Positions 1 to 64,000 of a stretch of 64,000 bases of DNA are shown here, one piece after another. Position numbers and translations under genes: made by a program. The DNA comes from Porpolomopsis calyptriformis (taxonomy: Eukaryota; Basidiomycota; Agaricomycetes; Agaricales; Hygrophoraceae). Below the pieces are notes generated by a model. It ran no database searches and was not told the DNA's origin. It saw nothing but the letters and a program-made list of their open reading frames with translations. Each line of letters begins with the position of its first letter. Within the stretch, counting starts at the first letter, position 1. The DNA is taken from NCBI GenBank assembly GCA_951640195.1, contig OX621169.1, positions 1-64,000 of the forward strand. The letters run 5' to 3'.

Positions 1-327
1 CGATCACGCGTTTACTCTGCGATCAAATATTTACGTTACCCATTCACTGGTCAGTTGCGACCAACTTCCCGAAGGCAGCGACCCATGCGATTGATTTTGG
101 TCCTGGCGGCTTGAGCGGGATCGGACCTCTCACTGCGCGCAATCTAGATGGACGAGGAGTTCGGGTTATTGTTGTTGGGGATAAAGGCAAGGGTGATGTT
201 GAACTCTACGATACGCAATGCGTCAAGTTCGAGGATCGATGGAGTGAGCAATGGGCGCCGGGCTTGGTGCGGACAAGGTTCGTTTAATGATACCGATATC
301 TTCCGTTATTCTCTAATCCATCAATAG

Positions 328-3300
328 CGATGGTGTGATACATCTCGATACCCCGTTTTCTCGTCTCTTGGGCAAACCGCCGATCATGGTTGCCGGTATG
401 ACCCCCACCACTGTAAAAGCTGGTTTCGTCAGTGCTGTTCTTGAGGCTGGATACCATGTTGAACTTGCTGGCGGAGGGCACTACAGCGCTGCTGCATTGC
501 GTGCCAAAGTTTCCGAAATACAGACGAAGATCCCCGCCGGGATTGGCATCACACTCAACTCCCTTTACATCAACCCTCGTCAGTTCGGTTTCCAGCTCCC
601 TCTATGGCAACAGTTACGGCAAGAAGGGCTGCCTATAGAAGGGTTTTGCGTTGCCGCCGGCATTCCGACTACGGAGAAAGCTGCCGAGATTATTGAGGGG
701 CTGAGGAACGCTGGGATTAAGCACGTCGCATTCAAGCCTGGTAGTACCGATGGCATTCGACAGGTTGTCAACATTGCTGCTTCAAATCCCGACTTCCCCA
801 TCATTTTACAATGGACTGGCGGGCGGGCCGATGGGCACCATTCATTCGAGGACTTTCATCAACCTATTCTTGCAACGTATCGCTTCATTTGCCAGCAAAA
901 AAATATCTCCCTTGTAGCCGGATCTGGTTTTGGTGCCGCTGATGATGTGTGGCCATACCTAACCGGGGACTAGTCTGTCTCGTACGACGTCCAGCCCATG
1001 CCCTTCGACGGCTTTCTATTCGCAAGCCGTGTCATGGTTGCGAAAGAAGCGCACACAAGCTCGTCAGTGAAAGACTTGATCGTTGCGGCCCCTGGTGTGG
1101 AGGACAGGGGCTGGGAAGGTACATACGTGAAGCCGACGGGGGGGATTTCACTGTGCGGTCCGAGCTCGGAGAGCCGATTCATAAGATTGCGACACGGGGC
1201 GTCAAGTTGTGGAAAGAGTTCGACGACACCGTATTCAGCCTACCAAAGGAAAAACGCATGGCATGGCTAACAGAGCGTAGAGCGGAAGTTATAGAGAAAT
1301 TAAACAAAGACTTCAGCAAGCCATGGTTTGGATGGAAGAAGGACGATAGCGTTGCAACCGATCTTGGTGCTATGACATATGAAGAGGTGGTATTGAGGAT
1401 GGTGAGACTCATGTTCGTGAAGCACGAGAACCGATGGGTGGATACGTCCTTGAGGAATTTGACGGGTGACTGGTTGAGGAGAGTAGAGGAACGTTTTGCA
1501 GGCGTGAATGGCGGTGGCGACAAACCATCACTTTTGCAGAGCTTTGCAACGCTCGACGACCCCCTACCGTTCGTCGATTTGTTCTTCAGAGCATATCCGT
1601 TAGCCAGGGAGCAACCTTTGGCCTCAGAAGATAAGGCATATTTCTTGGCCATCTCTCAGAGACTTGGACAAAAACCCGTACCCTTCATTCCCGTGCTGGA
1701 TGCCAATTTCGAAGTATGGTTTAAGAAGGTATGTGACCCAACCAGAATTATCGACAGATTGTTCTAATTAGGTGTGACCTTCCGACAGGACTCTTTGTGG
1801 GCAGCTGAGGATATCGAAGGCGTTTTTGATCAAGACCCTCAACGAGTTTGCATCTTGCAAGGACCGGTGGCTGTGAAACATTCTAAAGTCAAGGATCCAG
1901 CCATCAAGGATCTACTTGATAGCGTCAATTCATCTCTCATCCAGAAGCTTGTAGAGCACCGTTATGGCGGCGACGAATCCAAAATCCCCTCTGTCGACTA
2001 CCTGGCTGTAAAACCCAAGGCTGCTTCTCCGGACTTCCTGGTGCCGTTCAACATCCAGCGAGTGGAGACAGAGGCCGAAACTTCCAAGTGATGGGTACTG
2101 CGGCACCTGAGCAGTCCCTGTGGTTAGAGACGTTAGCTGGCCCCCAAATCGGATGGTTGCGGGCTCTTTTCTGCTCACCGACCATTGTGCAAGGTTCATC
2201 GTATGTCAGTAACCCCATTCATCGACTCCTTGCTCCTCGTTCTGGACAAAGAGTTGTCGTTACCTTGTTGGATTCATCCCCTGTTTCCGTCACCGTCTAT
2301 GGTGCCGCCCGGTCGAATAACGTTCAAACGCCGGCCTTCAAAGCAGTAGAAATTCAATATGACGCCCAATCAAAGCTGATCAATATTACGGTTTTCGAAG
2401 AACGTCAGGGAGTCTCAGTTCCTCTCCACTTACGATTTGTGTATAAGCCTTCCATGGGCTCAGTTCCAATTCATGAAATCGCGGAGGGCCGCAACACTCG
2501 GATCAAGGAATTTTACTGGAAGCTTTGGTTTGGCGATGAAGCTGTCCTCCCTAACCTTGACATCCACGATGTATTCGTTGGCCCCGAAGTCACAATTGAT
2601 GTCACTGACGTAGCAAGATTTTGTGGTGTTGTTGGCAATCAAGGCGAGGCCTTCAACACCGTTAGGAACACGAAGGTTCAGGCGCCTATGGACTTCGCAA
2701 TCGTGACTGGATGGCAGGCAAGTCTCATATTCATAAATATTTATGGTACTTTGACGGTGGTCCACAGGCAATCATAAAGTCGATATTCCCATTTGCAATT
2801 GATGGAGATCTCCTTAAACTTGTCCACCTTTCCAACGGCTTCCGCATGGTCGATGGTGCGAAACCACTTCAAGTTGGGGATGTCTGCAAGGCGGAAGCTC
2901 GAATCGTCTCGGTCACAAATGCGAACGAGGGCAAGATAGTCAAGGTGAAAGGTTATGTTCGTCGTGGCGACAAACCAGTTATCGAGGTAGTATCGGCATT
3001 TCTTTATCGTGGTCGCTTCTCCGACTACCAGAATACATTTGAGACAACGGAGGAACCCGACTATCTAGTTGAGCTTGCAAACGACGCTGCCGTTGGGGTG
3101 CTGCAGTCGAAGGAATGGTTCAAATGGGATGATGAATCTAGACCACTCCTGGCTGGCACATGGCTTATTTTCCGTATCGAGTGGCAAGTTTCATTCAAGG
3201 ACAAGACCTCATACTGCGATGTCTCGGTCTCTGGCAGCGTCTTCGTTAGAGACCTTCTGAGACGCTTGGTCAAGGTCGGATCTGTGGACTTCCAACAGGA

Positions 3301-5560
3301 CGATTGTAAAGGTAACCCCGTCCTCGCGTACTTGCAACGTCACGGCAGCCCTCAAGGGCTTGCGGTGCCCTTGGCGAACGGCGGTTACTCACTGACCAGC
3401 CCCGCCAAAGCCGTATTCAGTGCCCCCCTTACTAACGAACCATACTCTGACGTCTCGGGTGATTTCAACCCCATCCACGTGAACCCGTACTTCTCTGACT
3501 ATGCGTCTCTCCCCGGCACCATCACACATGGTTTGTGGACTAGTGCTGCAACACGTTGCCACGTCGAGAATGTTGTTGCGGAAGGTCACTCCGAACGGGT
3601 CCTTGCGTGCGTGGTACTTATCACTGAGACGGAATTATTGACGGATTTTGTTTCTCAAAGCTATAATGTTACGTTTGTGGGGATGGTCCTGCCCGGTGAC
3701 GAATTGACCGTCAGTATCAAACATGTTGCTATGCGGGATGGTCACATCGTCGTCCAAATCGAGACAGGAAATAGTCGTGGCGAGAAGGTTCTTGAAGGCT
3801 CAGCGGAGGTTGCACAGCCCACCACCGTCTGTATTCACCGGCCAAGGATCTCAAGAACCAGGTATGGGTATGGATCTTTACAATAGTTCCCCTGCCGCCC
3901 GCGCAGTGTGGGAGAGTGCCGATGCTCATCTCCGCAATGTGTATGGATTCTCTATCGTGGAGATAGTCAAAGACAACCCGAAGGAGAAAACTATTCACTT
4001 TGGTGGAATCAAAGGTCAAGCCATTCGCCAACGATACATCGATATGACATACGACACAATGGACAAGGACGGTAACGTCAAGACTCTCCCCCTCTTCGCC
4101 GATATCGACGTTCGCACTCCCAAATATACATTTAGTCATCCGAATGGACTGCTCTTTGCTACCCAATTTGCACAGATCGCTCTCGTCGTTACCGAGAAGG
4201 CCGCATTCGAGGACCTTCGGATGAAGGGTCTCGTGCAGAAGGACTGTGCTTTTGCCGGACACTCTTTGGGCGAGTATTCCGCACTGGCCTCGATCACAGA
4301 CGTCCTTCCCATTTTGTCTCTTGTTGACGTTGTCTTCTACCGTGGAATCACAATGCAGCGTGCTGTGGAGCGAGACTCCGAAAACCGGTCTAATTACGCC
4401 ATGTGTGCCGTCAACCCGAGTCGAATCTCGAAGACATTCGGCGATGCAGCCCTGCGTGAGGTAGTTGACAGCATCGCTCTATCAACTAGCTGTCTCCTTG
4501 AAATCGTCAATTACAATGTCGAGGTGTGTTGCGTTTGGTGTACCTTTAACTGGTGTTGATCTTTCGGTAATCTTGCAGGGTCAACAATACGTTTGTGCTG
4601 GGGAGCTCGTGGCACTTGAAACGATGACGAATGTCCTCAATTATTTGAAAGTCCAAAAAATTGACATTGCCAAGGTGAAATTAATTCAAGTGTTAAACTA
4701 AATGTGGCTAACAAAGTTTATGCAGCTCACTGAAACATACACTGTTGAGAGGGTCAAAGAGATGCTGGGAGAGATCGTCAAGAGTTGTTTCGAACGAGCT
4801 AAAGAACAGCAAAAAGTCGAAGGCCATATAAAGCTCGAACGTGGTTTTGCAACAATCCCCCTCCCTGGTATTGATGTACCTTTCCATTCCCGCTATCTTT
4901 GGGCTGGGGTCATGCCATTCCGAGCTTGTAGGATAACTCAACCGCTACCTGAATTCTGATAACTAATATCCATATTGCAGATCTTTCAAAAAAGCTCAAG
5001 GCCGATCACCTGAATCCCGACGTGCTCGTCGGAAAGTATATCCCTAACCTTATCGCTAAGCCATTCGAAGTCTCTCGCGAGTATGCCCAGCTAACCTACG
5101 ACCAAACATCGTCTCCACGCCTTGACAAAGTTTTGGGGAGGTGGGACGAGGACGGCTGGGCTGACCCAGCGCAACGTCAAAAGTTGGCGTATATCATTCT
5201 TGTGGAACTCCTCGCATACCAATTTGCTTCCCCTGTTCGATGGATCGAGACACAGGACCTGTTGTTCGCAGATTTCGCGTTCGAAAGGTTCATCGAGCTT
5301 GGCCCTTCTCCAACGTTGACCGGCATGGCTAAACGTACACTCAAGGCCAAATACGAGGCCCGAGATGATTCCACCGGCCGCTCTCGGTCGATTCTTTGTC
5401 ATGCACAGAACGGGAAGGAAATATACTACCAATTCGAAGATGAGCCTGAAGCCGTTGTAGTAGTCGAAGAAGCTCCTCAAACTGCACCCCCGGCTCCCAG
5501 TACCGCTCCGGTTACAATTGCGTCGATTTCCGCTCCATCTGCTTCCGTCACCATGGTGGA
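328..5560 (+). other. Beta-subunit half of the FAS: ER, DH/hotdog and malonyl-palmitoyl transferase domains
   Basis: Domain map of the first half. The enoyl reductase begins at about 340 with LGKPPIMVAGMTPTT and continues through the AGSGFGAADD nucleotide-binding stretch near 920. The dehydratase/hotdog part runs from about 2,090 to 3,800, with DFNPIHVN near 3,465 and ITHGLW near 3,520. The malonyl/palmitoyl transferase opens with [16 protein letters not shown] near 3,835 and has the nucleophile motif GHSLGEY, Ser codon at 4263-4265. The beta part ends in an Ala/Pro/Val-rich linker (about 5,450-5,560) that runs in the same frame into the acyl carrier protein. That continuity shows the fused architecture directly. 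Confidence 0.85.
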
Positions 5561-8500
5561 GGATGTTCCTCTGAAATCCATTGAGATCTTGACCGTTGTC
5601 ATTGCCCAAAAGCTCAAAAAAAAAGTAGATGAAGTACCCTTTCAAAGAGCATCAAAGACCTTGTAGGCGGGAAGTCCACACTACAAAACGAGATACTAGG
5701 CGACCTACAGTTGGAATTTGCGTCTGCCCCTGAGAAAGCCAAAGAAATGCCGCTCGAAGAACTGGCGTCCGCATTGGGGATGGGATTTTCCGGCACCCTT
5801 GGAAAACATTCCAACGCGTTGGTCTCTCGTATGATTGGTGGTAAGATGCCTGGCGGGTTTAATTCTTCTGCCATCAAGTCTTACCTTGCCAAGAGTTGGG
5901 GTCTGGGACCTTCGCGGTCAGACGGCATTTTGTTGCTTGGAACCACCCTAGAACCTGCGAAGCGGCTTGGTTCAGAAGCTGAAGCCAAGACCTGGCTGGA
6001 CGGCATCGTGGCGATATATGCTAAGAGGTCCGGGATTTCTCTGTCTCCAGGCAGTTCGGGAGGTGGAGCAGCTGGGGCAGCTGGAGGAGCCGTGATAAAT
6101 AGTGAGGAGTTTTTGAAATTCCAGGCAGAGCAGGAACGGTTTGCAGCCCAGCACGTCGAACTCTATATGCGCTACCTCAAACGCGACTCACGCTCGGGTG
6201 AAATTGCATTTGATAAAGAAAAGGCACATTCGATCGCTCTTCAAGCCCGGTTAGACAGCATCGCGAAGGAGCACGGCGACACCTATATCGATGGTATCCA
6301 GCCAATCTTTGATCCACTCAAGGCACGGCGCTTTGATTCTTCCTGGAACTGGGCTCGACAAGATGCTCTGCTTATGTATTACAACGTTATTTTCGGACGA
6401 CTCGCCACCGTAGATCGCGATATTACTGCGCGTGCCATTTCTCTCCTCAATCGTGCCGATCCGGACTTCCTTGTCTATATGCAATACAACATTGACCAAT
6501 GTGACGTTACTCGAGGCGAAAACTACAAGTTGGCCAAAGAATTCGGGCAACAACTCCTCGATAACACTAAAGAGGTCATCGGAAGGCCACCGGTTTACAA
6601 GGATGGTTAGTCGCGCTTAGATATTGTCTACTTTTCTCTTCTAACTGGTCCCTGAAGTTACCTTTCCCACCGCGCCTCGTACCGAAGTCACGGAAAAGGG
6701 CGATATTGTGTACTCGGAAGTCGTTCGCGAGAATGTCCGCAAGCTTGAAGCGTACGTAGAAGAAATGGCGAGTGGTGACACTGTCTCGGGAGCCGTAAAT
6801 ATCCAAAAGGTTCAGGACGATGTTCTTAAACTCTGGACGGTTGTAAAATCGCAACCTGGAATTAGCCAAGAGCAGAAGAATCGCATCAAGGCGCTTTATG
6901 AAGGGGTGGTTCGTTCTCTACGTAAAGGACCTGATCCTCGTAGCCGCGTTGGAACCCGAAGCCGGAGATCATCATCTCAATTCCTTCGCCCTCAAATTAC
7001 AAGCGTTTCATTCGTATCGGCCGACAAGATTCCCTTGTTGCACTTGAAACGCAGAGTCGGCACTAATTGGGAATATAGCAGCAACCTGACGAGTGTCTAC
7101 TTGGATATCCTCCACGAAATTGCTACCTCAGGTACGACATTCAAGGACAAGAATGCTCTGTTAACTGGCGTCGGCAAGGGTTCTATCGGTGTCGAGATTT
7201 TGAAAGGGCTGCTCTCTGGCGGTGCACATGTTGTGGTCACCACATCCCGTTACAGTCGCGCCACTGTCGAGTATTACCAATCGATCTTCCAGAGCTTTGG
7301 AAGTCGCGGTTCCGCTTTGATTGTCGTCCCATTCAATCAGGGTTCTAAGCAAGACGTCGAAGCTCTAGTTGACTACATCTATGCTACGTTAGGGCTCGAT
7401 CTCGACTATATTCTCCCATTCGCCGCTGTTCCTGAAAATGGACGAGAGATTGATGGTGTCGACGACAAGTCTGAACTTGCCCATCGTATCATGTTGGTCA
7501 ACCTCCTTCGAATTCTCGGCGCTGTCAAAAACAAGAAAGCCAGTCGAGATTTCGTCACACGGCCTACCCAAGTCATATTACCGCTTTCGCCCAACCATGG
7601 TCTTTTTGGGAATGATGGTCTCTACTCCGAGTCAAAAATTTCTCTCGAGACGCTGTTTAATCGCTGGAGCTCGGAAAGTTGGGGTGAGTACCTCTGCCTG
7701 GCGGGTGCTGTCATTGGGTGAGTGAATGTCGACGCTTTTGTCATCATCTATCTAAATTTGCTCCCATTAGATGGACCCGTGGTACGGGCTTGATGAGCCC
7801 CGCCAATATTGTCGCACATGAGTTGGAAAGTTATGGCGTTCGCACCTTCTCGGCGAAAGAAATGGCGTTCAATATTCTGGGTCTTATGCATCCGCTGCTA
7901 TTCAGCATTACTCAAGTGGAGCCGATTTGGGCAGACCTCAACGGTGGAATGGCTCGGCTTCCGCACCTTGCAGATATCACAACCCGCATCCGTATCAACC
8001 TCAATAAGAAGAGCGAACTTCGCCGTGCTATCGCGAGAGATAGTTCCGCCGATTTTCAGGTTGTCAATGGCGTTGAGGCGGAAAGACTTTTGCAGACCGT
8101 AAACGTGGTCCCCCTGGCGAATTTCCGATTCGATTTCCCCGCTTTGGAGTCGGTCGACTCACTGAAAGATGTATCCCAGCTACGGGGTATGATTGATCTG
8201 GACAGAGTCATCGTTGTCACGGGCTTCGCTGAAGTCGGTCCTTGGGGTAGCTCCAGAACACGATGGGAGATGGAAGCAAGAGGTGAATTCACCATCGAAG
8301 GGTGTATTGAAATGGCGTGGATGATGGGCTACATAAAACACTTCAACGGTCGCCTAAAGGATGGGTCTTTGTATGTCGGCTGGGTTGACAGCAAAACCAA
8401 CGAGCCAGTGGATGATAAGTATGTCAGAGGACGCTACGAAAAAGAAATCCTAAGTCATGCCGGAGTCCGCCTCATCGGTGAGTAAAGTATGCTGATTCCC

Positions 8501-10878
8501 CCTTCAAAAGCTTACGCTTGCATCCTAGAACCTGACCTTTTCCGAGGTTACAACCCCAAAAAGAAAATCTTCAACCAGGAGGTTGAGCTAATCCATGACT
8601 TGGAACCCATTGAAGTCGCGGAAGCCGAGGCCGAAAACTTCAAATACCAACATGGTGACAAGTGCGATATCTGGGCTGGTGAAAGCGGCCAGTGGTTTGT
8701 GAAATTCAAGAAGGGTGCATGCATCTTCGTCCCAAAAGCTTTCAAGTTCAGCCGTACAGTGGCTGGTCAAGTCCCGACAGGTTGGCACGCTGGTCGATAC
8801 GGCATTCCTGATGATATCATTGCTCAAACGGATCGAGCTACCCTGTGGGCTCTTGTCTGCACAGCGGAGGCTCTCAATATGTCCCGCATCACAGACCCAT
8901 ACGAACTATACAAGCACATGCATCCCTCGGAGGTCGGGACTTGCCTTGGAAGTGGCATGGGTGGAACTGAGAGTCTGGGAAAGATGTTCAAGGATCGCCG
9001 AGAAGAGAAGGAAGTGCAGAATGACATCCTTCAAGAGACGTGAGTCCTTTTTCCAGTACGGTCATCCCATTTCTCAGCGTCCCATTTTAGTTTCATTAAT
9101 ACCACGGCTGGCTGGGTGAACTTGTTATTAATGTCCTCGAGTGGCCCTGTTAAAGTCCCCGTGGGAGCCTGGTTCGTGTTTCCTCTCCGTGTAATTTCCC
9201 GCTGACGTGATCCCTCCCGCAGCGCAACGGCACTACAGCCCCTTGAGATCGCATGCGATACCCTCCTGTCCGGAAAAGCTAAAGTCATGATCGCTGGTGG
9301 CTTTGACGACATTTGCGAAGAGGGCTCTTACGAGTTCGCCAACATGAAGGCGACAAGCAGTGCAGAAACAGAGTTTGCGATGGGTCGGGAGCCTACGGAG
9401 ATGTCCCGTCCAGCAACAACAACTCGTGCAGGGGTAAGACAAATTTGACCATATCTGTTCTTCTGATATTCATGCGTTCAAACCGCTCAGTTCATGGAGG
9501 CACAAGGAACTGGGATACACATTGTCATGACTGCCAAAACTGCCCTGGCACTTGAAGCTCCGATTCGTGGCGTCATTGCATTCACTTCCACCTCGACGTA
9601 GGTATAAGCCGATTCGCACTGGTATAGAGACTGACACCACTATTCAGTGATAAAGCAGGACGGTCTATTCCAGCCCCTGGTTGTGGGGTACTGACAATTG
9701 CTAGGGAGGTAGCATCGAAACACCCCCTACCGCTCCTCGACGTAGCCTACCGTTCTCGTCAAATCACGTTTAGACGCACTCAAATCTCTCAATGGCTTTC
9801 ACACGAGCACTCACAACTTCGTGAGGAGCTCGAAGCATGTAAGAGCCGAGGAGAGCCTGTCGACGACGAATACTTCTCTTCACGGGTGGCCGATATCGAG
9901 AAGGAAGCCGACCGCCAAGAGGAAGATGTGTTAGCTATGTACGGCATGCTTGAAGGATCCGACCCACGAGTAGCACCGCTGCGTCGTGCGCTTGCTGTTT
10001 GGGGCTTAACCGCTGATGACATTGTCGTTCTGTCGATCCATGGAACCAGCACCGGTGCTAATGTGAGTTTATCCTCTTTCCGATGAATCGAGAGACTCAC
10101 AGAAGCTACAGGAAGAAAACGAGACACACATCTGGAACGATATTTTCACCTCCATTACTCGTACCCCTGGTAATGCCATCCCCATCATGGCGCAGAAGAG
10201 TTTACTGGGACACTCGAAAGGAGGATCAGCATCATGGCAATTGATGGGTCTCTTGCAAACCGTTAGCTCCGGCATTATTCCTGGAAACCGCAATAGCGAG
10301 TGAGTAGGATCCGATCATGTACTTAAATACACCTTTCTGACTATGCACAGCAACGTCGACGCTCACTTCCAAGCTCATCGCTTCCTAATGTTCCCTTCGA
10401 AATCTATTCACACCGACGGTATTCGCGCAGGAGTGATGGTATGAAACTCTTAGCTTATCCGAAAACCATCTCACCCTCGTGTTCCTAGTCCTCCTTTGGA
10501 TTTGGTCAAGTTGGCGGCACGGCTTTGGTTGTTCACCCCCGATATTTGTTTGGTGTACTCGAACCTTCCGCATACGAGTCTTACAAAGCTAGAAATCGTA
10601 TTCGCGCCCTTCAATCGTACCGGGCGATGAGCGAGATGATGACTTCAAATTCGCTTGTGAAGATCAAGGAGGTTCCCCCGTACAGCGTTGACTTGGAACG
10701 CCGCGTTTTGTTGAACTCCATGGCGAGAGCGACTCTCAACCCGAAGACCGGTAGCTACGTGTTCCCCGAGAAAATGACGACAACCATAGAGATGGATACC
10801 GCCAACACAAAGGCGATCTCGGAAATATCACACGTCCTCACTGAAACTGGCACAGCAATAGGTGTCGGTACCGACCAT
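5561..10878 (+). other. Alpha-subunit half of the FAS: ACP, ketoreductase and ketosynthase, PPT domain missing
   Basis: Domain map of the second half. The ACP carries its phosphopantetheine attachment motif GGKSTLQNEILGDL, Ser codon at 5675-5677, just after a one-base frameshift. The ketoreductase shows the NADPH motif TGVGKGSIG near 7,165. The ketosynthase has its active-site Cys in PVGACATAL, the codon being split by the intron at 9172-9222; the catalytic His in HGTSTGAN at 10039-10041; and QKSLLGHSKGG near 10,195. Reading stays open to TGTAIGVGTD near 10,870, where the family's C-terminal phosphopantetheinyl transferase should start. The next 33 codons match nothing I know and end in TGA. 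Apart from this lost end and the ACP frameshift, the alpha half looks undamaged. Confidence 0.85.
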
Positions 10879-11016
10879 GGTGCGCTTTCTATGATGCTCA
10901 AGCTTCCGAGACTGACGGCGGACTTGAATAGAGCTGATCTCATCACAGCCTTCCTGAAACCTTTTTGGCATTATTGATGTTGTCGGACAGGGTCTTCCCT
11001 AGAAAACAAGATACAG

Positions 11017-11279
11017 CTAACCTCTTTGAGAAGACTTGCAGCCCATTGGCATATCTATCATGAGTATTGCTCCAAACTTCGTAATACTGCTCCTCCTGCC
11101 GTCCCATTCTTGGGTACGTTGCTAGCTCCCTTAACTAATTTCTTGACTGAGGTTATTGGCGCAAAGGACGTTACCTGACAGATCTCACCTTCTGTCGTGA
11201 GGGCAACCCTTCTTATAGAACGTCTCCTACGACTCCCAGCAAAAAGCTCCTTAACTTCAACAGGTATCATAAGTTGGCT
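11017..11279 (+). pseudogene. RasGEF (Cdc25-type) catalytic-domain fragment
   Basis: Two short exons joined by a clean intron (11114-11166) read YCSKLRNTAPPAVPFLG, then RYLTDLTFCREGNPSYR and KKLLNFNRYHKLA. This is the core of the Ras guanine-nucleotide exchange domain, where family members have RSKLRNTAPPAVPFLG, YLTDLTFCREGNPS and KLLNFNKYHKLAR. The next codon is TGA (11280-11282) where the family has Arg, consistent with a CGA-to-TGA change, and homology then fades. Upstream it starts within about 140 bp of the last recognisable FAS codon. It is a dead fragment joined to another dead gene, not a functional exchange factor. Confidence 0.75.
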
Positions 11280-11282
11280 TGA

Positions 11283-12222
11283 AGGTGCGGCACACCAGAT
11301 ACGAAATTTCGATGAGTTGATATTAAATTTTAGTTTCATTCCACTGATTTACAGGTTGTTAATGGCGTTGAGGATGTGATACCTTCAATGAGATGATGCC
11401 ATTGGCACCCTCATGACTTGCATGCTAGGTAAGACTTTGTTTTATTGGTTAATTGGCATAGTGGCGGGACTAGCTGGTTTCACCCGTGCGAAGGGGCTCA
11501 TCAGTGGGCTTAACCGCTTGCCCATACCAGCCCTTATGGCTATACTGTGTACCCAACTTAGATTGCTGAGGGGGAGTCCAGCATCAGGTCATGAATGACC
11601 CAACAACCATGAACGGTCCACTCAAACCGACCATGAACGGAAGGTAGAGGTCTTTGACCCCGAACAGGTGGGTAGTCAAGGGGGGTGCAGACTGAATGGT
11701 GAAGTGCGCCCTACTTCCTCTACATTCACATTGGACCATGATGGCCGACTGCCTGCCTTTCATGAGCGAAAGGACTTGTCCACGATAGCCTTTAGTTATC
11801 GAACCCACACACTTACTAGCAGTCGGCCGTCTCCGGAGATAAGGCCGAAAGTAGATAGTGCTATGTCTTGGGTTCGAACCCAAGAGTGAATATTTACATA
11901 TGAACAGGCTAGTTGTCATTTACATCAATCTCTTCACCACTACTGTAACAGATATGTTACATACAGCCACCATGCCGTGTTTGTATGTATTTGTACCAGA
12001 TACCTTAAGTACCGGTTATACTTAGGTAAACAATAAGTTTACATCCCACTCCCGCTTATACCAGATTGCCCCAATACATTGGTTCTGTGCATATCCTGGT
12101 ATTGAGCAAAGTGTGATAACTTATCCCCAATCCTTACACTTTTTTGCACATCAGGGACCCATTATCAACAAAATGACCAAAATGCTGGCACAAAATTAAT
12201 TCAAAATTCTTTGGGGGATTAT
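11283..12222. other. Intergenic stretch with no recognisable gene
   Basis: No ORF here resembles a known family and no intron-exon chain could be built. A short palindrome at about 11866-11885 contains a tRNA B-box-like core, but no cloverleaf can be folded round it. The stretch separates the RasGEF fragment from the left terminus of the giant element. Confidence 0.6.
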
Positions 12223-12224
12223 TA

Positions 12225-12515
12225 GGGCATCCCAATACAATCAGTTTTTAATTTACTAACCCATAAATTAAAAAAATTGGCGGTCCCATTCTTGAGATAT
12301 ATGTAAAATACTCCATTTATACCATTATGCAGCCCAGCTATTGTATTGCACTCTATAAATCGCAATTTCATATCCATTCGATAGGCACAGTGAACTAATG
12401 GTGAGCCCACCAAAAATTCCGATTTTTAGAGCATTTGGTATGTCGTGGTGGAAGATGGTAAGGTTTTAGGAGGAAGTATAAGTATAAGTAGCTATAGACT
12501 GCTCTAAAAATCAGG
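12225..12515 (+). repeat. Left terminal inverted repeat of the giant element
   Basis: Reverse-complement partner of 63705-63991. Aligned by eye, the two copies differ by an indel near 12245-12255 and about ten substitutions. The outermost 20 bases are identical. Confidence 0.85.
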
Positions 12516-13384
12516 GTTTTATATTCAATCGATAGCCCCAGTGTCATAGAGGTAGGGAATACAACAATCCCGATTTATGGACCATTTGGGGTACCGCAAT
12601 CAGTTATATAAGGGGTATGGGGGGGGATATCTCCAACTTATCACAGAGGTCCTTAAAAATCAGGATTTCATGTTCAATCGATAGTGCTAGTGTCACAGAT
12701 ACTGGGAATACAAAAATCCTGATTTATAGACCATTTGGGGTACCGCAATAAGCTATATAAGGGGTATGGAGGGGTATATCTCCAACTTATCACAGAGGTC
12801 TTTAAAAATCGGGATTTCATGTTCAATCGATAGCAGTAGTGTCATAGAGGCTCGGAATAACAAAATCCTGATTTATAGGCAGAATAAGGTACCGCAATAA
12901 GCCATATAAGGGGTATGGGGGGTATATCTCCAACTTATCACAGAGCTCTTTAAAAATCTGGGTTTTATATTCAATCAATAGCCCCAGTGTCATAGAGGTG
13001 GGGAATACAAAATTCCTGAGTTATGGACTATTTGGGGTACTGCAATCAGTTATATAAGGGGTATGGGAGGGGTATATCTCCAACTTATTACAGACATCTT
13101 TAAACATTACAATTTCATGTTCAATCAATAGCACCAGTGTCGTAGATGCTTGGAATAACAATATATGGATAGAATAAGGTACTCCAATAAGTTATATAAA
13201 GGGTATGAGGGACTATATCTCCAACTTATCACAGACCTCTTTAAACATCACAATTTCATGTTCAAACAATAGCACCAGTGTTATAGATGCTCGGAATGAC
13301 AATATATGGACAGAATGAGGCACAGCAATAAACTATATAAGGGGTATGGGGGGGTATATCTCTAACTTATCACAGAGCTCTTTA
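12516..13384 (+). repeat. Left subterminal tandem array, 6 units of about 147 bp
   Basis: The landmark TTCAATC or its variants recurs at 12524, 12673, 12822, 12970, 13120 and 13261, a spacing of 141-150 bp. Each unit also carries a TATATAAGGGGTATG-like box followed by a G run, and an ATCTCCAACTTAT box. Units are diverged, more so towards the interior. No coding capacity is seen. Confidence 0.85.
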
Positions 13385-13694
13385 CAGCTGTTTGCACATG
13401 GCTTGACACACTTTTCCGTGGATTTGAAAAAAGAAAAGAGTCGACTCAGTGCTATTATGACTGATTATTAATCATTTAAATACAACTGTTAGGCTGTTGT
13501 ACCAAGATCAGGCTTAATGGCAACCTCAAGCTTGTCGGAAGACGATTCAATGTCACCAGGATCAAGCACACTGTTGGGTGGTACCATTAAGGTGATGAGC
13601 AATGTTAAGAGTTACAGTAAGAGATTGTACAAGTTATGGCTGGTCGACTTTTCTTAAATCTCCGGACAAGTGTCAAGCCATGTGCAAATGGCTG
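13385..13694. mobile_element. Tc1/mariner internal-deletion derivative (MITE), copy 1
   Basis: It is flanked by TA (13383-13384 and 13695-13696). Ends read CAGCTGTTTGCACATGGCTT and the inverted counterpart ...CCATGTGCAAATGGCTG, matching the full element at 16329-19182. The interior keeps only the left end joined to the start of that element's minus-strand gene (codons beginning MVPPNSVLDPGDIESSS). It is therefore a direct internal deletion of the autonomous copy. It has no transposase. Confidence 0.85.
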
Positions 13695-13925
13695 TAATCC
13701 TAATCTACCTGTAGTTAAATGGAATCGGATCATCTATTTACTCGGCTCGACTGGCCTGGGTCTCTTTCATCTGACTACCAGAGTCTACTGCTGGTTACCT
13801 GAGTTGAGCTCACGCCACGTTGAGTCGACCAAGTTGAACGGTGTTGTCACTACCCGCCTCTGAAACACAGTGACTAGCACTTCGTAGAGATTTGTTGAAC
13901 TCTATTTCGGGGACCGCCTTGTGAC
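13695..13925. repeat. Segment duplicated at 26591-26825
   Basis: This sequence and 26591-26825 match almost base for base (for example CTCGACTGGCCTGGGTCTCT against CTTGACTGGCCTGGGTCTCT). Both copies directly follow a Tc1-derived MITE, so MITE and flank were copied as one block of about 540 bp. No coding sense was found. Confidence 0.75.
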
Positions 13926-13979
13926 AGTCACCTCACATGGGTGTGACAGTCACTCAACTCACGTGGGTGTGACTCCATA

Positions 13980-15240
13980 TTAGAACCAGTCAACTGCTTC
14001 CTGCACAGCGTATTTCTTGAAAATATGACAAGGGCAAATATGGGCAGATTTGTGTAAATTCTGAGACATGACCACAATTTGATGAGAACTTGCTGCATCA
14101 GGAATACAGTATAACTGGAGCACATTCCCGTCAATACAAAATATGACGAGAAGAATATATCCCAGCTGAGGGAGTAAGCATTTTCTGGCATGCGTAACCT
14201 CATTAATGGACGCGCCCATAGTGACGCGTATACCAGGTATTGCCCTTGGAATACCTCTCGGTGCTGACTAGTCATGCCTGCCGATATCCCACACTGATAC
14301 GAACCAAAATATACCTTAGATGCACCAGATTGGTGAACTTCCTTGTTTGACGGTGGTGACACTGGTACATGATTGGATGAGCATCAGTTCTCCGTAGATA
14401 TTGGTCCGTGCACCCGTACATAAATACTCGTCGTTACCTTGTACTTCCTCACGTGTTTGCCTCACGAGCTCAACGAGGTCCAAGCCGTTCCAACACATGA
14501 TACCATATTCCTTTTGTTCTTTCACAATGTTGATAGTTTCCGCAAGGAGTGCCATCCGATATCATTGAACAGCGTAAATTACAAGATATGTCTACCAGGA
14601 CCCGAGGTCAAGGTCTTAACTGATGAGATCTCCTCCAAGCGTCGCAGGAGTGGTTGACGGTGTAGGCCCATTCCAGGCCTCTCTAGAATGACAGTGTGAA
14701 GATCTACAGCCTCTGTAAGCCTGTTAAGCCTCCACCGAGACCAGAAATCATAATGATGATTCTCGTTAATCCAGCAGGGTATCCCTTACATGCAGATCAC
14801 CGAGTCACATATATATGGTTGCACTCCCAAGCAACTACCAACATATACGTCATTTTCCTGATGTAATGTGAGGAGGGAGTGCTGTACCACCGAAAGGATT
14901 CATGCCTCGACGGGCACGGCGGGCAGCACGTTGAGCGAAAAGTAGTACACGGTCGTTCGTATTGCCATTCGAGTCTTCCAGATTCGTCACTGCCAGGACT
15001 GCCGGAAGCGTCGCACGCACACCAAATAAGAATTGATTGTCAGTCAGGCTACAAGTATGGGAGTACGCATAATAACTATTTATCCCACCAGGTCAAGGTA
15101 TCTGTGGCCCATTCTTGATCGTCCAAGTCTAATGACACCGGATCTGGTTCGAAAAGTTGTAATATTGCATGATGGAAACATACCAGATCAAAATTGCCGC
15201 CGTTAAGTCCCCACACTTCAATGGTACTCAGAAGGAAGCG
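13980..15240 (-). pseudogene. Remnant of an unrecognised multi-exon gene
   Basis: Several minus-strand stretches look like old exons separated by short introns. One near 14880-15010 reads NDRVLLFAQRAARRARRGMN. Another at about 14316-14555 contains WNGLDLVELVRQTREEVQGN and EYLCTGARTNIYG. A third at about 13980-14219 contains HKSAHICPCHIFKKYAVQEA. No stretch can be joined into one open frame and I do not recognise the family. Part of the middle exon recurs at 19855-19978 on the other strand. Confidence 0.35.
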
Positions 15241-16459
15241 AGCCTGTGATTAATCTGTGTTATTCTCGTCGAGTCTCGGTTACCAAAATGGACCTGCACT
15301 GCCGCATAAGCATTGGTGTCTGGGGTAACTTTCGTCATGTTATGCAACTTGGCGTTTCCAGAGGGTGTCGCATTCGATCCTGGTACATCCTTGAGTGTGG
15401 AAGATGGTGGGGTAAAAATGTGTCTGACTTTACTTTACAGGCCACAGACATGAGGCGATATAGCACCAGGGGTGGGGCCACGCCATTTCCAGGCAAAAAG
15501 TTTAATCCAGTCCCAGCACCACGGGGCCAGCAAACTCCCCGCTTTGCGCATGGACAATCTTTACAAAAATCAATTGCCAAGGAAGCGTCTTTTTTTCGAA
15601 AACGGGCGGCATGGTTAAAAGATTTTTTAGACCAACCTGAGAGTGAGTAGTCATAATGTATCCATTTCACTATTCTTATATGACTAGATACCATTGTATG
15701 CAAAGGAGTGAGGCTTTCCGACCTTCACCTACGCACCATCACAAGCCAGGTTTCAGCCTTTGCAGAGAAGCGCTTCCACGATATGCAAGCATCCAATATC
15801 ATTCCCTGGGGTATGTCGCGGCGGTGGGTCGAAGATGTTGGCGAGGATCCTGAATGGTTAGTGATATATGCCTCAGAGCGAGTGAAAGATGGTCGTATAG
15901 TCAGGGATGGGTTTTATGTGTGTTCATTGCATTTCAATAACATCATTCACTCATTGAAATGTGGTTATTTAGGAAAATGAAGCTCAATTCGTCTGGGAGG
16001 CCACTCAAAAACTGTTTTCTGAAATTCAGCCTGTTTGTCCAGCTCTGGGTGGGGATAAGAGACATCTGGAAAGCGCTCTCTACCCACTAATGGACTTTGA
16101 TGTCCTTGAAGAAGAGGACAATATTGTACATTCATGTAAGCTCAACTAGGATTCAAGAGTTGAACATTGATATTTTGAAGCAGCATCACTTCTCCAGACC
16201 AATGTTGGCACATGTTTAGACATCACTGATGGTCATGAGCCTGTTGGATTACACCACGACATTCAAGCATGGTACGAGTTAGGACATAGGGTGTGTCATA
16301 AACTTATTTATTTACATGATTTGTTTTACAGCCGTTTGCACATGGCTTGACACTATTCCGCGGATTTGAAAAAAGAAAAGAAGTCGACTCAATACTGTTA
16401 TGACCGATTATTAATCATTTAAATACAACTTTTAGGCTGCCGTTCACGACTCTGTTGTA

Positions 16460-17517
16460 ATGCCCTATTGAAAAATTAGTTCGGATGTAAAGCTCGCAGC
16501 CGTCAGGCTCCATGATCTCAATCTGCTTGACCTCGAGACCATTCTGCATATTGTTGGGTTCTCTCGCAGCACCTACTTTCGTGTTCTAAAGCTTTGGCAC
16601 GAAACTGGCGACGTTACTATCCACAGATTGAAACTTGGACGGCCTCGGCTTCTCCACAAGAGCGATGTTGATTATCTGATCTGTCTTGTGCACCACCGGC
16701 CTCACTGGTTCCTTGACGAGCTCCTAGCTCTTCTCAAAACCAATCGATTCATTTCTGTTCACTATACAACCATCTTCCGAGAGCTGACTCGCATGGGTAT
16801 GTCTTTGAAGAAGCTGAAGAAAATTGCACAAGAGCGGAACGAGAATGCTAGAGCCGACTTCATTGCAAGGATGGCCCAGTATGAGCCTGAGGAGTTGGGC
16901 TTCATCAATGAAACTTCCAAAGATGAACGAACACTCTCACGTCGGAGAGGTAGATCAAAGAGGGGGGCTAGGGCTGAGGCAAGGGAGGTTTTTGTTCGAG
17001 GAATCCATCTCAGTGCAGTAGGCCTTCTCACAATTGATGGCATGACGGCAAGTACTGTTGTTCAAGGCTCAATGATGAAAGCAGGATTCCTACAATTTCT
17101 TGAATTTACAGTGGTACGTTTCAGCCATTTTTGCAAAGATACAACTCATTTATTGTAACAGATACCACACTGTGTTCCCCATAGCAACCTCCATGTGCTT
17201 GTAATGGATAATGCAAAAATCCATTGAGGCCCTGAAATCCTAGAGTTGCTTGATCGTTTTGGTGGGTTTCCCACCTACATAAATGAACCCATGCCAATCA
17301 ACTCACAGGAATCCAGCTGGAGTACTTGCCGCCATACTCGCCAGATTTGAATCCAATTGAGGAGGCCTTTTCAAAAATCAAAGCATTCATTCGTCACAAC
17401 CAAGATATTTTTACAGCTTCAACAGAATTTGGTATAATGTATGATATGTATGAGGCTATGGATGTTATCTTGCCATCCGACGCAGCTGGTTATTTCATTC
17501 ACAGTGGTTACTTTTAG
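16460..17517 (+). pseudogene. Tc1/mariner (IS630-type DDE) transposase, inactive
   Basis: Product: cut-and-paste transposase. It has an N-terminal helix-turn-helix region (SSDVKLAAVRLHDLN, then FSRSTYFRVLKLW) and a DDE domain. Introns are at 17114-17161 and 17262-17308. The second acidic residue is seen in LVMDNAKIH and the third in LPPYSPDLNPIEEAFSKIKA, the family hallmark. Several defects show it is dead. The fourth codon is TGA (16469-16471) where relatives have Arg. A second TGA follows DNAKIH (17225-17227). The first catalytic Asp is replaced by Asn (AAT at 16907-16909, in GFINETSKDERT). All can be read as C-to-T or G-to-A changes. The deletion derivatives must have been mobilised by another copy. 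Confidence 0.85.
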
Positions 17518-17585
17518 TTTTGAATGCTATAAACTGTTAGGCAATTCTATTGACTGTATCTGCAAATAATACGGACGTCTAAGTA

Positions 17586-19054
17586 TTATGACAATGCCCA
17601 CGAAGCAACAGCATGTTTCAGCTCTGCAATCTCCCCACTTTTGAATCCCATCTCCTTTAGTTCACTTATCTCAGTGTAAGCAAAGGTATGTGTTCCCGAG
17701 TACCCATTTGCGACAAGTCGGTCTTGAATAGCTTCGGAAAGTGAGTAGTTGTCGCAGAAGTCAGTTATTGTCATTTTTGGTCTAGATGGATTTGCAACAG
17801 AGATGAGCAGTGGTGATTGAGAAACAGTTGAAGAAGGAACAGCATTGGGTGCAGGTGCGACATGAGACAAAAGTCCGAAGAGAGCGTCAGGAATAGAGAA
17901 ATGGTTGTGAATTTGCATGGGTGCAGAAACGGCCTGATCTTTTGCTACAGCTTGTTGACGGCGTTGATGAAGAAGTGATTTGGGGCCAAGACTGTCTGGA
18001 GACAAGACGTCGAATGCTTTATGGTTTGGAGGTTTATCAATTGTTGCACTCCCGTCATCCTTAAGCTTTAGGTGAATGGGTTAGTGTTGCCAACTCGAGT
18101 GATTACTTCACGACTCACCAAGGCAGAAGCCCAGACCTCAAAGTGAGTCATGCTTAGAGGGAAATGCTCAGGGTTGTCAGCCGGCACATAGCAGTGATCA
18201 CTTGAGCAGTTGCGTGTATTGCAAGCCCATCAATTCCTAAGAAACTGGATCTTTTCGTTTCGGGCTACATTCCCTGGCAATATTTTATCGGGTTTCTATA
18301 TATTATAAATACTATTAGCATCAAAATGGTAGCGAAACACTCACTTTTTTCTTTTTCTTTTTTGGCCGGTCATCATCAGTATCGGTGTTCTCTTTCTCAC
18401 TGTCGGTACCCCTCTTTCTATTCTTTCTGCCATGCTAGTTGACGCCTTGCCATTTAGTATAATAACTATAGATGTTACGCAACATACCTTAAGATCAGAT
18501 GTCTTCTCTGTAATAGTGACGTTCACAATCGGATCTTTTGCTTTGAGGGCTCGCTCGACAAGAAAGCTGTAATTGTTATGATGAAGATTCATGGCATTTG
18601 GAGCATGACGAGGGACTGAGAAGGAGACATCGTAATCTTCAAAACTGAGGTTTTCTGGGTGATAATACGCATCAATCTTGACAAGTAGTTGGGCCTTGAC
18701 CATGTCCCAAGGATCGGCAGATGAGAGTTTCAGAAAATCGTTATGGGGTACACGTTTGCGAGCTAGTTTCTTCATTTCTTTTGCATGAAACAGGGAGAGA
18801 TTGTAGGTGATTTTCAAAGGAGAGGTTGCATCTAATTACTTTGATATGGTTATATTTGTGTTTGGATGTAGCAAGGACATACTTTCATTATGCTTTCCAA
18901 CCTCCTTTTCCTTCGGCATCTTGAGTTTTGGCGGAACCGTCAGTGTGAGCAAAGGATCAGGTAGCGTGCCTAGATCAGGCTTGATGGCAGCTTCAAGCTC
19001 ATCAGAAGACGATTCGATGTCGCCAGGATCAAGCACACTATTGGGTGGTGCCAT
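17586..19054 (-). CDS. Accessory gene of the Tc1/mariner element, unknown function
   Basis: A multi-exon gene on the strand opposite the transposase. It starts MAPPNSVLDPGDIESSSDEL (ATG ending at 19054, or an in-frame Met at 19069). An intron near 18837-18890 leads to KITYNLSLFHAKEMKKLARK and SADPWDMVKAQLLVKIDAYY. Later come a Lys/Arg-rich stretch (GQKRKRKK) and a C-terminal exon at 17586-18005. That exon ends in a helical region (SLSEAIQDRLVANGYSG, ELKEMGFKSGEIAELKHAVA), which could be a SAM- or UBA-like fold. I do not recognise the family. Its conserved start also survives in both deletion derivatives. Exon borders in the middle are uncertain. Confidence 0.55.
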
Positions 19055-19789
19055 TAGGGCAATGAGCAATGTTAAGAGTTACGGTAAGAGATTGCGTGAG
19101 TAGTAATTAAAGTTATGGCTAGTCAACTTCTTTTTCTTTTTTCAAATCTGCGGAATAGTGTCAAGCCATGTGCAAACGGCTGTAATCTGTCTCTTTCAGC
19201 ATGATAACCCTATCCCCTCTTCTGACCTTATTGGCAATCATTCAGCCCGAAAATCAAAAAATCACACGTCACTACTTGCAGGCAACTGAGAAGCAAACGA
19301 ACTACCTTGACAAGCTACTAGAAAAATTAGCACCAAAGGAGTGGAACCGCTTAAAACGTACTTATAAAGCAGGTCGTTGGTACCAGGACCTCAATGAATC
19401 CTGCTTTTTTGGACTCGCAACTATTTGGAAGCTTCAGGTTGATGTGCACATCGACCACAACGATTTTGAATTGAGCGTGATCACTTGTGCCGGCAAGTTT
19501 AATGGGGGACATCTTTATTTGCCGGACTTGGATTTGTGCTTAGCGTGAGGTGTTTTGTTCATGTATGTACCATTTTTGAACTAACTGCTGAGCTAGATAT
19601 AAGGCTGGAGATATTGTTATTCTGAGGTCTCCATACTTGTTCCATGGAGTTGGGCGCTGGGAACCTGGCCCCATGTTGTCCACCAATACATGCACTCCTG
19701 GGCGTATCGCGTGGGTCCATTTTAGCCACCAAGATGTCGTTCGATTCTTAGATGAGAAGCCCGAAGACTACATGATTCGGCTAGGCTAG

Positions 19790-20472
19790 GTTAATTATAC
19801 CCCGAATGAACTTGGGTTCCTATTTCTTCAACATGATGTGCACCTTGTTGGGGAAACGGTTTGTACCTCATTGAGCTTGTGAGGCAAACACGTGAGGAAG
19901 TACAAGGTAACGACGAGTATTTATGTACGGGTGCACGGACCAATATCTATGGAGCGCTGACACTCATCCAAAAACCAACACACCTCCCTACCCACCGATG
20001 GAGACTCCAACCAAGACGCAGCGCACAAGCAGATGGATGATACCACATTTCTTTCTTTGCTCTTTTCTGTTGCATTTATCCATTCTATAGCCAGCATAGA
20101 TACTTAAAGGAGGTTAAATGCAAAGAGGTTCAGACCTCTTGGATGAGGGATGGAGTGACGCACACAAGAGTCTCTGACCAGACCAAGGAACTGCGCGGAA
20201 AAGCCTACACAGGTCTGGCGAAACAGCTAGGTGCTCAACCAGCAGGCTGTGGTCAATGAGTCATTTTACACTTCTAAATCATTCAGGTGTAGCAAGGACC
20301 AAGCGCTAGAAGACAGGCCTTTAGCCAGTATGGAGAGGCAGATAGGTGCCGATCACCCCTCCTCCCATCCTAATGAACAACCTCGTGGATGTATAAGTCA
20401 TAAGGGGCTATGATTGCAGTGACAGGTTCTATTCGGTAAGGTACTATGTTACTAGGACCTCCTCAAACTTTT
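19790..20472. other. Non-coding stretch with a copied gene fragment
   Basis: No gene was found. Bases 19855-19978 match, inverted, the exon piece at about 14384-14505 (shared run includes GAGGAAGTACAAGGTAACGA). The rest is unassigned. Confidence 0.5.
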
Positions 20473-21097
20473 TCACCAAGTCAAGTGTATGCAGAATCTT
20501 GTCCAATCAGACACTTTACAGACAGTCATCACCAGTTTGAGGATATTTCTGTTGTCCCCATTGGAAAAGCGAAGAACCTCAGGATGTCCTCTCGTGTAAC
20601 AGGGACTGTCTCTACTGTTGTTGGTGAACACATCAACAATGGCGAGTTGCTCAGGCCTGGTATGCGGTAGTTTGACTATGGTATGATTCCGAATCGAAGT
20701 TGGATGTGATGTGAGGCTCTGGGATTGTATCGGACATCGAGGCATGTATGTTAGATGAAGTTATTTCGAGGCTAACCCTCACAACTGTCTACAGACGTGT
20801 GTATTGTATGGATTGACGCTTATGGGGAGCAACATGGTAGAGTCTACAAAATGTGGTACGCTCTGGATCCATCCTTCTGATAACCACGCCTATTTGACGT
20901 GAAGTGGATTTCTTTCTTGCTTGGTAATTGGCAGTAAAAACGCCATTTGCCTTGGGTAAAATCCATCTTGAAGCCCCACCATGTGGTTGACATCGGACGT
21001 TGACATATGCGAAAAGCGTATTCTGAAACAATATGGCATCAGAGCTTTCTGCATACACGAAGTCGACAAATTCAGGATCAGACGATGGCACTAACAC
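20473..21097 (-). pseudogene. Unrecognised gene fragment, two exons
   Basis: The first exon (20789-21097) reads PSSDPEFVDFVYAESSDAIL, then GGASRWILPKANGVFTANYQ and RQIGVVIRRMDPERTTFCRL. The second (20473-20745) contains HTIVKLPHTRPEQLAIVDVF and HPEVLRFSNGDNRNILKLV. Sentence-like composition and a plausible intron suggest former coding sequence. There is no start, no diagnostic motif and no family I can name. Confidence 0.35.
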
Positions 21098-21220
21098 GTG
21101 ACTGTCACATTCGGTGGCTGTTACTTTCGGTGACTATCTTCGCCCTTCATGAAATTTTCAATATTTGTTCTTCTACTTTAACTAGTGTCCCAGAGTCTAT
21201 GATATTTTAATGTCCTCTTG

Positions 21221-24200
21221 ATGTTTTCCTCCGCTTCTACACCCTCTGCTTCATCTTTGACCTCATCACCGATGAATACAAACTTGAAGCTTTCTCAGTT
21301 TCGTGCATTCCAAGACTTCCCATGGCGTCATGGCCTACCCCTTTCCCCACGTCAACTTGGGGAAGAGTTTATGCAACTAATGGGGCCAGAAGAATTGGAG
21401 AGGAACTCCGGTGCAGCAGACTTGCTTCTAGTAAGTCATTGCTCTCTGAATTGTATTATACTATCAATGACCCTCATGCCACTTCCACTTTACATAGATG
21501 CTCTGCCATGAGCTCAACAACAGGGCTATCCCTGAAACTCTGACCCCAAACCAGATCGTGTTCTTACAACAATACTTCGCATCAGACAGCAGTAGTCTGA
21601 GGGAAGCCAACCGTTGGTCTAAGAAGCATCCCAGGGATGTATTTCTTGCAGCCCACATGCTGCTCCGCTACAGTCTTCTCGATCGCTTGGTGGACAGTAT
21701 TTCCCCCACCCCCTCAAGCTGTTTGGTGCACAGGCCAAGGTGTTCAAGACCCAACATAACTGAGAGATTGCAGAGTGTAAGTACAATTTATATGGGTTAT
21801 TACAACTGATAGATGCATGTATATTTTAGCTCATCCGACCTATCGAAGATTGGGTTACACTTATTGAAGATGCCATGTCCGCATTAAGCGAGCTCCCTGT
21901 CGCAGAGTCTAAAGTCTCATCACAAAGCCCGTTTGAGACCGGCGTTCCAAAAGACTTGTCCCTCAGACAACGCCATCTCGTCTGTGGAATCAAAGCACTA
22001 CATCGTGCAGCTGGGCACATGAGCACAGCAGCTGTGAGTGAAATCCTCACTAACGTAGAACTCATGGCTTTTGCAATCACTTGGTTCAGCAAGGTAACTT
22101 TCTTTGACTATAAAGGAGATCTATCCTTGCGGCTAATGCTTCATTTTTCTTCCATAGCCTCAAACTGCATTCAACATCAATGCTAAGTTATGGAACCAAC
22201 AGCTGGAAAGGTGTGTATAGCACACATCATCTAAGGATGATTCTGATACCCCTTTTCAGCATGGCAGTTAATATGCAAGCTCCGCTATCCCCGATGTTCA
22301 GGGATATGCTCTCCAGAAATTCTAAGGCTCTTTACGAACGCATGCAGAGCATATTCCATCTCACAACCTCCATCTCACCCCTCCTTGTTTTCCTCCCTCA
22401 CAGCCTTAGCAGGGCAGAAGTTAGTCGTGACCAACTTGTTGCGGTAAGCTCGTTTGGCGATCAATTACTCACTTATTTATTGATTTCGTCCAGCTGACAT
22501 TTTCTTTGGGTAATGAGCATCCCCAATTCCTCGCGAACACAGAGAGAGCACTCTGGCACTCTTTTATTTCGATTGCAACCGGGTTAACTGCTATGGACGC
22601 CATCATTGGATTTTTCTCTCAATTTTCAGCTACTTCCCATCAAACCCAATTTAATGATGCAGACCGCTATTGGTTCCATTTGCCCGGTATGTCTCCTTCT
22701 ACTATTTCTTGATTTACCACTCATTACCTTCCTCTAGTTGATTTTATCTCTGATCTTCCAGTGGGGGCCCACTCATTGGCATTCCCACTCACAGCTAGGC
22801 AACCACTGGCGATATCCTATGAGCTAGCCGAGAACGAGTCTCAGGGATCAGGAGAGAGGTCCTCATAGCAAGATGGGGAGGAACCAGTAGTACTTCCGGC
22901 TCAGGAGCCAGGAGAAATTGAGGAAGGGGTAGCGAAAGAGGTAGCGAAGGAGGTAGCGAAAGAGGTAGCAAAAGATGTGCCGGAAGAGATAGTGAAAGAT
23001 GTGGGGGAAGAGATAGTGAAAGACACGGGGGAAGAGGTAGTGAAAGATGTGGGGGAAGAGATAACGAAAGATGTGGGGGAAGAGACTGAAATACGTGGGG
23101 AAAGGGAGGGTGGGATCAATGCGGAGAGCACAGAAGGGGGTAGAATGAGAGAGCAAAGGGAGGGTGGAATTGATAAGGAACTAGTGGGGGGTGAAACAAA
23201 CAAGGAAAGAGAGGATGAATCGAGCGAGGACGAGGGCAAATCAAGTGAGGACGAGGAGGAACGAGTTAGTAATGAATTGGAAGGGAAGGATGATGTAGAC
23301 GACGAAGGGGAGGATGAAGTAAACAAGGAAAAGGAGGAAGAATTTGGTGAGAAGCGGGTGGAGGAGAATGAACCGGGCCAGAAAAGTAAGCTTGGTATCA
23401 TAAATGATACCAGTGATTTACCAGTTTTCAGAGAGAGAACGCATCAGGAAACAGGAAATCCAACGGAAACAGTCGCAGCCCATGGAGAAGTCTTCCTTCC
23501 AGGTCTCATCTAGCCGAATCCAGCGCCCACCTCCAAAGCTAAAGAGATGGCATGGTTCAGCTCCCAACCCAAAAACTAGGTTCAGACCTACATCGCCAGA
23601 TAATGAACTTCCCCATAAAAAGGACAGAGGCAAAGACCCCTCAACGACGCTCCTCCTAGCTAAAAAGAAAAATATCATCTCGGCTACTACGCCGCTAGAA
23701 ACAGCTACCAGCCAGTTTGGGGAAAGAGTGAGTACTAGATGAGAAAACCTTGTTCTTCATTTTCAAAGATGATCACAGGATCTGAAATTGAAAAAACTCT
23801 CTACCCTCCCACTCCCAGAGGTATTGTTCCCTGCTCCCAGCCTTGTTATATCTTGGCTGACAATAGTCATAGTTGGTCGCTAACCCCATCAAAGTCCCCA
23901 TCTATGATGCTTACCCAGAGAATGACCCAGAGATCTTTGAATATCGACCACCTGTCAAAGTGGTGAGTGACTTTCTTTGTGTCTAGGCTGTTAACTGATA
24001 GCTAGCTGGTATAGGCAGAAATCGAAGGCGCTTTCTTGAATAGGGTTCACAACCTCATCCAAAAAAGCTATGTCGACGGCATTCCCATGCACCGTCTTCA
24101 CTCTTCCCACCTTGCGAAGTTCGACCCAAAGGCATCTTGTATCTTTGTGACAGAGTACGAGGATTTTGTGAAGCTATCTGCCACTGAGGTCCAAAGGATA

Positions 24201-26089
24201 TTTCGACGTCGACACATCCTCGTCCTCAATAACCCCCAGGAGAAATTGAATTTTGATCGATCTGGCTTAGAAAAACTGGGAAATCTCTCCACACTCAGAC
24301 AAATACAAGGTACGTACAAGTCATCTTGTATCTGGACGTTATAGTGATGGTTCACAAGTGGCAGAGTTGAGGGAGCAACCAGGGGAGGATACCCTCCTAC
24401 GCGCTGGTACATTGGAAGATATATACCAGGCAGCCAAGGGTACAACCCCGCGAATTCTGAATGGGCTGGACTTTCCTATGGGGGAAATATGGCGAATGCC
24501 TCTACCTCAATTCAGGTAAGTTTGTGTGCAGTCTTAGATCTTCTTAAATGAAACGTGACATAACAGTGACCTCGCATCACATGAATGGGCATGGAAAGAG
24601 ACACGGCACCTGGAGGGTTTTCCTAAAGAGAGGCCGATTACAGACGAAATGCGATGGGGGTTGGCAGTGACCAGAGGATCAACAACGTGGTGCCATGTGG
24701 ATGATGATGGTTTCGGAACCTCAGTCCAGGTCATGTGTGGGGCAAAGTATTGGGTTGTTTTCCGTCCCATGAGGGATCAGACCAATGGGAACAAAGCTGG
24801 TAACCTCGGAACAACCCTGGCATATCCCCCCCACTGGACTTCGGGATTCACAGGTGAAGGCATATTTGAGGCAGAGGGTGTCTTGCTGTGGGAAAATTCC
24901 ACTTTGTAAGTCATTTCTTATGCATTGTGTTCATGTAATTGACTGCACATCTAGTTACATGAGACCCAATACCCTGCATGCTGTGTGGGGGGTAGAAGAT
25001 ACGATCACGTACGGCTCCCACTTCCTTTCAACGTCATCCATCACTGATACATGCTGTGGGATCATTCACACGTTTGTGATGAGCTGGAATATCACAAATA
25101 CTGAACACGACGAGACCCGAACATTCCTTCGCCGTTTGATGTGCATGTGGTCACACCATTTTATGTCAGGGGATGAAACAGGTAAACCTTCTCTTTGTAC
25201 CTTTCTTATATGAGTTAAATAAGTCCTACACTTAGCAACCGATGGCAGGCTTGCACACTTCCCTAACATATCGACTCAAGATGGTCTTCTGGATGTTGTG
25301 GCTGTTGGAAACATGCTGGAACTCGCCCAAGTCATTGGTCGCCAGCACTACCGCAAGGAGGTCTCTTCCTCTGTCATGCAAGAAGAGACAATCGCTCTAT
25401 GGAATTATCGGCAGTTCATGCGGTGGTTCATGGACACCTTCGTCATTTTCATCAGGCAAACTTGTGTTTCGCCGATGTATATTTTCCGGCGGTTCCTGGC
25501 TGACGTGGCCTCGGCAATAGTTGGCTACAAGCAGGCTAACGCCAAGGCATCTGACACTTGCACTGCACATGCTGTAAAGCGAGCTGTCCTCAGTCACTTC
25601 CGCAAGGACTGGGTTGAGGTGCTTCCTCGATTGGAAGGGCTTCTCAAGGAACCGTGGACAGAATTGACCTGGACTGGGCCAGCTTTTGTTATTGTGTGCC
25701 GAAAAGGCCACCCCAACATGGAGAGCACACCAATCTCTTCTAACTACCCTGAAGAGCCTGTCCTCAGTGGAGATCCCACCCTTCAATCCGTAGTTCAGGA
25801 GGACTTGGATTCAGCCCTTCAACCCGAATTTCAGGAGGACTTGGATTCAGTCCTTCAATCAGCATTGCAGGACTTGAAGGCTGACTTTTCGCAGTTGACT
25901 ATGGACGTAGATACTGATAGTCATCAGTACTCTCCTGGATCACCAGAGAAGACAATTGGTTGTGTACAAGCTCGCTCGGAAAGCCCTGGTAAGTCCAAAG
26001 TCATTTATCATATATATAATTCATCTATAGTACAATTTCATGATGCAGATTCAACTCTGGAAAATCGCAAACGAGTAAAGGGTGGATGA
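21221..26089 (+). CDS. JmjC-domain protein, copy 1 (large, multi-exon)
   Basis: Predicted JmjC Fe(II)/2OG hydroxylase, the family of histone demethylases. Exons start at the ATG at 21221 (introns 21431-21497, 21777-21829, 22094-22157 and so on). The N-terminal half is helical and unrecognised. An acidic repeat region follows (22,900-23,400). The catalytic core is at 24,000-25,200: RGSTTWCHVDDDGFGTSVQV with His 24694-24696 and Asp 24700-24702, cofactor-site Lys in GAKYWVVFRP, and distal His in MRPNTLHAVWG at 24977-24979. A helical C-terminus of about 260 residues ends at TGA 26087-26089. TAG at 22866-22868 lies in frame just before the acidic region, and the frame changes near 23,410-23,490. 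Either a cryptic intron exists there or this copy is also damaged. Confidence 0.7.
22920..23090 (+). repeat. Short tandem repeats encoding an acidic low-complexity segment
   Basis: A 12-bp unit (GTAGCGAAAGAG, about four copies) passes into a 24-bp unit beginning GTGAAAGATGTGGGGGAAGA (about four copies). They encode V-A-K-E and V-K-D-V-G-E-E-I repeats inside JmjC gene 1. Confidence 0.8.
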
Positions 26090-26169
26090 AATTATATACT
26101 GGGTAGTTTCTCTAGTATTTTCAAACATCAATTGTACCATAGACAACTATATGTACTGTATTATTATTA

Positions 26170-26590
26170 CAGCTGTTTGCACATGGCTTGACACACTTGT
26201 CCGTGGATTTGAAAAAAGGAAAGAGTCGACTCAGTGCTGTTATGACTGATTATTAATCATTTAAATACAACTGTTAGGCTGTTGTACCAAGATCAGGCTT
26301 AATGGCAACCTCAAGCTTGTCGGAAGATGATTCAATGTCACCAGGATCAAGCACACTGTTGGGTGGTACCATTAAGGTGATGAGCAATGTTAGGGCCTGG
26401 ACGGTAACGTAGCGTGGCTAACTTTGCCAGCCTAAAAGTGTAGCAAACTCCGCCAGTTTAGCGCCAAAAAGCTGGCATTGCTAAGCTGCTGTCCAGGCCC
26501 TTAAGAGTTACAGTAAGAGGTTGTACAAGTTATGGCTAGTTGACTTTTCTTAAATCTCCGGACAAGCGTCAAGCCATGTGCAAATGGCTG
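26170..26590. mobile_element. Tc1/mariner internal-deletion derivative, copy 2, with a nested insertion
   Basis: Same structure as 13385-13694. TA flanks at 26168-26169 and 26591-26592, ends CAGCTGTTTGCACATGGCTT and inverse, and the remnant start of the minus-strand gene. It differs by a 108-bp insertion at 26393-26500. Confidence 0.85.
26393..26500. mobile_element. 108-bp MITE with TTA target duplication, PIF/Harbinger-like
   Basis: A perfect 10-bp inverted repeat (GGGCCTGGAC / GTCCAGGCCC) is flanked by TTA on both sides. The uninterrupted sister copy at 13385-13694 has a single TTA at this point, so the insertion and its 3-bp duplication are directly visible. A 3-bp TTA/TAA duplication is typical of PIF/Harbinger. 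A partial relative lies at about 30767-30857. Confidence 0.8.
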
Positions 26591-26825
26591 TAATCCCAAT
26601 CTACCTGTAGTTAAATGGAAGCGGATCATCTATTTACTCAGCTTGACTGGCCTGGGTCTCTTTCATCTGACTACCAGAGTCTACCGCTGGTTACCTGAGT
26701 TGAGCTCATGCCACGTTGAGTCGACCAAGTTGAACAGTGTTGTCACTACCCGCCTCTGAAACACAGTGACTGGCACTTCGTAGAGAGTTTGTTGAACTCT
26801 ATTTCGGGGACCGCCTTTTGACAGT
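26591..26825. repeat. Segment duplicated from or to 13695-13925
   Basis: Near-identical to 13695-13925, again directly following a Tc1-derived MITE. Homology stops at the GACAGTCACTC stretch. Confidence 0.75.
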
Positions 26826-27039
26826 CACTCGACTGCTGAAATCAGCCACTTGTTGACCCCTCTTCACCAGCGGGAAGCTAGCAGCTGCCAAATCTCCTAG
26901 GGTCGTTTTACAATTTGAAAAGCAAAGCAGTGGATATTCTCTGTTACTTCTCGACATCATCATACACTTCAACATCATCATCATCTTCTTCTTCTTCTTC
27001 TTCTTCTTCATCAACCACCCGACACTGATACATAACAAC

Positions 27040-29149
27040 TAATTTTCGATATCGATATCCCTTTTAATGGCGTTAGCCATCATCTGGGTGTTCGGCTGGA
27101 AAAGTTAACAAAAGTAAAAGGATATCAACAAATGAGTGATAGCTAACCCTGTCCATCATTACGATCGGCGAACTGCAGGTGGTTGAAGTTATCGTGAGTG
27201 GTAGACAGATCGACACCTGCGGTTCAAGGTTTTGCTGGTTACGGAAATCTTCTCATGCCATTATACTTGGTAAAAGGAGATTAGCTTTCAGTCCAAATCT
27301 ATTATCGCTTAACTCACCCTGCCATTAAGGAAATGAAGTACACTATGGGATCCATTTTTCGCAGACAATCTCGCAAGATATAAAGCATACGCACATTTGT
27401 TTTGAGCAACAAGGCCAGGCCAGCAATCCAAGTTGTTGGTGTGTTGGAACTGTCGAAGGAATTAATCATTTAACACAATCAAGCAGAGAAATCTCCCTAC
27501 AAATGCGAACGAGATCAGCGAAGCAATGCTATGTTTTAAACCGCTTGGTTCATCAAATCAGAACTGATCTGATCAGAAACTTCTTACCAGACGAGTACAG
27601 GTGCAATAAGCAACAGTGAACCACTGGCAGAAATCATGTACATTAGCTCTGCATACTGGTATTCACGGTGTAAACCATCGAAACCTGAAGGATTGTGTCC
27701 ATCCTGAAGGTAGATTATCAGGTGCGTAACGCTCGAACAATAAAATTGGCGCAGCGCACCGCCTAAACCCAGTTCTTGATTTGTACAGATAGTAGCACAG
27801 CGCCATGGCGAGGCTTATGTCTGCCACCAGCAAGGAAGTTTGACCCGCAATCGCAAGGTTATAAAACTCCTGGAGAGGAAGGTGAATTTATTAATAAGTT
27901 AGAAGGGTGCACAGCGGTCATCTTGGAATCGTCCTAGACCTGCTGCTTACTTGGGGGTATGACACAAGGGTCCGGAAACCAAAGCTAGATGGAAATTAAT
28001 CATCACGACATGGATCCATCAAGAACATTTTCCGAAACAAACAGCTGTACAGTGATGGCTGCCACTCCTATTAGATTCCTATCATATCAATTTGAGAGTG
28101 GAACGTACTTGTCCCGATCGCTGCAAAGAAACCTGCTCGTTAGGTGTCTTGGCTCTTGTTAACCCTAACATCTCACCGAACTCGGCTAACGACCAGGCTA
28201 CCTAAACAGGCATGAGCAACGTCTCGATGAGAAGAACTGGTGAATTTACAATCCACGCTGTTAAAACTATGCTCCCTTTGCTCACTATCATTTTAACATC
28301 AGCGGAAGGAGTAGGTGGGCTTATAGAGGCCCACTTGCTGATGAACAGTCGACGCAAGAACATGCTGCCATCGCAAAGTGAGTAATGCAGACATTTTCAA
28401 CCATGTATTGCGCACCATCGTGTGCAAAACATCTGAAGTTCCTACCCATTAATCCCATTCAAGTAAATATCAACGGCATGGCCAAGATCACGGAAGTACC
28501 CACCCTCACAGCATATATCACCTGTGGGACCATTGATTTAAAGTGCAAAGTAATAAAATAAAATAACAATGAAGCAGACTATCACCTACATCGAAACTCC
28601 TATCGAATCATCAATCGGAGTTACGGAGAATTGTGAATGCTGAGGGCGTAGATCATACCAGAATGGCGTAGCAAGGGCTGCAGGGTCTCCAAAGTTTGTA
28701 ATGAGAAAGGTGTAGCCCACATGGGTGATTGCAGCAGTAATCACGCATTCAAGACACCTTAGGAGGGTGTAAGCTCGACCGTCATACTCAAGGCATTACT
28801 TTCCATTGAAATCCCACCTGAAAATGAGCAATTAACAGGGGAGACATGACGAGGTGATCACTCACCAGGAACTTCATGTGGAAGGGATCTTTAACCAGTC
28901 CTCTAGTCGAGAAGAAGTACTGATACACTTGGAGATATATTATGCCAAACAGACTGTTATATTGTGTCCAATCAAAAAGTGTGTTCAAATCGGAACGGTC
29001 AGACGCACGCAAAAGTGAAGTACTCTTTGTCCCCACACAATTAGCACCAGACGAGAGGCAGATGGGTTAAGTCACAAACCCGCAATGAGAATCAGGCCGT
29101 GAAATTGATTTTCGATTGCTTTGAGCTCGCCAACATCAGCGGTAGCCAT
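27040..29149 (-). pseudogene. Decayed DUF6534-type multi-pass membrane protein gene
   Basis: Basidiomycetes have many genes for this seven-helix membrane family, of unknown function. Recognisable pieces lie in the right order on the minus strand. The start is MATADVGELKAIENQFHG (ATG ending at 29149). Next come NSLFGIIYLQVYQYFFSTRG (28.9 kb), THVGYTFLITNFGDPAALAT (28.7 kb) and VAAITVQLF (28.1 kb). The hallmark loop VADISLAMALCYYLYKSRTG follows (27.8 kb), then ILQVSMVYTVNTS. Short introns with GT-AG ends separate some of them. In-frame stops in several exons and missing middle helices show the copy is dead. The YKSRTGF motif and the TNFGDPAAL loop are what identify the family. Confidence 0.6.
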
Positions 29150-29800
29150 GATTTCAATGTGAACTTTGCAACTCTGTAAGTGTATCCGATCTTTGAAAGT
29201 TGAGAAGATATACCCATCGCTGAAATTTCAAATCAAGATGGCCCCACGATTAATATTAAATCAGTGTTTCTGATCCATTAAACTAATTGGCGATTACATC
29301 CATCTCTCCGCGATTCTCGGTTGAGTTTGAGTTCAGCGTTATGAACCACCTTGAGTCCTCTGACCCCTCTCGGAGGTGGAGAGGGGTAGGAGTATCGGCG
29401 GATAAGGGGGTCAGTTGCAGCAGGCTGCCTCAAATGATAGACACGCCCTAAGGCCTGCTCATTTAGTGCCCTCTCGCGTTACCGCTGAGGCTGCTCAGTG
29501 GAGAGGTGGTGGCTGACAGCAAGAAGCTGCGGGAGATATACTGCCCCTTTCACGCTCTACGAAAATGGAATGATTCGTAAACAAGATAATACAAAGCATT
29601 TTGTCCCAGCGGCTGAGTTCGAAAAAATTTCGACTCTGTTTATGCCCTCCCGATTCTTACTGAATGCGAGATGCAGACAGTCCAGTCAGGAGGCGCTCCT
29701 CTGGCTCTGGGTTCAACCACTGCGCGAATACTTGCGCCCGGGAATACGCAAGCAGTGCCTACCCATCCTCAGGAAACACAGATTGGCCAGCGGGTTTGGG
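29150..29800. other. No recognisable gene
   Basis: An ORF at 29498-29857 gives no family resemblance. A possible short remnant near 29530-29570 could not be extended. The region leads into the degenerate repeats that follow. Confidence 0.5.
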
Positions 29801-30770
29801 ATGCAGGTGGTGAGTGTGCGGCGTTATACAACCGTTCGTTCACCTGTCGGTTTCTGACATCTTGATTTGTAGACCAGTGTACATTCATCTCCTCTCGATG
29901 AACACTGATAACTGCGTTATGCAATCAGTGGGTTCGACATGGCATCATGCCATCGTTTGCTTGTCAATTGGGTTGAATGTCTGGCTTGTTGGTTTCTGAC
30001 CTTGGTAAGTTCATATTCTGTCGGCGGACACTGAATGCGCCATGCACTCAGCCGGTGTTGCACCACTCATTGTCTGACATCTTGATTTGCAGACCGGTGT
30101 ACATTCATCTCCTCTCGATGAACACTGATAACTGCGTTATGCAATCAGTGGGTTTGACGCGGCATCATGCCATCGTTGGCCATCGATTGGGTTGAATGTC
30201 TGGCTTTTTGGTTTCTAACCCCGGTAAGTTCATATCCTGTCGGCGCTATGCACTCAGCTAGTGTTGCACCGTTCAGTTGTTGATTGGCTTGGTTTTCTCG
30301 CCTCCTAGTTTATAGACCGCTCACGTGCTGTTGGCGAACACTGACTCTTATATACTCAGTGTGTGTTACTGACCTGTTAGTTTCAGACTGCGGTAAGTTC
30401 ATGTCCTGTTGGCTAACACTGAATAAATGCGTGATGCAATCAGTGGGTGTAACACGTCTTATGCCGCCGTTCATTACTCGATTTTCTGGCTTGTTGATTT
30501 ACTTCACACGGGTAGGTTCACATTCCGTAGGTGAACACCGAATGAATGGCGAATGCGCTATGCAGTCAGCAGATGTAACATGGCATTATGCTACATTCAC
30601 CTGTTGGCTGGCTTGGTTTTCTTTCCTCATAGTTTTCAGACTGGGGTAGGTTCATGTCCCGTCAGCGAACACCGAGTGCTATGCAACCCCACTGGGTGTT
30701 GCATAGTGCTATACTACCATTCACTGTCGATTGGCTTGGTTCTGGCCATGCTACCTTACTGTCTTGGGGC
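29800..30770. repeat. Degenerate repeat array, period about 100-230 bp
   Basis: The block around GACATCTTGATTTGTAGACC...CAATCAGTGGGTTCGACATG at 29850-29965 recurs at 30075-30190. Looser copies containing GGTAAGTTCATATCCTGTCG-like and CGAACACTGAATG-like strings continue to 30740. A further copy lies at 32780-32930, after the F-box gene. No coding sense. Confidence 0.7.
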
Positions 30771-30857
30771 CTAGACAGTAAGGTAGCATGGCTAACTTTG
30801 CCAGCCTAAAAGTGTAGCAGACTGCGCCAGCTTAACTGGCATTGCTAAGCTGCTTCA
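30767..30857. mobile_element. Partial second copy of the Harbinger-like MITE
   Basis: The interior shared with 26393-26500 includes GTGGCTAACTTTGCCAGCCT-like and GCATTGCTAAGCTGCT strings. The left end (GGGGCCTAGACAG) is recognisable; the right inverted end is missing. Confidence 0.6.
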
Positions 30858-31863
30858 CTGCACCACAAAGAGCACAATTGTGGCTGTACAAGGAACTGAA
30901 CCACATTTTGGTCAAGTCCACTCTGTTCGGAACAGAGGGGTTCAGAAGGAGTTCACTGAAACTGTGGTAGACCCCTCTCCCACACTAACTTCCAACAGAC
31001 GTTCATTTCAGCCATGGCTCAATAACTTGGTAGTGATTCCCATTCCCCCTGTTCGCCGCAAGGAGACAGGTGCTGAATATCCACTGATACTTGATCATCA
31101 TCGAGGTTGGAAGGATGATGGCCACTGTGGAGTTGTGAACCACGCATAACACTGGTAGGGCATAGGCAGGGCATCATCACAGTGATACTTGCCCGGTGCA
31201 GTGAGACATGAGCATCGCTGAATACAGTACATGACTATCCCTCGCATCCCGTCCCGGGAGAGATAATTGGACTGGAGGTCGGGCCATGCTGTAGGAGTCC
31301 TATGGCTGCATGCTTACGGTCTCGTTGCGACAGTTATAGACTTGCAAGGGTGGTTTTACTATTAAAAGACATCTTTGTGCTTCAGATGACTCAGAATCAC
31401 TTATTTCTCACTTTGTAATGGAGCGTGACTGCCATCCTTGATGATGTTGGAGAAGCGGTGAACGGTTTGCACCTTGGTGAGTGGTCATCTGGATACCAAC
31501 ACAAAAGGTCATAATGAAAATTCGATTCATAGGGAATATCCGACGTGCGTGAGCAGATGAAATGTAGGAAAAGAGAGTGCGGGAGTGAGAATGAGTATGA
31601 GGGCCACCCTGAGAAGAAGGTAAAGAGGAAGTTGGCTAAGGGAGAACAAGGTGGAATCTACAGACGGAAGGGATGGCAAGGGTCGCCATCCATGCTTCTC
31701 TACTGCATCCGAGAGATTGCGTGCCGAATCTTGATAACCATATTATTCAACACAGGGGCCTGATATTCAGATTTTTTAACGAAAGCCCTACCGTTCGATC
31801 CCAACCTCAGCATTTCCATCTTCTCGCTGTAACTGTTCGAAATCGTTTTGATCTCTCTGACCC
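30840..31863. other. Non-coding stretch with a repeat shared with 32938-33090
   Basis: Bases about 30855-31025 and 32938-33090 share TTCACTGCACCACAA, CACTCTGTTCGGAACAGAG and ATTTCAGCCA strings in the same order. Together with the preceding degenerate repeats, this places one copy of a longer repeat on each side of the F-box ORF. The rest to 31863 shows no gene. Confidence 0.5.
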
Positions 31864-32658
31864 CTAACCATCAATCCCATGGCTCTCCGTCGACTGTGGT
31901 CCAATGGGGTCATTATCAGTCTCCGGCTGGGTTGGCGCAGTGACGATCCCACAGTGGATTGTTTGCTGGATCTCTTTGGCCATCTTGCCATCACCATCTG
32001 TTGTCAACTGGGTGTTTACCGACGGTTCTGGCGAAGTTAGCCTGAACATGACATCAAGGATGCCCTTGGTGGTGACCAGTGGCATGATCTCGTTGACCTC
32101 CTCCACAAACAGAGGGCCTAAAATGTGCACAGATTGAAGGGAAGGTCTCGAGGAAAGATATGCGTTGAGAGCCCAATTGACGTTGACGCAGTTATCCAGA
32201 TTGGCCCGTGTAAGATCCAGAGTGAACTTGGTCAAAGCACTCATCAGACATCCAGCAAATATCCTCGAGATATCGATTGTGTTGTAGTGACCCAGCATTT
32301 TTAGTTGTAATCCAGAGAGGGTAACTTCCCTGAGTTCTAGGCAGTCACCCTTATGCGGGATTAGTGATAAAGCCCAGACATATAGGAATAAACTGAAACA
32401 CTTTATTCCTATATGTCTGGGCTTTATCACTAATCCTGCATAAAGATGACTGCCCCACTCCGAAATGGCGGTGAACTCAACAAGGTGGATAGGGTGTTGC
32501 GGCTGTGGCAATGGATTGACAATGGCATATCGGGCCAGGGAGGGCAACACAGCGGAGGAAAAATCCCTATTCACTAGGGATAGTGCGAGCAGATCCCTGG
32601 GCATGTCCTGAATGTGGGAGATTATTTTGAACCACAGCTCTAGGGGAAGGAGGATCAT
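31864..32658 (-). CDS. F-box-like protein with an internal hairpin
   Basis: A single open exon of 264 codons. The N-terminus (MILLPLELWFKIISHIQDMP followed by LLALSLVNRDFSSAVLPSL) is a typical fungal F-box, which binds Skp1 in SCF ubiquitin ligases. The remainder (for example CLELREVTLSGLQLKMLGHY and PSLQSVHILGP) is LRR-like, as in substrate-binding F-box C-termini. The protein is shorter than usual for the family (400-600 residues). A 51-bp near-perfect inverted repeat (32342-32452) lies inside the ORF and encodes the stretch between HLYAGLVIKPRHIGIK and LYVWALSLIPHKGDCLELRE. The gene lies between two copies of a degenerate repeat, so it may have been brought in as a unit. Confidence 0.7.
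   Translation of the reverse strand: MILLPLELWFKIISHIQDMPRDLLALSLVNRDFSSAVLPSLARYAIVNPLPQPQHPIHLVEFTAISEWGSHLYAGLVIKPRHIGIKCFSLFLYVWALSLIPHKGDCLELREVTLSGLQLKMLGHYNTIDISRIFAGCLMSALTKFTLDLTRANLDNCVNVNWALNAYLSSRPSLQSVHILGPLFVEEVNEIMPLVTTKGILDVMFRLTSPEPSVNTQLTTDGDGKMAKEIQQTIHCGIVTAPTQPETDNDPIGPQSTESHGIDG
32342..32452. repeat. Inverted repeat (2 x 51 bp, 9-bp spacer) inside an ORF
   Basis: The left arm 32342-32392 pairs with the right arm 32402-32452 with three mismatches by eye. The core AGTGATAAAGCCCAGACATA is identical in both arms. The spacer is 9 bp. Confidence 0.9.
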
Positions 32659-32659
32659 G

Positions 32660-33306
32660 ATGGATGGTGGGTGGTGGCTTAGGGAGAAAGTGGAGAATTG
32701 GGGTCGAGAAAAAATGAGGGGATTTTATAGTGTGGATGCCACGATTATTGTGGCTTGTGGCAAACGAGCTCTGCCCACGCTCACTGTCGATTGGCTTGGT
32801 TTTCTCACCCCTTAATTCTCAGACCGCGGTAGGTTCATATCCTGTCAGCGAACACTGCATGCGTCATGTAATTAGTCAGTGCTATACAGCGCTATGTTAC
32901 CGTTCACCTTCGGTCAGCCTGGTTCTTGCCTCTTAGCTTCACTGCACCACAATGTATCACCACCTTTTAACCAAGTACACTCTGTTCGGAACAGAGCGGT
33001 TCGGTTCAGAGGAGTACACTGAAACTCTGTTAGACTGCTCCCCGACCTTTGCTTCAAACGGAATGCATTTATTTCAGCCAGGCCTCTAAGTGAACGCAAG
33101 GGAGAAGGGCAGGTGGAAGAAGGTGGCAGGATCAGGATCGAATGGCGCAGTGTTATTCCACAGTTGTCCTCTACTTTTTAGCTCAACCTACAGCTCCATC
33201 GACTCAATATGGTATATGCAGTGAAGTATAGCAGGCGTGCCCAGGGTGAGATAGCTGATAAATCTCGACAAACAAACCATACTTGCCCTGATCACTTTAG
33301 TGCATC
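32660..33306. other. Repeat copies upstream of the AT-hook gene, no gene
   Basis: Contains the 32780-32930 and 32938-33090 repeat copies described above. No coding exon was found. Confidence 0.5.
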
Positions 33307-35397
33307 TTGCTACATCTCTTGATAAAATCCATGGAGACTGATTTGCATGCTCTCGAAACTAGCTGGTGGCCTGTTGGAAAGGTTCCGCAGGCCACGGTTC
33401 CGCTATCCTCACGATGCTTTATCAAAAACACCACTCAGGATGGACTCATATCAGTCCAAGCGGCTCAACATATTTGTTCTCTCCCGATAAAGTGGAGGCC
33501 AATATTCACCATCATTGACTTGTGCCAGCTTCAGCTGCAATTTCAAAAAGAGGATGGAGGGAGTCATCTTGGAAAGTTGATGGTATGGTATGGCATGCTT
33601 AGGACGTATATCATAAAGGAAGCGCAAAGAGAAAAGCCTGCGTCTGGTAGTCTTTGGATTCCTGATGTCGTTCATCAGTTCTGTGTTCGACTGGAGCTAG
33701 GGAAGGCCCACCAGCCCAAAAAACTCAAAGCATTCGAAGCCGAGCTTAGAAGCCATTATTCTTCTAGACAATACTGGTGGTATGGTGAGATATCGATATT
33801 TTCAAGGCTAGGCTTGAGTAATAAACGCCTGTATACCCAGACATTTTATCCTGGAAGCAGAGCAAAGAATTTTACTGGCTTCCCCAAGTCCTAAAATCCA
33901 TTGATCCTTTCAGTGACCAATCGAATTGCGCCACCTGGCTTAACAGTTTCGAAGCAGACTGCATCTTATTTGGGTTCACCAATCGTTTGGAGGCTGTCGC
34001 GATCTCCTCCGTGGAACTTGAGCATGTACCTGAGCTTGAACTTGGACCTGGATATGAACACGAACACGAATATGAACAAGATGATAACGATCAAGGTGAG
34101 GGTGAAGGTGAAGGTGTGTGATCCTGATATTAACTCGATAGCTTGTTAAGTACTTATCATTCAATTAATTTCATGAGCTCCAAAAAGGAAGCGAGGACGC
34201 CCACGCAAGGACAAGCATGTTGAATTATCTAATGATTTCCCCAAAGCACAGATTCTGAGGAGTGGAGAGAGGGTTGCATCTTGCCCTACGGATTTCTTTC
34301 AGACTCTCCCTGCATTAACGGGGGGTGATGTCCCCAGAAAAAAGGCCACGAGAAAGGTACCGACTATGGTATTTTTCAATGGCGTCATATTCACTATACA
34401 CAGAGAATTCAAGCGAATACAAAACTAGAAGCAGAAGCAGGCGTCTCAGCAAAGTCACTACCTGCTTCTTCTGGCAAGGACTTCCAGGTTCGTTTGTAGT
34501 TTTATGTTCGTATTTGAATGATTTGTACAGGTAAGATGCCCCAAGCAGCCCTCATTGGCAAAGCGTATACCCTTCTCAGCTATACCATCTGTGTGTTTCC
34601 CCCCAGTTTGATGATGATGCAGACGCTAGGAAGAAGCTGATGCCCCTCTGATAGCTGAAAGCAGTGAATCATCCTCAGCAGGTGGGTCTTATCTTCTTCA
34701 TACCTAGTCAGAAGCAAGGGCGATTTATCCAAGAATTCGTCCAGAAAAATTGAAATCGAAAAGCCTGCTTGTAGGTCCGGATCCAGAAATAGAGGTTGAG
34801 AAAAGGAAAAGGGTATTGTATTTTCCGCATCATGTGCCTCGTGTATGCTTATATGTATGTCTCCTAGGATACGAAGGAAGGGGCGCGCTACAGACACCAC
34901 TCTGGTGGGTATCAGGCTTGCATTCGAGTCATTCGGAGTACAAGTCCAGATGGATGGTGACGGTAGCCATCCTTTTTCTTCTAGGTCGTGGATAATGGTC
35001 ACGATAAGCTAGAACCAGAACCCATCCCACGTTGGGTGAAATTGCTCCTTCAGCGACTCAGCGATAATACAGATGACCTCACAACCCACCTCCTTGATCT
35101 ATCAGATGCAATGAAAGGATACAACAAGAAAGGCATATAGGTCGATTTGTCACACTTCGATGTAGATGTGGTATGTCTTTCTGTTGAATATGGGGGTATT
35201 GCATCCATCCATTTTTCTGACTAGATCAAGAATCTGGTGATGGAGTGGAAAAAGCAACAAGACTTGGCAAATTTCGCTATGTTTGAGGACAACGATGAGT
35301 TGGTTTTCATGAAGAGAACGTTCAAAGGCATACACGCCCTCGTTTCCAAAGGTGCCATGCACAACTTTCATAAGTATGTTGAGGACATGATGAAATG
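33307..35397 (+). CDS. Unrecognised multi-exon protein with an AT-hook
   Basis: The main exon (33307-33892) encodes about 195 residues of unknown family, including WWPVGKVPQATVPLSS and WIPDVVHQFCVRLELGKAHQ. The next exon (from about 33917) reads SNCATWLNSFEADCILFGFT and runs into an acidic, Glu-rich tail (HEHEYEQDDNDQGEGEGEG). After an intron comes KRGRPRKDKH near 34185, a canonical AT-hook that binds the minor groove of AT-rich DNA. Two later exons read PRWVKLLLQRLSDNTDDLTT and FAMFEDNDELVFMKRTFKGI, ending at TGA near 35397. I infer a nuclear DNA-binding protein. Exon joins after 34330 are uncertain. Confidence 0.5.
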
Positions 35398-35532
35398 AAG
35401 ATGAGGTTGCAATGCACAAATGAATAGAATGGCTGAATGAACGAATGCTGAACGAATGCTGAATGCTATCACAGCTAATAAAGCTACCCCATCTTCAGAC
35501 AAAAACCAGGTGAATAGTACAGCGAGTGTATA

Positions 35533-37140
35533 TTAAGATTCCTTGCGATCGCCAATCCTAAGCTTCCCAGAAACCAGCTCCATGATCATCATATTCCGAA
35601 AATCAGCAACATCAGCCTCTTCCAAAACTGAAGGTATAGCCATACCGTTGACCAGCCACTTGAGATATTGACAGGTATACACCCCGCAATCTGTGAACCC
35701 TTTTTGTTGCGGCACGGACATATCTGTTTCGCAATTCCACCCAGAGAGATTATAATTCACCTCAGTGGTGAGATAATCGCTGACAGCCTTTTTCGATGCC
35801 TGTCAGCATTTAATCAGGAACTCTGTGGCTTGAAAATCTCACTTTAATAATGCCTGCCTGGGTCTTCGCATTTCCGCATGCAGTCATACTATCATAGAAC
35901 TCCCAGTGTCGATCCGTGAAGTTCATCCTCAGCAGCAGCCAGTGATTTTGGTTTTGGTTTACGGGGATATAAAGGGACTTCAAGGTTTCCAACGTCTCGT
36001 TGATGGAGGACAAAGCAGCTGCATACCATCCACGTTTGACCTTTTGGCTATTCTTGGTAACCTGTCAGATCGATGGAAGGAAGGAAACATTTGGGAAAAG
36101 GGCTTACCAACTCTGCAGAGAGCAACCTTGTTGCGCCACCATAATCCTTGTGGTCTAGGTTTGATACCTGAGGCCAGAAATATGTCGATATCAGTTTTAC
36201 TTCTTTATCCTTATTCTGAGCCCGACAGAGATCGATGTATGAGCCTAGGATAGAGTCATCCAATTCGGTGCCTGGGTTAAGCTTTTGTAGAGCTTTGTGG
36301 TCAACAAGGGAGGTGGAGCGTGAGCATACCAAGGATGGGTCTGCAAGCAGACGTATCCAAGGCATTGTGGAACGCTCTTTCTTGGAGAAAAAGGCATAGA
36401 TCGGGGTGTCGACAAATTTCAATGGTTTGTTTGCCTCTTTTACACCAAATAGTTAGTCTTCAACAAGCAGAGAAAACGCAATGTCTTACCAGCTGCAATA
36501 GTACTGCTTGGGCATGCTCGCAAAAACACATGGAATTGCCAGGCGTAAAGTCTTCTCTTTTTCTCTGGGAAGCCTAGGTGGTCTTTTGAAATTTCTAGCC
36601 ACCTGGGCAGATAAAGCTGGACACTGGGGGTTTTTAAAGCCCTTTCCCACTCTGCGTGTCAATTAAAATTAAAATCGAAGCATGAATAAATATCTCATTA
36701 CACTCACCATCCAGGGAGGGTGCAGGCATGCCTTCATCCTTCCAGGCACCATATCTCTTAATGAGTTCCATAAAGTCATTGCGGCCCTCTGGGATATGGG
36801 TGCATCCACAGAATGTTCGCCATAGCCATGGGGTGAGGACTTCAGGCGAGTGCAAATTACGCCCCTTCACCCCCTTGAAGTAGTCTTCTATGGCAGCACG
36901 CAACCAAGTGTGGTAGTTGTAGCTATGGTTGTACTGGCCAGTAGCACTTGTATGCCAATACATGTAGTGCGCATCAAAGAGCGCAAGCTCGAATGCTGGG
37001 AGGCCATCATTATGCAATTCGCAGCATATCGTGCCTATCCAGATGAAATTATGTCCAAAGGTCCATTTAGTGAACTCCCTAACAGGGGGGGTTGTCGACT
37101 GATTCCAGAGGCTTTCATCGTTGGCGAAAACTTCAGCCAT
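35533..37140 (-). CDS. Ulp1-like cysteine protease (C48), SUMO/ubiquitin-like peptidase
   Basis: Predicted to cleave SUMO or SUMO-like conjugates. The C-terminal exons show the C48 triad: His in IPVNQNQNHWLLLRMNF, the acidic residue in HWEFYDSM (exon 35810-36013), and Gln and Cys in VPQQKGFTDCGVYTCQYLKW (exon 35533-35760). The preceding exon has the family's usual entry motif, a Leu/Asp-rich LDDSILGSYIDLCRAQN (36048-36422). The N-terminal exon (36634-37140, starting MAEVFANDESLWNQS) has an unrecognised helical region with HNFIWIGTICCELHNDGLP. Ulp1-type proteases are often found in large eukaryotic DNA transposons, which fits the location. No obvious lesion in the catalytic exons. Confidence 0.75.
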
Positions 37141-37331
37141 TCCTTAATTCCAGCTTAAGTTGATTCGCGTACACTAACAGAACCCACACATAAACACTCA
37201 CCTCACAAAGCGACTCTATGTGAGGCTTCGGGGTTTCCTAGAAATCCTTATAGGACTAGCCACCAGTTCACTTTACTTCACTTCTTGCAGCCTTCGTTTG
37301 CCTGTTGATTAAATCAAATCACGACACAGCT

Positions 37332-37478
37332 CATGAAACTCACTGCGTGACCCAAAGCCCTGGGATAACCCACTTATAAGGCTGCGAACAAAGTTTCAGA
37401 GTTGGTTGTGTATAGTAATATAGAACTAACTAGTGCATCTTAGCGCATACATTTGCTGAATTCAAAAAAAAAAAAAAA
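37332..37478 (+). mobile_element. 3' end of a LINE-type retrotransposon, copy A, with poly(A) tail
   Basis: The 3' UTR-like sequence (GAAACTCACTGCGTGACCCA...TTAGCGCATACATTTGCTG) ends in 15 A residues (37464-37478). It matches the longer copy ending at 42025. It is severely 5'-truncated, as usual for LINE insertions. Confidence 0.7.
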
Positions 37479-37545
37479 TCAAATCATGTGAGTCTCTTTT
37501 TCCTTAGCGCCGTTACAACAGACTTTTCATACACGATTAGCCGCA

Positions 37546-40500
37546 ATGCCCCATACACAATCAGTGACTAGCAACTTTCATGGGGATAATTACTCTGATA
37601 GTGATTCCTCCCAAGGCAACCCACCCTCTCCGATGAATATCTCCCCAACCCAAGGCCACACAACCAATCAACCTTCACCACGCTATACCCCTGAACCTAA
37701 TGAAGGTGGTTGGAATCCCAATGATTTCCTGAACATCTCACCTTCTCCCAAAATTTCTGCACGCGGCATAGAGTATGAACAAACAAACAAACATATCTTT
37801 ATGTCTCTTTATTAACATATCATCACCAACTAGCACACAGCCAAACGCCCTCATCCACCAACCACCCCTTACCCAAGCCACCCAGCCTCCTTCTGATCCT
37901 GGCCAAGAGCGCCAAGTAGGTGAACAGACCCACCAGTCAGCTCCATCTCCATCTACCTCCACATCTCAGCCCATCGATCTCACGAAAGACAAGGCTGACT
38001 CACACAGGTATGTATTGGATCTGATCTGTGGCATAGCATAATGACCCACATTCTGTAGTAGTCTAGAGCCATTGTTGGCAGGATTGGAACAGGTGCAAGT
38101 CGGAAACAAACTAACGCTCGCAACATTTGAAAATACCGGCAACCAAGCCACCGCCCCAGCCCAGCCCATTCTTGCATCCAAACCCACCACCCCAGCCAAA
38201 CCCACCGCCCCTGCCAAACCCACTGCCCCTGCCAAACCCACCGCCCCTGCCAAACCCGCCGCCCCTGCCAAACCCGCTGCCCGAGCCCAAACCACCGCCC
38301 CAGCCAAACCCGCCACCACTACCAACCCTACTGCCCCAGCCAAATCCGCCCCCCCAGCCAAATTCGCCCCCCCAGCCAAATCCACCGCCCCTGCCAAACC
38401 TGCCACCCCTGCCAACCCTGCCGCCCCAGCCAAGGATACAGCTAATCAACCTGCTGCTGTGATGCGCGGCAGTATAGCAGAGAACCAGCCCGAGTTCAAT
38501 TTCAACCTCAGTGACTCGGCAAACATTCCATGTACATCATCCTACATTGTTTCTTTGATGAACAGTTGTTGACATTACACACTCTTTTTAAACAAAGCAA
38601 CCAGCTCGAACAGAGGCAAGCCGACATCACCTCCACTTCAGGATGAAAACTTCGGCATTGATCCGATGCTCACAGCATCATCTTCAATCAACAACCATCC
38701 GTTGCCTGCATCCTCCCCCTCCCTGGATCCACCATCTCAACCCAATGCGAAGCATGTGGGTGCAGAGAGGAGGAGTTCGTCAAGTGGAGCGACGAAAAAC
38801 AGACTTCCAACCGTGTGCCCGAGAAGAGGAAGAGGAAGGCTGCTGCAGGTGGCCGTGCAGTGAAGCGACGGCGCTATGGGTTTCACACGTCAACCTGCAT
38901 CACGGATGCACTGCCAGGAAACCCTGGCGAAGACTTTCTCCATTCATTGGAGAACATGGATAAACTGACATCGGAAATGGCATCATCATCTCAAGATGAT
39001 GATGAAGCACAAGGCAAGGGGTCGGCAAAGATGGTAAGAAGAGGGGAGGAAAAATAATTTATTATGAGTCCCACTAATATGCTGCATGTTTTGGATAGTT
39101 TTGCCAATATTGTAGTGATGGTGGGTCATTTGTGGTATGCAGTGAACCAGGGTGTGGTGTCATGCTGTGTGTTTCCTCAGACTCAACTGCGTGTGTCCAG
39201 TGGGATGTTCCTGAGGGAACTCCATGGTACTGCCTGAGGTATTGTCGCCTCAAAAGAATACTTCCCAAGGTTTGGATCTACTTCATGCAAGACAACACCA
39301 CTGATTTTCCTTCTTCAGTATACAATCAACTCACGAATAAAATCATTCTTCCATGGGGGGAGGGTTATAACTCCCCTCCTCTACATCCACATATACACAT
39401 GTGAGGCAAGAATGGTCAAAGAGACACTAACTGCCCCGAATATCGCAGGGCGATTGCAAGACTTTTACAAGCACAAGCAGGATGACCAGGTGAGGGACGT
39501 TTCCTCGAATGACCGAGCGATTTAGGCTTATAGTATTCTATAAACAGCTCCGGACTATATACGTTTACTTGAATAATGGACACACTCTCAAAACATTGCG
39601 CTCACAAGCGGCGGAGTGGATAAAGCGATTCCCAAACTCAGTAGTCCTTGTCGTCCTTGAAGGCCATACTACAGTTCAAACAGGGGAATTAGTCTACGCA
39701 TTCCCAGGGGCCAAAACCAACCGCCACGCCCACATCACCGAAGTAAGTAGTTGTTGGAGGACTTCATAAGAAGATGCTATCGTCGAACTGGAACTGAACC
39801 AGAACCGGTTTCCCCAGATTCTACGCGCTACTATGCAGGATGCATATGATCCCGTGTTTATACAGAACCCATCAATAAAGGGCTTGATTGCCCTGTGCTG
39901 TGGGCACACATTTCACCATGAGGGAAGTCTACAGTCATGGAAGTCCCTGGTTGAAAGGTATGCAGGATTTCCCTCTTCCCCTTCCCCTTTGTGACTTCTG
40001 CCCAACAATCAATAAACCGTTTTATCCCTCCTTCTAGTAATATCTTCACTTGGGTCATTGGATTCTCCGCAAAGGTGTTATCGCCTATCAAAGTTACATC
40101 TGCATTGCCGTTATTCGTTGAGCTGGCATTCCTTCAGCAAGAGAAGAACGTGCAGGATGTGGAGGAAGCGCTGCATTGGTCATTTGACCGAGTAGACATC
40201 CTCTCACACACACCCGTCCTGCTCATTCGTGCATGGAAGGGATCGGAATCGGAATCAGGAGGTGACATTTCCGTCACGCAATTCGCGCTCTCCAACGAGG
40301 ACTGCCCATGGGGATTGGATCCTCCAGCATGTCCGACATGTGGTGTGGGCTGTTTTGTAACGTCAAGCATGCTTGATAAGAAGGGCGATTGGTGCCGCCT
40401 TTCATGTGGATTCTGCAAGTCGCGTGTGCAGAAGGTTCGTCGACCTAACTTTGTACAGGACTGTGACAAAAAGCACTTGCGGCCATACAAGTACTGTATT

Positions 40501-40587
40501 TTGCCATTCCCTGTGCCACCTGACGCCTGGGCACATGCTAAGTGGAAGGAAGGTGGAAGGAAGAAGGTGGGCGAAACCCAGTCAACA
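37546..40587 (+). CDS. Pro/Ala-rich protein with Cys-rich (PHD/ADD-like) zinc finger
   Basis: A multi-exon gene starting MPHTQSVTSNFHGDNYS. Exons to 38,520 are Ser/Pro-rich and then Ala-Lys-Pro repeats (AKPTAPAKPTAPAK). Next comes a basic nuclear-signal-like stretch (PEKRKRKAAAGGRAVKRRR, about 38,815). The exon after an intron near 39,100 carries FCQYCSDGGSFVVCSEPGCG and WYCLRYCRLKRILPK, a cysteine pattern like PHD or ADD chromatin-reader fingers. Downstream exons (39,509-40,587) read FPNSVVLVVLEGHTTVQTGE, CCGHTFHHEGSLQSWKSLVE and PPACPTCGVGCFVTSSML, ending at TGA near 40587. The last part resembles uncharacterised proteins I associate with basidiomycete repeats, but I cannot name the family. 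Some exon joins are provisional. Confidence 0.55.
38180..38430 (+). repeat. 18-bp tandem repeat coding for Ala-Lys-Pro units
   Basis: About 13 imperfect copies of an 18-bp unit resembling CCCACCGCCCCTGCCAAA encode P-T/A-A-P-A-K. It lies inside the Pro/Ala-rich gene. The opposite strand gives a long Gly-rich shadow ORF. Confidence 0.85.
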
Positions 40588-40589
40588 TG

Positions 40590-41524
40590 AGTGGTGTGGA
40601 CCTGCCCATGTATACGACTATATTGTACCACATCTTCCTTTGATACAAGTTGCCTCCTGAGCATGGGGCAGTGTTCGATAGTATCCTCTGTGTGATCAAC
40701 AGATAAGACCTTCCTTCGTTGCAAGCCTGAGCATCATCTTTTACAAGCTTCTTCCAAGTTCAGTGCGGCAGAGGCCAGCATTTATTGGTCAAAATCTGGT
40801 ATTTATATATCGGTGGTATGTTGTTCGCAATACGGTATTAGGCCCTGCCTATTCGCCCACACCCATCCTCATTCCCGCCGTTGACTCTGATCCGCACCTT
40901 GCCTGTTCCTTCTCATTCACGATCAATCTTTCTCCTCTCCCGTCATGTATTTGGATAGTATTCTCGGCTACTGCAGCTTAGTAGGCCAAGTCATCGATAC
41001 TGATTAACTGAACTAGAACTGAACTGGGACTGGAGGCAAAGAAAGAAAGGAACGTTAATCGAAACATTCCTTTCTACAGCCTTTCTACAGAAATGTGTGT
41101 CACGTTGCCCTGGAGTCATTCACTGGGCTGTAGCCAACTAGGGAGAAAATCCCTGGTTGGGCTCGAGAGGTCAAAATCCATCACCGGTGGGTCTCTGAGA
41201 AAGGCAGAGCGTACCCATCCATGTTGTTACCACGTCGGTGCAGTGGTTAGTGTCCATGTGTGTGTGCAGCTGGGTGTGATCCCCACCTGTACCCTTTAGG
41301 GAGGTCGTAATGACCAACTCTGCTATTGGACTGTATCTAGCTGGGAGGTCTTTGGACCACTGGTTTCTTTGCCACACCAATTAGGGAGACTTACGTCGAC
41401 CTGGTCCAGGTAGTACACCTATAGGGGAGATGCTACATCGCTGAGGGCCACACACACGTCAAGAAGCATTGCTTTACTGCACTCAGGGTGCCCACAAGGG
41501 ACCCTTTAGACGGGTTACAAACGT
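40590..41524. other. No protein gene; weak tRNA-like (SINE-head-like) segment at 41228-41292
   Basis: GGTGCAGTGGTTAGTG followed about 35 bp later by GGGTGTGATCCCCACC resembles the A and B boxes of a tRNA-derived SINE promoter. The cloverleaf is poor, so it is not a functional tRNA. Otherwise nothing is recognised. Confidence 0.3.
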
Positions 41525-42025
41525 GAGAACACATAATACAAGAGTGCCCGCAATGCGACGAACACCAAAACCTCCTCCGGAAAGCATCAAGAAATATCTC
41601 ACTGCCAGAGATCGTGGGTACAGAAAAAGGCGTAGACGCCCTCGCCACGTTCATACTCAAATCTGGAGCGTTCACCAAGACAGGCAGACCCTATGCCAAA
41701 CCCAAACCCCCCACATTCGATGAAGAACCCACAGTCCCAGTCCAACAGGATAACGACACAACTGAGGGCAACCTAGCCCAGGAAGGCCAATCTATGGCCA
41801 CATCCCCAAATGCCGAAAATGGTGCAACTCAAGCACAATAAGAAAACACCCAACTCAACCCACAAATCACGAAACTCACTGCGTCACCCAAAGCCCCAGG
41901 GATTGACCCCCTCATATGTATATAAACAAAGTAGCAGGGCTGGTCATAGATAACCAGCCACCGCGTCTTAGCACGTATGTTTGCTTGTTGCGGTATATAA
42001 ATGCTGAATACAAAAAAAAAAAAAA
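41525..42025 (+). mobile_element. 3' end of a LINE-type retrotransposon, copy B: ORF2 C-terminus, 3' UTR and poly(A)
   Basis: From about 41530 the frame reads HIIQECPQCDEHQNLLRKAS, then LPEIVGTEKGVDALATFI and GAFTKTGRPYAKPKPP, stopping at TAA 41839-41841. This is how the RNase H end of fungal non-LTR retrotransposon polyproteins looks (HxxxxCPxC, then LGTxKGxxAL and FTKTGRP). The UTR matches copy A at 37332-37478 and ends in 14 A residues (42012-42025). It is 5'-truncated and non-autonomous. Confidence 0.75.
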
Positions 42026-42120
42026 TGTGTGTCATGTGAGTCTAAGTTGAAGCCCACTGTGAGTTGCAAAGTCGTCAAGTACTACCCATTCTTAAAGTGA
42101 AATGCCTGTGAGAGGAACCC

Positions 42121-43801
42121 CACAAGTTCCACAACAAATGCATTGACTCATGGCTAACATTAAAGGATTTGCTACGCAGTAACACATTGTTGGAAGCTTC
42201 TGGCATACCGATCCAGACCAACATCCTCCTCCTCCCTCGCCTCCAAGCTGCAATTGACATCAAGCAGCATCCAGACTATGACCCAACTGAAGGGCAGGCA
42301 TTTTTGCCCTATAATCAGCCTCCTCCGGTAGGGGATATATCATATATGATGGGAGCCAACAATCTCGATGGTAAGGCAGAAATATCATAACTATTAAATG
42401 AAAACATAACATTCCTATACAGGACATCCAGGAGATACATGCTGGGGAACAAAGAAAGCCAACCTCTTACCAATGATCACAGGTACGAACATACTGGCCA
42501 ATAAGGGACTAAACCCCCCCCTTTCCCCCCTGCATGTAAGGAAGAGTATTCCCTCCGTCAAAGGTCACCCTCGAACAACTTCAACTGTGAAGAGGTCAAA
42601 GAAATCAAGCCACAAGCATCGCAGGGAGCGACGGCAGGAAGCATCCCTCCACACGATAAAAGTGGGATGCGTCAAGCCTACCAACGTCAGACTGAAACAC
42701 ATCGCGTCATCCACCCCAATATCAACCACGGTAGCAATAGAGACCCTTCCTGTGACTGGCCCTGGGTTCACAGCTCTGCGGTCAGAGAAGAGCAAGAGGA
42801 TTGAGATAAAGGAGTATTCTCTGGAGGATGTGTTGAGAAACGCACCCCAATTTGGGTTTAGAATCCAGGAATGGGATGGCATGTAGGTCAATTTTTACCC
42901 AATCAAACAAGATTCTCGATCTGATTCAGTGAAAATGTACTGCTAGTCGTGCGACGCCAATCCTCGATTCTGAGGGGCGTGTGGTAGCTCTTCTAGGTAG
43001 ACATCCCCAGTCTCCTGAATGGGAAATCATACACAATGAGGCTGCCCAAAGAATCTCAGAAGCTCGGGGGCTTTGTGAATTTTCTGCAAAGGATGCATCC
43101 CACTGCCGGTGCCGCTCTCCATCCCTCGCCTGCGGTTTTTCATTCGGAGGAGGACAAAAAGTACAGTATACTTTTCCTCTGCCGCTATGTTATTTTAATC
43201 ACGATCTTGGAACATTTTCGTAAAGGTTCCAGGAAATCTTGGCCTTACATATAACAATCACGCGGTCATGACGGATTTGATACAATGCTCTGCCATCCAA
43301 AGGATAGCAGGGTTCTCGAACGGGCTGTTTGCAGCTTGGGCACCACGCCTGTACAAGTACTACTCTACCACGATGTCGGGGCTCCTAGGCCACCATCCAC
43401 AGCTTAGGATGAACTTCAAAAATAGCGTCTGGAGTGCTATGACCTTCAACTTTGGTCCTAAGACAATATGTCTGCCTCATCGCGACTTCTCGAACCTTGC
43501 CTTTGGGTAGTGTGCTATTACTGCGTTAGGAGACTTTGATCCGAAAAAAGGAGGCCACCTTTTACTTTGGGATATTAAGTTGGCGATAGAGTTTCCCCCC
43601 GGTTCCACGGTGCTTATTCCTTCCACAATATTCTGTCACTCCAACACCAAGGTGCAGGCACACGAGACCCATGTTTCGTGTACACAATATGCAGCTGGAG
43701 GGCTGTTCAGATGGGTCGAGCATGGATATCGGACAGCGAATGATTTCATGATGCAGGATCCGATTGGGAAACTAGCCTGCGACTTGCAATCCTCCCCATG
43801 A
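42121..43801 (+). pseudogene. TET/JBP-like dioxygenase, copy 2, with a premature stop
   Basis: Predicted nuclear Fe(II)/2OG dioxygenase of the basidiomycete TET/JBP group, which oxidises methylated bases. The first exon reads LLRSNTLLEASGIPIQTNIL and LPYNQPPPVGDISYMMGANN. The second (42422-42882) holds a Lys/Arg-rich stretch (KRSKKSSHKHRRERRQ). Later exons give ILDSEGRVVALLGRHPQSPE, CGFSFGGGQK and the core: HxD in GPKTICLPHRDFSNLAFG, then CAITALGDFDPKKGGHLLLW, LAIEFPPGSTVLIPS and distal His in FCHSNTKVQAHETH, ending with YAAGGLFRWVEHGYRT. TAG at 43508-43510 stands between LAFG and CAIT, where the family has Trp. A 23-bp intron would be needed to escape it, which is too short. The copy is therefore probably inactive, although the rest is well preserved. 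Confidence 0.8.
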
Positions 43802-45316
43802 TGGAAGAGGGCATCGGAACTTTTCTCTACCTATTCAGAGCTAAGAGGGGTAAGCAACTTTCCATACTGCGACTCTTGCATGGCTCCGTTACACAACAAC
43901 AACTTTTTCAGGAATCTCCCTCCAGTTCATAGCAGCATGTCTACTGTATAGAAGCTATGTCGCAGTGAAATATGTTTAGATTTTGATTTTGTACAAAGCT
44001 ACTTCTTCATTGTAAGTATGGAACGCAAGATTTTCCTGCTAAGAAAACTTTAAATGCTGTCAATCCGTCAATCTATGACATGCTGAGGTAAAGGACCTTG
44101 GGTACACTGTATGATATTTACTGTTTGAAGTATAGTAATACATGACAATCCAAACAGAAAAAAAAAAAACCTACACCTTCGCGCTCACGCGAGTATGAGA
44201 GACGCGCCCCGATCAAACGATTGAGCTGAACCCACTCCTTTCGTTTCTGACCATATCGATGATGAAACTTTGTGGGAAAGTTAGCGCGAAGGAGAATCCC
44301 ACGTTTAAAAAAAACTCACCAGAACAATTTGTGGGAAACGCGGATAAAAAATCGCGCGGCACGGACGGTGAGTGTTTTGAGGAAATGGGCTGGGTCCGAA
44401 GGATTTTTACGCGTGACAAATGGCTTGGGGGGATGCTCCGGGAGATGGATGTTAAGAATGTCACCTCCAGCTAAGTAGAGGTTGCATTGATTGAACTGAA
44501 TGGCGGACATGGCGGCGGTGAAGCGGGATAGGGCAGCGCAAGAAAGAAAGGTGGTGTGTAATAGAAAAAAAAAGACTTGCTCACTGTACTCTTTGCAATG
44601 TCCCTGCATTGTATGAATGTATGCACTTCGAGTTTCATTGAGGTAGTGATATTCTCATCCTAATACTCCCTTGATAAACTTGAGCCTGTTATGTCCCGTA
44701 CAGCTTGTAGTTGAGGAGGAAAGTGTCTGATTCCGTTAGCCAAGTAGGTTCCATGCATCTTTGGCTGTAGTGTCTGCACTTTACACAGTGATCAGCATGA
44801 GCACGAAGAGTTGACGAATGACTTGATGCCTAGAAGTTAGAGTTGTAGCCATTCTTTAGTGCGTTTCACTGCAATCAGGGTGCTGGTTGAAGTTTGAGTG
44901 ATTGCCTGAGTTAGTCATTCACTCGTGCCCACTTCAACACAAAGCAGCAATTGAATGACCATCCAGCTCACAAGTATCGGCTTCGAAACTCACTGAGAGA
45001 CCTCCAGGTTAACCTAGAGATTGGTTGGTTCACCATGCAAGGCTAATTCAATAGCAATCTGCAACTCAAGCTCAAATAACCATTACAATGAAAAGAAATT
45101 AAATTTGGAGATTAAAGCGAGGTATCTGAATTAAATAAAGGGAATGAAAGCATACGAGAGTATACGTGCATGAGTATGATTGAGTGTGTGAGAGTGTATC
45201 TAGGAGAACATATGTGCGAGGAGCGCCGTGCGTATGAAAGCATATGTAAAAGAGCGGTGGATGTGAGAGCATATGTACGAGAGCGGTTATTCAAAGGACA
45301 TACATGCGGATTGGGA
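43802..45316. other. No recognisable gene
   Basis: Contains an A-rich run at about 44158-44170 and simple purine-rich sequence near 45,140-45,300. ORFs of 60-100 codons overlap one another on both strands without family resemblance. Confidence 0.5.
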
Positions 45317-46414
45317 TTACAGTCTGAGAGACATCAAGGAGATGCTTATATTAGTGAGCTCGCAGTCGTCGTTCATCGCTGCTGCTTTTGCTGCCGCTTT
45401 TTCGTCTTCGGCTTCCTGCAGCATCTGTTCAAGCGATGCACCAAAAAGGGGTGCCTTACCAGCTTTTGCCTTGGGGAGACCTTCCGGAATGTAGTAACGA
45501 CAGAATCTATTGCAAAGGTGATCATCAGTGAAATGTTGAAAACAGGCCCCTATGTTGCTGCCAGCGAAGAGGTTTCCGGAGAGTTCACTAAATATCATTC
45601 CATGAGTGAAATTGATGTGAGAGCATGCAACAAAATTTATGGGGCTGCTATGATTTGGGGATCAGAAAGTAGTGATGTACCACCTATTCTCAGGAAATAA
45701 TCAGAATGCGGAATCAGTTAAATGCGAAAACAAACCTTGAACATCTGAAACGAAAGCCAACTTTTGAGTCTTCAAATATTGAACATGCTGAGTGAAGGCA
45801 AGAAATTCGCCTATCTGTTGTCGCTCAAGGTTGTTGGGGTGGGAAAGAGGAGAGCTACGGTCGTTATTGATGTACTTGAGAAACTCGCCGTCAGTGTCCT
45901 CATCAATACACTCCTCAATCAAGAAAGTATGCCGCTCTTTATCGTCTGCAACGGCTAGGGCTACCTGAACGAAATGCAATCGAGGAATCGGGAATGATGG
46001 AGGACCGCGTTGTGCATTCTCCTGCTCCACAAAGTCATACACGAGTTGCATCAAAGCTGCACCCCATGTCGCACAGTACGACTCTACCGCCAACTTCTTT
46101 AATTGGGTATGGCTATTATAAACAATGCGGGATGGTGCACGACCGAGCGCCCCATCAGCATCATGATAAAAGCATTGCTTGACGCACACTTTTGTGGAGG
46201 ATGAAGTTGACTGGAAGATAGGGATATTCGTATGACCAATGTGTGCAACTTTGAAGGCGCCGGCCTTTGGTTTCATCTTCGGATTGAATGCGATTGTAGC
46301 TCGAATGGGGGGTTCTTTTGGCACACCGTCGGCGCCTTGAGCATGGGCAACAATGTCGTGGTATTTTGAAACGGCCATAACACGAGCTGTGCAATTGAAG
46401 GTTCGCGTGTTCAC
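45317..46414 (-). CDS. Alpha-kinase domain protein
   Basis: Predicted atypical Ser/Thr kinase of the MHCK/eEF2-kinase type. The first exon (45701-46414, starting MNTRTFNCTARVMAV) carries the nucleotide-binding Lys region (SSSTKVCVKQCFYHD), the hinge-like HTFLIEECIDEDTDGEFLKY and the catalytic FVSDVQG. After an intron, GTSLLSDPQII reads as the family's metal-site loop (usually TDPQI). A Cys-rich end, DHLCNRFCRYY, matches the structural zinc site that closes alpha-kinase domains. Between SDPQII and LSGNLFAGSN the frame changes near 45,600-45,640, so a further intron or a lesion lies there. Basidiomycetes have expanded this family, often as single-domain proteins. The substrate is unknown. Confidence 0.65.
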
Positions 46415-47170
46415 TAGTCTTCAATTTAGCCATGTACACTTGCGCACCGTACTTTAATCTTATGTTGCTATACTAGGTGTACCCAAGGCCCTTTACCTCA
46501 GCATGTCGTAGATTGACAGCATTTAAAGTTTTCTTAGCAGGCAAGTCTTGCGTTCCATAATACAGGCTATCGATAACATTAGCAAACCTTTGCCAAAATG
46601 AGACTGTTGGAAGGAAGGGAAGGGAAATCAACGAAAAACAGTAACTAAATCACTCAATCACCCCCTTACATCTTTTCAGTGATGAAAATTTCTAGTTACT
46701 GAAAAACAATACCACAGAGTAGGTTTGTAGGTGCGAATCATTAGCAAATTGGAAAACTTACATTTAGCTAAGGCGGCAGCTGACTAGTCTACATTAAATT
46801 GACTTCACCATGCCCAAAGTACATCTAATCATTGCATGATCACCACGAATCAGTGCCAGTTGATCTGTTTATCAGTAAATTTCAGTTACGAATGCTGTAA
46901 TACAATGAGAAAGTCGCTACTATTCAAATGAGAAAAAGAGACCTTCGGTGATAAAATTTCATCGATTTTAGTTCCAATGGAGATGACCTCAACATCTCAC
47001 TTGATTTTATGGTTCATCCTTCTTTTATAATTACACTCACGATTGTCCAAACTGCCTCTTTTGAAGTGCGCAGCCAAGCATAAGTTATGCTTGGCTCAAT
47101 TTGAACACCTACCAAATATAGGATCAACAAACATTCACAAGTTCCGAAAGCACTACCGAATCCGAATCCA
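46415..47170. other. Intergenic, no feature seen
   Basis: AT-rich sequence between the alpha-kinase and the first copy of the three-member family. No exon or repeat recognised. Confidence 0.5.
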
Positions 47171-48340
47171 ATGGCAGATCTCGATTTTATTCTCAACGAT
47201 ACCCATAGATGGCAGGATGACATATCAGAGGTTCAACCAAGCAGCTGGCTGTGTCTATTTGAATTGGAGAATTCAAAGAACTACCTGTTCAAACTGATGG
47301 GTTCCGATACAAAGATACGCTGGAAGTATTTTCCATTGGAATTCATTGCCTTTAATATCATCACGAATCAGTCTCGCCACTTTTCCTTGCCATTCATGCT
47401 GTGACAACAGGTTGCATTTCTTGATCTTCAATATTGGGCTAGCCTGGTTTCTGGAGATAAATCCATGTCATGCTATTTAGAGCTGCTAAGGGATGACCTC
47501 CTTGAAGAATTCTTCGCAATGGAACCCCCTTCCAGCTTTAATGAACAACCTTGGAGTACCCGGCCTTGGGCCGTTCGAACGATGCACTCCTTTGGCCACT
47601 CGAAGCCTGACCGTGACGCTTATCTCACCACATGCAGAGAACAGGGCTGGGAGAGTTATATGCATGGCGACCCATTGGAATATCGTACATGATGAATGGC
47701 TCCCAAAGTCCTGATGGTTTATACTACGTTCTATAATAGGATGGACAGATATTTTCAACAAATATAAAAAACAAAATACCTGGATGAATTCGGGTCATCA
47801 AATTATAGACAGCCTTGCAAGCGCACTGAACAAAGTGAGGGAACATATCTCTGTGGGCCCTTCAAATGTTTTACTCTCTGCAGCCGACCTTCTCGACAAA
47901 GGCGACACCTGTTTGGCACAACAAGCTGGTGTGTGAATGGGATCCATCGCTCTCATGCTACATCAGATATCCTGACTAAACGATCAGCCACAGTCAAGAT
48001 CCCTGAGTTCGATATAAGTATCGAACCAACACATGTGGATAAATCACCATTGGATGTTGTATCGGCACATTCTACCTCAAAAGCTGGTACGTGAATGGGA
48101 TCTATGGGTCTCATGCCACACCAGGTATCAAATATCTAGACTGATGATGATGATTGGCCACAGAGGAGATTTCTTCTTCATTCGCAGGCGAAATCGAACA
48201 GAGGCTTAGGGCTCCATTGCCAACATGCATCGTGCAGCCAAACAAGTTAGTTCATTCAGCCGCTCGATAACTTAGCATCCTTTGACTACTGTATAGCAGA
48301 CAATCATCTACACGTGTGGCCGTGGTACGAACCTCGGAAC
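47171..48340 (+). pseudogene. Unnamed three-copy family, member 1 (PWAVR...FGHS motif)
   Basis: The start is MADLDFILNDTHRWQDDI. The conserved block is VAFLDLQYWASLV, then RPWAVRTMHSFGHSKPDRDA and GWESYMHGDPLEY. It aligns with 51110-51619 and 52610-53183 over about 130 residues. TGA at 47402-47404 interrupts the frame where the sister at 53 kb has Thr, so this copy is probably truncated. Later exons (47,780-48,340) read SLASALNKVREHISVG and FDISIEPTHVDKSPLDVVSA and are not shared with the other copies as far as I can see. Family unknown; function not predicted. Confidence 0.5.
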
Positions 48341-48939
48341 CTCCAAGTAGGCAGGCTACTCAACGTGAATTTATTTATTGCGTATTGATTTATTAACTTA
48401 TTCTTATTCTTATTTCTCTCCCACTTCAACAGCACAGGTTGAACGAGGGAAAAACTACAAACAAAACAAGTGGAAGCGGAATAAAAAGAAGAAAATGAAG
48501 GCAGCTCTATTACGAGAGACAGAGGCTGAGTTAGCTGCATGCAACCCACCCAGCCAACCGACGTGACCCAACCATTCAACCACACGGGTGAACTGAGGGA
48601 GATAATAGCTTCAAGGGTGTAGCGCATCTGCTGGGCCAAACACTAACCGCAAGTACAACGTGGGGCTCTATCTCCCTAAGGGATAGGGAGTCCAGAAGCT
48701 GCCACCTTTCTGTATATGTAAATAAAGCAGATTGTGTTTGGCATATCTACTAGGTTACATGAGGTTGTAATTGGTTTCATCGCAGGCAAGGTAATGTATG
48801 TATTCATGTATGTTTTTTTTTTTTTTTTCATGTGAGACATGAGCATCAAAGTCCAACTCAATTGTATCGATTGTAAGACTGTAACAAAGTACAGGCATAT
48901 GATAGCAGCACATCAATAGATAATGAATAGAAACTGTCC
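48341..48939. other. No gene; long poly(T) run at about 48815-48833
   Basis: The T run is followed by CATGTGAGAC. It could be the poly(A) of an old minus-strand retroelement, but no element body is recognisable beside it. Confidence 0.4.
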
Positions 48940-50690
48940 CTATGGCGGTGGAAGAAAAAGTTCGGTGGATAAACATTTTTCTTCACTGAGCGCTATCCAA
49001 TGCTCTCCACTGACGAGTACTTCTGACTCCATAGCTGTCAGGCTGATTCCTGCCCTTTCTAGTATCGCCTTGATCTGTTTCTGGGCCTCGTTGATTTCTC
49101 CTTCTTCCTCCTGAAAAAGGACATCCCACTCGGTCATCGGAAGGTCTGGCCTTTTCTGCTCACCCGGCAAAAGGTACTCATTCGATTTGAGAATCATTCT
49201 GGCCAGCGCCAAGAATGGCCGTCGATATATTTCTGGAAAGCTAGCTTTTAAACAAAAATGAGGGGATATCATTCATTCACGTGCTCACTTCGACTTTTGG
49301 CGACATGTGGAAGCGCTAAAACCATGCGAGAAAGCAACCTTGAGACGTGGTGATTTGCATTTGTTGAAAAATGACCATGCATATGGTCGAAGTCCCGCGA
49401 TTGTTCAGTGAGGTGAAGCGTCTCATAGGTATAAAAGTGACCTCCCGAACAATAGCTTGGCGTGGGGGTGTATACAGCATGCCAAATGCCAGGAGGCATA
49501 ATTCTGACTCATAGAATCAATATATGAGCATGAGTAATCAATTTTTAGAGTGTTAATAATATAAAAACTTACAGAATCTCCCCTTCAGAAAGAAACGTCG
49601 TGAAAATCTGAGCATGTTGATTCAGTTGGTGTAGTTGACTGAAGCAAATATCCTTGTGCAGGCTGCGCAACTTGTTCCGGGAGTTGTGACTTTTTGTGTA
49701 TCTAGGTTGAATAATGGCCCAAATTTTTATCCCGGCGTGCGCATAGATCCAGGTACACAAGCCGTTAGCATCCTTGTGGGGGAATGTTACGAAGCCAGCA
49801 TGCGTCAGCAGGTTCCACTGCATCATTTGCCAGGTGCACATCCAAATAACCTGTGGCCCTGGAAGGACTAGTTCTTGTCGAGTATTTGGCATCTTGTGAT
49901 ACTTCGACTTGTCCTTTGGAGGGTGCTTCCAAAACTTCGCGAATGATTCATGTTTTGTGAGCTGGAATGCGAGTGCTTCGTCACTTATTCGACTGTTAAG
50001 GTTACTTGTTGAAATAAGCCAATGTACAAGCTCTCAGCACTCTTACCATATAATAGAGGGGGTGGCATTTCTCAGTGAAGGGGCATCCAGGATATTTCCA
50101 CAGATGTCTACATCCTCAGATGCCTCGATAAACTCCCCCAGGGAAGAGTGGCTGTGGATGATGCCATCTGACTCCTTCTTGGACCTACCGACTGCACACA
50201 ATCTTGCATCTATACAATATTAAACCACAGTAATCGTAGAGATGGATTTTACGTACCATGCCACTGAACTGGCTGGCTTAATGGACCCCTTGCTGCCTCG
50301 ATCTCCTCCTTACAAAACGTCTCCAGACCTTCAAGATGTTGACCCTGTAATATAATGCATCGCTGATTAGTGAGATGGAGTCACACGGCTTCATCGATGG
50401 CATGAAGTGGTTGGGAAGGTTCTCTTGGTGGGATAACAACATAGTTAGTTTCATCCAAGTCCCAGTTGTTTATCGAATGGGTTGCAGATGAACCATCAGG
50501 TGATTTGGCAAGCACCTCAACTAATTTAGCATCCTTAACAAAGCTTCAGTTAGCTGATCAAGAACAAGCACAAAATGATGGACAGACTGCATTTTGATAG
50601 CCCGGAACATGAACCCATGGAAGTATGGTTTGCAACCCATTGGCCCATTGAATCGAGGATGCGTCCTGGGGAAAGTTCACTCCCCTCAAT
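48940..50690 (-). CDS. JmjC-domain protein, copy 2
   Basis: Predicted JmjC Fe(II)/2OG hydroxylase. Exons on the minus strand in order: DASSIQWANGLQTILPWVHV (50.66 kb), AKLVEVLAKSPDGSSATHSI (50.5), GQHLEGLETFCKEEIEAARG (50.3) and a Ser/Asp-rich exon at 50.2-50.1. Then 49569-49892 has HAGFVTFPHKDANGLCTWIY, where HKD is the metal-binding HxD, and IKIWAIIQPRY, the cofactor Lys. Then 49269-49499 has the distal His in MPPGIWHAVYTPTPSYCSGG. The last exon (48940-49272) is a helical, Glu-rich tail. The layout matches the shorter JmjC proteins expanded in Agaricomycetes and differs from copy 1 in lacking the large N- and C-terminal extensions. The start codon is unresolved. No clear lesion in the core. 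Confidence 0.7.
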
Positions 50691-50780
50691 GAAGTAAAGT
50701 AGTCGTGCTTATTCTGGGTGAGGGGTGCTGATGTTATGCGTTATCTTCTTCTTCATAAGGATGATGCAATGCGAATAACT

Positions 50781-51619
50781 TCACATACCAGATATTGTAG
50801 CTGGTTGATGTTTTTTTCGACTCGCGGGTTCTTCATCATCGGACAAAGATCGTTTTTGGGGAAGACTAGCGGCGCTCACTCCTTGGCCCAGTTCATTTGG
50901 ATGGTTGATGAATCCGATCACAATAAGATATTGCAGCGAGTCAGATTTCTCTTGAGCGGCATCGCTTGAAGTGCCAGCCGTCGCTGGAGAGTCTGACCAA
51001 GTGTCGGTCGCAAGCATCTCGTTCCCAAATGACACGACCCTGGATATGTGACTCTTCCAATCTTCAGTGAGCGATTTAATATCAGCTGTTGCACCCAATA
51101 TTGATAAGATTACTCACCATATTGAGTCGGATCGTCATCTTCATAAGGCAGACGGTTCTCGTTTTTGCAACGATCGGCATAGAGTTGGCGACCTGTTTGA
51201 GAGTGTCCAAATGAATGGTAGACTCTGACGGCCCATTGCTTCACCGTCTTCAATCGCAATGATGCTTGAGTGAGCAGTTTACGATCCTCAAACCACAACT
51301 CATGCTGCATGGCCAAACAGAGGTTCTGGAGGTACTGTTTGATTCGTCCTGCATGTCGTACCTGGTTCTCTGCTTCAAGGCAGCTGTGGCGATGACTCAG
51401 GTCAAGGAAAGCAAGGATAGAGCGGTAATGGATGTGTATTTCGCGAGATCGCAGTGAGTTGTTGTGGTAGAAAAAGAGCTTGAATGTTGTTTGGGTCGAT
51501 AATTCTGAGAAGCGCCAGAAATTGGACGGTTTATTCAAGAGGGTGGATGTCTTGGCTGGCCATAAAGCCTCATCATCAAATAGCTCTCCTTCTTTGTTGG
51601 CTATCGGTTGGGTGGCCAT
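50781..51619 (-). CDS. Unnamed three-copy family, member 2
   Basis: It starts MATQPIANKEGELFDDEALW (an in-frame Met lies 9 codons upstream). The shared block reads ILAFLDLSHRHSCLEAEN, then KQWAVRVYHSFGHSQTGRQL and DDDPTQYG. After an intron near 51100 the gene continues with LTEDWKSHISRVVSFGNEML and a Ser/Glu-rich tail with SRKKH (50781-51098). No stop interrupts the shared block, so this copy may be functional. Function unknown. The Trp, FGHS and Cys positions shared with members 1 and 3 are the only conserved features I can list. Confidence 0.5.
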
Positions 51620-52289
51620 GATAATGAACGTATGTGTGGGGGTCACGTGGGTATTTATTCGATTAAAGAGTTTGAAAGCTACAAAGACGATATGATTCTA
51701 TCCAGGACTTGGATTAGATCATGTGCTATAAATGAATGCCGTATTCTCAAGTTTGAGGGTGACAAAGAAGCCCTGACATTTTCTTTGCCATTTGATTCAT
51801 TCCACTACTCCTTCATCTGGTTGAAGGAGTTATAAATATTACGGTGAAAACCATCATCCTCATTATAATTTATTGAAGTGAAGGATACAGATTGTGGAGG
51901 TGTGAGGTATACCGCTGAGGAAAGGTGGCTACAATGATCTGTAAGTCCCATGGTAACTTGCAGCTGCTGTTCGCATGTAAAAAAACAAAAAACATCAAGA
52001 AACTTTCATTATCATCTTCGTCTTCATCTTCGTCTTCATCTTCCTTTCGAATCGTGGAGGAATGGTAACACTGTTATCGGAGAATTGAGGCTGCCCCCCC
52101 TCTATCTCAGCTTGGATCTTGGATCAGTATCAGCTTGGTAAATTCATCTGAATGAAATGCACCATGGGATCCCACTGGCTGATCATTATCAGCTGAAAGA
52201 TTTATTGCTAGCTGTGAAATACTAAATGATCACAATGAGTGAATGTGAACCATGTGTGTCTTACAGACCTACCCAAGATCAGCCTCATG
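51620..52289. other. No gene; CTTCAT-type microsatellite at about 52010-52045
   Basis: A short TCTTCGTCTTCA repeat. No exon recognised. Confidence 0.5.
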
Positions 52290-53183
52290 GGTAGGTGATG
52301 ATGTATTTACACCGTATCCATGGGAATCTGGGTTGATATTCTTCTCCTGAACATCGTTAGCCCACTGTTGGGCTGTATTTTCATTGATGCCAGTAGCAAA
52401 GAGAAGCATATAGCATTAGAGCATCCCTAAGCCAAGATGTTGATTTCATTTACTCTCACCGTTAACTCCAAGGAACAAAGCAAGTGCACAGGTCACAGAG
52501 TGCCCTCTGTCAAACCGGGGAGGTTTCGTGTGTGATTCTAGCTGCTGGAGACATAGCTGGAACCCCCTGCTTAGCCAGTTTGTATGGGTTTCGAATAAAG
52601 TATGCCATTCTATGTAGTTTGAATTGGAAAGCATGATGAGATAAGGGAAGCTTGTGTATGCAGAAGCTGCCTCTTACGGTATAAGGTTGGGTCTTCATGG
52701 GTGTATGGAGTCCACCCATTTGCCTTGCATTTCTGAAGGTACTCCCGTCTGCCGAAGAAAGAGTGGCCAAAAAAGTGATTCATTCTAACTGCCCATGGTA
52801 TTGTCATTTTAGGTTGGAAGCTAGAGCTAAAGCTGCCATGGTTTTGTGATAACTCAACCCAGAGATCAGACCTGAGCCTTTCCAGGTAACGTGTGATACG
52901 ATTTGCACTGGGATGAGGGTTAGCAACATTCGCCCAGTATTCAAGGTCAAGAAGAGCGATCTGAAGTGTGGTCGATAGAGGGAGAGTGTAGTGTCGATGT
53001 TTGTTTCTGCTTTTGCAAAAAGCATGTAAAATGATCTGCTTTTGCTGGTTCAATTTGAGGGTCAAGTCAGGTTGTGTGAAAGGGTGGCTGATTTCCTCAA
53101 AGAGCCAGATAGTGTCGCTTGGTGGAACAGGAGAGCGATTGTTCGACCACCGATTATTATTATCCGCATCCAAGCATCGAGAA
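52290..53183 (-). CDS. Unnamed three-copy family, member 3
   Basis: The clearest member. From MMCSSRCLDADNNNRW the exon reads DTIWLFEEISHPFTQPDLTL, LPLSTTLQIALLDLEYWANV, ITRYLERLRSDLWVELSQNH, IPWAVRMNHFFGHSFFGRRE, YLQKCKANGWTPYTHEDPTL, then Y-R. A 5' splice site (GTAAGAGG) follows, with downstream exons NYIEWHTLFETHTNWLSRGF and ENTAQQWANDVQEKNINPDS ending near 52290. No lesion seen. Compared with members 1 and 2 the order WLFEE, LDLEYW, PWAVR, FGHS, DPT-Y is kept. I know no named domain with this pattern. Confidence 0.55.
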
Positions 53184-53728
53184 GAACACATCATTTGGTT
53201 CCAAGGGTAGTTACATTTGGGGGTGGGTGGATAACTGCATGAAAACAAGATAATCAGCATAAAATTTATCTAGATGTGGTGAAAAAATAAGCATTCATTC
53301 AATCGCATGCATATAGCCATTGTGGTGCTGGAAGTAGTTTCGTGTGTGAGTCACAGCTCTTGATCACTACTTAGGCTCCTCACACATCACTTCATAGCAC
53401 ATCACTTCATAAGTACATAACAGCTAGTTGATATTCACGCATACACAGACAAGATAGCTGGGAGTTAATCAATACAGTATCAAAGTAACTTGATATGTTA
53501 TGTGTGACATCACATTTGCATACCAAAATGGGATGGGAGTGGCGCATGTGAACTTGCTAATTTACACCTGCACACAGCTCAACATGTCTACACAGGTTTA
53601 GCACAAATCGTATGTAGTAGACTTATATAGTAACTAGCTTGGAATGCAGCAATACAAGTTGATTAATATTTGTGGAAAGTTTGATGTGACATGCATGCAG
53701 CGTAATAGATGCTAATTCAGTAATTTTA
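53184..53728. other. Intergenic, no feature seen
   Basis: A short direct repeat (CACATCACTTCATA, twice near 53,382-53,411) is the only structure noticed. Confidence 0.5.
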
Positions 53729-54879
53729 TCAAGACCATAACCTCCATGATGGTCTGTAGTTAAGCTTTCTGTCTCCATAGAGAACCTGAACCTGAGTGTG
53801 GTTGCTTTCGAGCATTTCACCTGACGCAATCATCTCCTCCATCCTTTTCAATGCCAACCATGCAAACTCTTCACAGTCCATGTCTATCCAAGCGTTGAAT
53901 ATACCAGCCCACATAGCTGTGTTTGTAAAGGTATTATTGAGATATATAACTTGAGGCGATACTTGTAAACTGGATTTGGGGGAATTTTTTGCTAAGATTC
54001 TAGCGGACTGCTTGATAAAGTCAGTAGTACCCTTCACTTTCAAGCTAGTGCCAACCACAAGGAGAAGATCTAGTTGGCGACTGGGGGTGGTAGTTAACCC
54101 AAGATCATTTTGCTGCACGTTTGCTATTTCTTCTCCTCGAGGATGTGGTTCTCCGTAAAGAATGATATTGGGTCGGAGTCGAGGCACAGTCGTTCTGCGT
54201 TTGCCCTGCTCTACCCTCTTTTCCATATTGATTTGACATTCAGTGCATTCTGGTAGTTGGCCCTCTTTCAAAGAGGGGTAGTATGGTTCGAGGATAAAAA
54301 TGGAGGAGCAGCCAGGGCATCGTAGTTCCTCTAGGGATCCATGCAATGGAATGCATCGGGCTGGTCCATCACTGGGGTGAATTTCTGAGGACATATGTAA
54401 CCCAGCCTTGAGCTCCAAACCATCGATATTTTGAGTGTAAACACGGAGTAACACTCCTTGGAGGTCTAGAGCACGAAGGAAATGGTGGAAGGCAGTGGGT
54501 TGTGCGATCGCCGCTTTCTCAGCAAGGGTGGCAATGAGCTGACAATGCAGTGATTGTTGCTTTTGGGTCTAGAACATTAACTTGGTCAACTAATCCTCAC
54601 TTGAACATATATTTCTCACTACGAGGGATGAGCTAGTAAGCAGATCAGTCAGGTTGACTCCGGTAAATCCAGATAGTGCGTTGCCAGTATATAAGCCATC
54701 TGGTCCTCTAAAACATGGAATACCTGCAGCCACGGATATTCCTGCTCCTAGAGAGTAGGTAAGTATTTGAATGAAACATGATGATGGGTCGATTTACCAC
54801 AGAGCACGACGATTCTCTTTGCTTTCAGTATTCCATCCATTAGATCTGTTGCACTTTGTTTTATAGTGGAGGGGAACAT
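53729..54879 (-). CDS. Sirtuin (Sir2 family NAD-dependent protein deacylase)
   Basis: Removes acyl groups from lysines, typically on histones, using NAD. The gene runs from MFPSTIKQSATDLMDGIL (ATG ending at 54879) through short introns. NAD-binding GAGISVAAGIPCFRGPDGLY is interrupted by an intron after the Cys-Gly of VVLCG. Next come LRVYTQNIDGLELKAGL, the catalytic His in CIPLHGSLEELRCPGC, two Cys pairs for zinc (CPGC and CTEC), RLRPNIILYGEPHPRGEEI and LLVVGTSLKVKG. At about 330 residues it has the length of a compact Hst/SIRT protein without long extensions. Every hallmark residue I looked for is present and no stop interrupts the last 241 codons, so it is probably functional. It is divergently placed beside the BAH-PHD gene's 3' end, same strand. 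Confidence 0.85.
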
Positions 54880-54951
54880 AATAGCTGAGTTTTTAGCAGT
54901 AACACGGTGAAGGATAGTAGGTATTAGATAAGCTAGAAGAATGGTAAGGTA

Positions 54952-56317
54952 TCAAATAAGCAAATCTGAGCTACACCGAGGGCAAGTATAGTATGTTTGG
55001 TCTGTAACGACTAATGGCTCATAAGAGTCTGTGTTATCTATGCCGAATTCTGCCTCAAGCCAGTTTTCCCAGTCAGTGTCTATCATATTTAACCGAGACT
55101 CCTCAATGAGGTGAGCAGCTATCCATCCAGAGGCTTGGACGACACTGCGTTCCTGTGAAGAAAGCAACTTTCTAGCCTTGTTCACGATCCTAATATTTCC
55201 GGCTGTAAAATAAGTGAGACCTCCCCTAGCTGTGGGTTGGAAAGCAACTTGAAGTATAATTTTTGGGGTGTCGGCAAACTTCTCTATAGCATAGAGATTG
55301 TTAAGATACTGCTGCTGGGTAATGTTGGCAGGGGTTCCTAGGCAAGTAAGATGGGACCATCTTTTGCAGGACCAGCAGTAGCGTTGTTCCTCTGTATCGG
55401 GGGACCAAAGTGAATAACAGTGAGTTGCGCCACATATTTCTGGCTCGCCCTACCACCCAATAGATTACTACAGGGTATATGTTTAGTTCAATGAATGCAC
55501 CTTCAATGCCTGCCTATGCCCATCCCAGAAGTATCTAATAGAAATTTTAGTATAATAGATGGGTTGGTATTATCGTCAAGCTTACCGCATGTAATACGCG
55601 GTTACTGGAGGTTGATCTTCAATCTGATTTTTAATAATAACAATGTCGATTGTATCTACAGTTTAATTTTCAGTTCAGTTCAGTTCATTCTTTTATATCT
55701 GCTTCTCGATATAATAACCCTCACCTTCCAAGGCTTGCGCATCAATGATATCTGTAGAATCAGAGCCACACAGCTCTTGCTTTCCAAATGTGTTTATATA
55801 CCTGTCAAGAGTAAGAAGAACATAGAGTGACAGGAGAAGGAGTAGGTTTTGAGATGCAACCTTTTAGTATCAGCCTTAACATCACTTCTCTCCAACAACT
55901 GCTTGGCTGTATACATCCATGAAACCTTAGCAAGATACTTGTTCTAAAGCACATTGTCAACATTGGGTAGGGTAGCTTGAGCAGGTGTATCACCTTAGTA
56001 GTTTTTCTTATTTGTAGGATCAAACCTTTCCAGTAGTCGTCCATTATAATATTATTTTCTTCCTTTGCATGGAGGCCAAGGTGACGGATGAGGCAGCTGT
56101 GTTTGAGGGAAATAATCAAATGACTACTATTCAAGCATTATCGATAAACACTTACAAGTCATTCTTAACGAATTTGCAAGGAGAGCCTATAAAGTTTTGA
56201 TTCGGAACAAATAGAACAAGGCATAGGTGATATCTCACCATCATTTGGATTAGGAACCTCGAGGTATTCTACGACTTTTGCAGATTTCCATTGTTTTTCC
56301 TCGGTTGTAGGTGCCAT
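54952..56317 (-). CDS. BAH-like plus PHD-like zinc-finger chromatin protein
   Basis: The start is MAPTTEEKQWKSAKVVEYLE (ATG ending at 56317). Two short introns lead to SPCKFVKNDFCLIRHLGLHA and EENNIIMDDYWK, then LAKVSWMYTAKQLLERSDVK and IDIVIIKNQIEDQPPVTAYY. This order is typical of the BAH domain of basidiomycete BAH-PHD proteins (opening Asp-Asp-Tyr-Trp, then the VSWMYTA strand). The C-terminal exon reads CGATHCYSLWSPDTEEQRYC, WSCKRWSHLTCLGTP and finally YYTCPRCSSDLLI, a PHD-like set of Cys and His. One TAG (in the frame of LPNVDNVL, about 55,930) stands just before the VSWMYTA exon. An intron there would remove it, so I cannot say whether the gene is damaged. Predicted role: nucleosome or histone-tail binding. 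Confidence 0.55.
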
Positions 56318-56446
56318 AATAATAAATCTACGGACCAATGTTGATTATTCGTATTATATTCCCACAGCTATATATATGTCACGTGAATGTAGATACACTT
56401 TGTCTCGACTATTGCACAAACATAGCTCTCGATCTTAACCTCCAAT

Positions 56447-59400
56447 ATGGCAAACCAGGCAAATGAAGGTGCAGATTATGACAGTGATATAGATAGGATC
56501 ATAGCTATGTCCTCACTAGCCAAGGTAAGCCTATCCCTAGTAGTTATGTATCTAATTCGATTCACACAATTAAATCATTACGAGGCTAATAAAACCATAA
56601 TAAACCAGGAAGGGGATTCGACTTCTAGTGGTTCAGATGATAGTGATATACGTAATATCCTGAATATGCCTTGTGCAGAGAAGATGCCAATGCCAATACC
56701 GATGCTAGGAGAAAAACATATGCCTTCCAAAAAACATATATTAATCAACAAAAAGCCAGTATACTCAGTAAGTGTATATCTGTTTTCAAGGTTAAAGTGC
56801 TCACATTATTACAGACAATGTTAATTAGCCTAAATCATCTTAACATCCAGAATTCGGATCAGCAATATATATCGATACCTCCATTGGCTCCCTTAGGTCC
56901 CCAGCCAGGTCCTTCAAGGGTCCAAAACGCAATAAGTAGAAAGGATAATGACGCTGTATGTCTCAATTAACCTATGACAATAATAACTTACATTTATTTA
57001 TTTTCCAGGTGGCGAAAGCATGGTATGTATTTTAAGAGAAATCATAAGATACTTGCGTATTAATACTGGTTAGGTTTAGTGATTATAGCTCTCCTTCAGA
57101 GCCTTCGGTGGATATTAGAAGGAACAACTCGCGATTTGAAACCAGACACTGGTGAATAAATCTATCATTCGAAATGTTAGGTTAAATACTAAACTTTTAG
57201 AAGCTCAACAAGCCGATCATCATCGCCAGCTAGCAATAACGGATCAGATTTCATTGGATCCAGTGAAAGTGACAGCGCTCATTCTCATTTACTAGCAAAA
57301 AATGCCATTCGATTGAATCTACCACGATCTGAGCAAGAGCTTTTTATAGGTATGTTCTTATATTATTGGTGGTGATTAGACTCATTAAGGATATTAGACA
57401 CGAAGCTAGCAGATCCAAGGATATGGGCTTCAGCTTGTCAATCATTGGGATCTGCTAAGCCTGGAAACCACCTGGATCATGCGGTCATAGAAATTTACCT
57501 TTTGAAATCATGGTATATGTCCATTCAACCCCAGATGCCATCTCAGAGATATTCCTACTATCTAGACTCGGAAACGGTGAGCAGGGTAATAAGAGAAGAA
57601 GAAGACATCCTGTCTACCGAAATCCATAAAACTCTCCTTCTTCCACCTCACGTTGCTATCCCGAAAAAGCCTGTGTTATTTTTCCCTCCACTATCATGGC
57701 AATCTTCTGCAACCCAAAGGCTAGCTTTATTTGATTACCAGCAGGAGAAGGTTCTTGTTTTTAGCCATGGAGCTCCACTCAAAACCAATATGTACTCAGA
57801 TTGGACGGAGTGGAATGGCAACTACTATTGGAGGGCTATTGCTAATGTGTTTGGGTGGATCCTGGGTAGTGAGTTGGATGAGCGAGGTCCCCAAGTAATC
57901 GAACCGAATTGGAATACGGTGAAAATCTCGTTTCTATACAGAAGAAGCATATTCATATACATATTTCAACAGAGTGAGGCCGACACTGGTTCCTGGATGG
58001 CATCGCTTTGCCAAGAAATCTTTGATAATGGTTGGATGTATTCCACAGACATTAACCAACACCCACTTGCACCCAAATTGCAATGTGTTCATGCGATGCG
58101 AGAGAGAATATTTCTCACTGCGCTTCAAACTGTACAAAAATCATATGACTTCTGGAACAAGACTCAGACCCTGCTTCGGTATTCCATGGAACCCAATTCT
58201 GAGGTTGTGAATGATATGAAGGCTGGGCTTTTAAAATTCAAGCGTTTCGAGGTAATAGCACTTGCGCTTGCAACTGCTCGTATGAAGTGTGAGTATTATC
58301 TCATTCCGATTACCTGTGATAATCAATCTAAAGAGGCTACCTATATTAATCAACTAGGCCATCTTCTGGATAGTCACGACAAGGATGGCAATGCCAGCAA
58401 TGACGACAACAATCACAATGATGATGACAATGACAATAACAATGATGACAACGATGATGATTCCATTGTAATCAACCTACCACCTCAGCCTTCCAGAAGG
58501 TCTCTACCTGAAATCCAACTTCCAGAGGTTGAGCTAAATGGGAATGGGGGTGAAGAAGCATTAGCAACAAGCGTTGATGAGCGGCCTTTTGATGACTACG
58601 AATCAGCTATGTTGGTTTGCTCCGAGGATCAAGCTGATATCATTCCAAACACGTGGACCTTTGACACCAATGGAATGCTTGTATTGGGCAAGCACTGGAG
58701 TATCTGGAGGGATAGAGGCTATAGGTTGCAGGCCGATTTTTTCTCTATGTTCAATAACCAGGAACCGGTTCTCCTCAATGACCACCTTCTTCCACACTGG
58801 GATTCAAGTGATCAAGCAAGTGGATGTTTACCATCATCTCCAGTTGCATACCCATCCTCGTTATCTTCTCATTCTTCTGAGGTGCTGAATTCCCTACCAG
58901 CTATGGACAACCCAGATGTGACTGTGATGGGTGCTCAGGATATGTTGGATGAGGCGGGAGGGGTGGAAGGGACATCAGAGAGCCAGGGTGTGTTTGTAAA
59001 AGGTAAAGCACGCAACAACAAATTCATCTACTTCGACTTGGAGAAGGATAGAGTAAACCTGGACGATGAAGAAGTGTCAGTGTCGGTGGATATCGACAGC
59101 GTCATATGGGTCACGCATAAACCACAGTTCATTGGTCCAATCAATATTCACCTTCTTCCACTGTTAGACGACAAACCTCCATTCTCTATCAACAATCATG
59201 TCTATGTCCAGGTTCTACAACCACCTACCACTCGAAATCCTAGGCAGAGGTCTAAAAGGTATCCACTTAGTGCCTTGCCACATACCCATTTCGGGCAGAT
59301 GGGTCAAGGATCAGGCCAATTTAACACCTACGTCTTCTTCCCTCGTATGATTAGGAAAGACCCAGGAACGCATAGAATGACTACTCTGATGCCAAGGGAG

Positions 59401-61814
59401 GTACAGGAGTTGTGGTTCTCACAAGTGATCATGCCTGCTCTGCCAGTGGTTTTAGCCAACTACACCGGAATTATGGAGTATCTTCCTACAAGCATCAGTA
59501 ATCTCCAATGGAAAATAGGGACAAGACGTACGACCAAGACCATTCCCCTCACACCTGAAGCATTTTCTTCCATGCGAACCACTCTCTGCGACATCATAAA
59601 TAACCAGCCCGATCTCCTAGGCCGATTCGGGTCCTTTTTCTTTGTTGTAGATGCTCGAGGTATCAAACTGCTCTCTAAGCAGCACCACCCAACCGAGAAT
59701 ATATATCAGGCACTCTGTTCGATGATTCCTAACATGGACTGGGATTATATGAAGGACCGATCGCATGGAGAACTCTTGCTTGATCTTGGGATTTCATACC
59801 ATCCTCCTTCTAGGGAGGATCAGGAGCCATTGGTAGGGCTGTGGAGGTTAGATAGGATCGACGACTCGTACGACCTTATGGGGATGAAAAAAGGAATGAC
59901 CCATTATACTGCCATGTTTGGAGCTTATGGAGGGAGACAGGCTGAAACCAAGTTGAAGAAAAGTCGGCTTGTACACCTTTGCTTCCGATCCAGCTACAAC
60001 CTTTGCTTTGAGGTGGTGCGACTTCCTGGCCAAACGAACTACCTATGTGATGACTGTGATGCAGTCAAGACAAATGACCGATTCATGACTAGCTGTGATC
60101 ACTGGAAAAAGCTGTTTCAATCTTCTCAAATCCAGTTATTCGGCGTTAGAGAAGAAGTTAGAGGGAGTGGGTTAGCCATTATAAAGCTTCTTGATGTAGC
60201 ATCTGAAAAGGTAAGCAGCGAAATAACTGCAAACTAGAAATGTCTAATGATTGCCAGGCACAAGACTATATGTCATCTGACCCTATCATTTGGATCAAGT
60301 CGAGCCTCTTTTTCAAGTTGTTGGCAAGAAGGCTAGCAGAGTTTCAAAACGTCCAACTACACCTTTCACGAAATCGACCAAGCAACTATGGAATGATGGC
60401 TACGCTTATCATCCACCTGATTAAGCACACCATGGTCACGCCAAGGATAAAGCACACATTCTTGAATGATGTGTTGCGAGACCTTCGTTTCAGTTCGATA
60501 ATGTGGAGGTTCGGAATGTTCTTTCTTCACGACCTCAAGTTGAAGAAAGGAGTGCTATCTCTAAGAGAACTACCGGAGGAGGATCCAGCTGAGGTTATCC
60601 AAGCGTATGGACAGTCCTTGAAGAAGCCACAGGCAACTCAAGCCAACCAGCCATATCACCTTATTCAAATGTATCAGCAAGATGCGTGCCCTTGGGGTCC
60701 TGATCCATCTTGGTCAAGAATTCAGAAACTGTTGGAAACCGAGCCAGAGATTTTCCTTAGGGAATGGAGGTTGGATGATGACTGGGAAGCTCCTGAACTG
60801 CTTTACACAAAGCTGTTGTTTGTTGAGTTCACGCATCAGCTGTGGCTAAGTCTGGCAGAGCAGTTTGCATCAGCAGGTGTTTTACCCAAGCCAACCACAG
60901 TTCAGGAAGCAATGGAGACTTGGACGGTACCTGCGATTCAGCATATCATAGGCATTGACCATTGCCGATTCCTTCCTTCGAGCTGTGGCCTTAAAGGAAA
61001 GCTTCCTTTGAGTCACTCCCATGATCTATCATTTTCAGCACGTCGGGCAACCTTCTTCCCTGAACAAACTATCCAGATCCCAGAGAATTCAGTCTGGAAA
61101 CCATACACCCAGCCTGGAGGATATATCTCCACTTACCACCAATATCTTGTGGATTGGGATATGGATGAAGGTGATCAGCTCTGCCGTGAATTGGACAATA
61201 TATTTGGCCAGTTACAATGCCTTCCTGTAGGTGGCCTATTGAATAAAAAGGGGAAACAAGTCATATGGGGGATGAAATCAGGCAAGATCAACTTTATTTC
61301 GAATTCAAAGTTCTATCGGATTGAAGAAATTGGGAAAGAGGTGGCTGCGCGTCCACGAACTCAGGTCCTAAAAAGGCCTCATGCTTCAAAGAATATACTT
61401 CAGAGACGACTAGATGAAACCTTGGGGAGATCGATAAAACCACCTATTCGGAGCCGAAAGTCTGCCAAAATCTACCAAAAACGAAAGCCTCCTGTGAGAC
61501 GGAAAGCAGACAACAATCCTTCAGGTTCAGAGAGTGGGAAAGAGCAACAGGTTAGGGTTACTCGCTCAAAGGCCAAGGCTGCCCAGAAAGACGAGGGAAG
61601 AAAGGGGGTGAGTGGTGTGCGGATAACTCGGTCAAGAATGAACGCTGCTAGGAAAGATGCGGAGAGAGAAGATTCAGGTCCAGGAAGACATATAGTAGGT
61701 AGATCTCAGTCAAGAGTCAAGGCTGCTAGGGAACGGGCAGATTTAGAGTCTGATTCCGATTCCGATTCATTAGAGTACACAGATGAGCCAGGATCAGAGC
61801 AATCTAGTAGCTAA
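56447..61814 (+). CDS. Very large open protein of unknown family beside the right terminus; candidate mobility gene
   Basis: Small 5' exons start at MANQANEGADYDSDIDRIIA (56447) and are Ser/Asp-rich. Two long open exons follow: 57,400-60,210 (930-codon ORF) and 60,257-61,814 (524-codon ORF), joined in frame by an intron at about 60211-60256. Total roughly 1,650 residues. Visible features: YSDWTEWNGNYYWRAIANVF near 57,800, an Asp/Asn-rich linker (58,380-58,465), LPHTHFGQMGQGSGQFNTYV near 59,285, and clustered cysteines (TNYLCDDCDAVK, then FMTSCDHWKK) near 60,045. The basic C-terminus has three related units (VRVTRSKAKAAQKD, VRITRSRMNAARKD, QSRVKAARERAD), suggesting DNA binding. I do not recognise the family, nor an assured DDE triad or tyrosine-recombinase signature. 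Being open amid decayed cargo, and ending about 60 bp before the terminal array, suggests it serves the element. Confidence 0.75.
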
Positions 61815-61864
61815 TGTATTGATTTGAAGATTATATATTCACAGGTCTATTCTACCTATATGTG

Positions 61865-63704
61865 TTACACTGCTCATTGTGGTACCCCAATCAGTCTGCC
61901 CATGGGGATGTGGTTATTCTGGGATGTTATCACACTAATGCTATTGATTGAACATAACATGCTGGTGGTTAGAGAGCTCGGTGAGAAGTTGAAGGTATAA
62001 CCTCTGATACCTCTTGCATGCTAATTATGGTACCCCAATTATTCCGCACATGAGGATTGGACTACTCCTGATGTTTGTAGCACCAATGCTATTGATTGAA
62101 CATAAAATCCTGATGCTTAGAGGGCTCTCTGATAAGTTGAAGGTATACCCTCCCATACCTGTTGTATACTTATTGCGGCACCCTAGTTAATCCACACATG
62201 ATGATTGAACTATTCCTAACCTTTGTAATACTCATGCTATTGATTGAACATAAAATCCTGATACTCGGAGAGCTCTGTGATAAGTTGAAGGTATATCATC
62301 CGATACTTCTTACATACTATACCCCAATCATTCCACACATGAGGATTAGACTACTCCTGACCTTTGTAACACTAATGCTGTTGATTTAACATAAAATCCC
62401 GATGATTAGAGAGCTCTCTGATAAGTTAAAGGTATACCACCCCATGATATCTTATATACTTATTGCGGCACCCTAGTCAATCCATACACGAGGATTAGAC
62501 TATTCCCAATGTTTATAACACTGATGCTATTGATTGAACATGAAATCCTGATGCTCAGAGAGCTCTGTGATAACTTGAAGGTATACCCCCCCCTACCTCC
62601 TGTATACTTCTTGCGGCACCCCAGTCTATCTACACATGATGATTGGACTATTCCCAATGTTTGTAACACAGGTGCTATTGATTGAACATGAAATCCTGAT
62701 GCTCAGAGAGCTCTGTGATAAGTTAGAGATATACCCCCCTATACCCCTTATATAGCTTATTGCAGTGCCTCATTCTGTCCATATATTGTCATTCCGAGCA
62801 TCTGTAACACTGGTGCTATTGATTGAACATGAAATTGTGATGTTTAAAGAGGTCTGTGATAAGTTGGAGATATACTCCCCCATACCCCTTATATAGCTTA
62901 TTGCAGTACCTCATTCTGACCATATATTGTTATTCCGAGCATCTATAACACTGGTGCTATTGATTGAACATGAAATTGTGATGTTTAAAGAGGTCTGATA
63001 AGTTGGAGATATACTCCCTCATACCCTTTATATACCTTATTGGAGTGCCTTATTCTACCCATATATTGTTATTCCGAGCATCTATGACACTAGTGCTATT
63101 GATTGAACATGAAATTATGATGTTTAAAGATGTCTGTAATAAGTTGGAGATATACCCCCCCATACCCCTTATATAACTGATTGCAGTACCCCAAATGGTC
63201 TATAACTTAGGATTTTTGTATTCCCCACCTCTATGACACTGGGGCTATTGATTGAATATAAAACCCAGGTTTTTAAAGACCTCTGTAATAAGTTGGAGAT
63301 ATACCCCCCCATACCCCTTATATAGCTTATTGCGGTACCTTATTCTGCCTATACATCAGGATTTTGTTATTCCGAGCCTCTATGACACTACTGCTATCGA
63401 TTGAACATGAAATCCTGATTTTTAAAGAGCTCGTGATAAGTTGGAGATATACCCCCCCATACCCCTTATATAGCTTATTGCGGTACCCCAAATGGTCTAT
63501 AAATCAGGATTTTTGTATTCCCAGTATCTGTGACACTAGTGCTATCGATTGAACATAAAATCCTGATTTTTAAAGAGCTCTGTGATAAGTTGGAGATATA
63601 CCCCCCCATACCCCTTATATCACTGATTGCGGTACCCCAAATGGTCCATAAATCGGGATTTTCGTATTCCCCACCTCTATGACACTGGGGCTATCGATTG
63701 AATA
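61865..63704 (-). repeat. Right subterminal tandem array, 13 units of about 147 bp
   Basis: The landmark TTGATTGAAC or its variants recurs at 61943, 62091, 62239, 62390, 62529, 62677, 62818, 62959, 63099, 63247, 63397, 63545 and 63693, a spacing of 139-151 bp. It is the reverse complement of the left array. Outer units resemble left-array units most; the innermost (61.9-62.6 kb) are most diverged. Confidence 0.85.
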
Positions 63705-63991
63705 TGAAACCCCGATTTTTAGAGCAGTCTATAGCTACTTATACTTATGCCTCCTCCTAAAACCTTACTATCTTCCACCACGACATACCAAATGCTCTAA
63801 AAATCGGAATTTTCTGTAGGCCCACCATTAGTTCACTGTGCCTATCGAATGGACATGAAATTGTGATTTATAGAGTGCAATACAATAGCTGGGCTGCATA
63901 ATGGTATAAATGGAGTATTTTACATATATCTCAAGAATGGGACCGCCGATTTTTTTAATTTATGGCTTAAACTGATTGTATTGGGATGCCC
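63705..63991 (-). repeat. Right terminal inverted repeat of the giant element
   Basis: Reverse complement of 12225-12515. The outermost base is 63991, followed by TA. Homology runs on without a break into the first subterminal units, giving about 400 bp of near-identity in all. Confidence 0.85.
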
Positions 63992-64000
63992 TAACGATCC

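Follow-up and report, generated by a model that had tools for sequence, protein, structure and literature searches.

A probable giant, one-ended and mostly subtelomeric element with a fixed joining site in the basidiomycete Porpolomopsis calyptriformis

The window, meaning the whole stretch of DNA that was analysed, corresponds to positions 1 to 64,000 of contig C7 (OX621169.1) in the Porpolomopsis calyptriformis assembly (GCA_951640195.1; 33.5 Mb in 17 contigs). It opens within a fatty acid synthase gene and continues through two facing edges of a repeated element, between which several further coding sequences were predicted:

1..10945, forward strand: fused fatty acid synthase (FAS) gene with Pfam FAS domains, cut by the contig start, lying outside the left edge and ending where the stretch common to C8 and C12 ends
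11944..12150, forward strand: dispersed repeat, start only, cut at GCACA^TC by the left edge
12151..13384, forward strand: left edge of TTA type (TCAGGGACCC..., with the insertion TTTTTAATTTACTAACCC) and a 1.23-kb remnant with six ~149-bp repeats
13385..26834, strand not given: region E, of which the first 1.5 kb was searched genome-wide
26835..31338, strand not given: block C, matching C1:108561-114374
31365..46319, strand not given: block B, inverted relative to the C1 copy and, partly, to the C5 copy
31864-32724, reverse strand: F-box-like coding sequence in block B (Pfam, below cut-off)
45701-46420, reverse strand: alpha-kinase coding sequence (Pfam)
46447..64000, reverse strand: block A, the right arm adjoining the fixed edge, with the edge proper at C7:64065, outside the window
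54032..54748, reverse strand: SIR2-family gene (domain positions 1-179 of 180, 1.5e-26)
57376..61814, forward strand: the edge gene, reading towards the fixed edge
61932..63721, forward strand: ~148-bp units in a tandem array that separates the edge gene from the fixed edge
63722..64000, forward strand: terminal part of the right edge, TCG type, ending ...GGGTCCCTGA at C7:64065

The long inverted repeats that an earlier note had reported at the two ends were recovered, with the left remnant (12151..13384) inverted relative to the right arm over 1,235 aligned columns (1.23 kb) at 94% identity, the longest ungapped piece covering 537 nt at 96%. The mirror-image arrays, put at ~147 bp in that note, were likewise present with a period of ~148 bp (12505-13384, 6.0 copies; 61932-63639, 11.7 copies). 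The outer base had been misplaced: beyond the GGGCATCCC assigned to positions 12225 and 63991, copies remain identical for 74 bp more, out to TCAGGGACCCATTA, and the true edge sequence is TCAGGGACCC, with edges at window position 12151 (left) and at C7:64065 (right), 65 bp past the window end. The supposed TA flank (TTAGGG) is internal sequence common to the copies. No target-site duplication accompanies the window copy, the left flank reading ...TTTTTTGCACA (GCACA) and the right flank AGGACTGG..., the latter belonging to a Ty3-like retrotransposon (chromodomain recognised by eye only).

A search of the terminal sequence against the rest of the genome, the check that had been suggested for mobility, found that the terminal 476 bp recur genome-wide. 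Using a 26-base pattern near the end, with three mismatches allowed, 104 matches were obtained (100 listed; reversed control, 0), and the outer flanks of edges in fetched loci, grouped by their last 25 bases, gave 76 distinct junctions, each separated from every other by more than 4 of the 25 bases. The 104 end matches and 76 different junctions thus support the proposal that a gene-rich element with a fixed outer base is mobile, whereas the position given for that base does not hold. The base before the edge was A in 41 and T in 35 of the 76 junctions (chance about 1.6e-19), and the base at -2 was C in 40. An uninterrupted counterpart, defined as the same flank in other fetched sequence aligned right up to the junction (≥60 bp at ≥92%), was available for 33 of the 76 junctions and continued with TC in 30 and TT in 3; 43 junctions had no usable counterpart, and at L016, L075, L107 and L118 the counterpart ends 2-7 bp before the edge. 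Among all dinucleotides of the fetched sequence, 6.3% are TC. The dispersed repeat cut by the left edge goes on with GCACA then TCCACAAG in 8 of 8 other copies read, bringing TC to 31 of 34 (TT in 3). Since the outer base is always A or T and the counterpart continues with TC in 31 of 34, the element joins at (C/T)(A/T)^TC, or YW^TC. Five junctions fall inside an older edge (L068, L075, L076, L083, L118). The fixed edge carries no poly(A), the inner junctions lack telomere repeat, and no target-site duplication was seen at other edge pairs read by eye. The flank of edge C9:1195868 is a high-copy repeat.

Edges are strongly oriented, with 83 of the 100 listed facing the nearest contig end and 17 facing inward. 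Among the inward edges, 7 are of TTA type (the one on C15 by match only), 4 are partners of TTA pairs, 2 lie on the unplaced contig C16, and the remaining 4 have no such excuse (C5:332585, C6:125635, C9:1925014, C9:1925143). Several edges are situated deep within chromosomes (C1:3418900, C9:1195868, C9:1410050, C11:446 kb). Sequence behind the edge is colinear and copies thin out with distance, from 104 edges to 99 at ~0.14 kb, at least 48 at ~4-7 kb (of 75 candidates) and at least 40 at ~10 kb (of 63), these mid-range counts being lower bounds, and on to 22 near-complete copies at ~41 kb (26/26 candidates scored) and 6 at ~50 kb (12/12 candidates scored); the pattern counts and BLAST counts differ in sensitivity, and window-type copies have region E in place of the distal C1 sequence. 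The spacing between copy and facing edge varied little for the ~10-kb copies (39 of 40 at 9.8-10.5 kb, one at 31 kb), the 41-kb copies (20 of 22 at 39.9-42.3 kb, one at 63 kb on C11 with ~21 kb extra, and one that lacks an edge because it lies at a contig start) and the 50-kb copies (6/6 at 50.3-50.6 kb).

The order of parts from edge to telomere can be followed on C1, where the stretch 96801-142800 belongs to a tandem unit. This unit consists of block A (window 64065 to 46447), then block B (31365 to 46319) and block C (31338 to 26835), followed by ~12 kb absent from the window. Tandem units measured 29,310, 52,014-52,016 and 49,281 bp, with one edge per unit in arrays; contigs often end inside arrays, so array order depends on the assembly. 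The 46-kb C1 stretch is matched by 18 of 59 flank records, at 13 distinct points not counting the stretch's own junction, indicating that later edges have attached to older copies already truncated. Copies stop at scattered points, without a constant second end having been noticed among them. Near-identical copies of the edge gene number at least 48 (48 scored of 75 candidates), and 48 of 48 face an edge at 3.6-4.3 kb; 97 of 99 34-mers from just inside the edge also lie behind a listed edge, the other 2 being beside degenerate edge sequence. Six edges are cut by another edge nearer than the edge-gene distance (C1:203710, C1:307989, C7:2215159, C9:1925143, C10:2027290, C12:133630), and despite these close cuts the cut-off remainders expected from insertion are not seen. 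These closely stacked edge pairs, about six in number, are the basis on which loss of the distal piece would be the rule.

Of 30 contig ends read, 21 match element sequence; the 30 include one end of C17, which looks like the mitochondrial contig. Five contig ends carry telomere repeat, in which TTAGG and TTAGGG are mixed. The right ends of C6 and C7 have the repeat joined straight to interior element sequence, at a different point in each. For C1 right, C12 left and C14 right, the telomere-adjoining sequence matched none of the reference stretches used. Assembly breaks in repeats may be the cause of the contig ends that lack telomere repeat.

The left edge of the window belongs to the TTA type, defined by the extra TTTTTAATTTACTAACCC. 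TTA-type edges have an identical outer junction at 9 of 9 places read, which identifies TTA-type copies as duplications of one locus, and the flank common to them extends from 207 bp up to the whole 3.15 kb tested, which points to their spread by duplication. The segment 9001-12150 is present whole at 9 places, window included, and the first 1.5 kb of region E is nearly whole at 10 places, 10/10 behind a TTA-type edge. The outer junction of the TTA type also borders a TCG-type edge at C4:126.8 kb and, by flank match, at C9:2005.7 kb. At C5:332.5-348 kb two truncated arms meet head-on at different internal points, which shows that a facing pair can consist of truncated arms whose inner sides have been joined. 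The window pair is probably of this nature, two attached ends that face each other and are joined distally, the right one with a long arm and the left one with a 1.23-kb remnant. Region E contains direct repeats (about 13515-13931 and 26300-26828) and a weak Tc1/mariner-like DDE_3 stretch (16472-17158).

Pfam scans of open reading frames (ORFs) covered the 150 longest of 345 from the window element (25 families in the list) and 70 of 91 from the C1/C5 stretches (19 families in the list). Among these scanned ORFs, up to ~52 kb from the edge, there was no known joining enzyme such as a reverse transcriptase or polymerase, no Rep-helicase or tyrosine recombinase, no viral or plasmid replication domain, and no match to a KDZ or Plavaka transposase. 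Reverse transcriptase genes are abundant genome-wide (RVT_1 scan, 150 of 820 candidates scored), and two among the matches listed were found by eye within 60 kb behind an edge (C9:1200272, 4 kb; C6:158509, 33 kb), both behind old inner edges. A Copia-type gag occurred in 3 of the 70 C1/C5 ORFs, a different retrotransposon type from the HeT-A gag/RT.

The edge gene has an open frame to 60210, a probable 47-nt intron at 60211-60257, predicted from the sequence only, and a frame that resumes at 60258; more exons are likely upstream. Neither of the two frames, of 953 and 535 aa, had a Pfam match, the 953-aa exon found nothing among PDB sequences (best E 0.55) and no close relative in IMG/VR using six peptide patterns, and single-sequence structure models of the exons were uninformative (mean pLDDT 35.9 and 31.5). 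From its position and direction, the edge gene is the best candidate for the joining protein.

The window is probably part of a giant (≥52 kb), multi-gene, mostly subtelomeric and one-ended element that attaches towards telomeres by a proposed end priming. Its anatomy is well supported by the fixed edge, the target, the orientation, the thinning colinearity, the truncation and the telomere caps at two ends, and the data fix this anatomy better than they fix the enzyme. The fixed end TCAGGGACCC... would join the chromosome at (C/T)(A/T)TC, sharing TC (or T) with the target, such that a DNA 3' end finishing WTC would anneal by two bases to the element terminal ...GGGUCCCUGA-3', in the form of RNA or single-stranded DNA, and be extended towards the telomere with loss of the distal chromosome piece. 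The new tip could later be truncated and healed by telomerase, a later copy could attach straight onto the truncated stump to give same-direction arrays, and homologous exchange among the chromosome ends would then spread long copies. The joining site YW^TC and the shared TC agree with 3'-end priming in which two bases pair with the terminal GA; by inspection, a telomeric TTAGGG overhang might also pair with the terminal CCCUGA if one G-U pair is allowed. The predicted fold of the terminal RNA was not clearly better than that of shuffles (z -0.85). Counting against this reading are the probable intron kept in the edge gene, the lack of a known joining enzyme among the scanned ORFs, the missing poly(A) and telomere repeat at inner junctions, the four counterparts that stop short of the edge, the edges that face inward or lie deep in chromosomes, and one Helitron Rep match (C4:154930) between two edges. 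A tentative proposal, which we place somewhat below an even chance, is that of a chromosome-end builder without a known reverse transcriptase, in which the edge-gene protein would attach the fixed terminus at YW^TC to DNA that carries a break or nick, successive copies would replace and extend the ends, and telomerase would cap only the tips.

Helitrons start with TC, finish in a 3' CTRR end with a hairpin and insert at A^T or T^T, and a Helitron/Helentron-like rolling circle would make the fixed end a 5' end (TC...) joined at W^T, followed by aborted transfer, breakage and telomerase healing. A rolling-circle start fits the junctions nearly as well as priming, with TC after A or T in 76/76 junctions and T following in 34/34 uninterrupted counterparts, and one-ended growth accounts for the thinning copies. 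Two of the 35 genome matches to Helitron_like_N (Rep) lie near edges, one at C4:154930 (one stop inside) between two edges on C4 and one at C1:3470968, ~52 kb behind edge C1:3418900, but none of the 35 is in the window and no Rep-helicase was found among the scanned C1/C5 ORFs. The C after T in 31/34 goes beyond what the W^T rule needs and no constant second end was seen, leaving rolling-circle transfer an unlikely explanation, if one to be taken seriously. An ordinary subtelomeric repeat (like yeast Y'), spread by homologous recombination only and with no joining step of its own, is improbable: the near-identical copies, the tandem units and the FAS segment carried along show that such exchange occurs, but homologous exchange would not join one exact base to 76 sequences at WTC. 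Similarly doubtful is the idea that broken chromosome ends captured, through end joining, a DNA virus or free linear plasmid that has inverted ends. This would suit the fixed end, large size, inverted pairs and one-ended capture; the Pfam scans and the IMG/VR comparison described above gave no replication domain and no close viral relative, and end joining by itself would not demand WTC. A ~52-kb cut-and-paste transposon bounded by terminal inverted repeats, the reading that the earlier note had favoured, is very improbable and as a main explanation largely refuted, for although inverted edges about 52 kb apart occur on C7, C4, C15, C9 (twice) and C1, and DDE_3 and TET/JBP have weak matches, the window copy has no target-site duplication, the TTA-edge outer junction is identical at 9/9 places and shared with the TCG-type edge at C4:126.8 kb, orientation is biased 83:17 with the two ends in unequal numbers, tandem units have one edge each, and copy number drops away from one end.

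A fungus that has a telomerase-type repeat, yet in which 21 of 30 read contig ends lie inside a giant multi-gene element with a three-base joining target, would show chromosome-end addition in a new setting. Such an element would also provide a joining site sharp enough to test and a way for whole genes (SIR2-family, kinase and, by exchange, fatty acid synthase) to multiply at chromosome ends. Among the titles and abstract starts listed in searches of open-access literature, none described such an element in a basidiomycete.

Most known mobile elements that build telomeres are retrotransposons, as in flies, rotifers and others. The Drosophila elements HeT-A, TART and TAHRE form head-to-tail, same-direction arrays with the fixed end towards the centromere (PMC5537684). 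The likeness to the fungal element extends to distal truncation and a gene reading towards the fixed end. In contrast, the fungal element has no such RT/gag in the parts scanned and no poly(A), exceeds 50 kb, keeps a probable intron and resides in a host with telomerase-type repeats. The rotifer Terminons, with Athena Penelope-like elements, are giant, rich in ORFs, telomere-associated, head-to-tail and distally truncated, and the resemblance includes host genes caught between copies (PMC6431247). No RT, Penelope-type included, was found in the scanned parts of the fungal element (up to ~52 kb from the edge), and its inner junction lacks telomere repeat. Rfam scans by the fixed end gave no match to the hammerhead ribozyme, a Terminon feature.

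Starships of the Pezizomycotina are giant, cargo-bearing elements with a tyrosine recombinase captain; the fungal element is likewise giant and cargo-bearing, and differs in having no tyrosine-recombinase match in the scanned parts and no two-ended insertion seen. KDZ elements are characterised by a KDZ transposase and a 7-8 bp duplication (PMC12730594). TET-bearing KDZ/Plavaka transposons are, like the present element, fungal, and share with it a weak TET/JBP match (5.8e-4), though the element here is one-ended, with no KDZ/Plavaka transposase match and no 7-8 bp duplication. Beside the TET/JBP match, the scanned window-element ORFs included weak Ulp1-type matches, and the window contains a PHD-like stretch below the cut-off.

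The element is arranged in tandem arrays on contigs C5 (33-180 kb), C16 (17.7-166 kb) and C1 (96.9-201 kb), where each unit possesses a single edge (a copy of the element's one fixed end) among the 100 listed of 104 matches, with edge-to-edge spacings of 29,310, 49,281 and 52,014-52,016 bp. Open reading frames in the distal, telomere-ward part of the C1 unit and in a stretch of C5 (L091-L092, L065), taken together, include Copia-type gag and tetratricopeptide-repeat coding sequence. In one copy, on C11 between 156.3 and 180.8 kb, ~21 kb of additional sequence separates the edge gene, which reads towards the edge, from the SIR2-family segment, and no listed edge occurs within this sequence. One match lies between two element edges, at 126.8 and 218.0 kb on C4:

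C4:154930-155424, (-) strand, Helitron Rep match with one stop

Diverged edges were also found inside chromosomes, at L089, L090, L069 and L116 (C6, C9 and C11), suggesting that the element family is not new in the P. calyptriformis genome. The start of contig C13 (L055) falls inside an edge (ATAATGGGTCCCTGA), which suggests that it is an assembly break at the element. At genome ends (L054, L060, L062, L099, L105), the telomere repeat is an irregular mixture of TTAGG and TTAGGG.

In the window, the left edge (12151) is adjoined by a gene:

1-10945, fatty acid synthase gene

The segment 9001-12150 is present whole at nine places, the window copy included, and its first 1.9 kb recurs at 99% identity at 1.41 Mb on C8 and at 48 kb on C12, sites that may be the source of the gene. 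Where the left remnant of the element ends, a short segment (13385-13695), MITE-like by eye, has inverted ends and a flanking TA on each side; a related segment occurs near 26.3-26.6 kb of the window.
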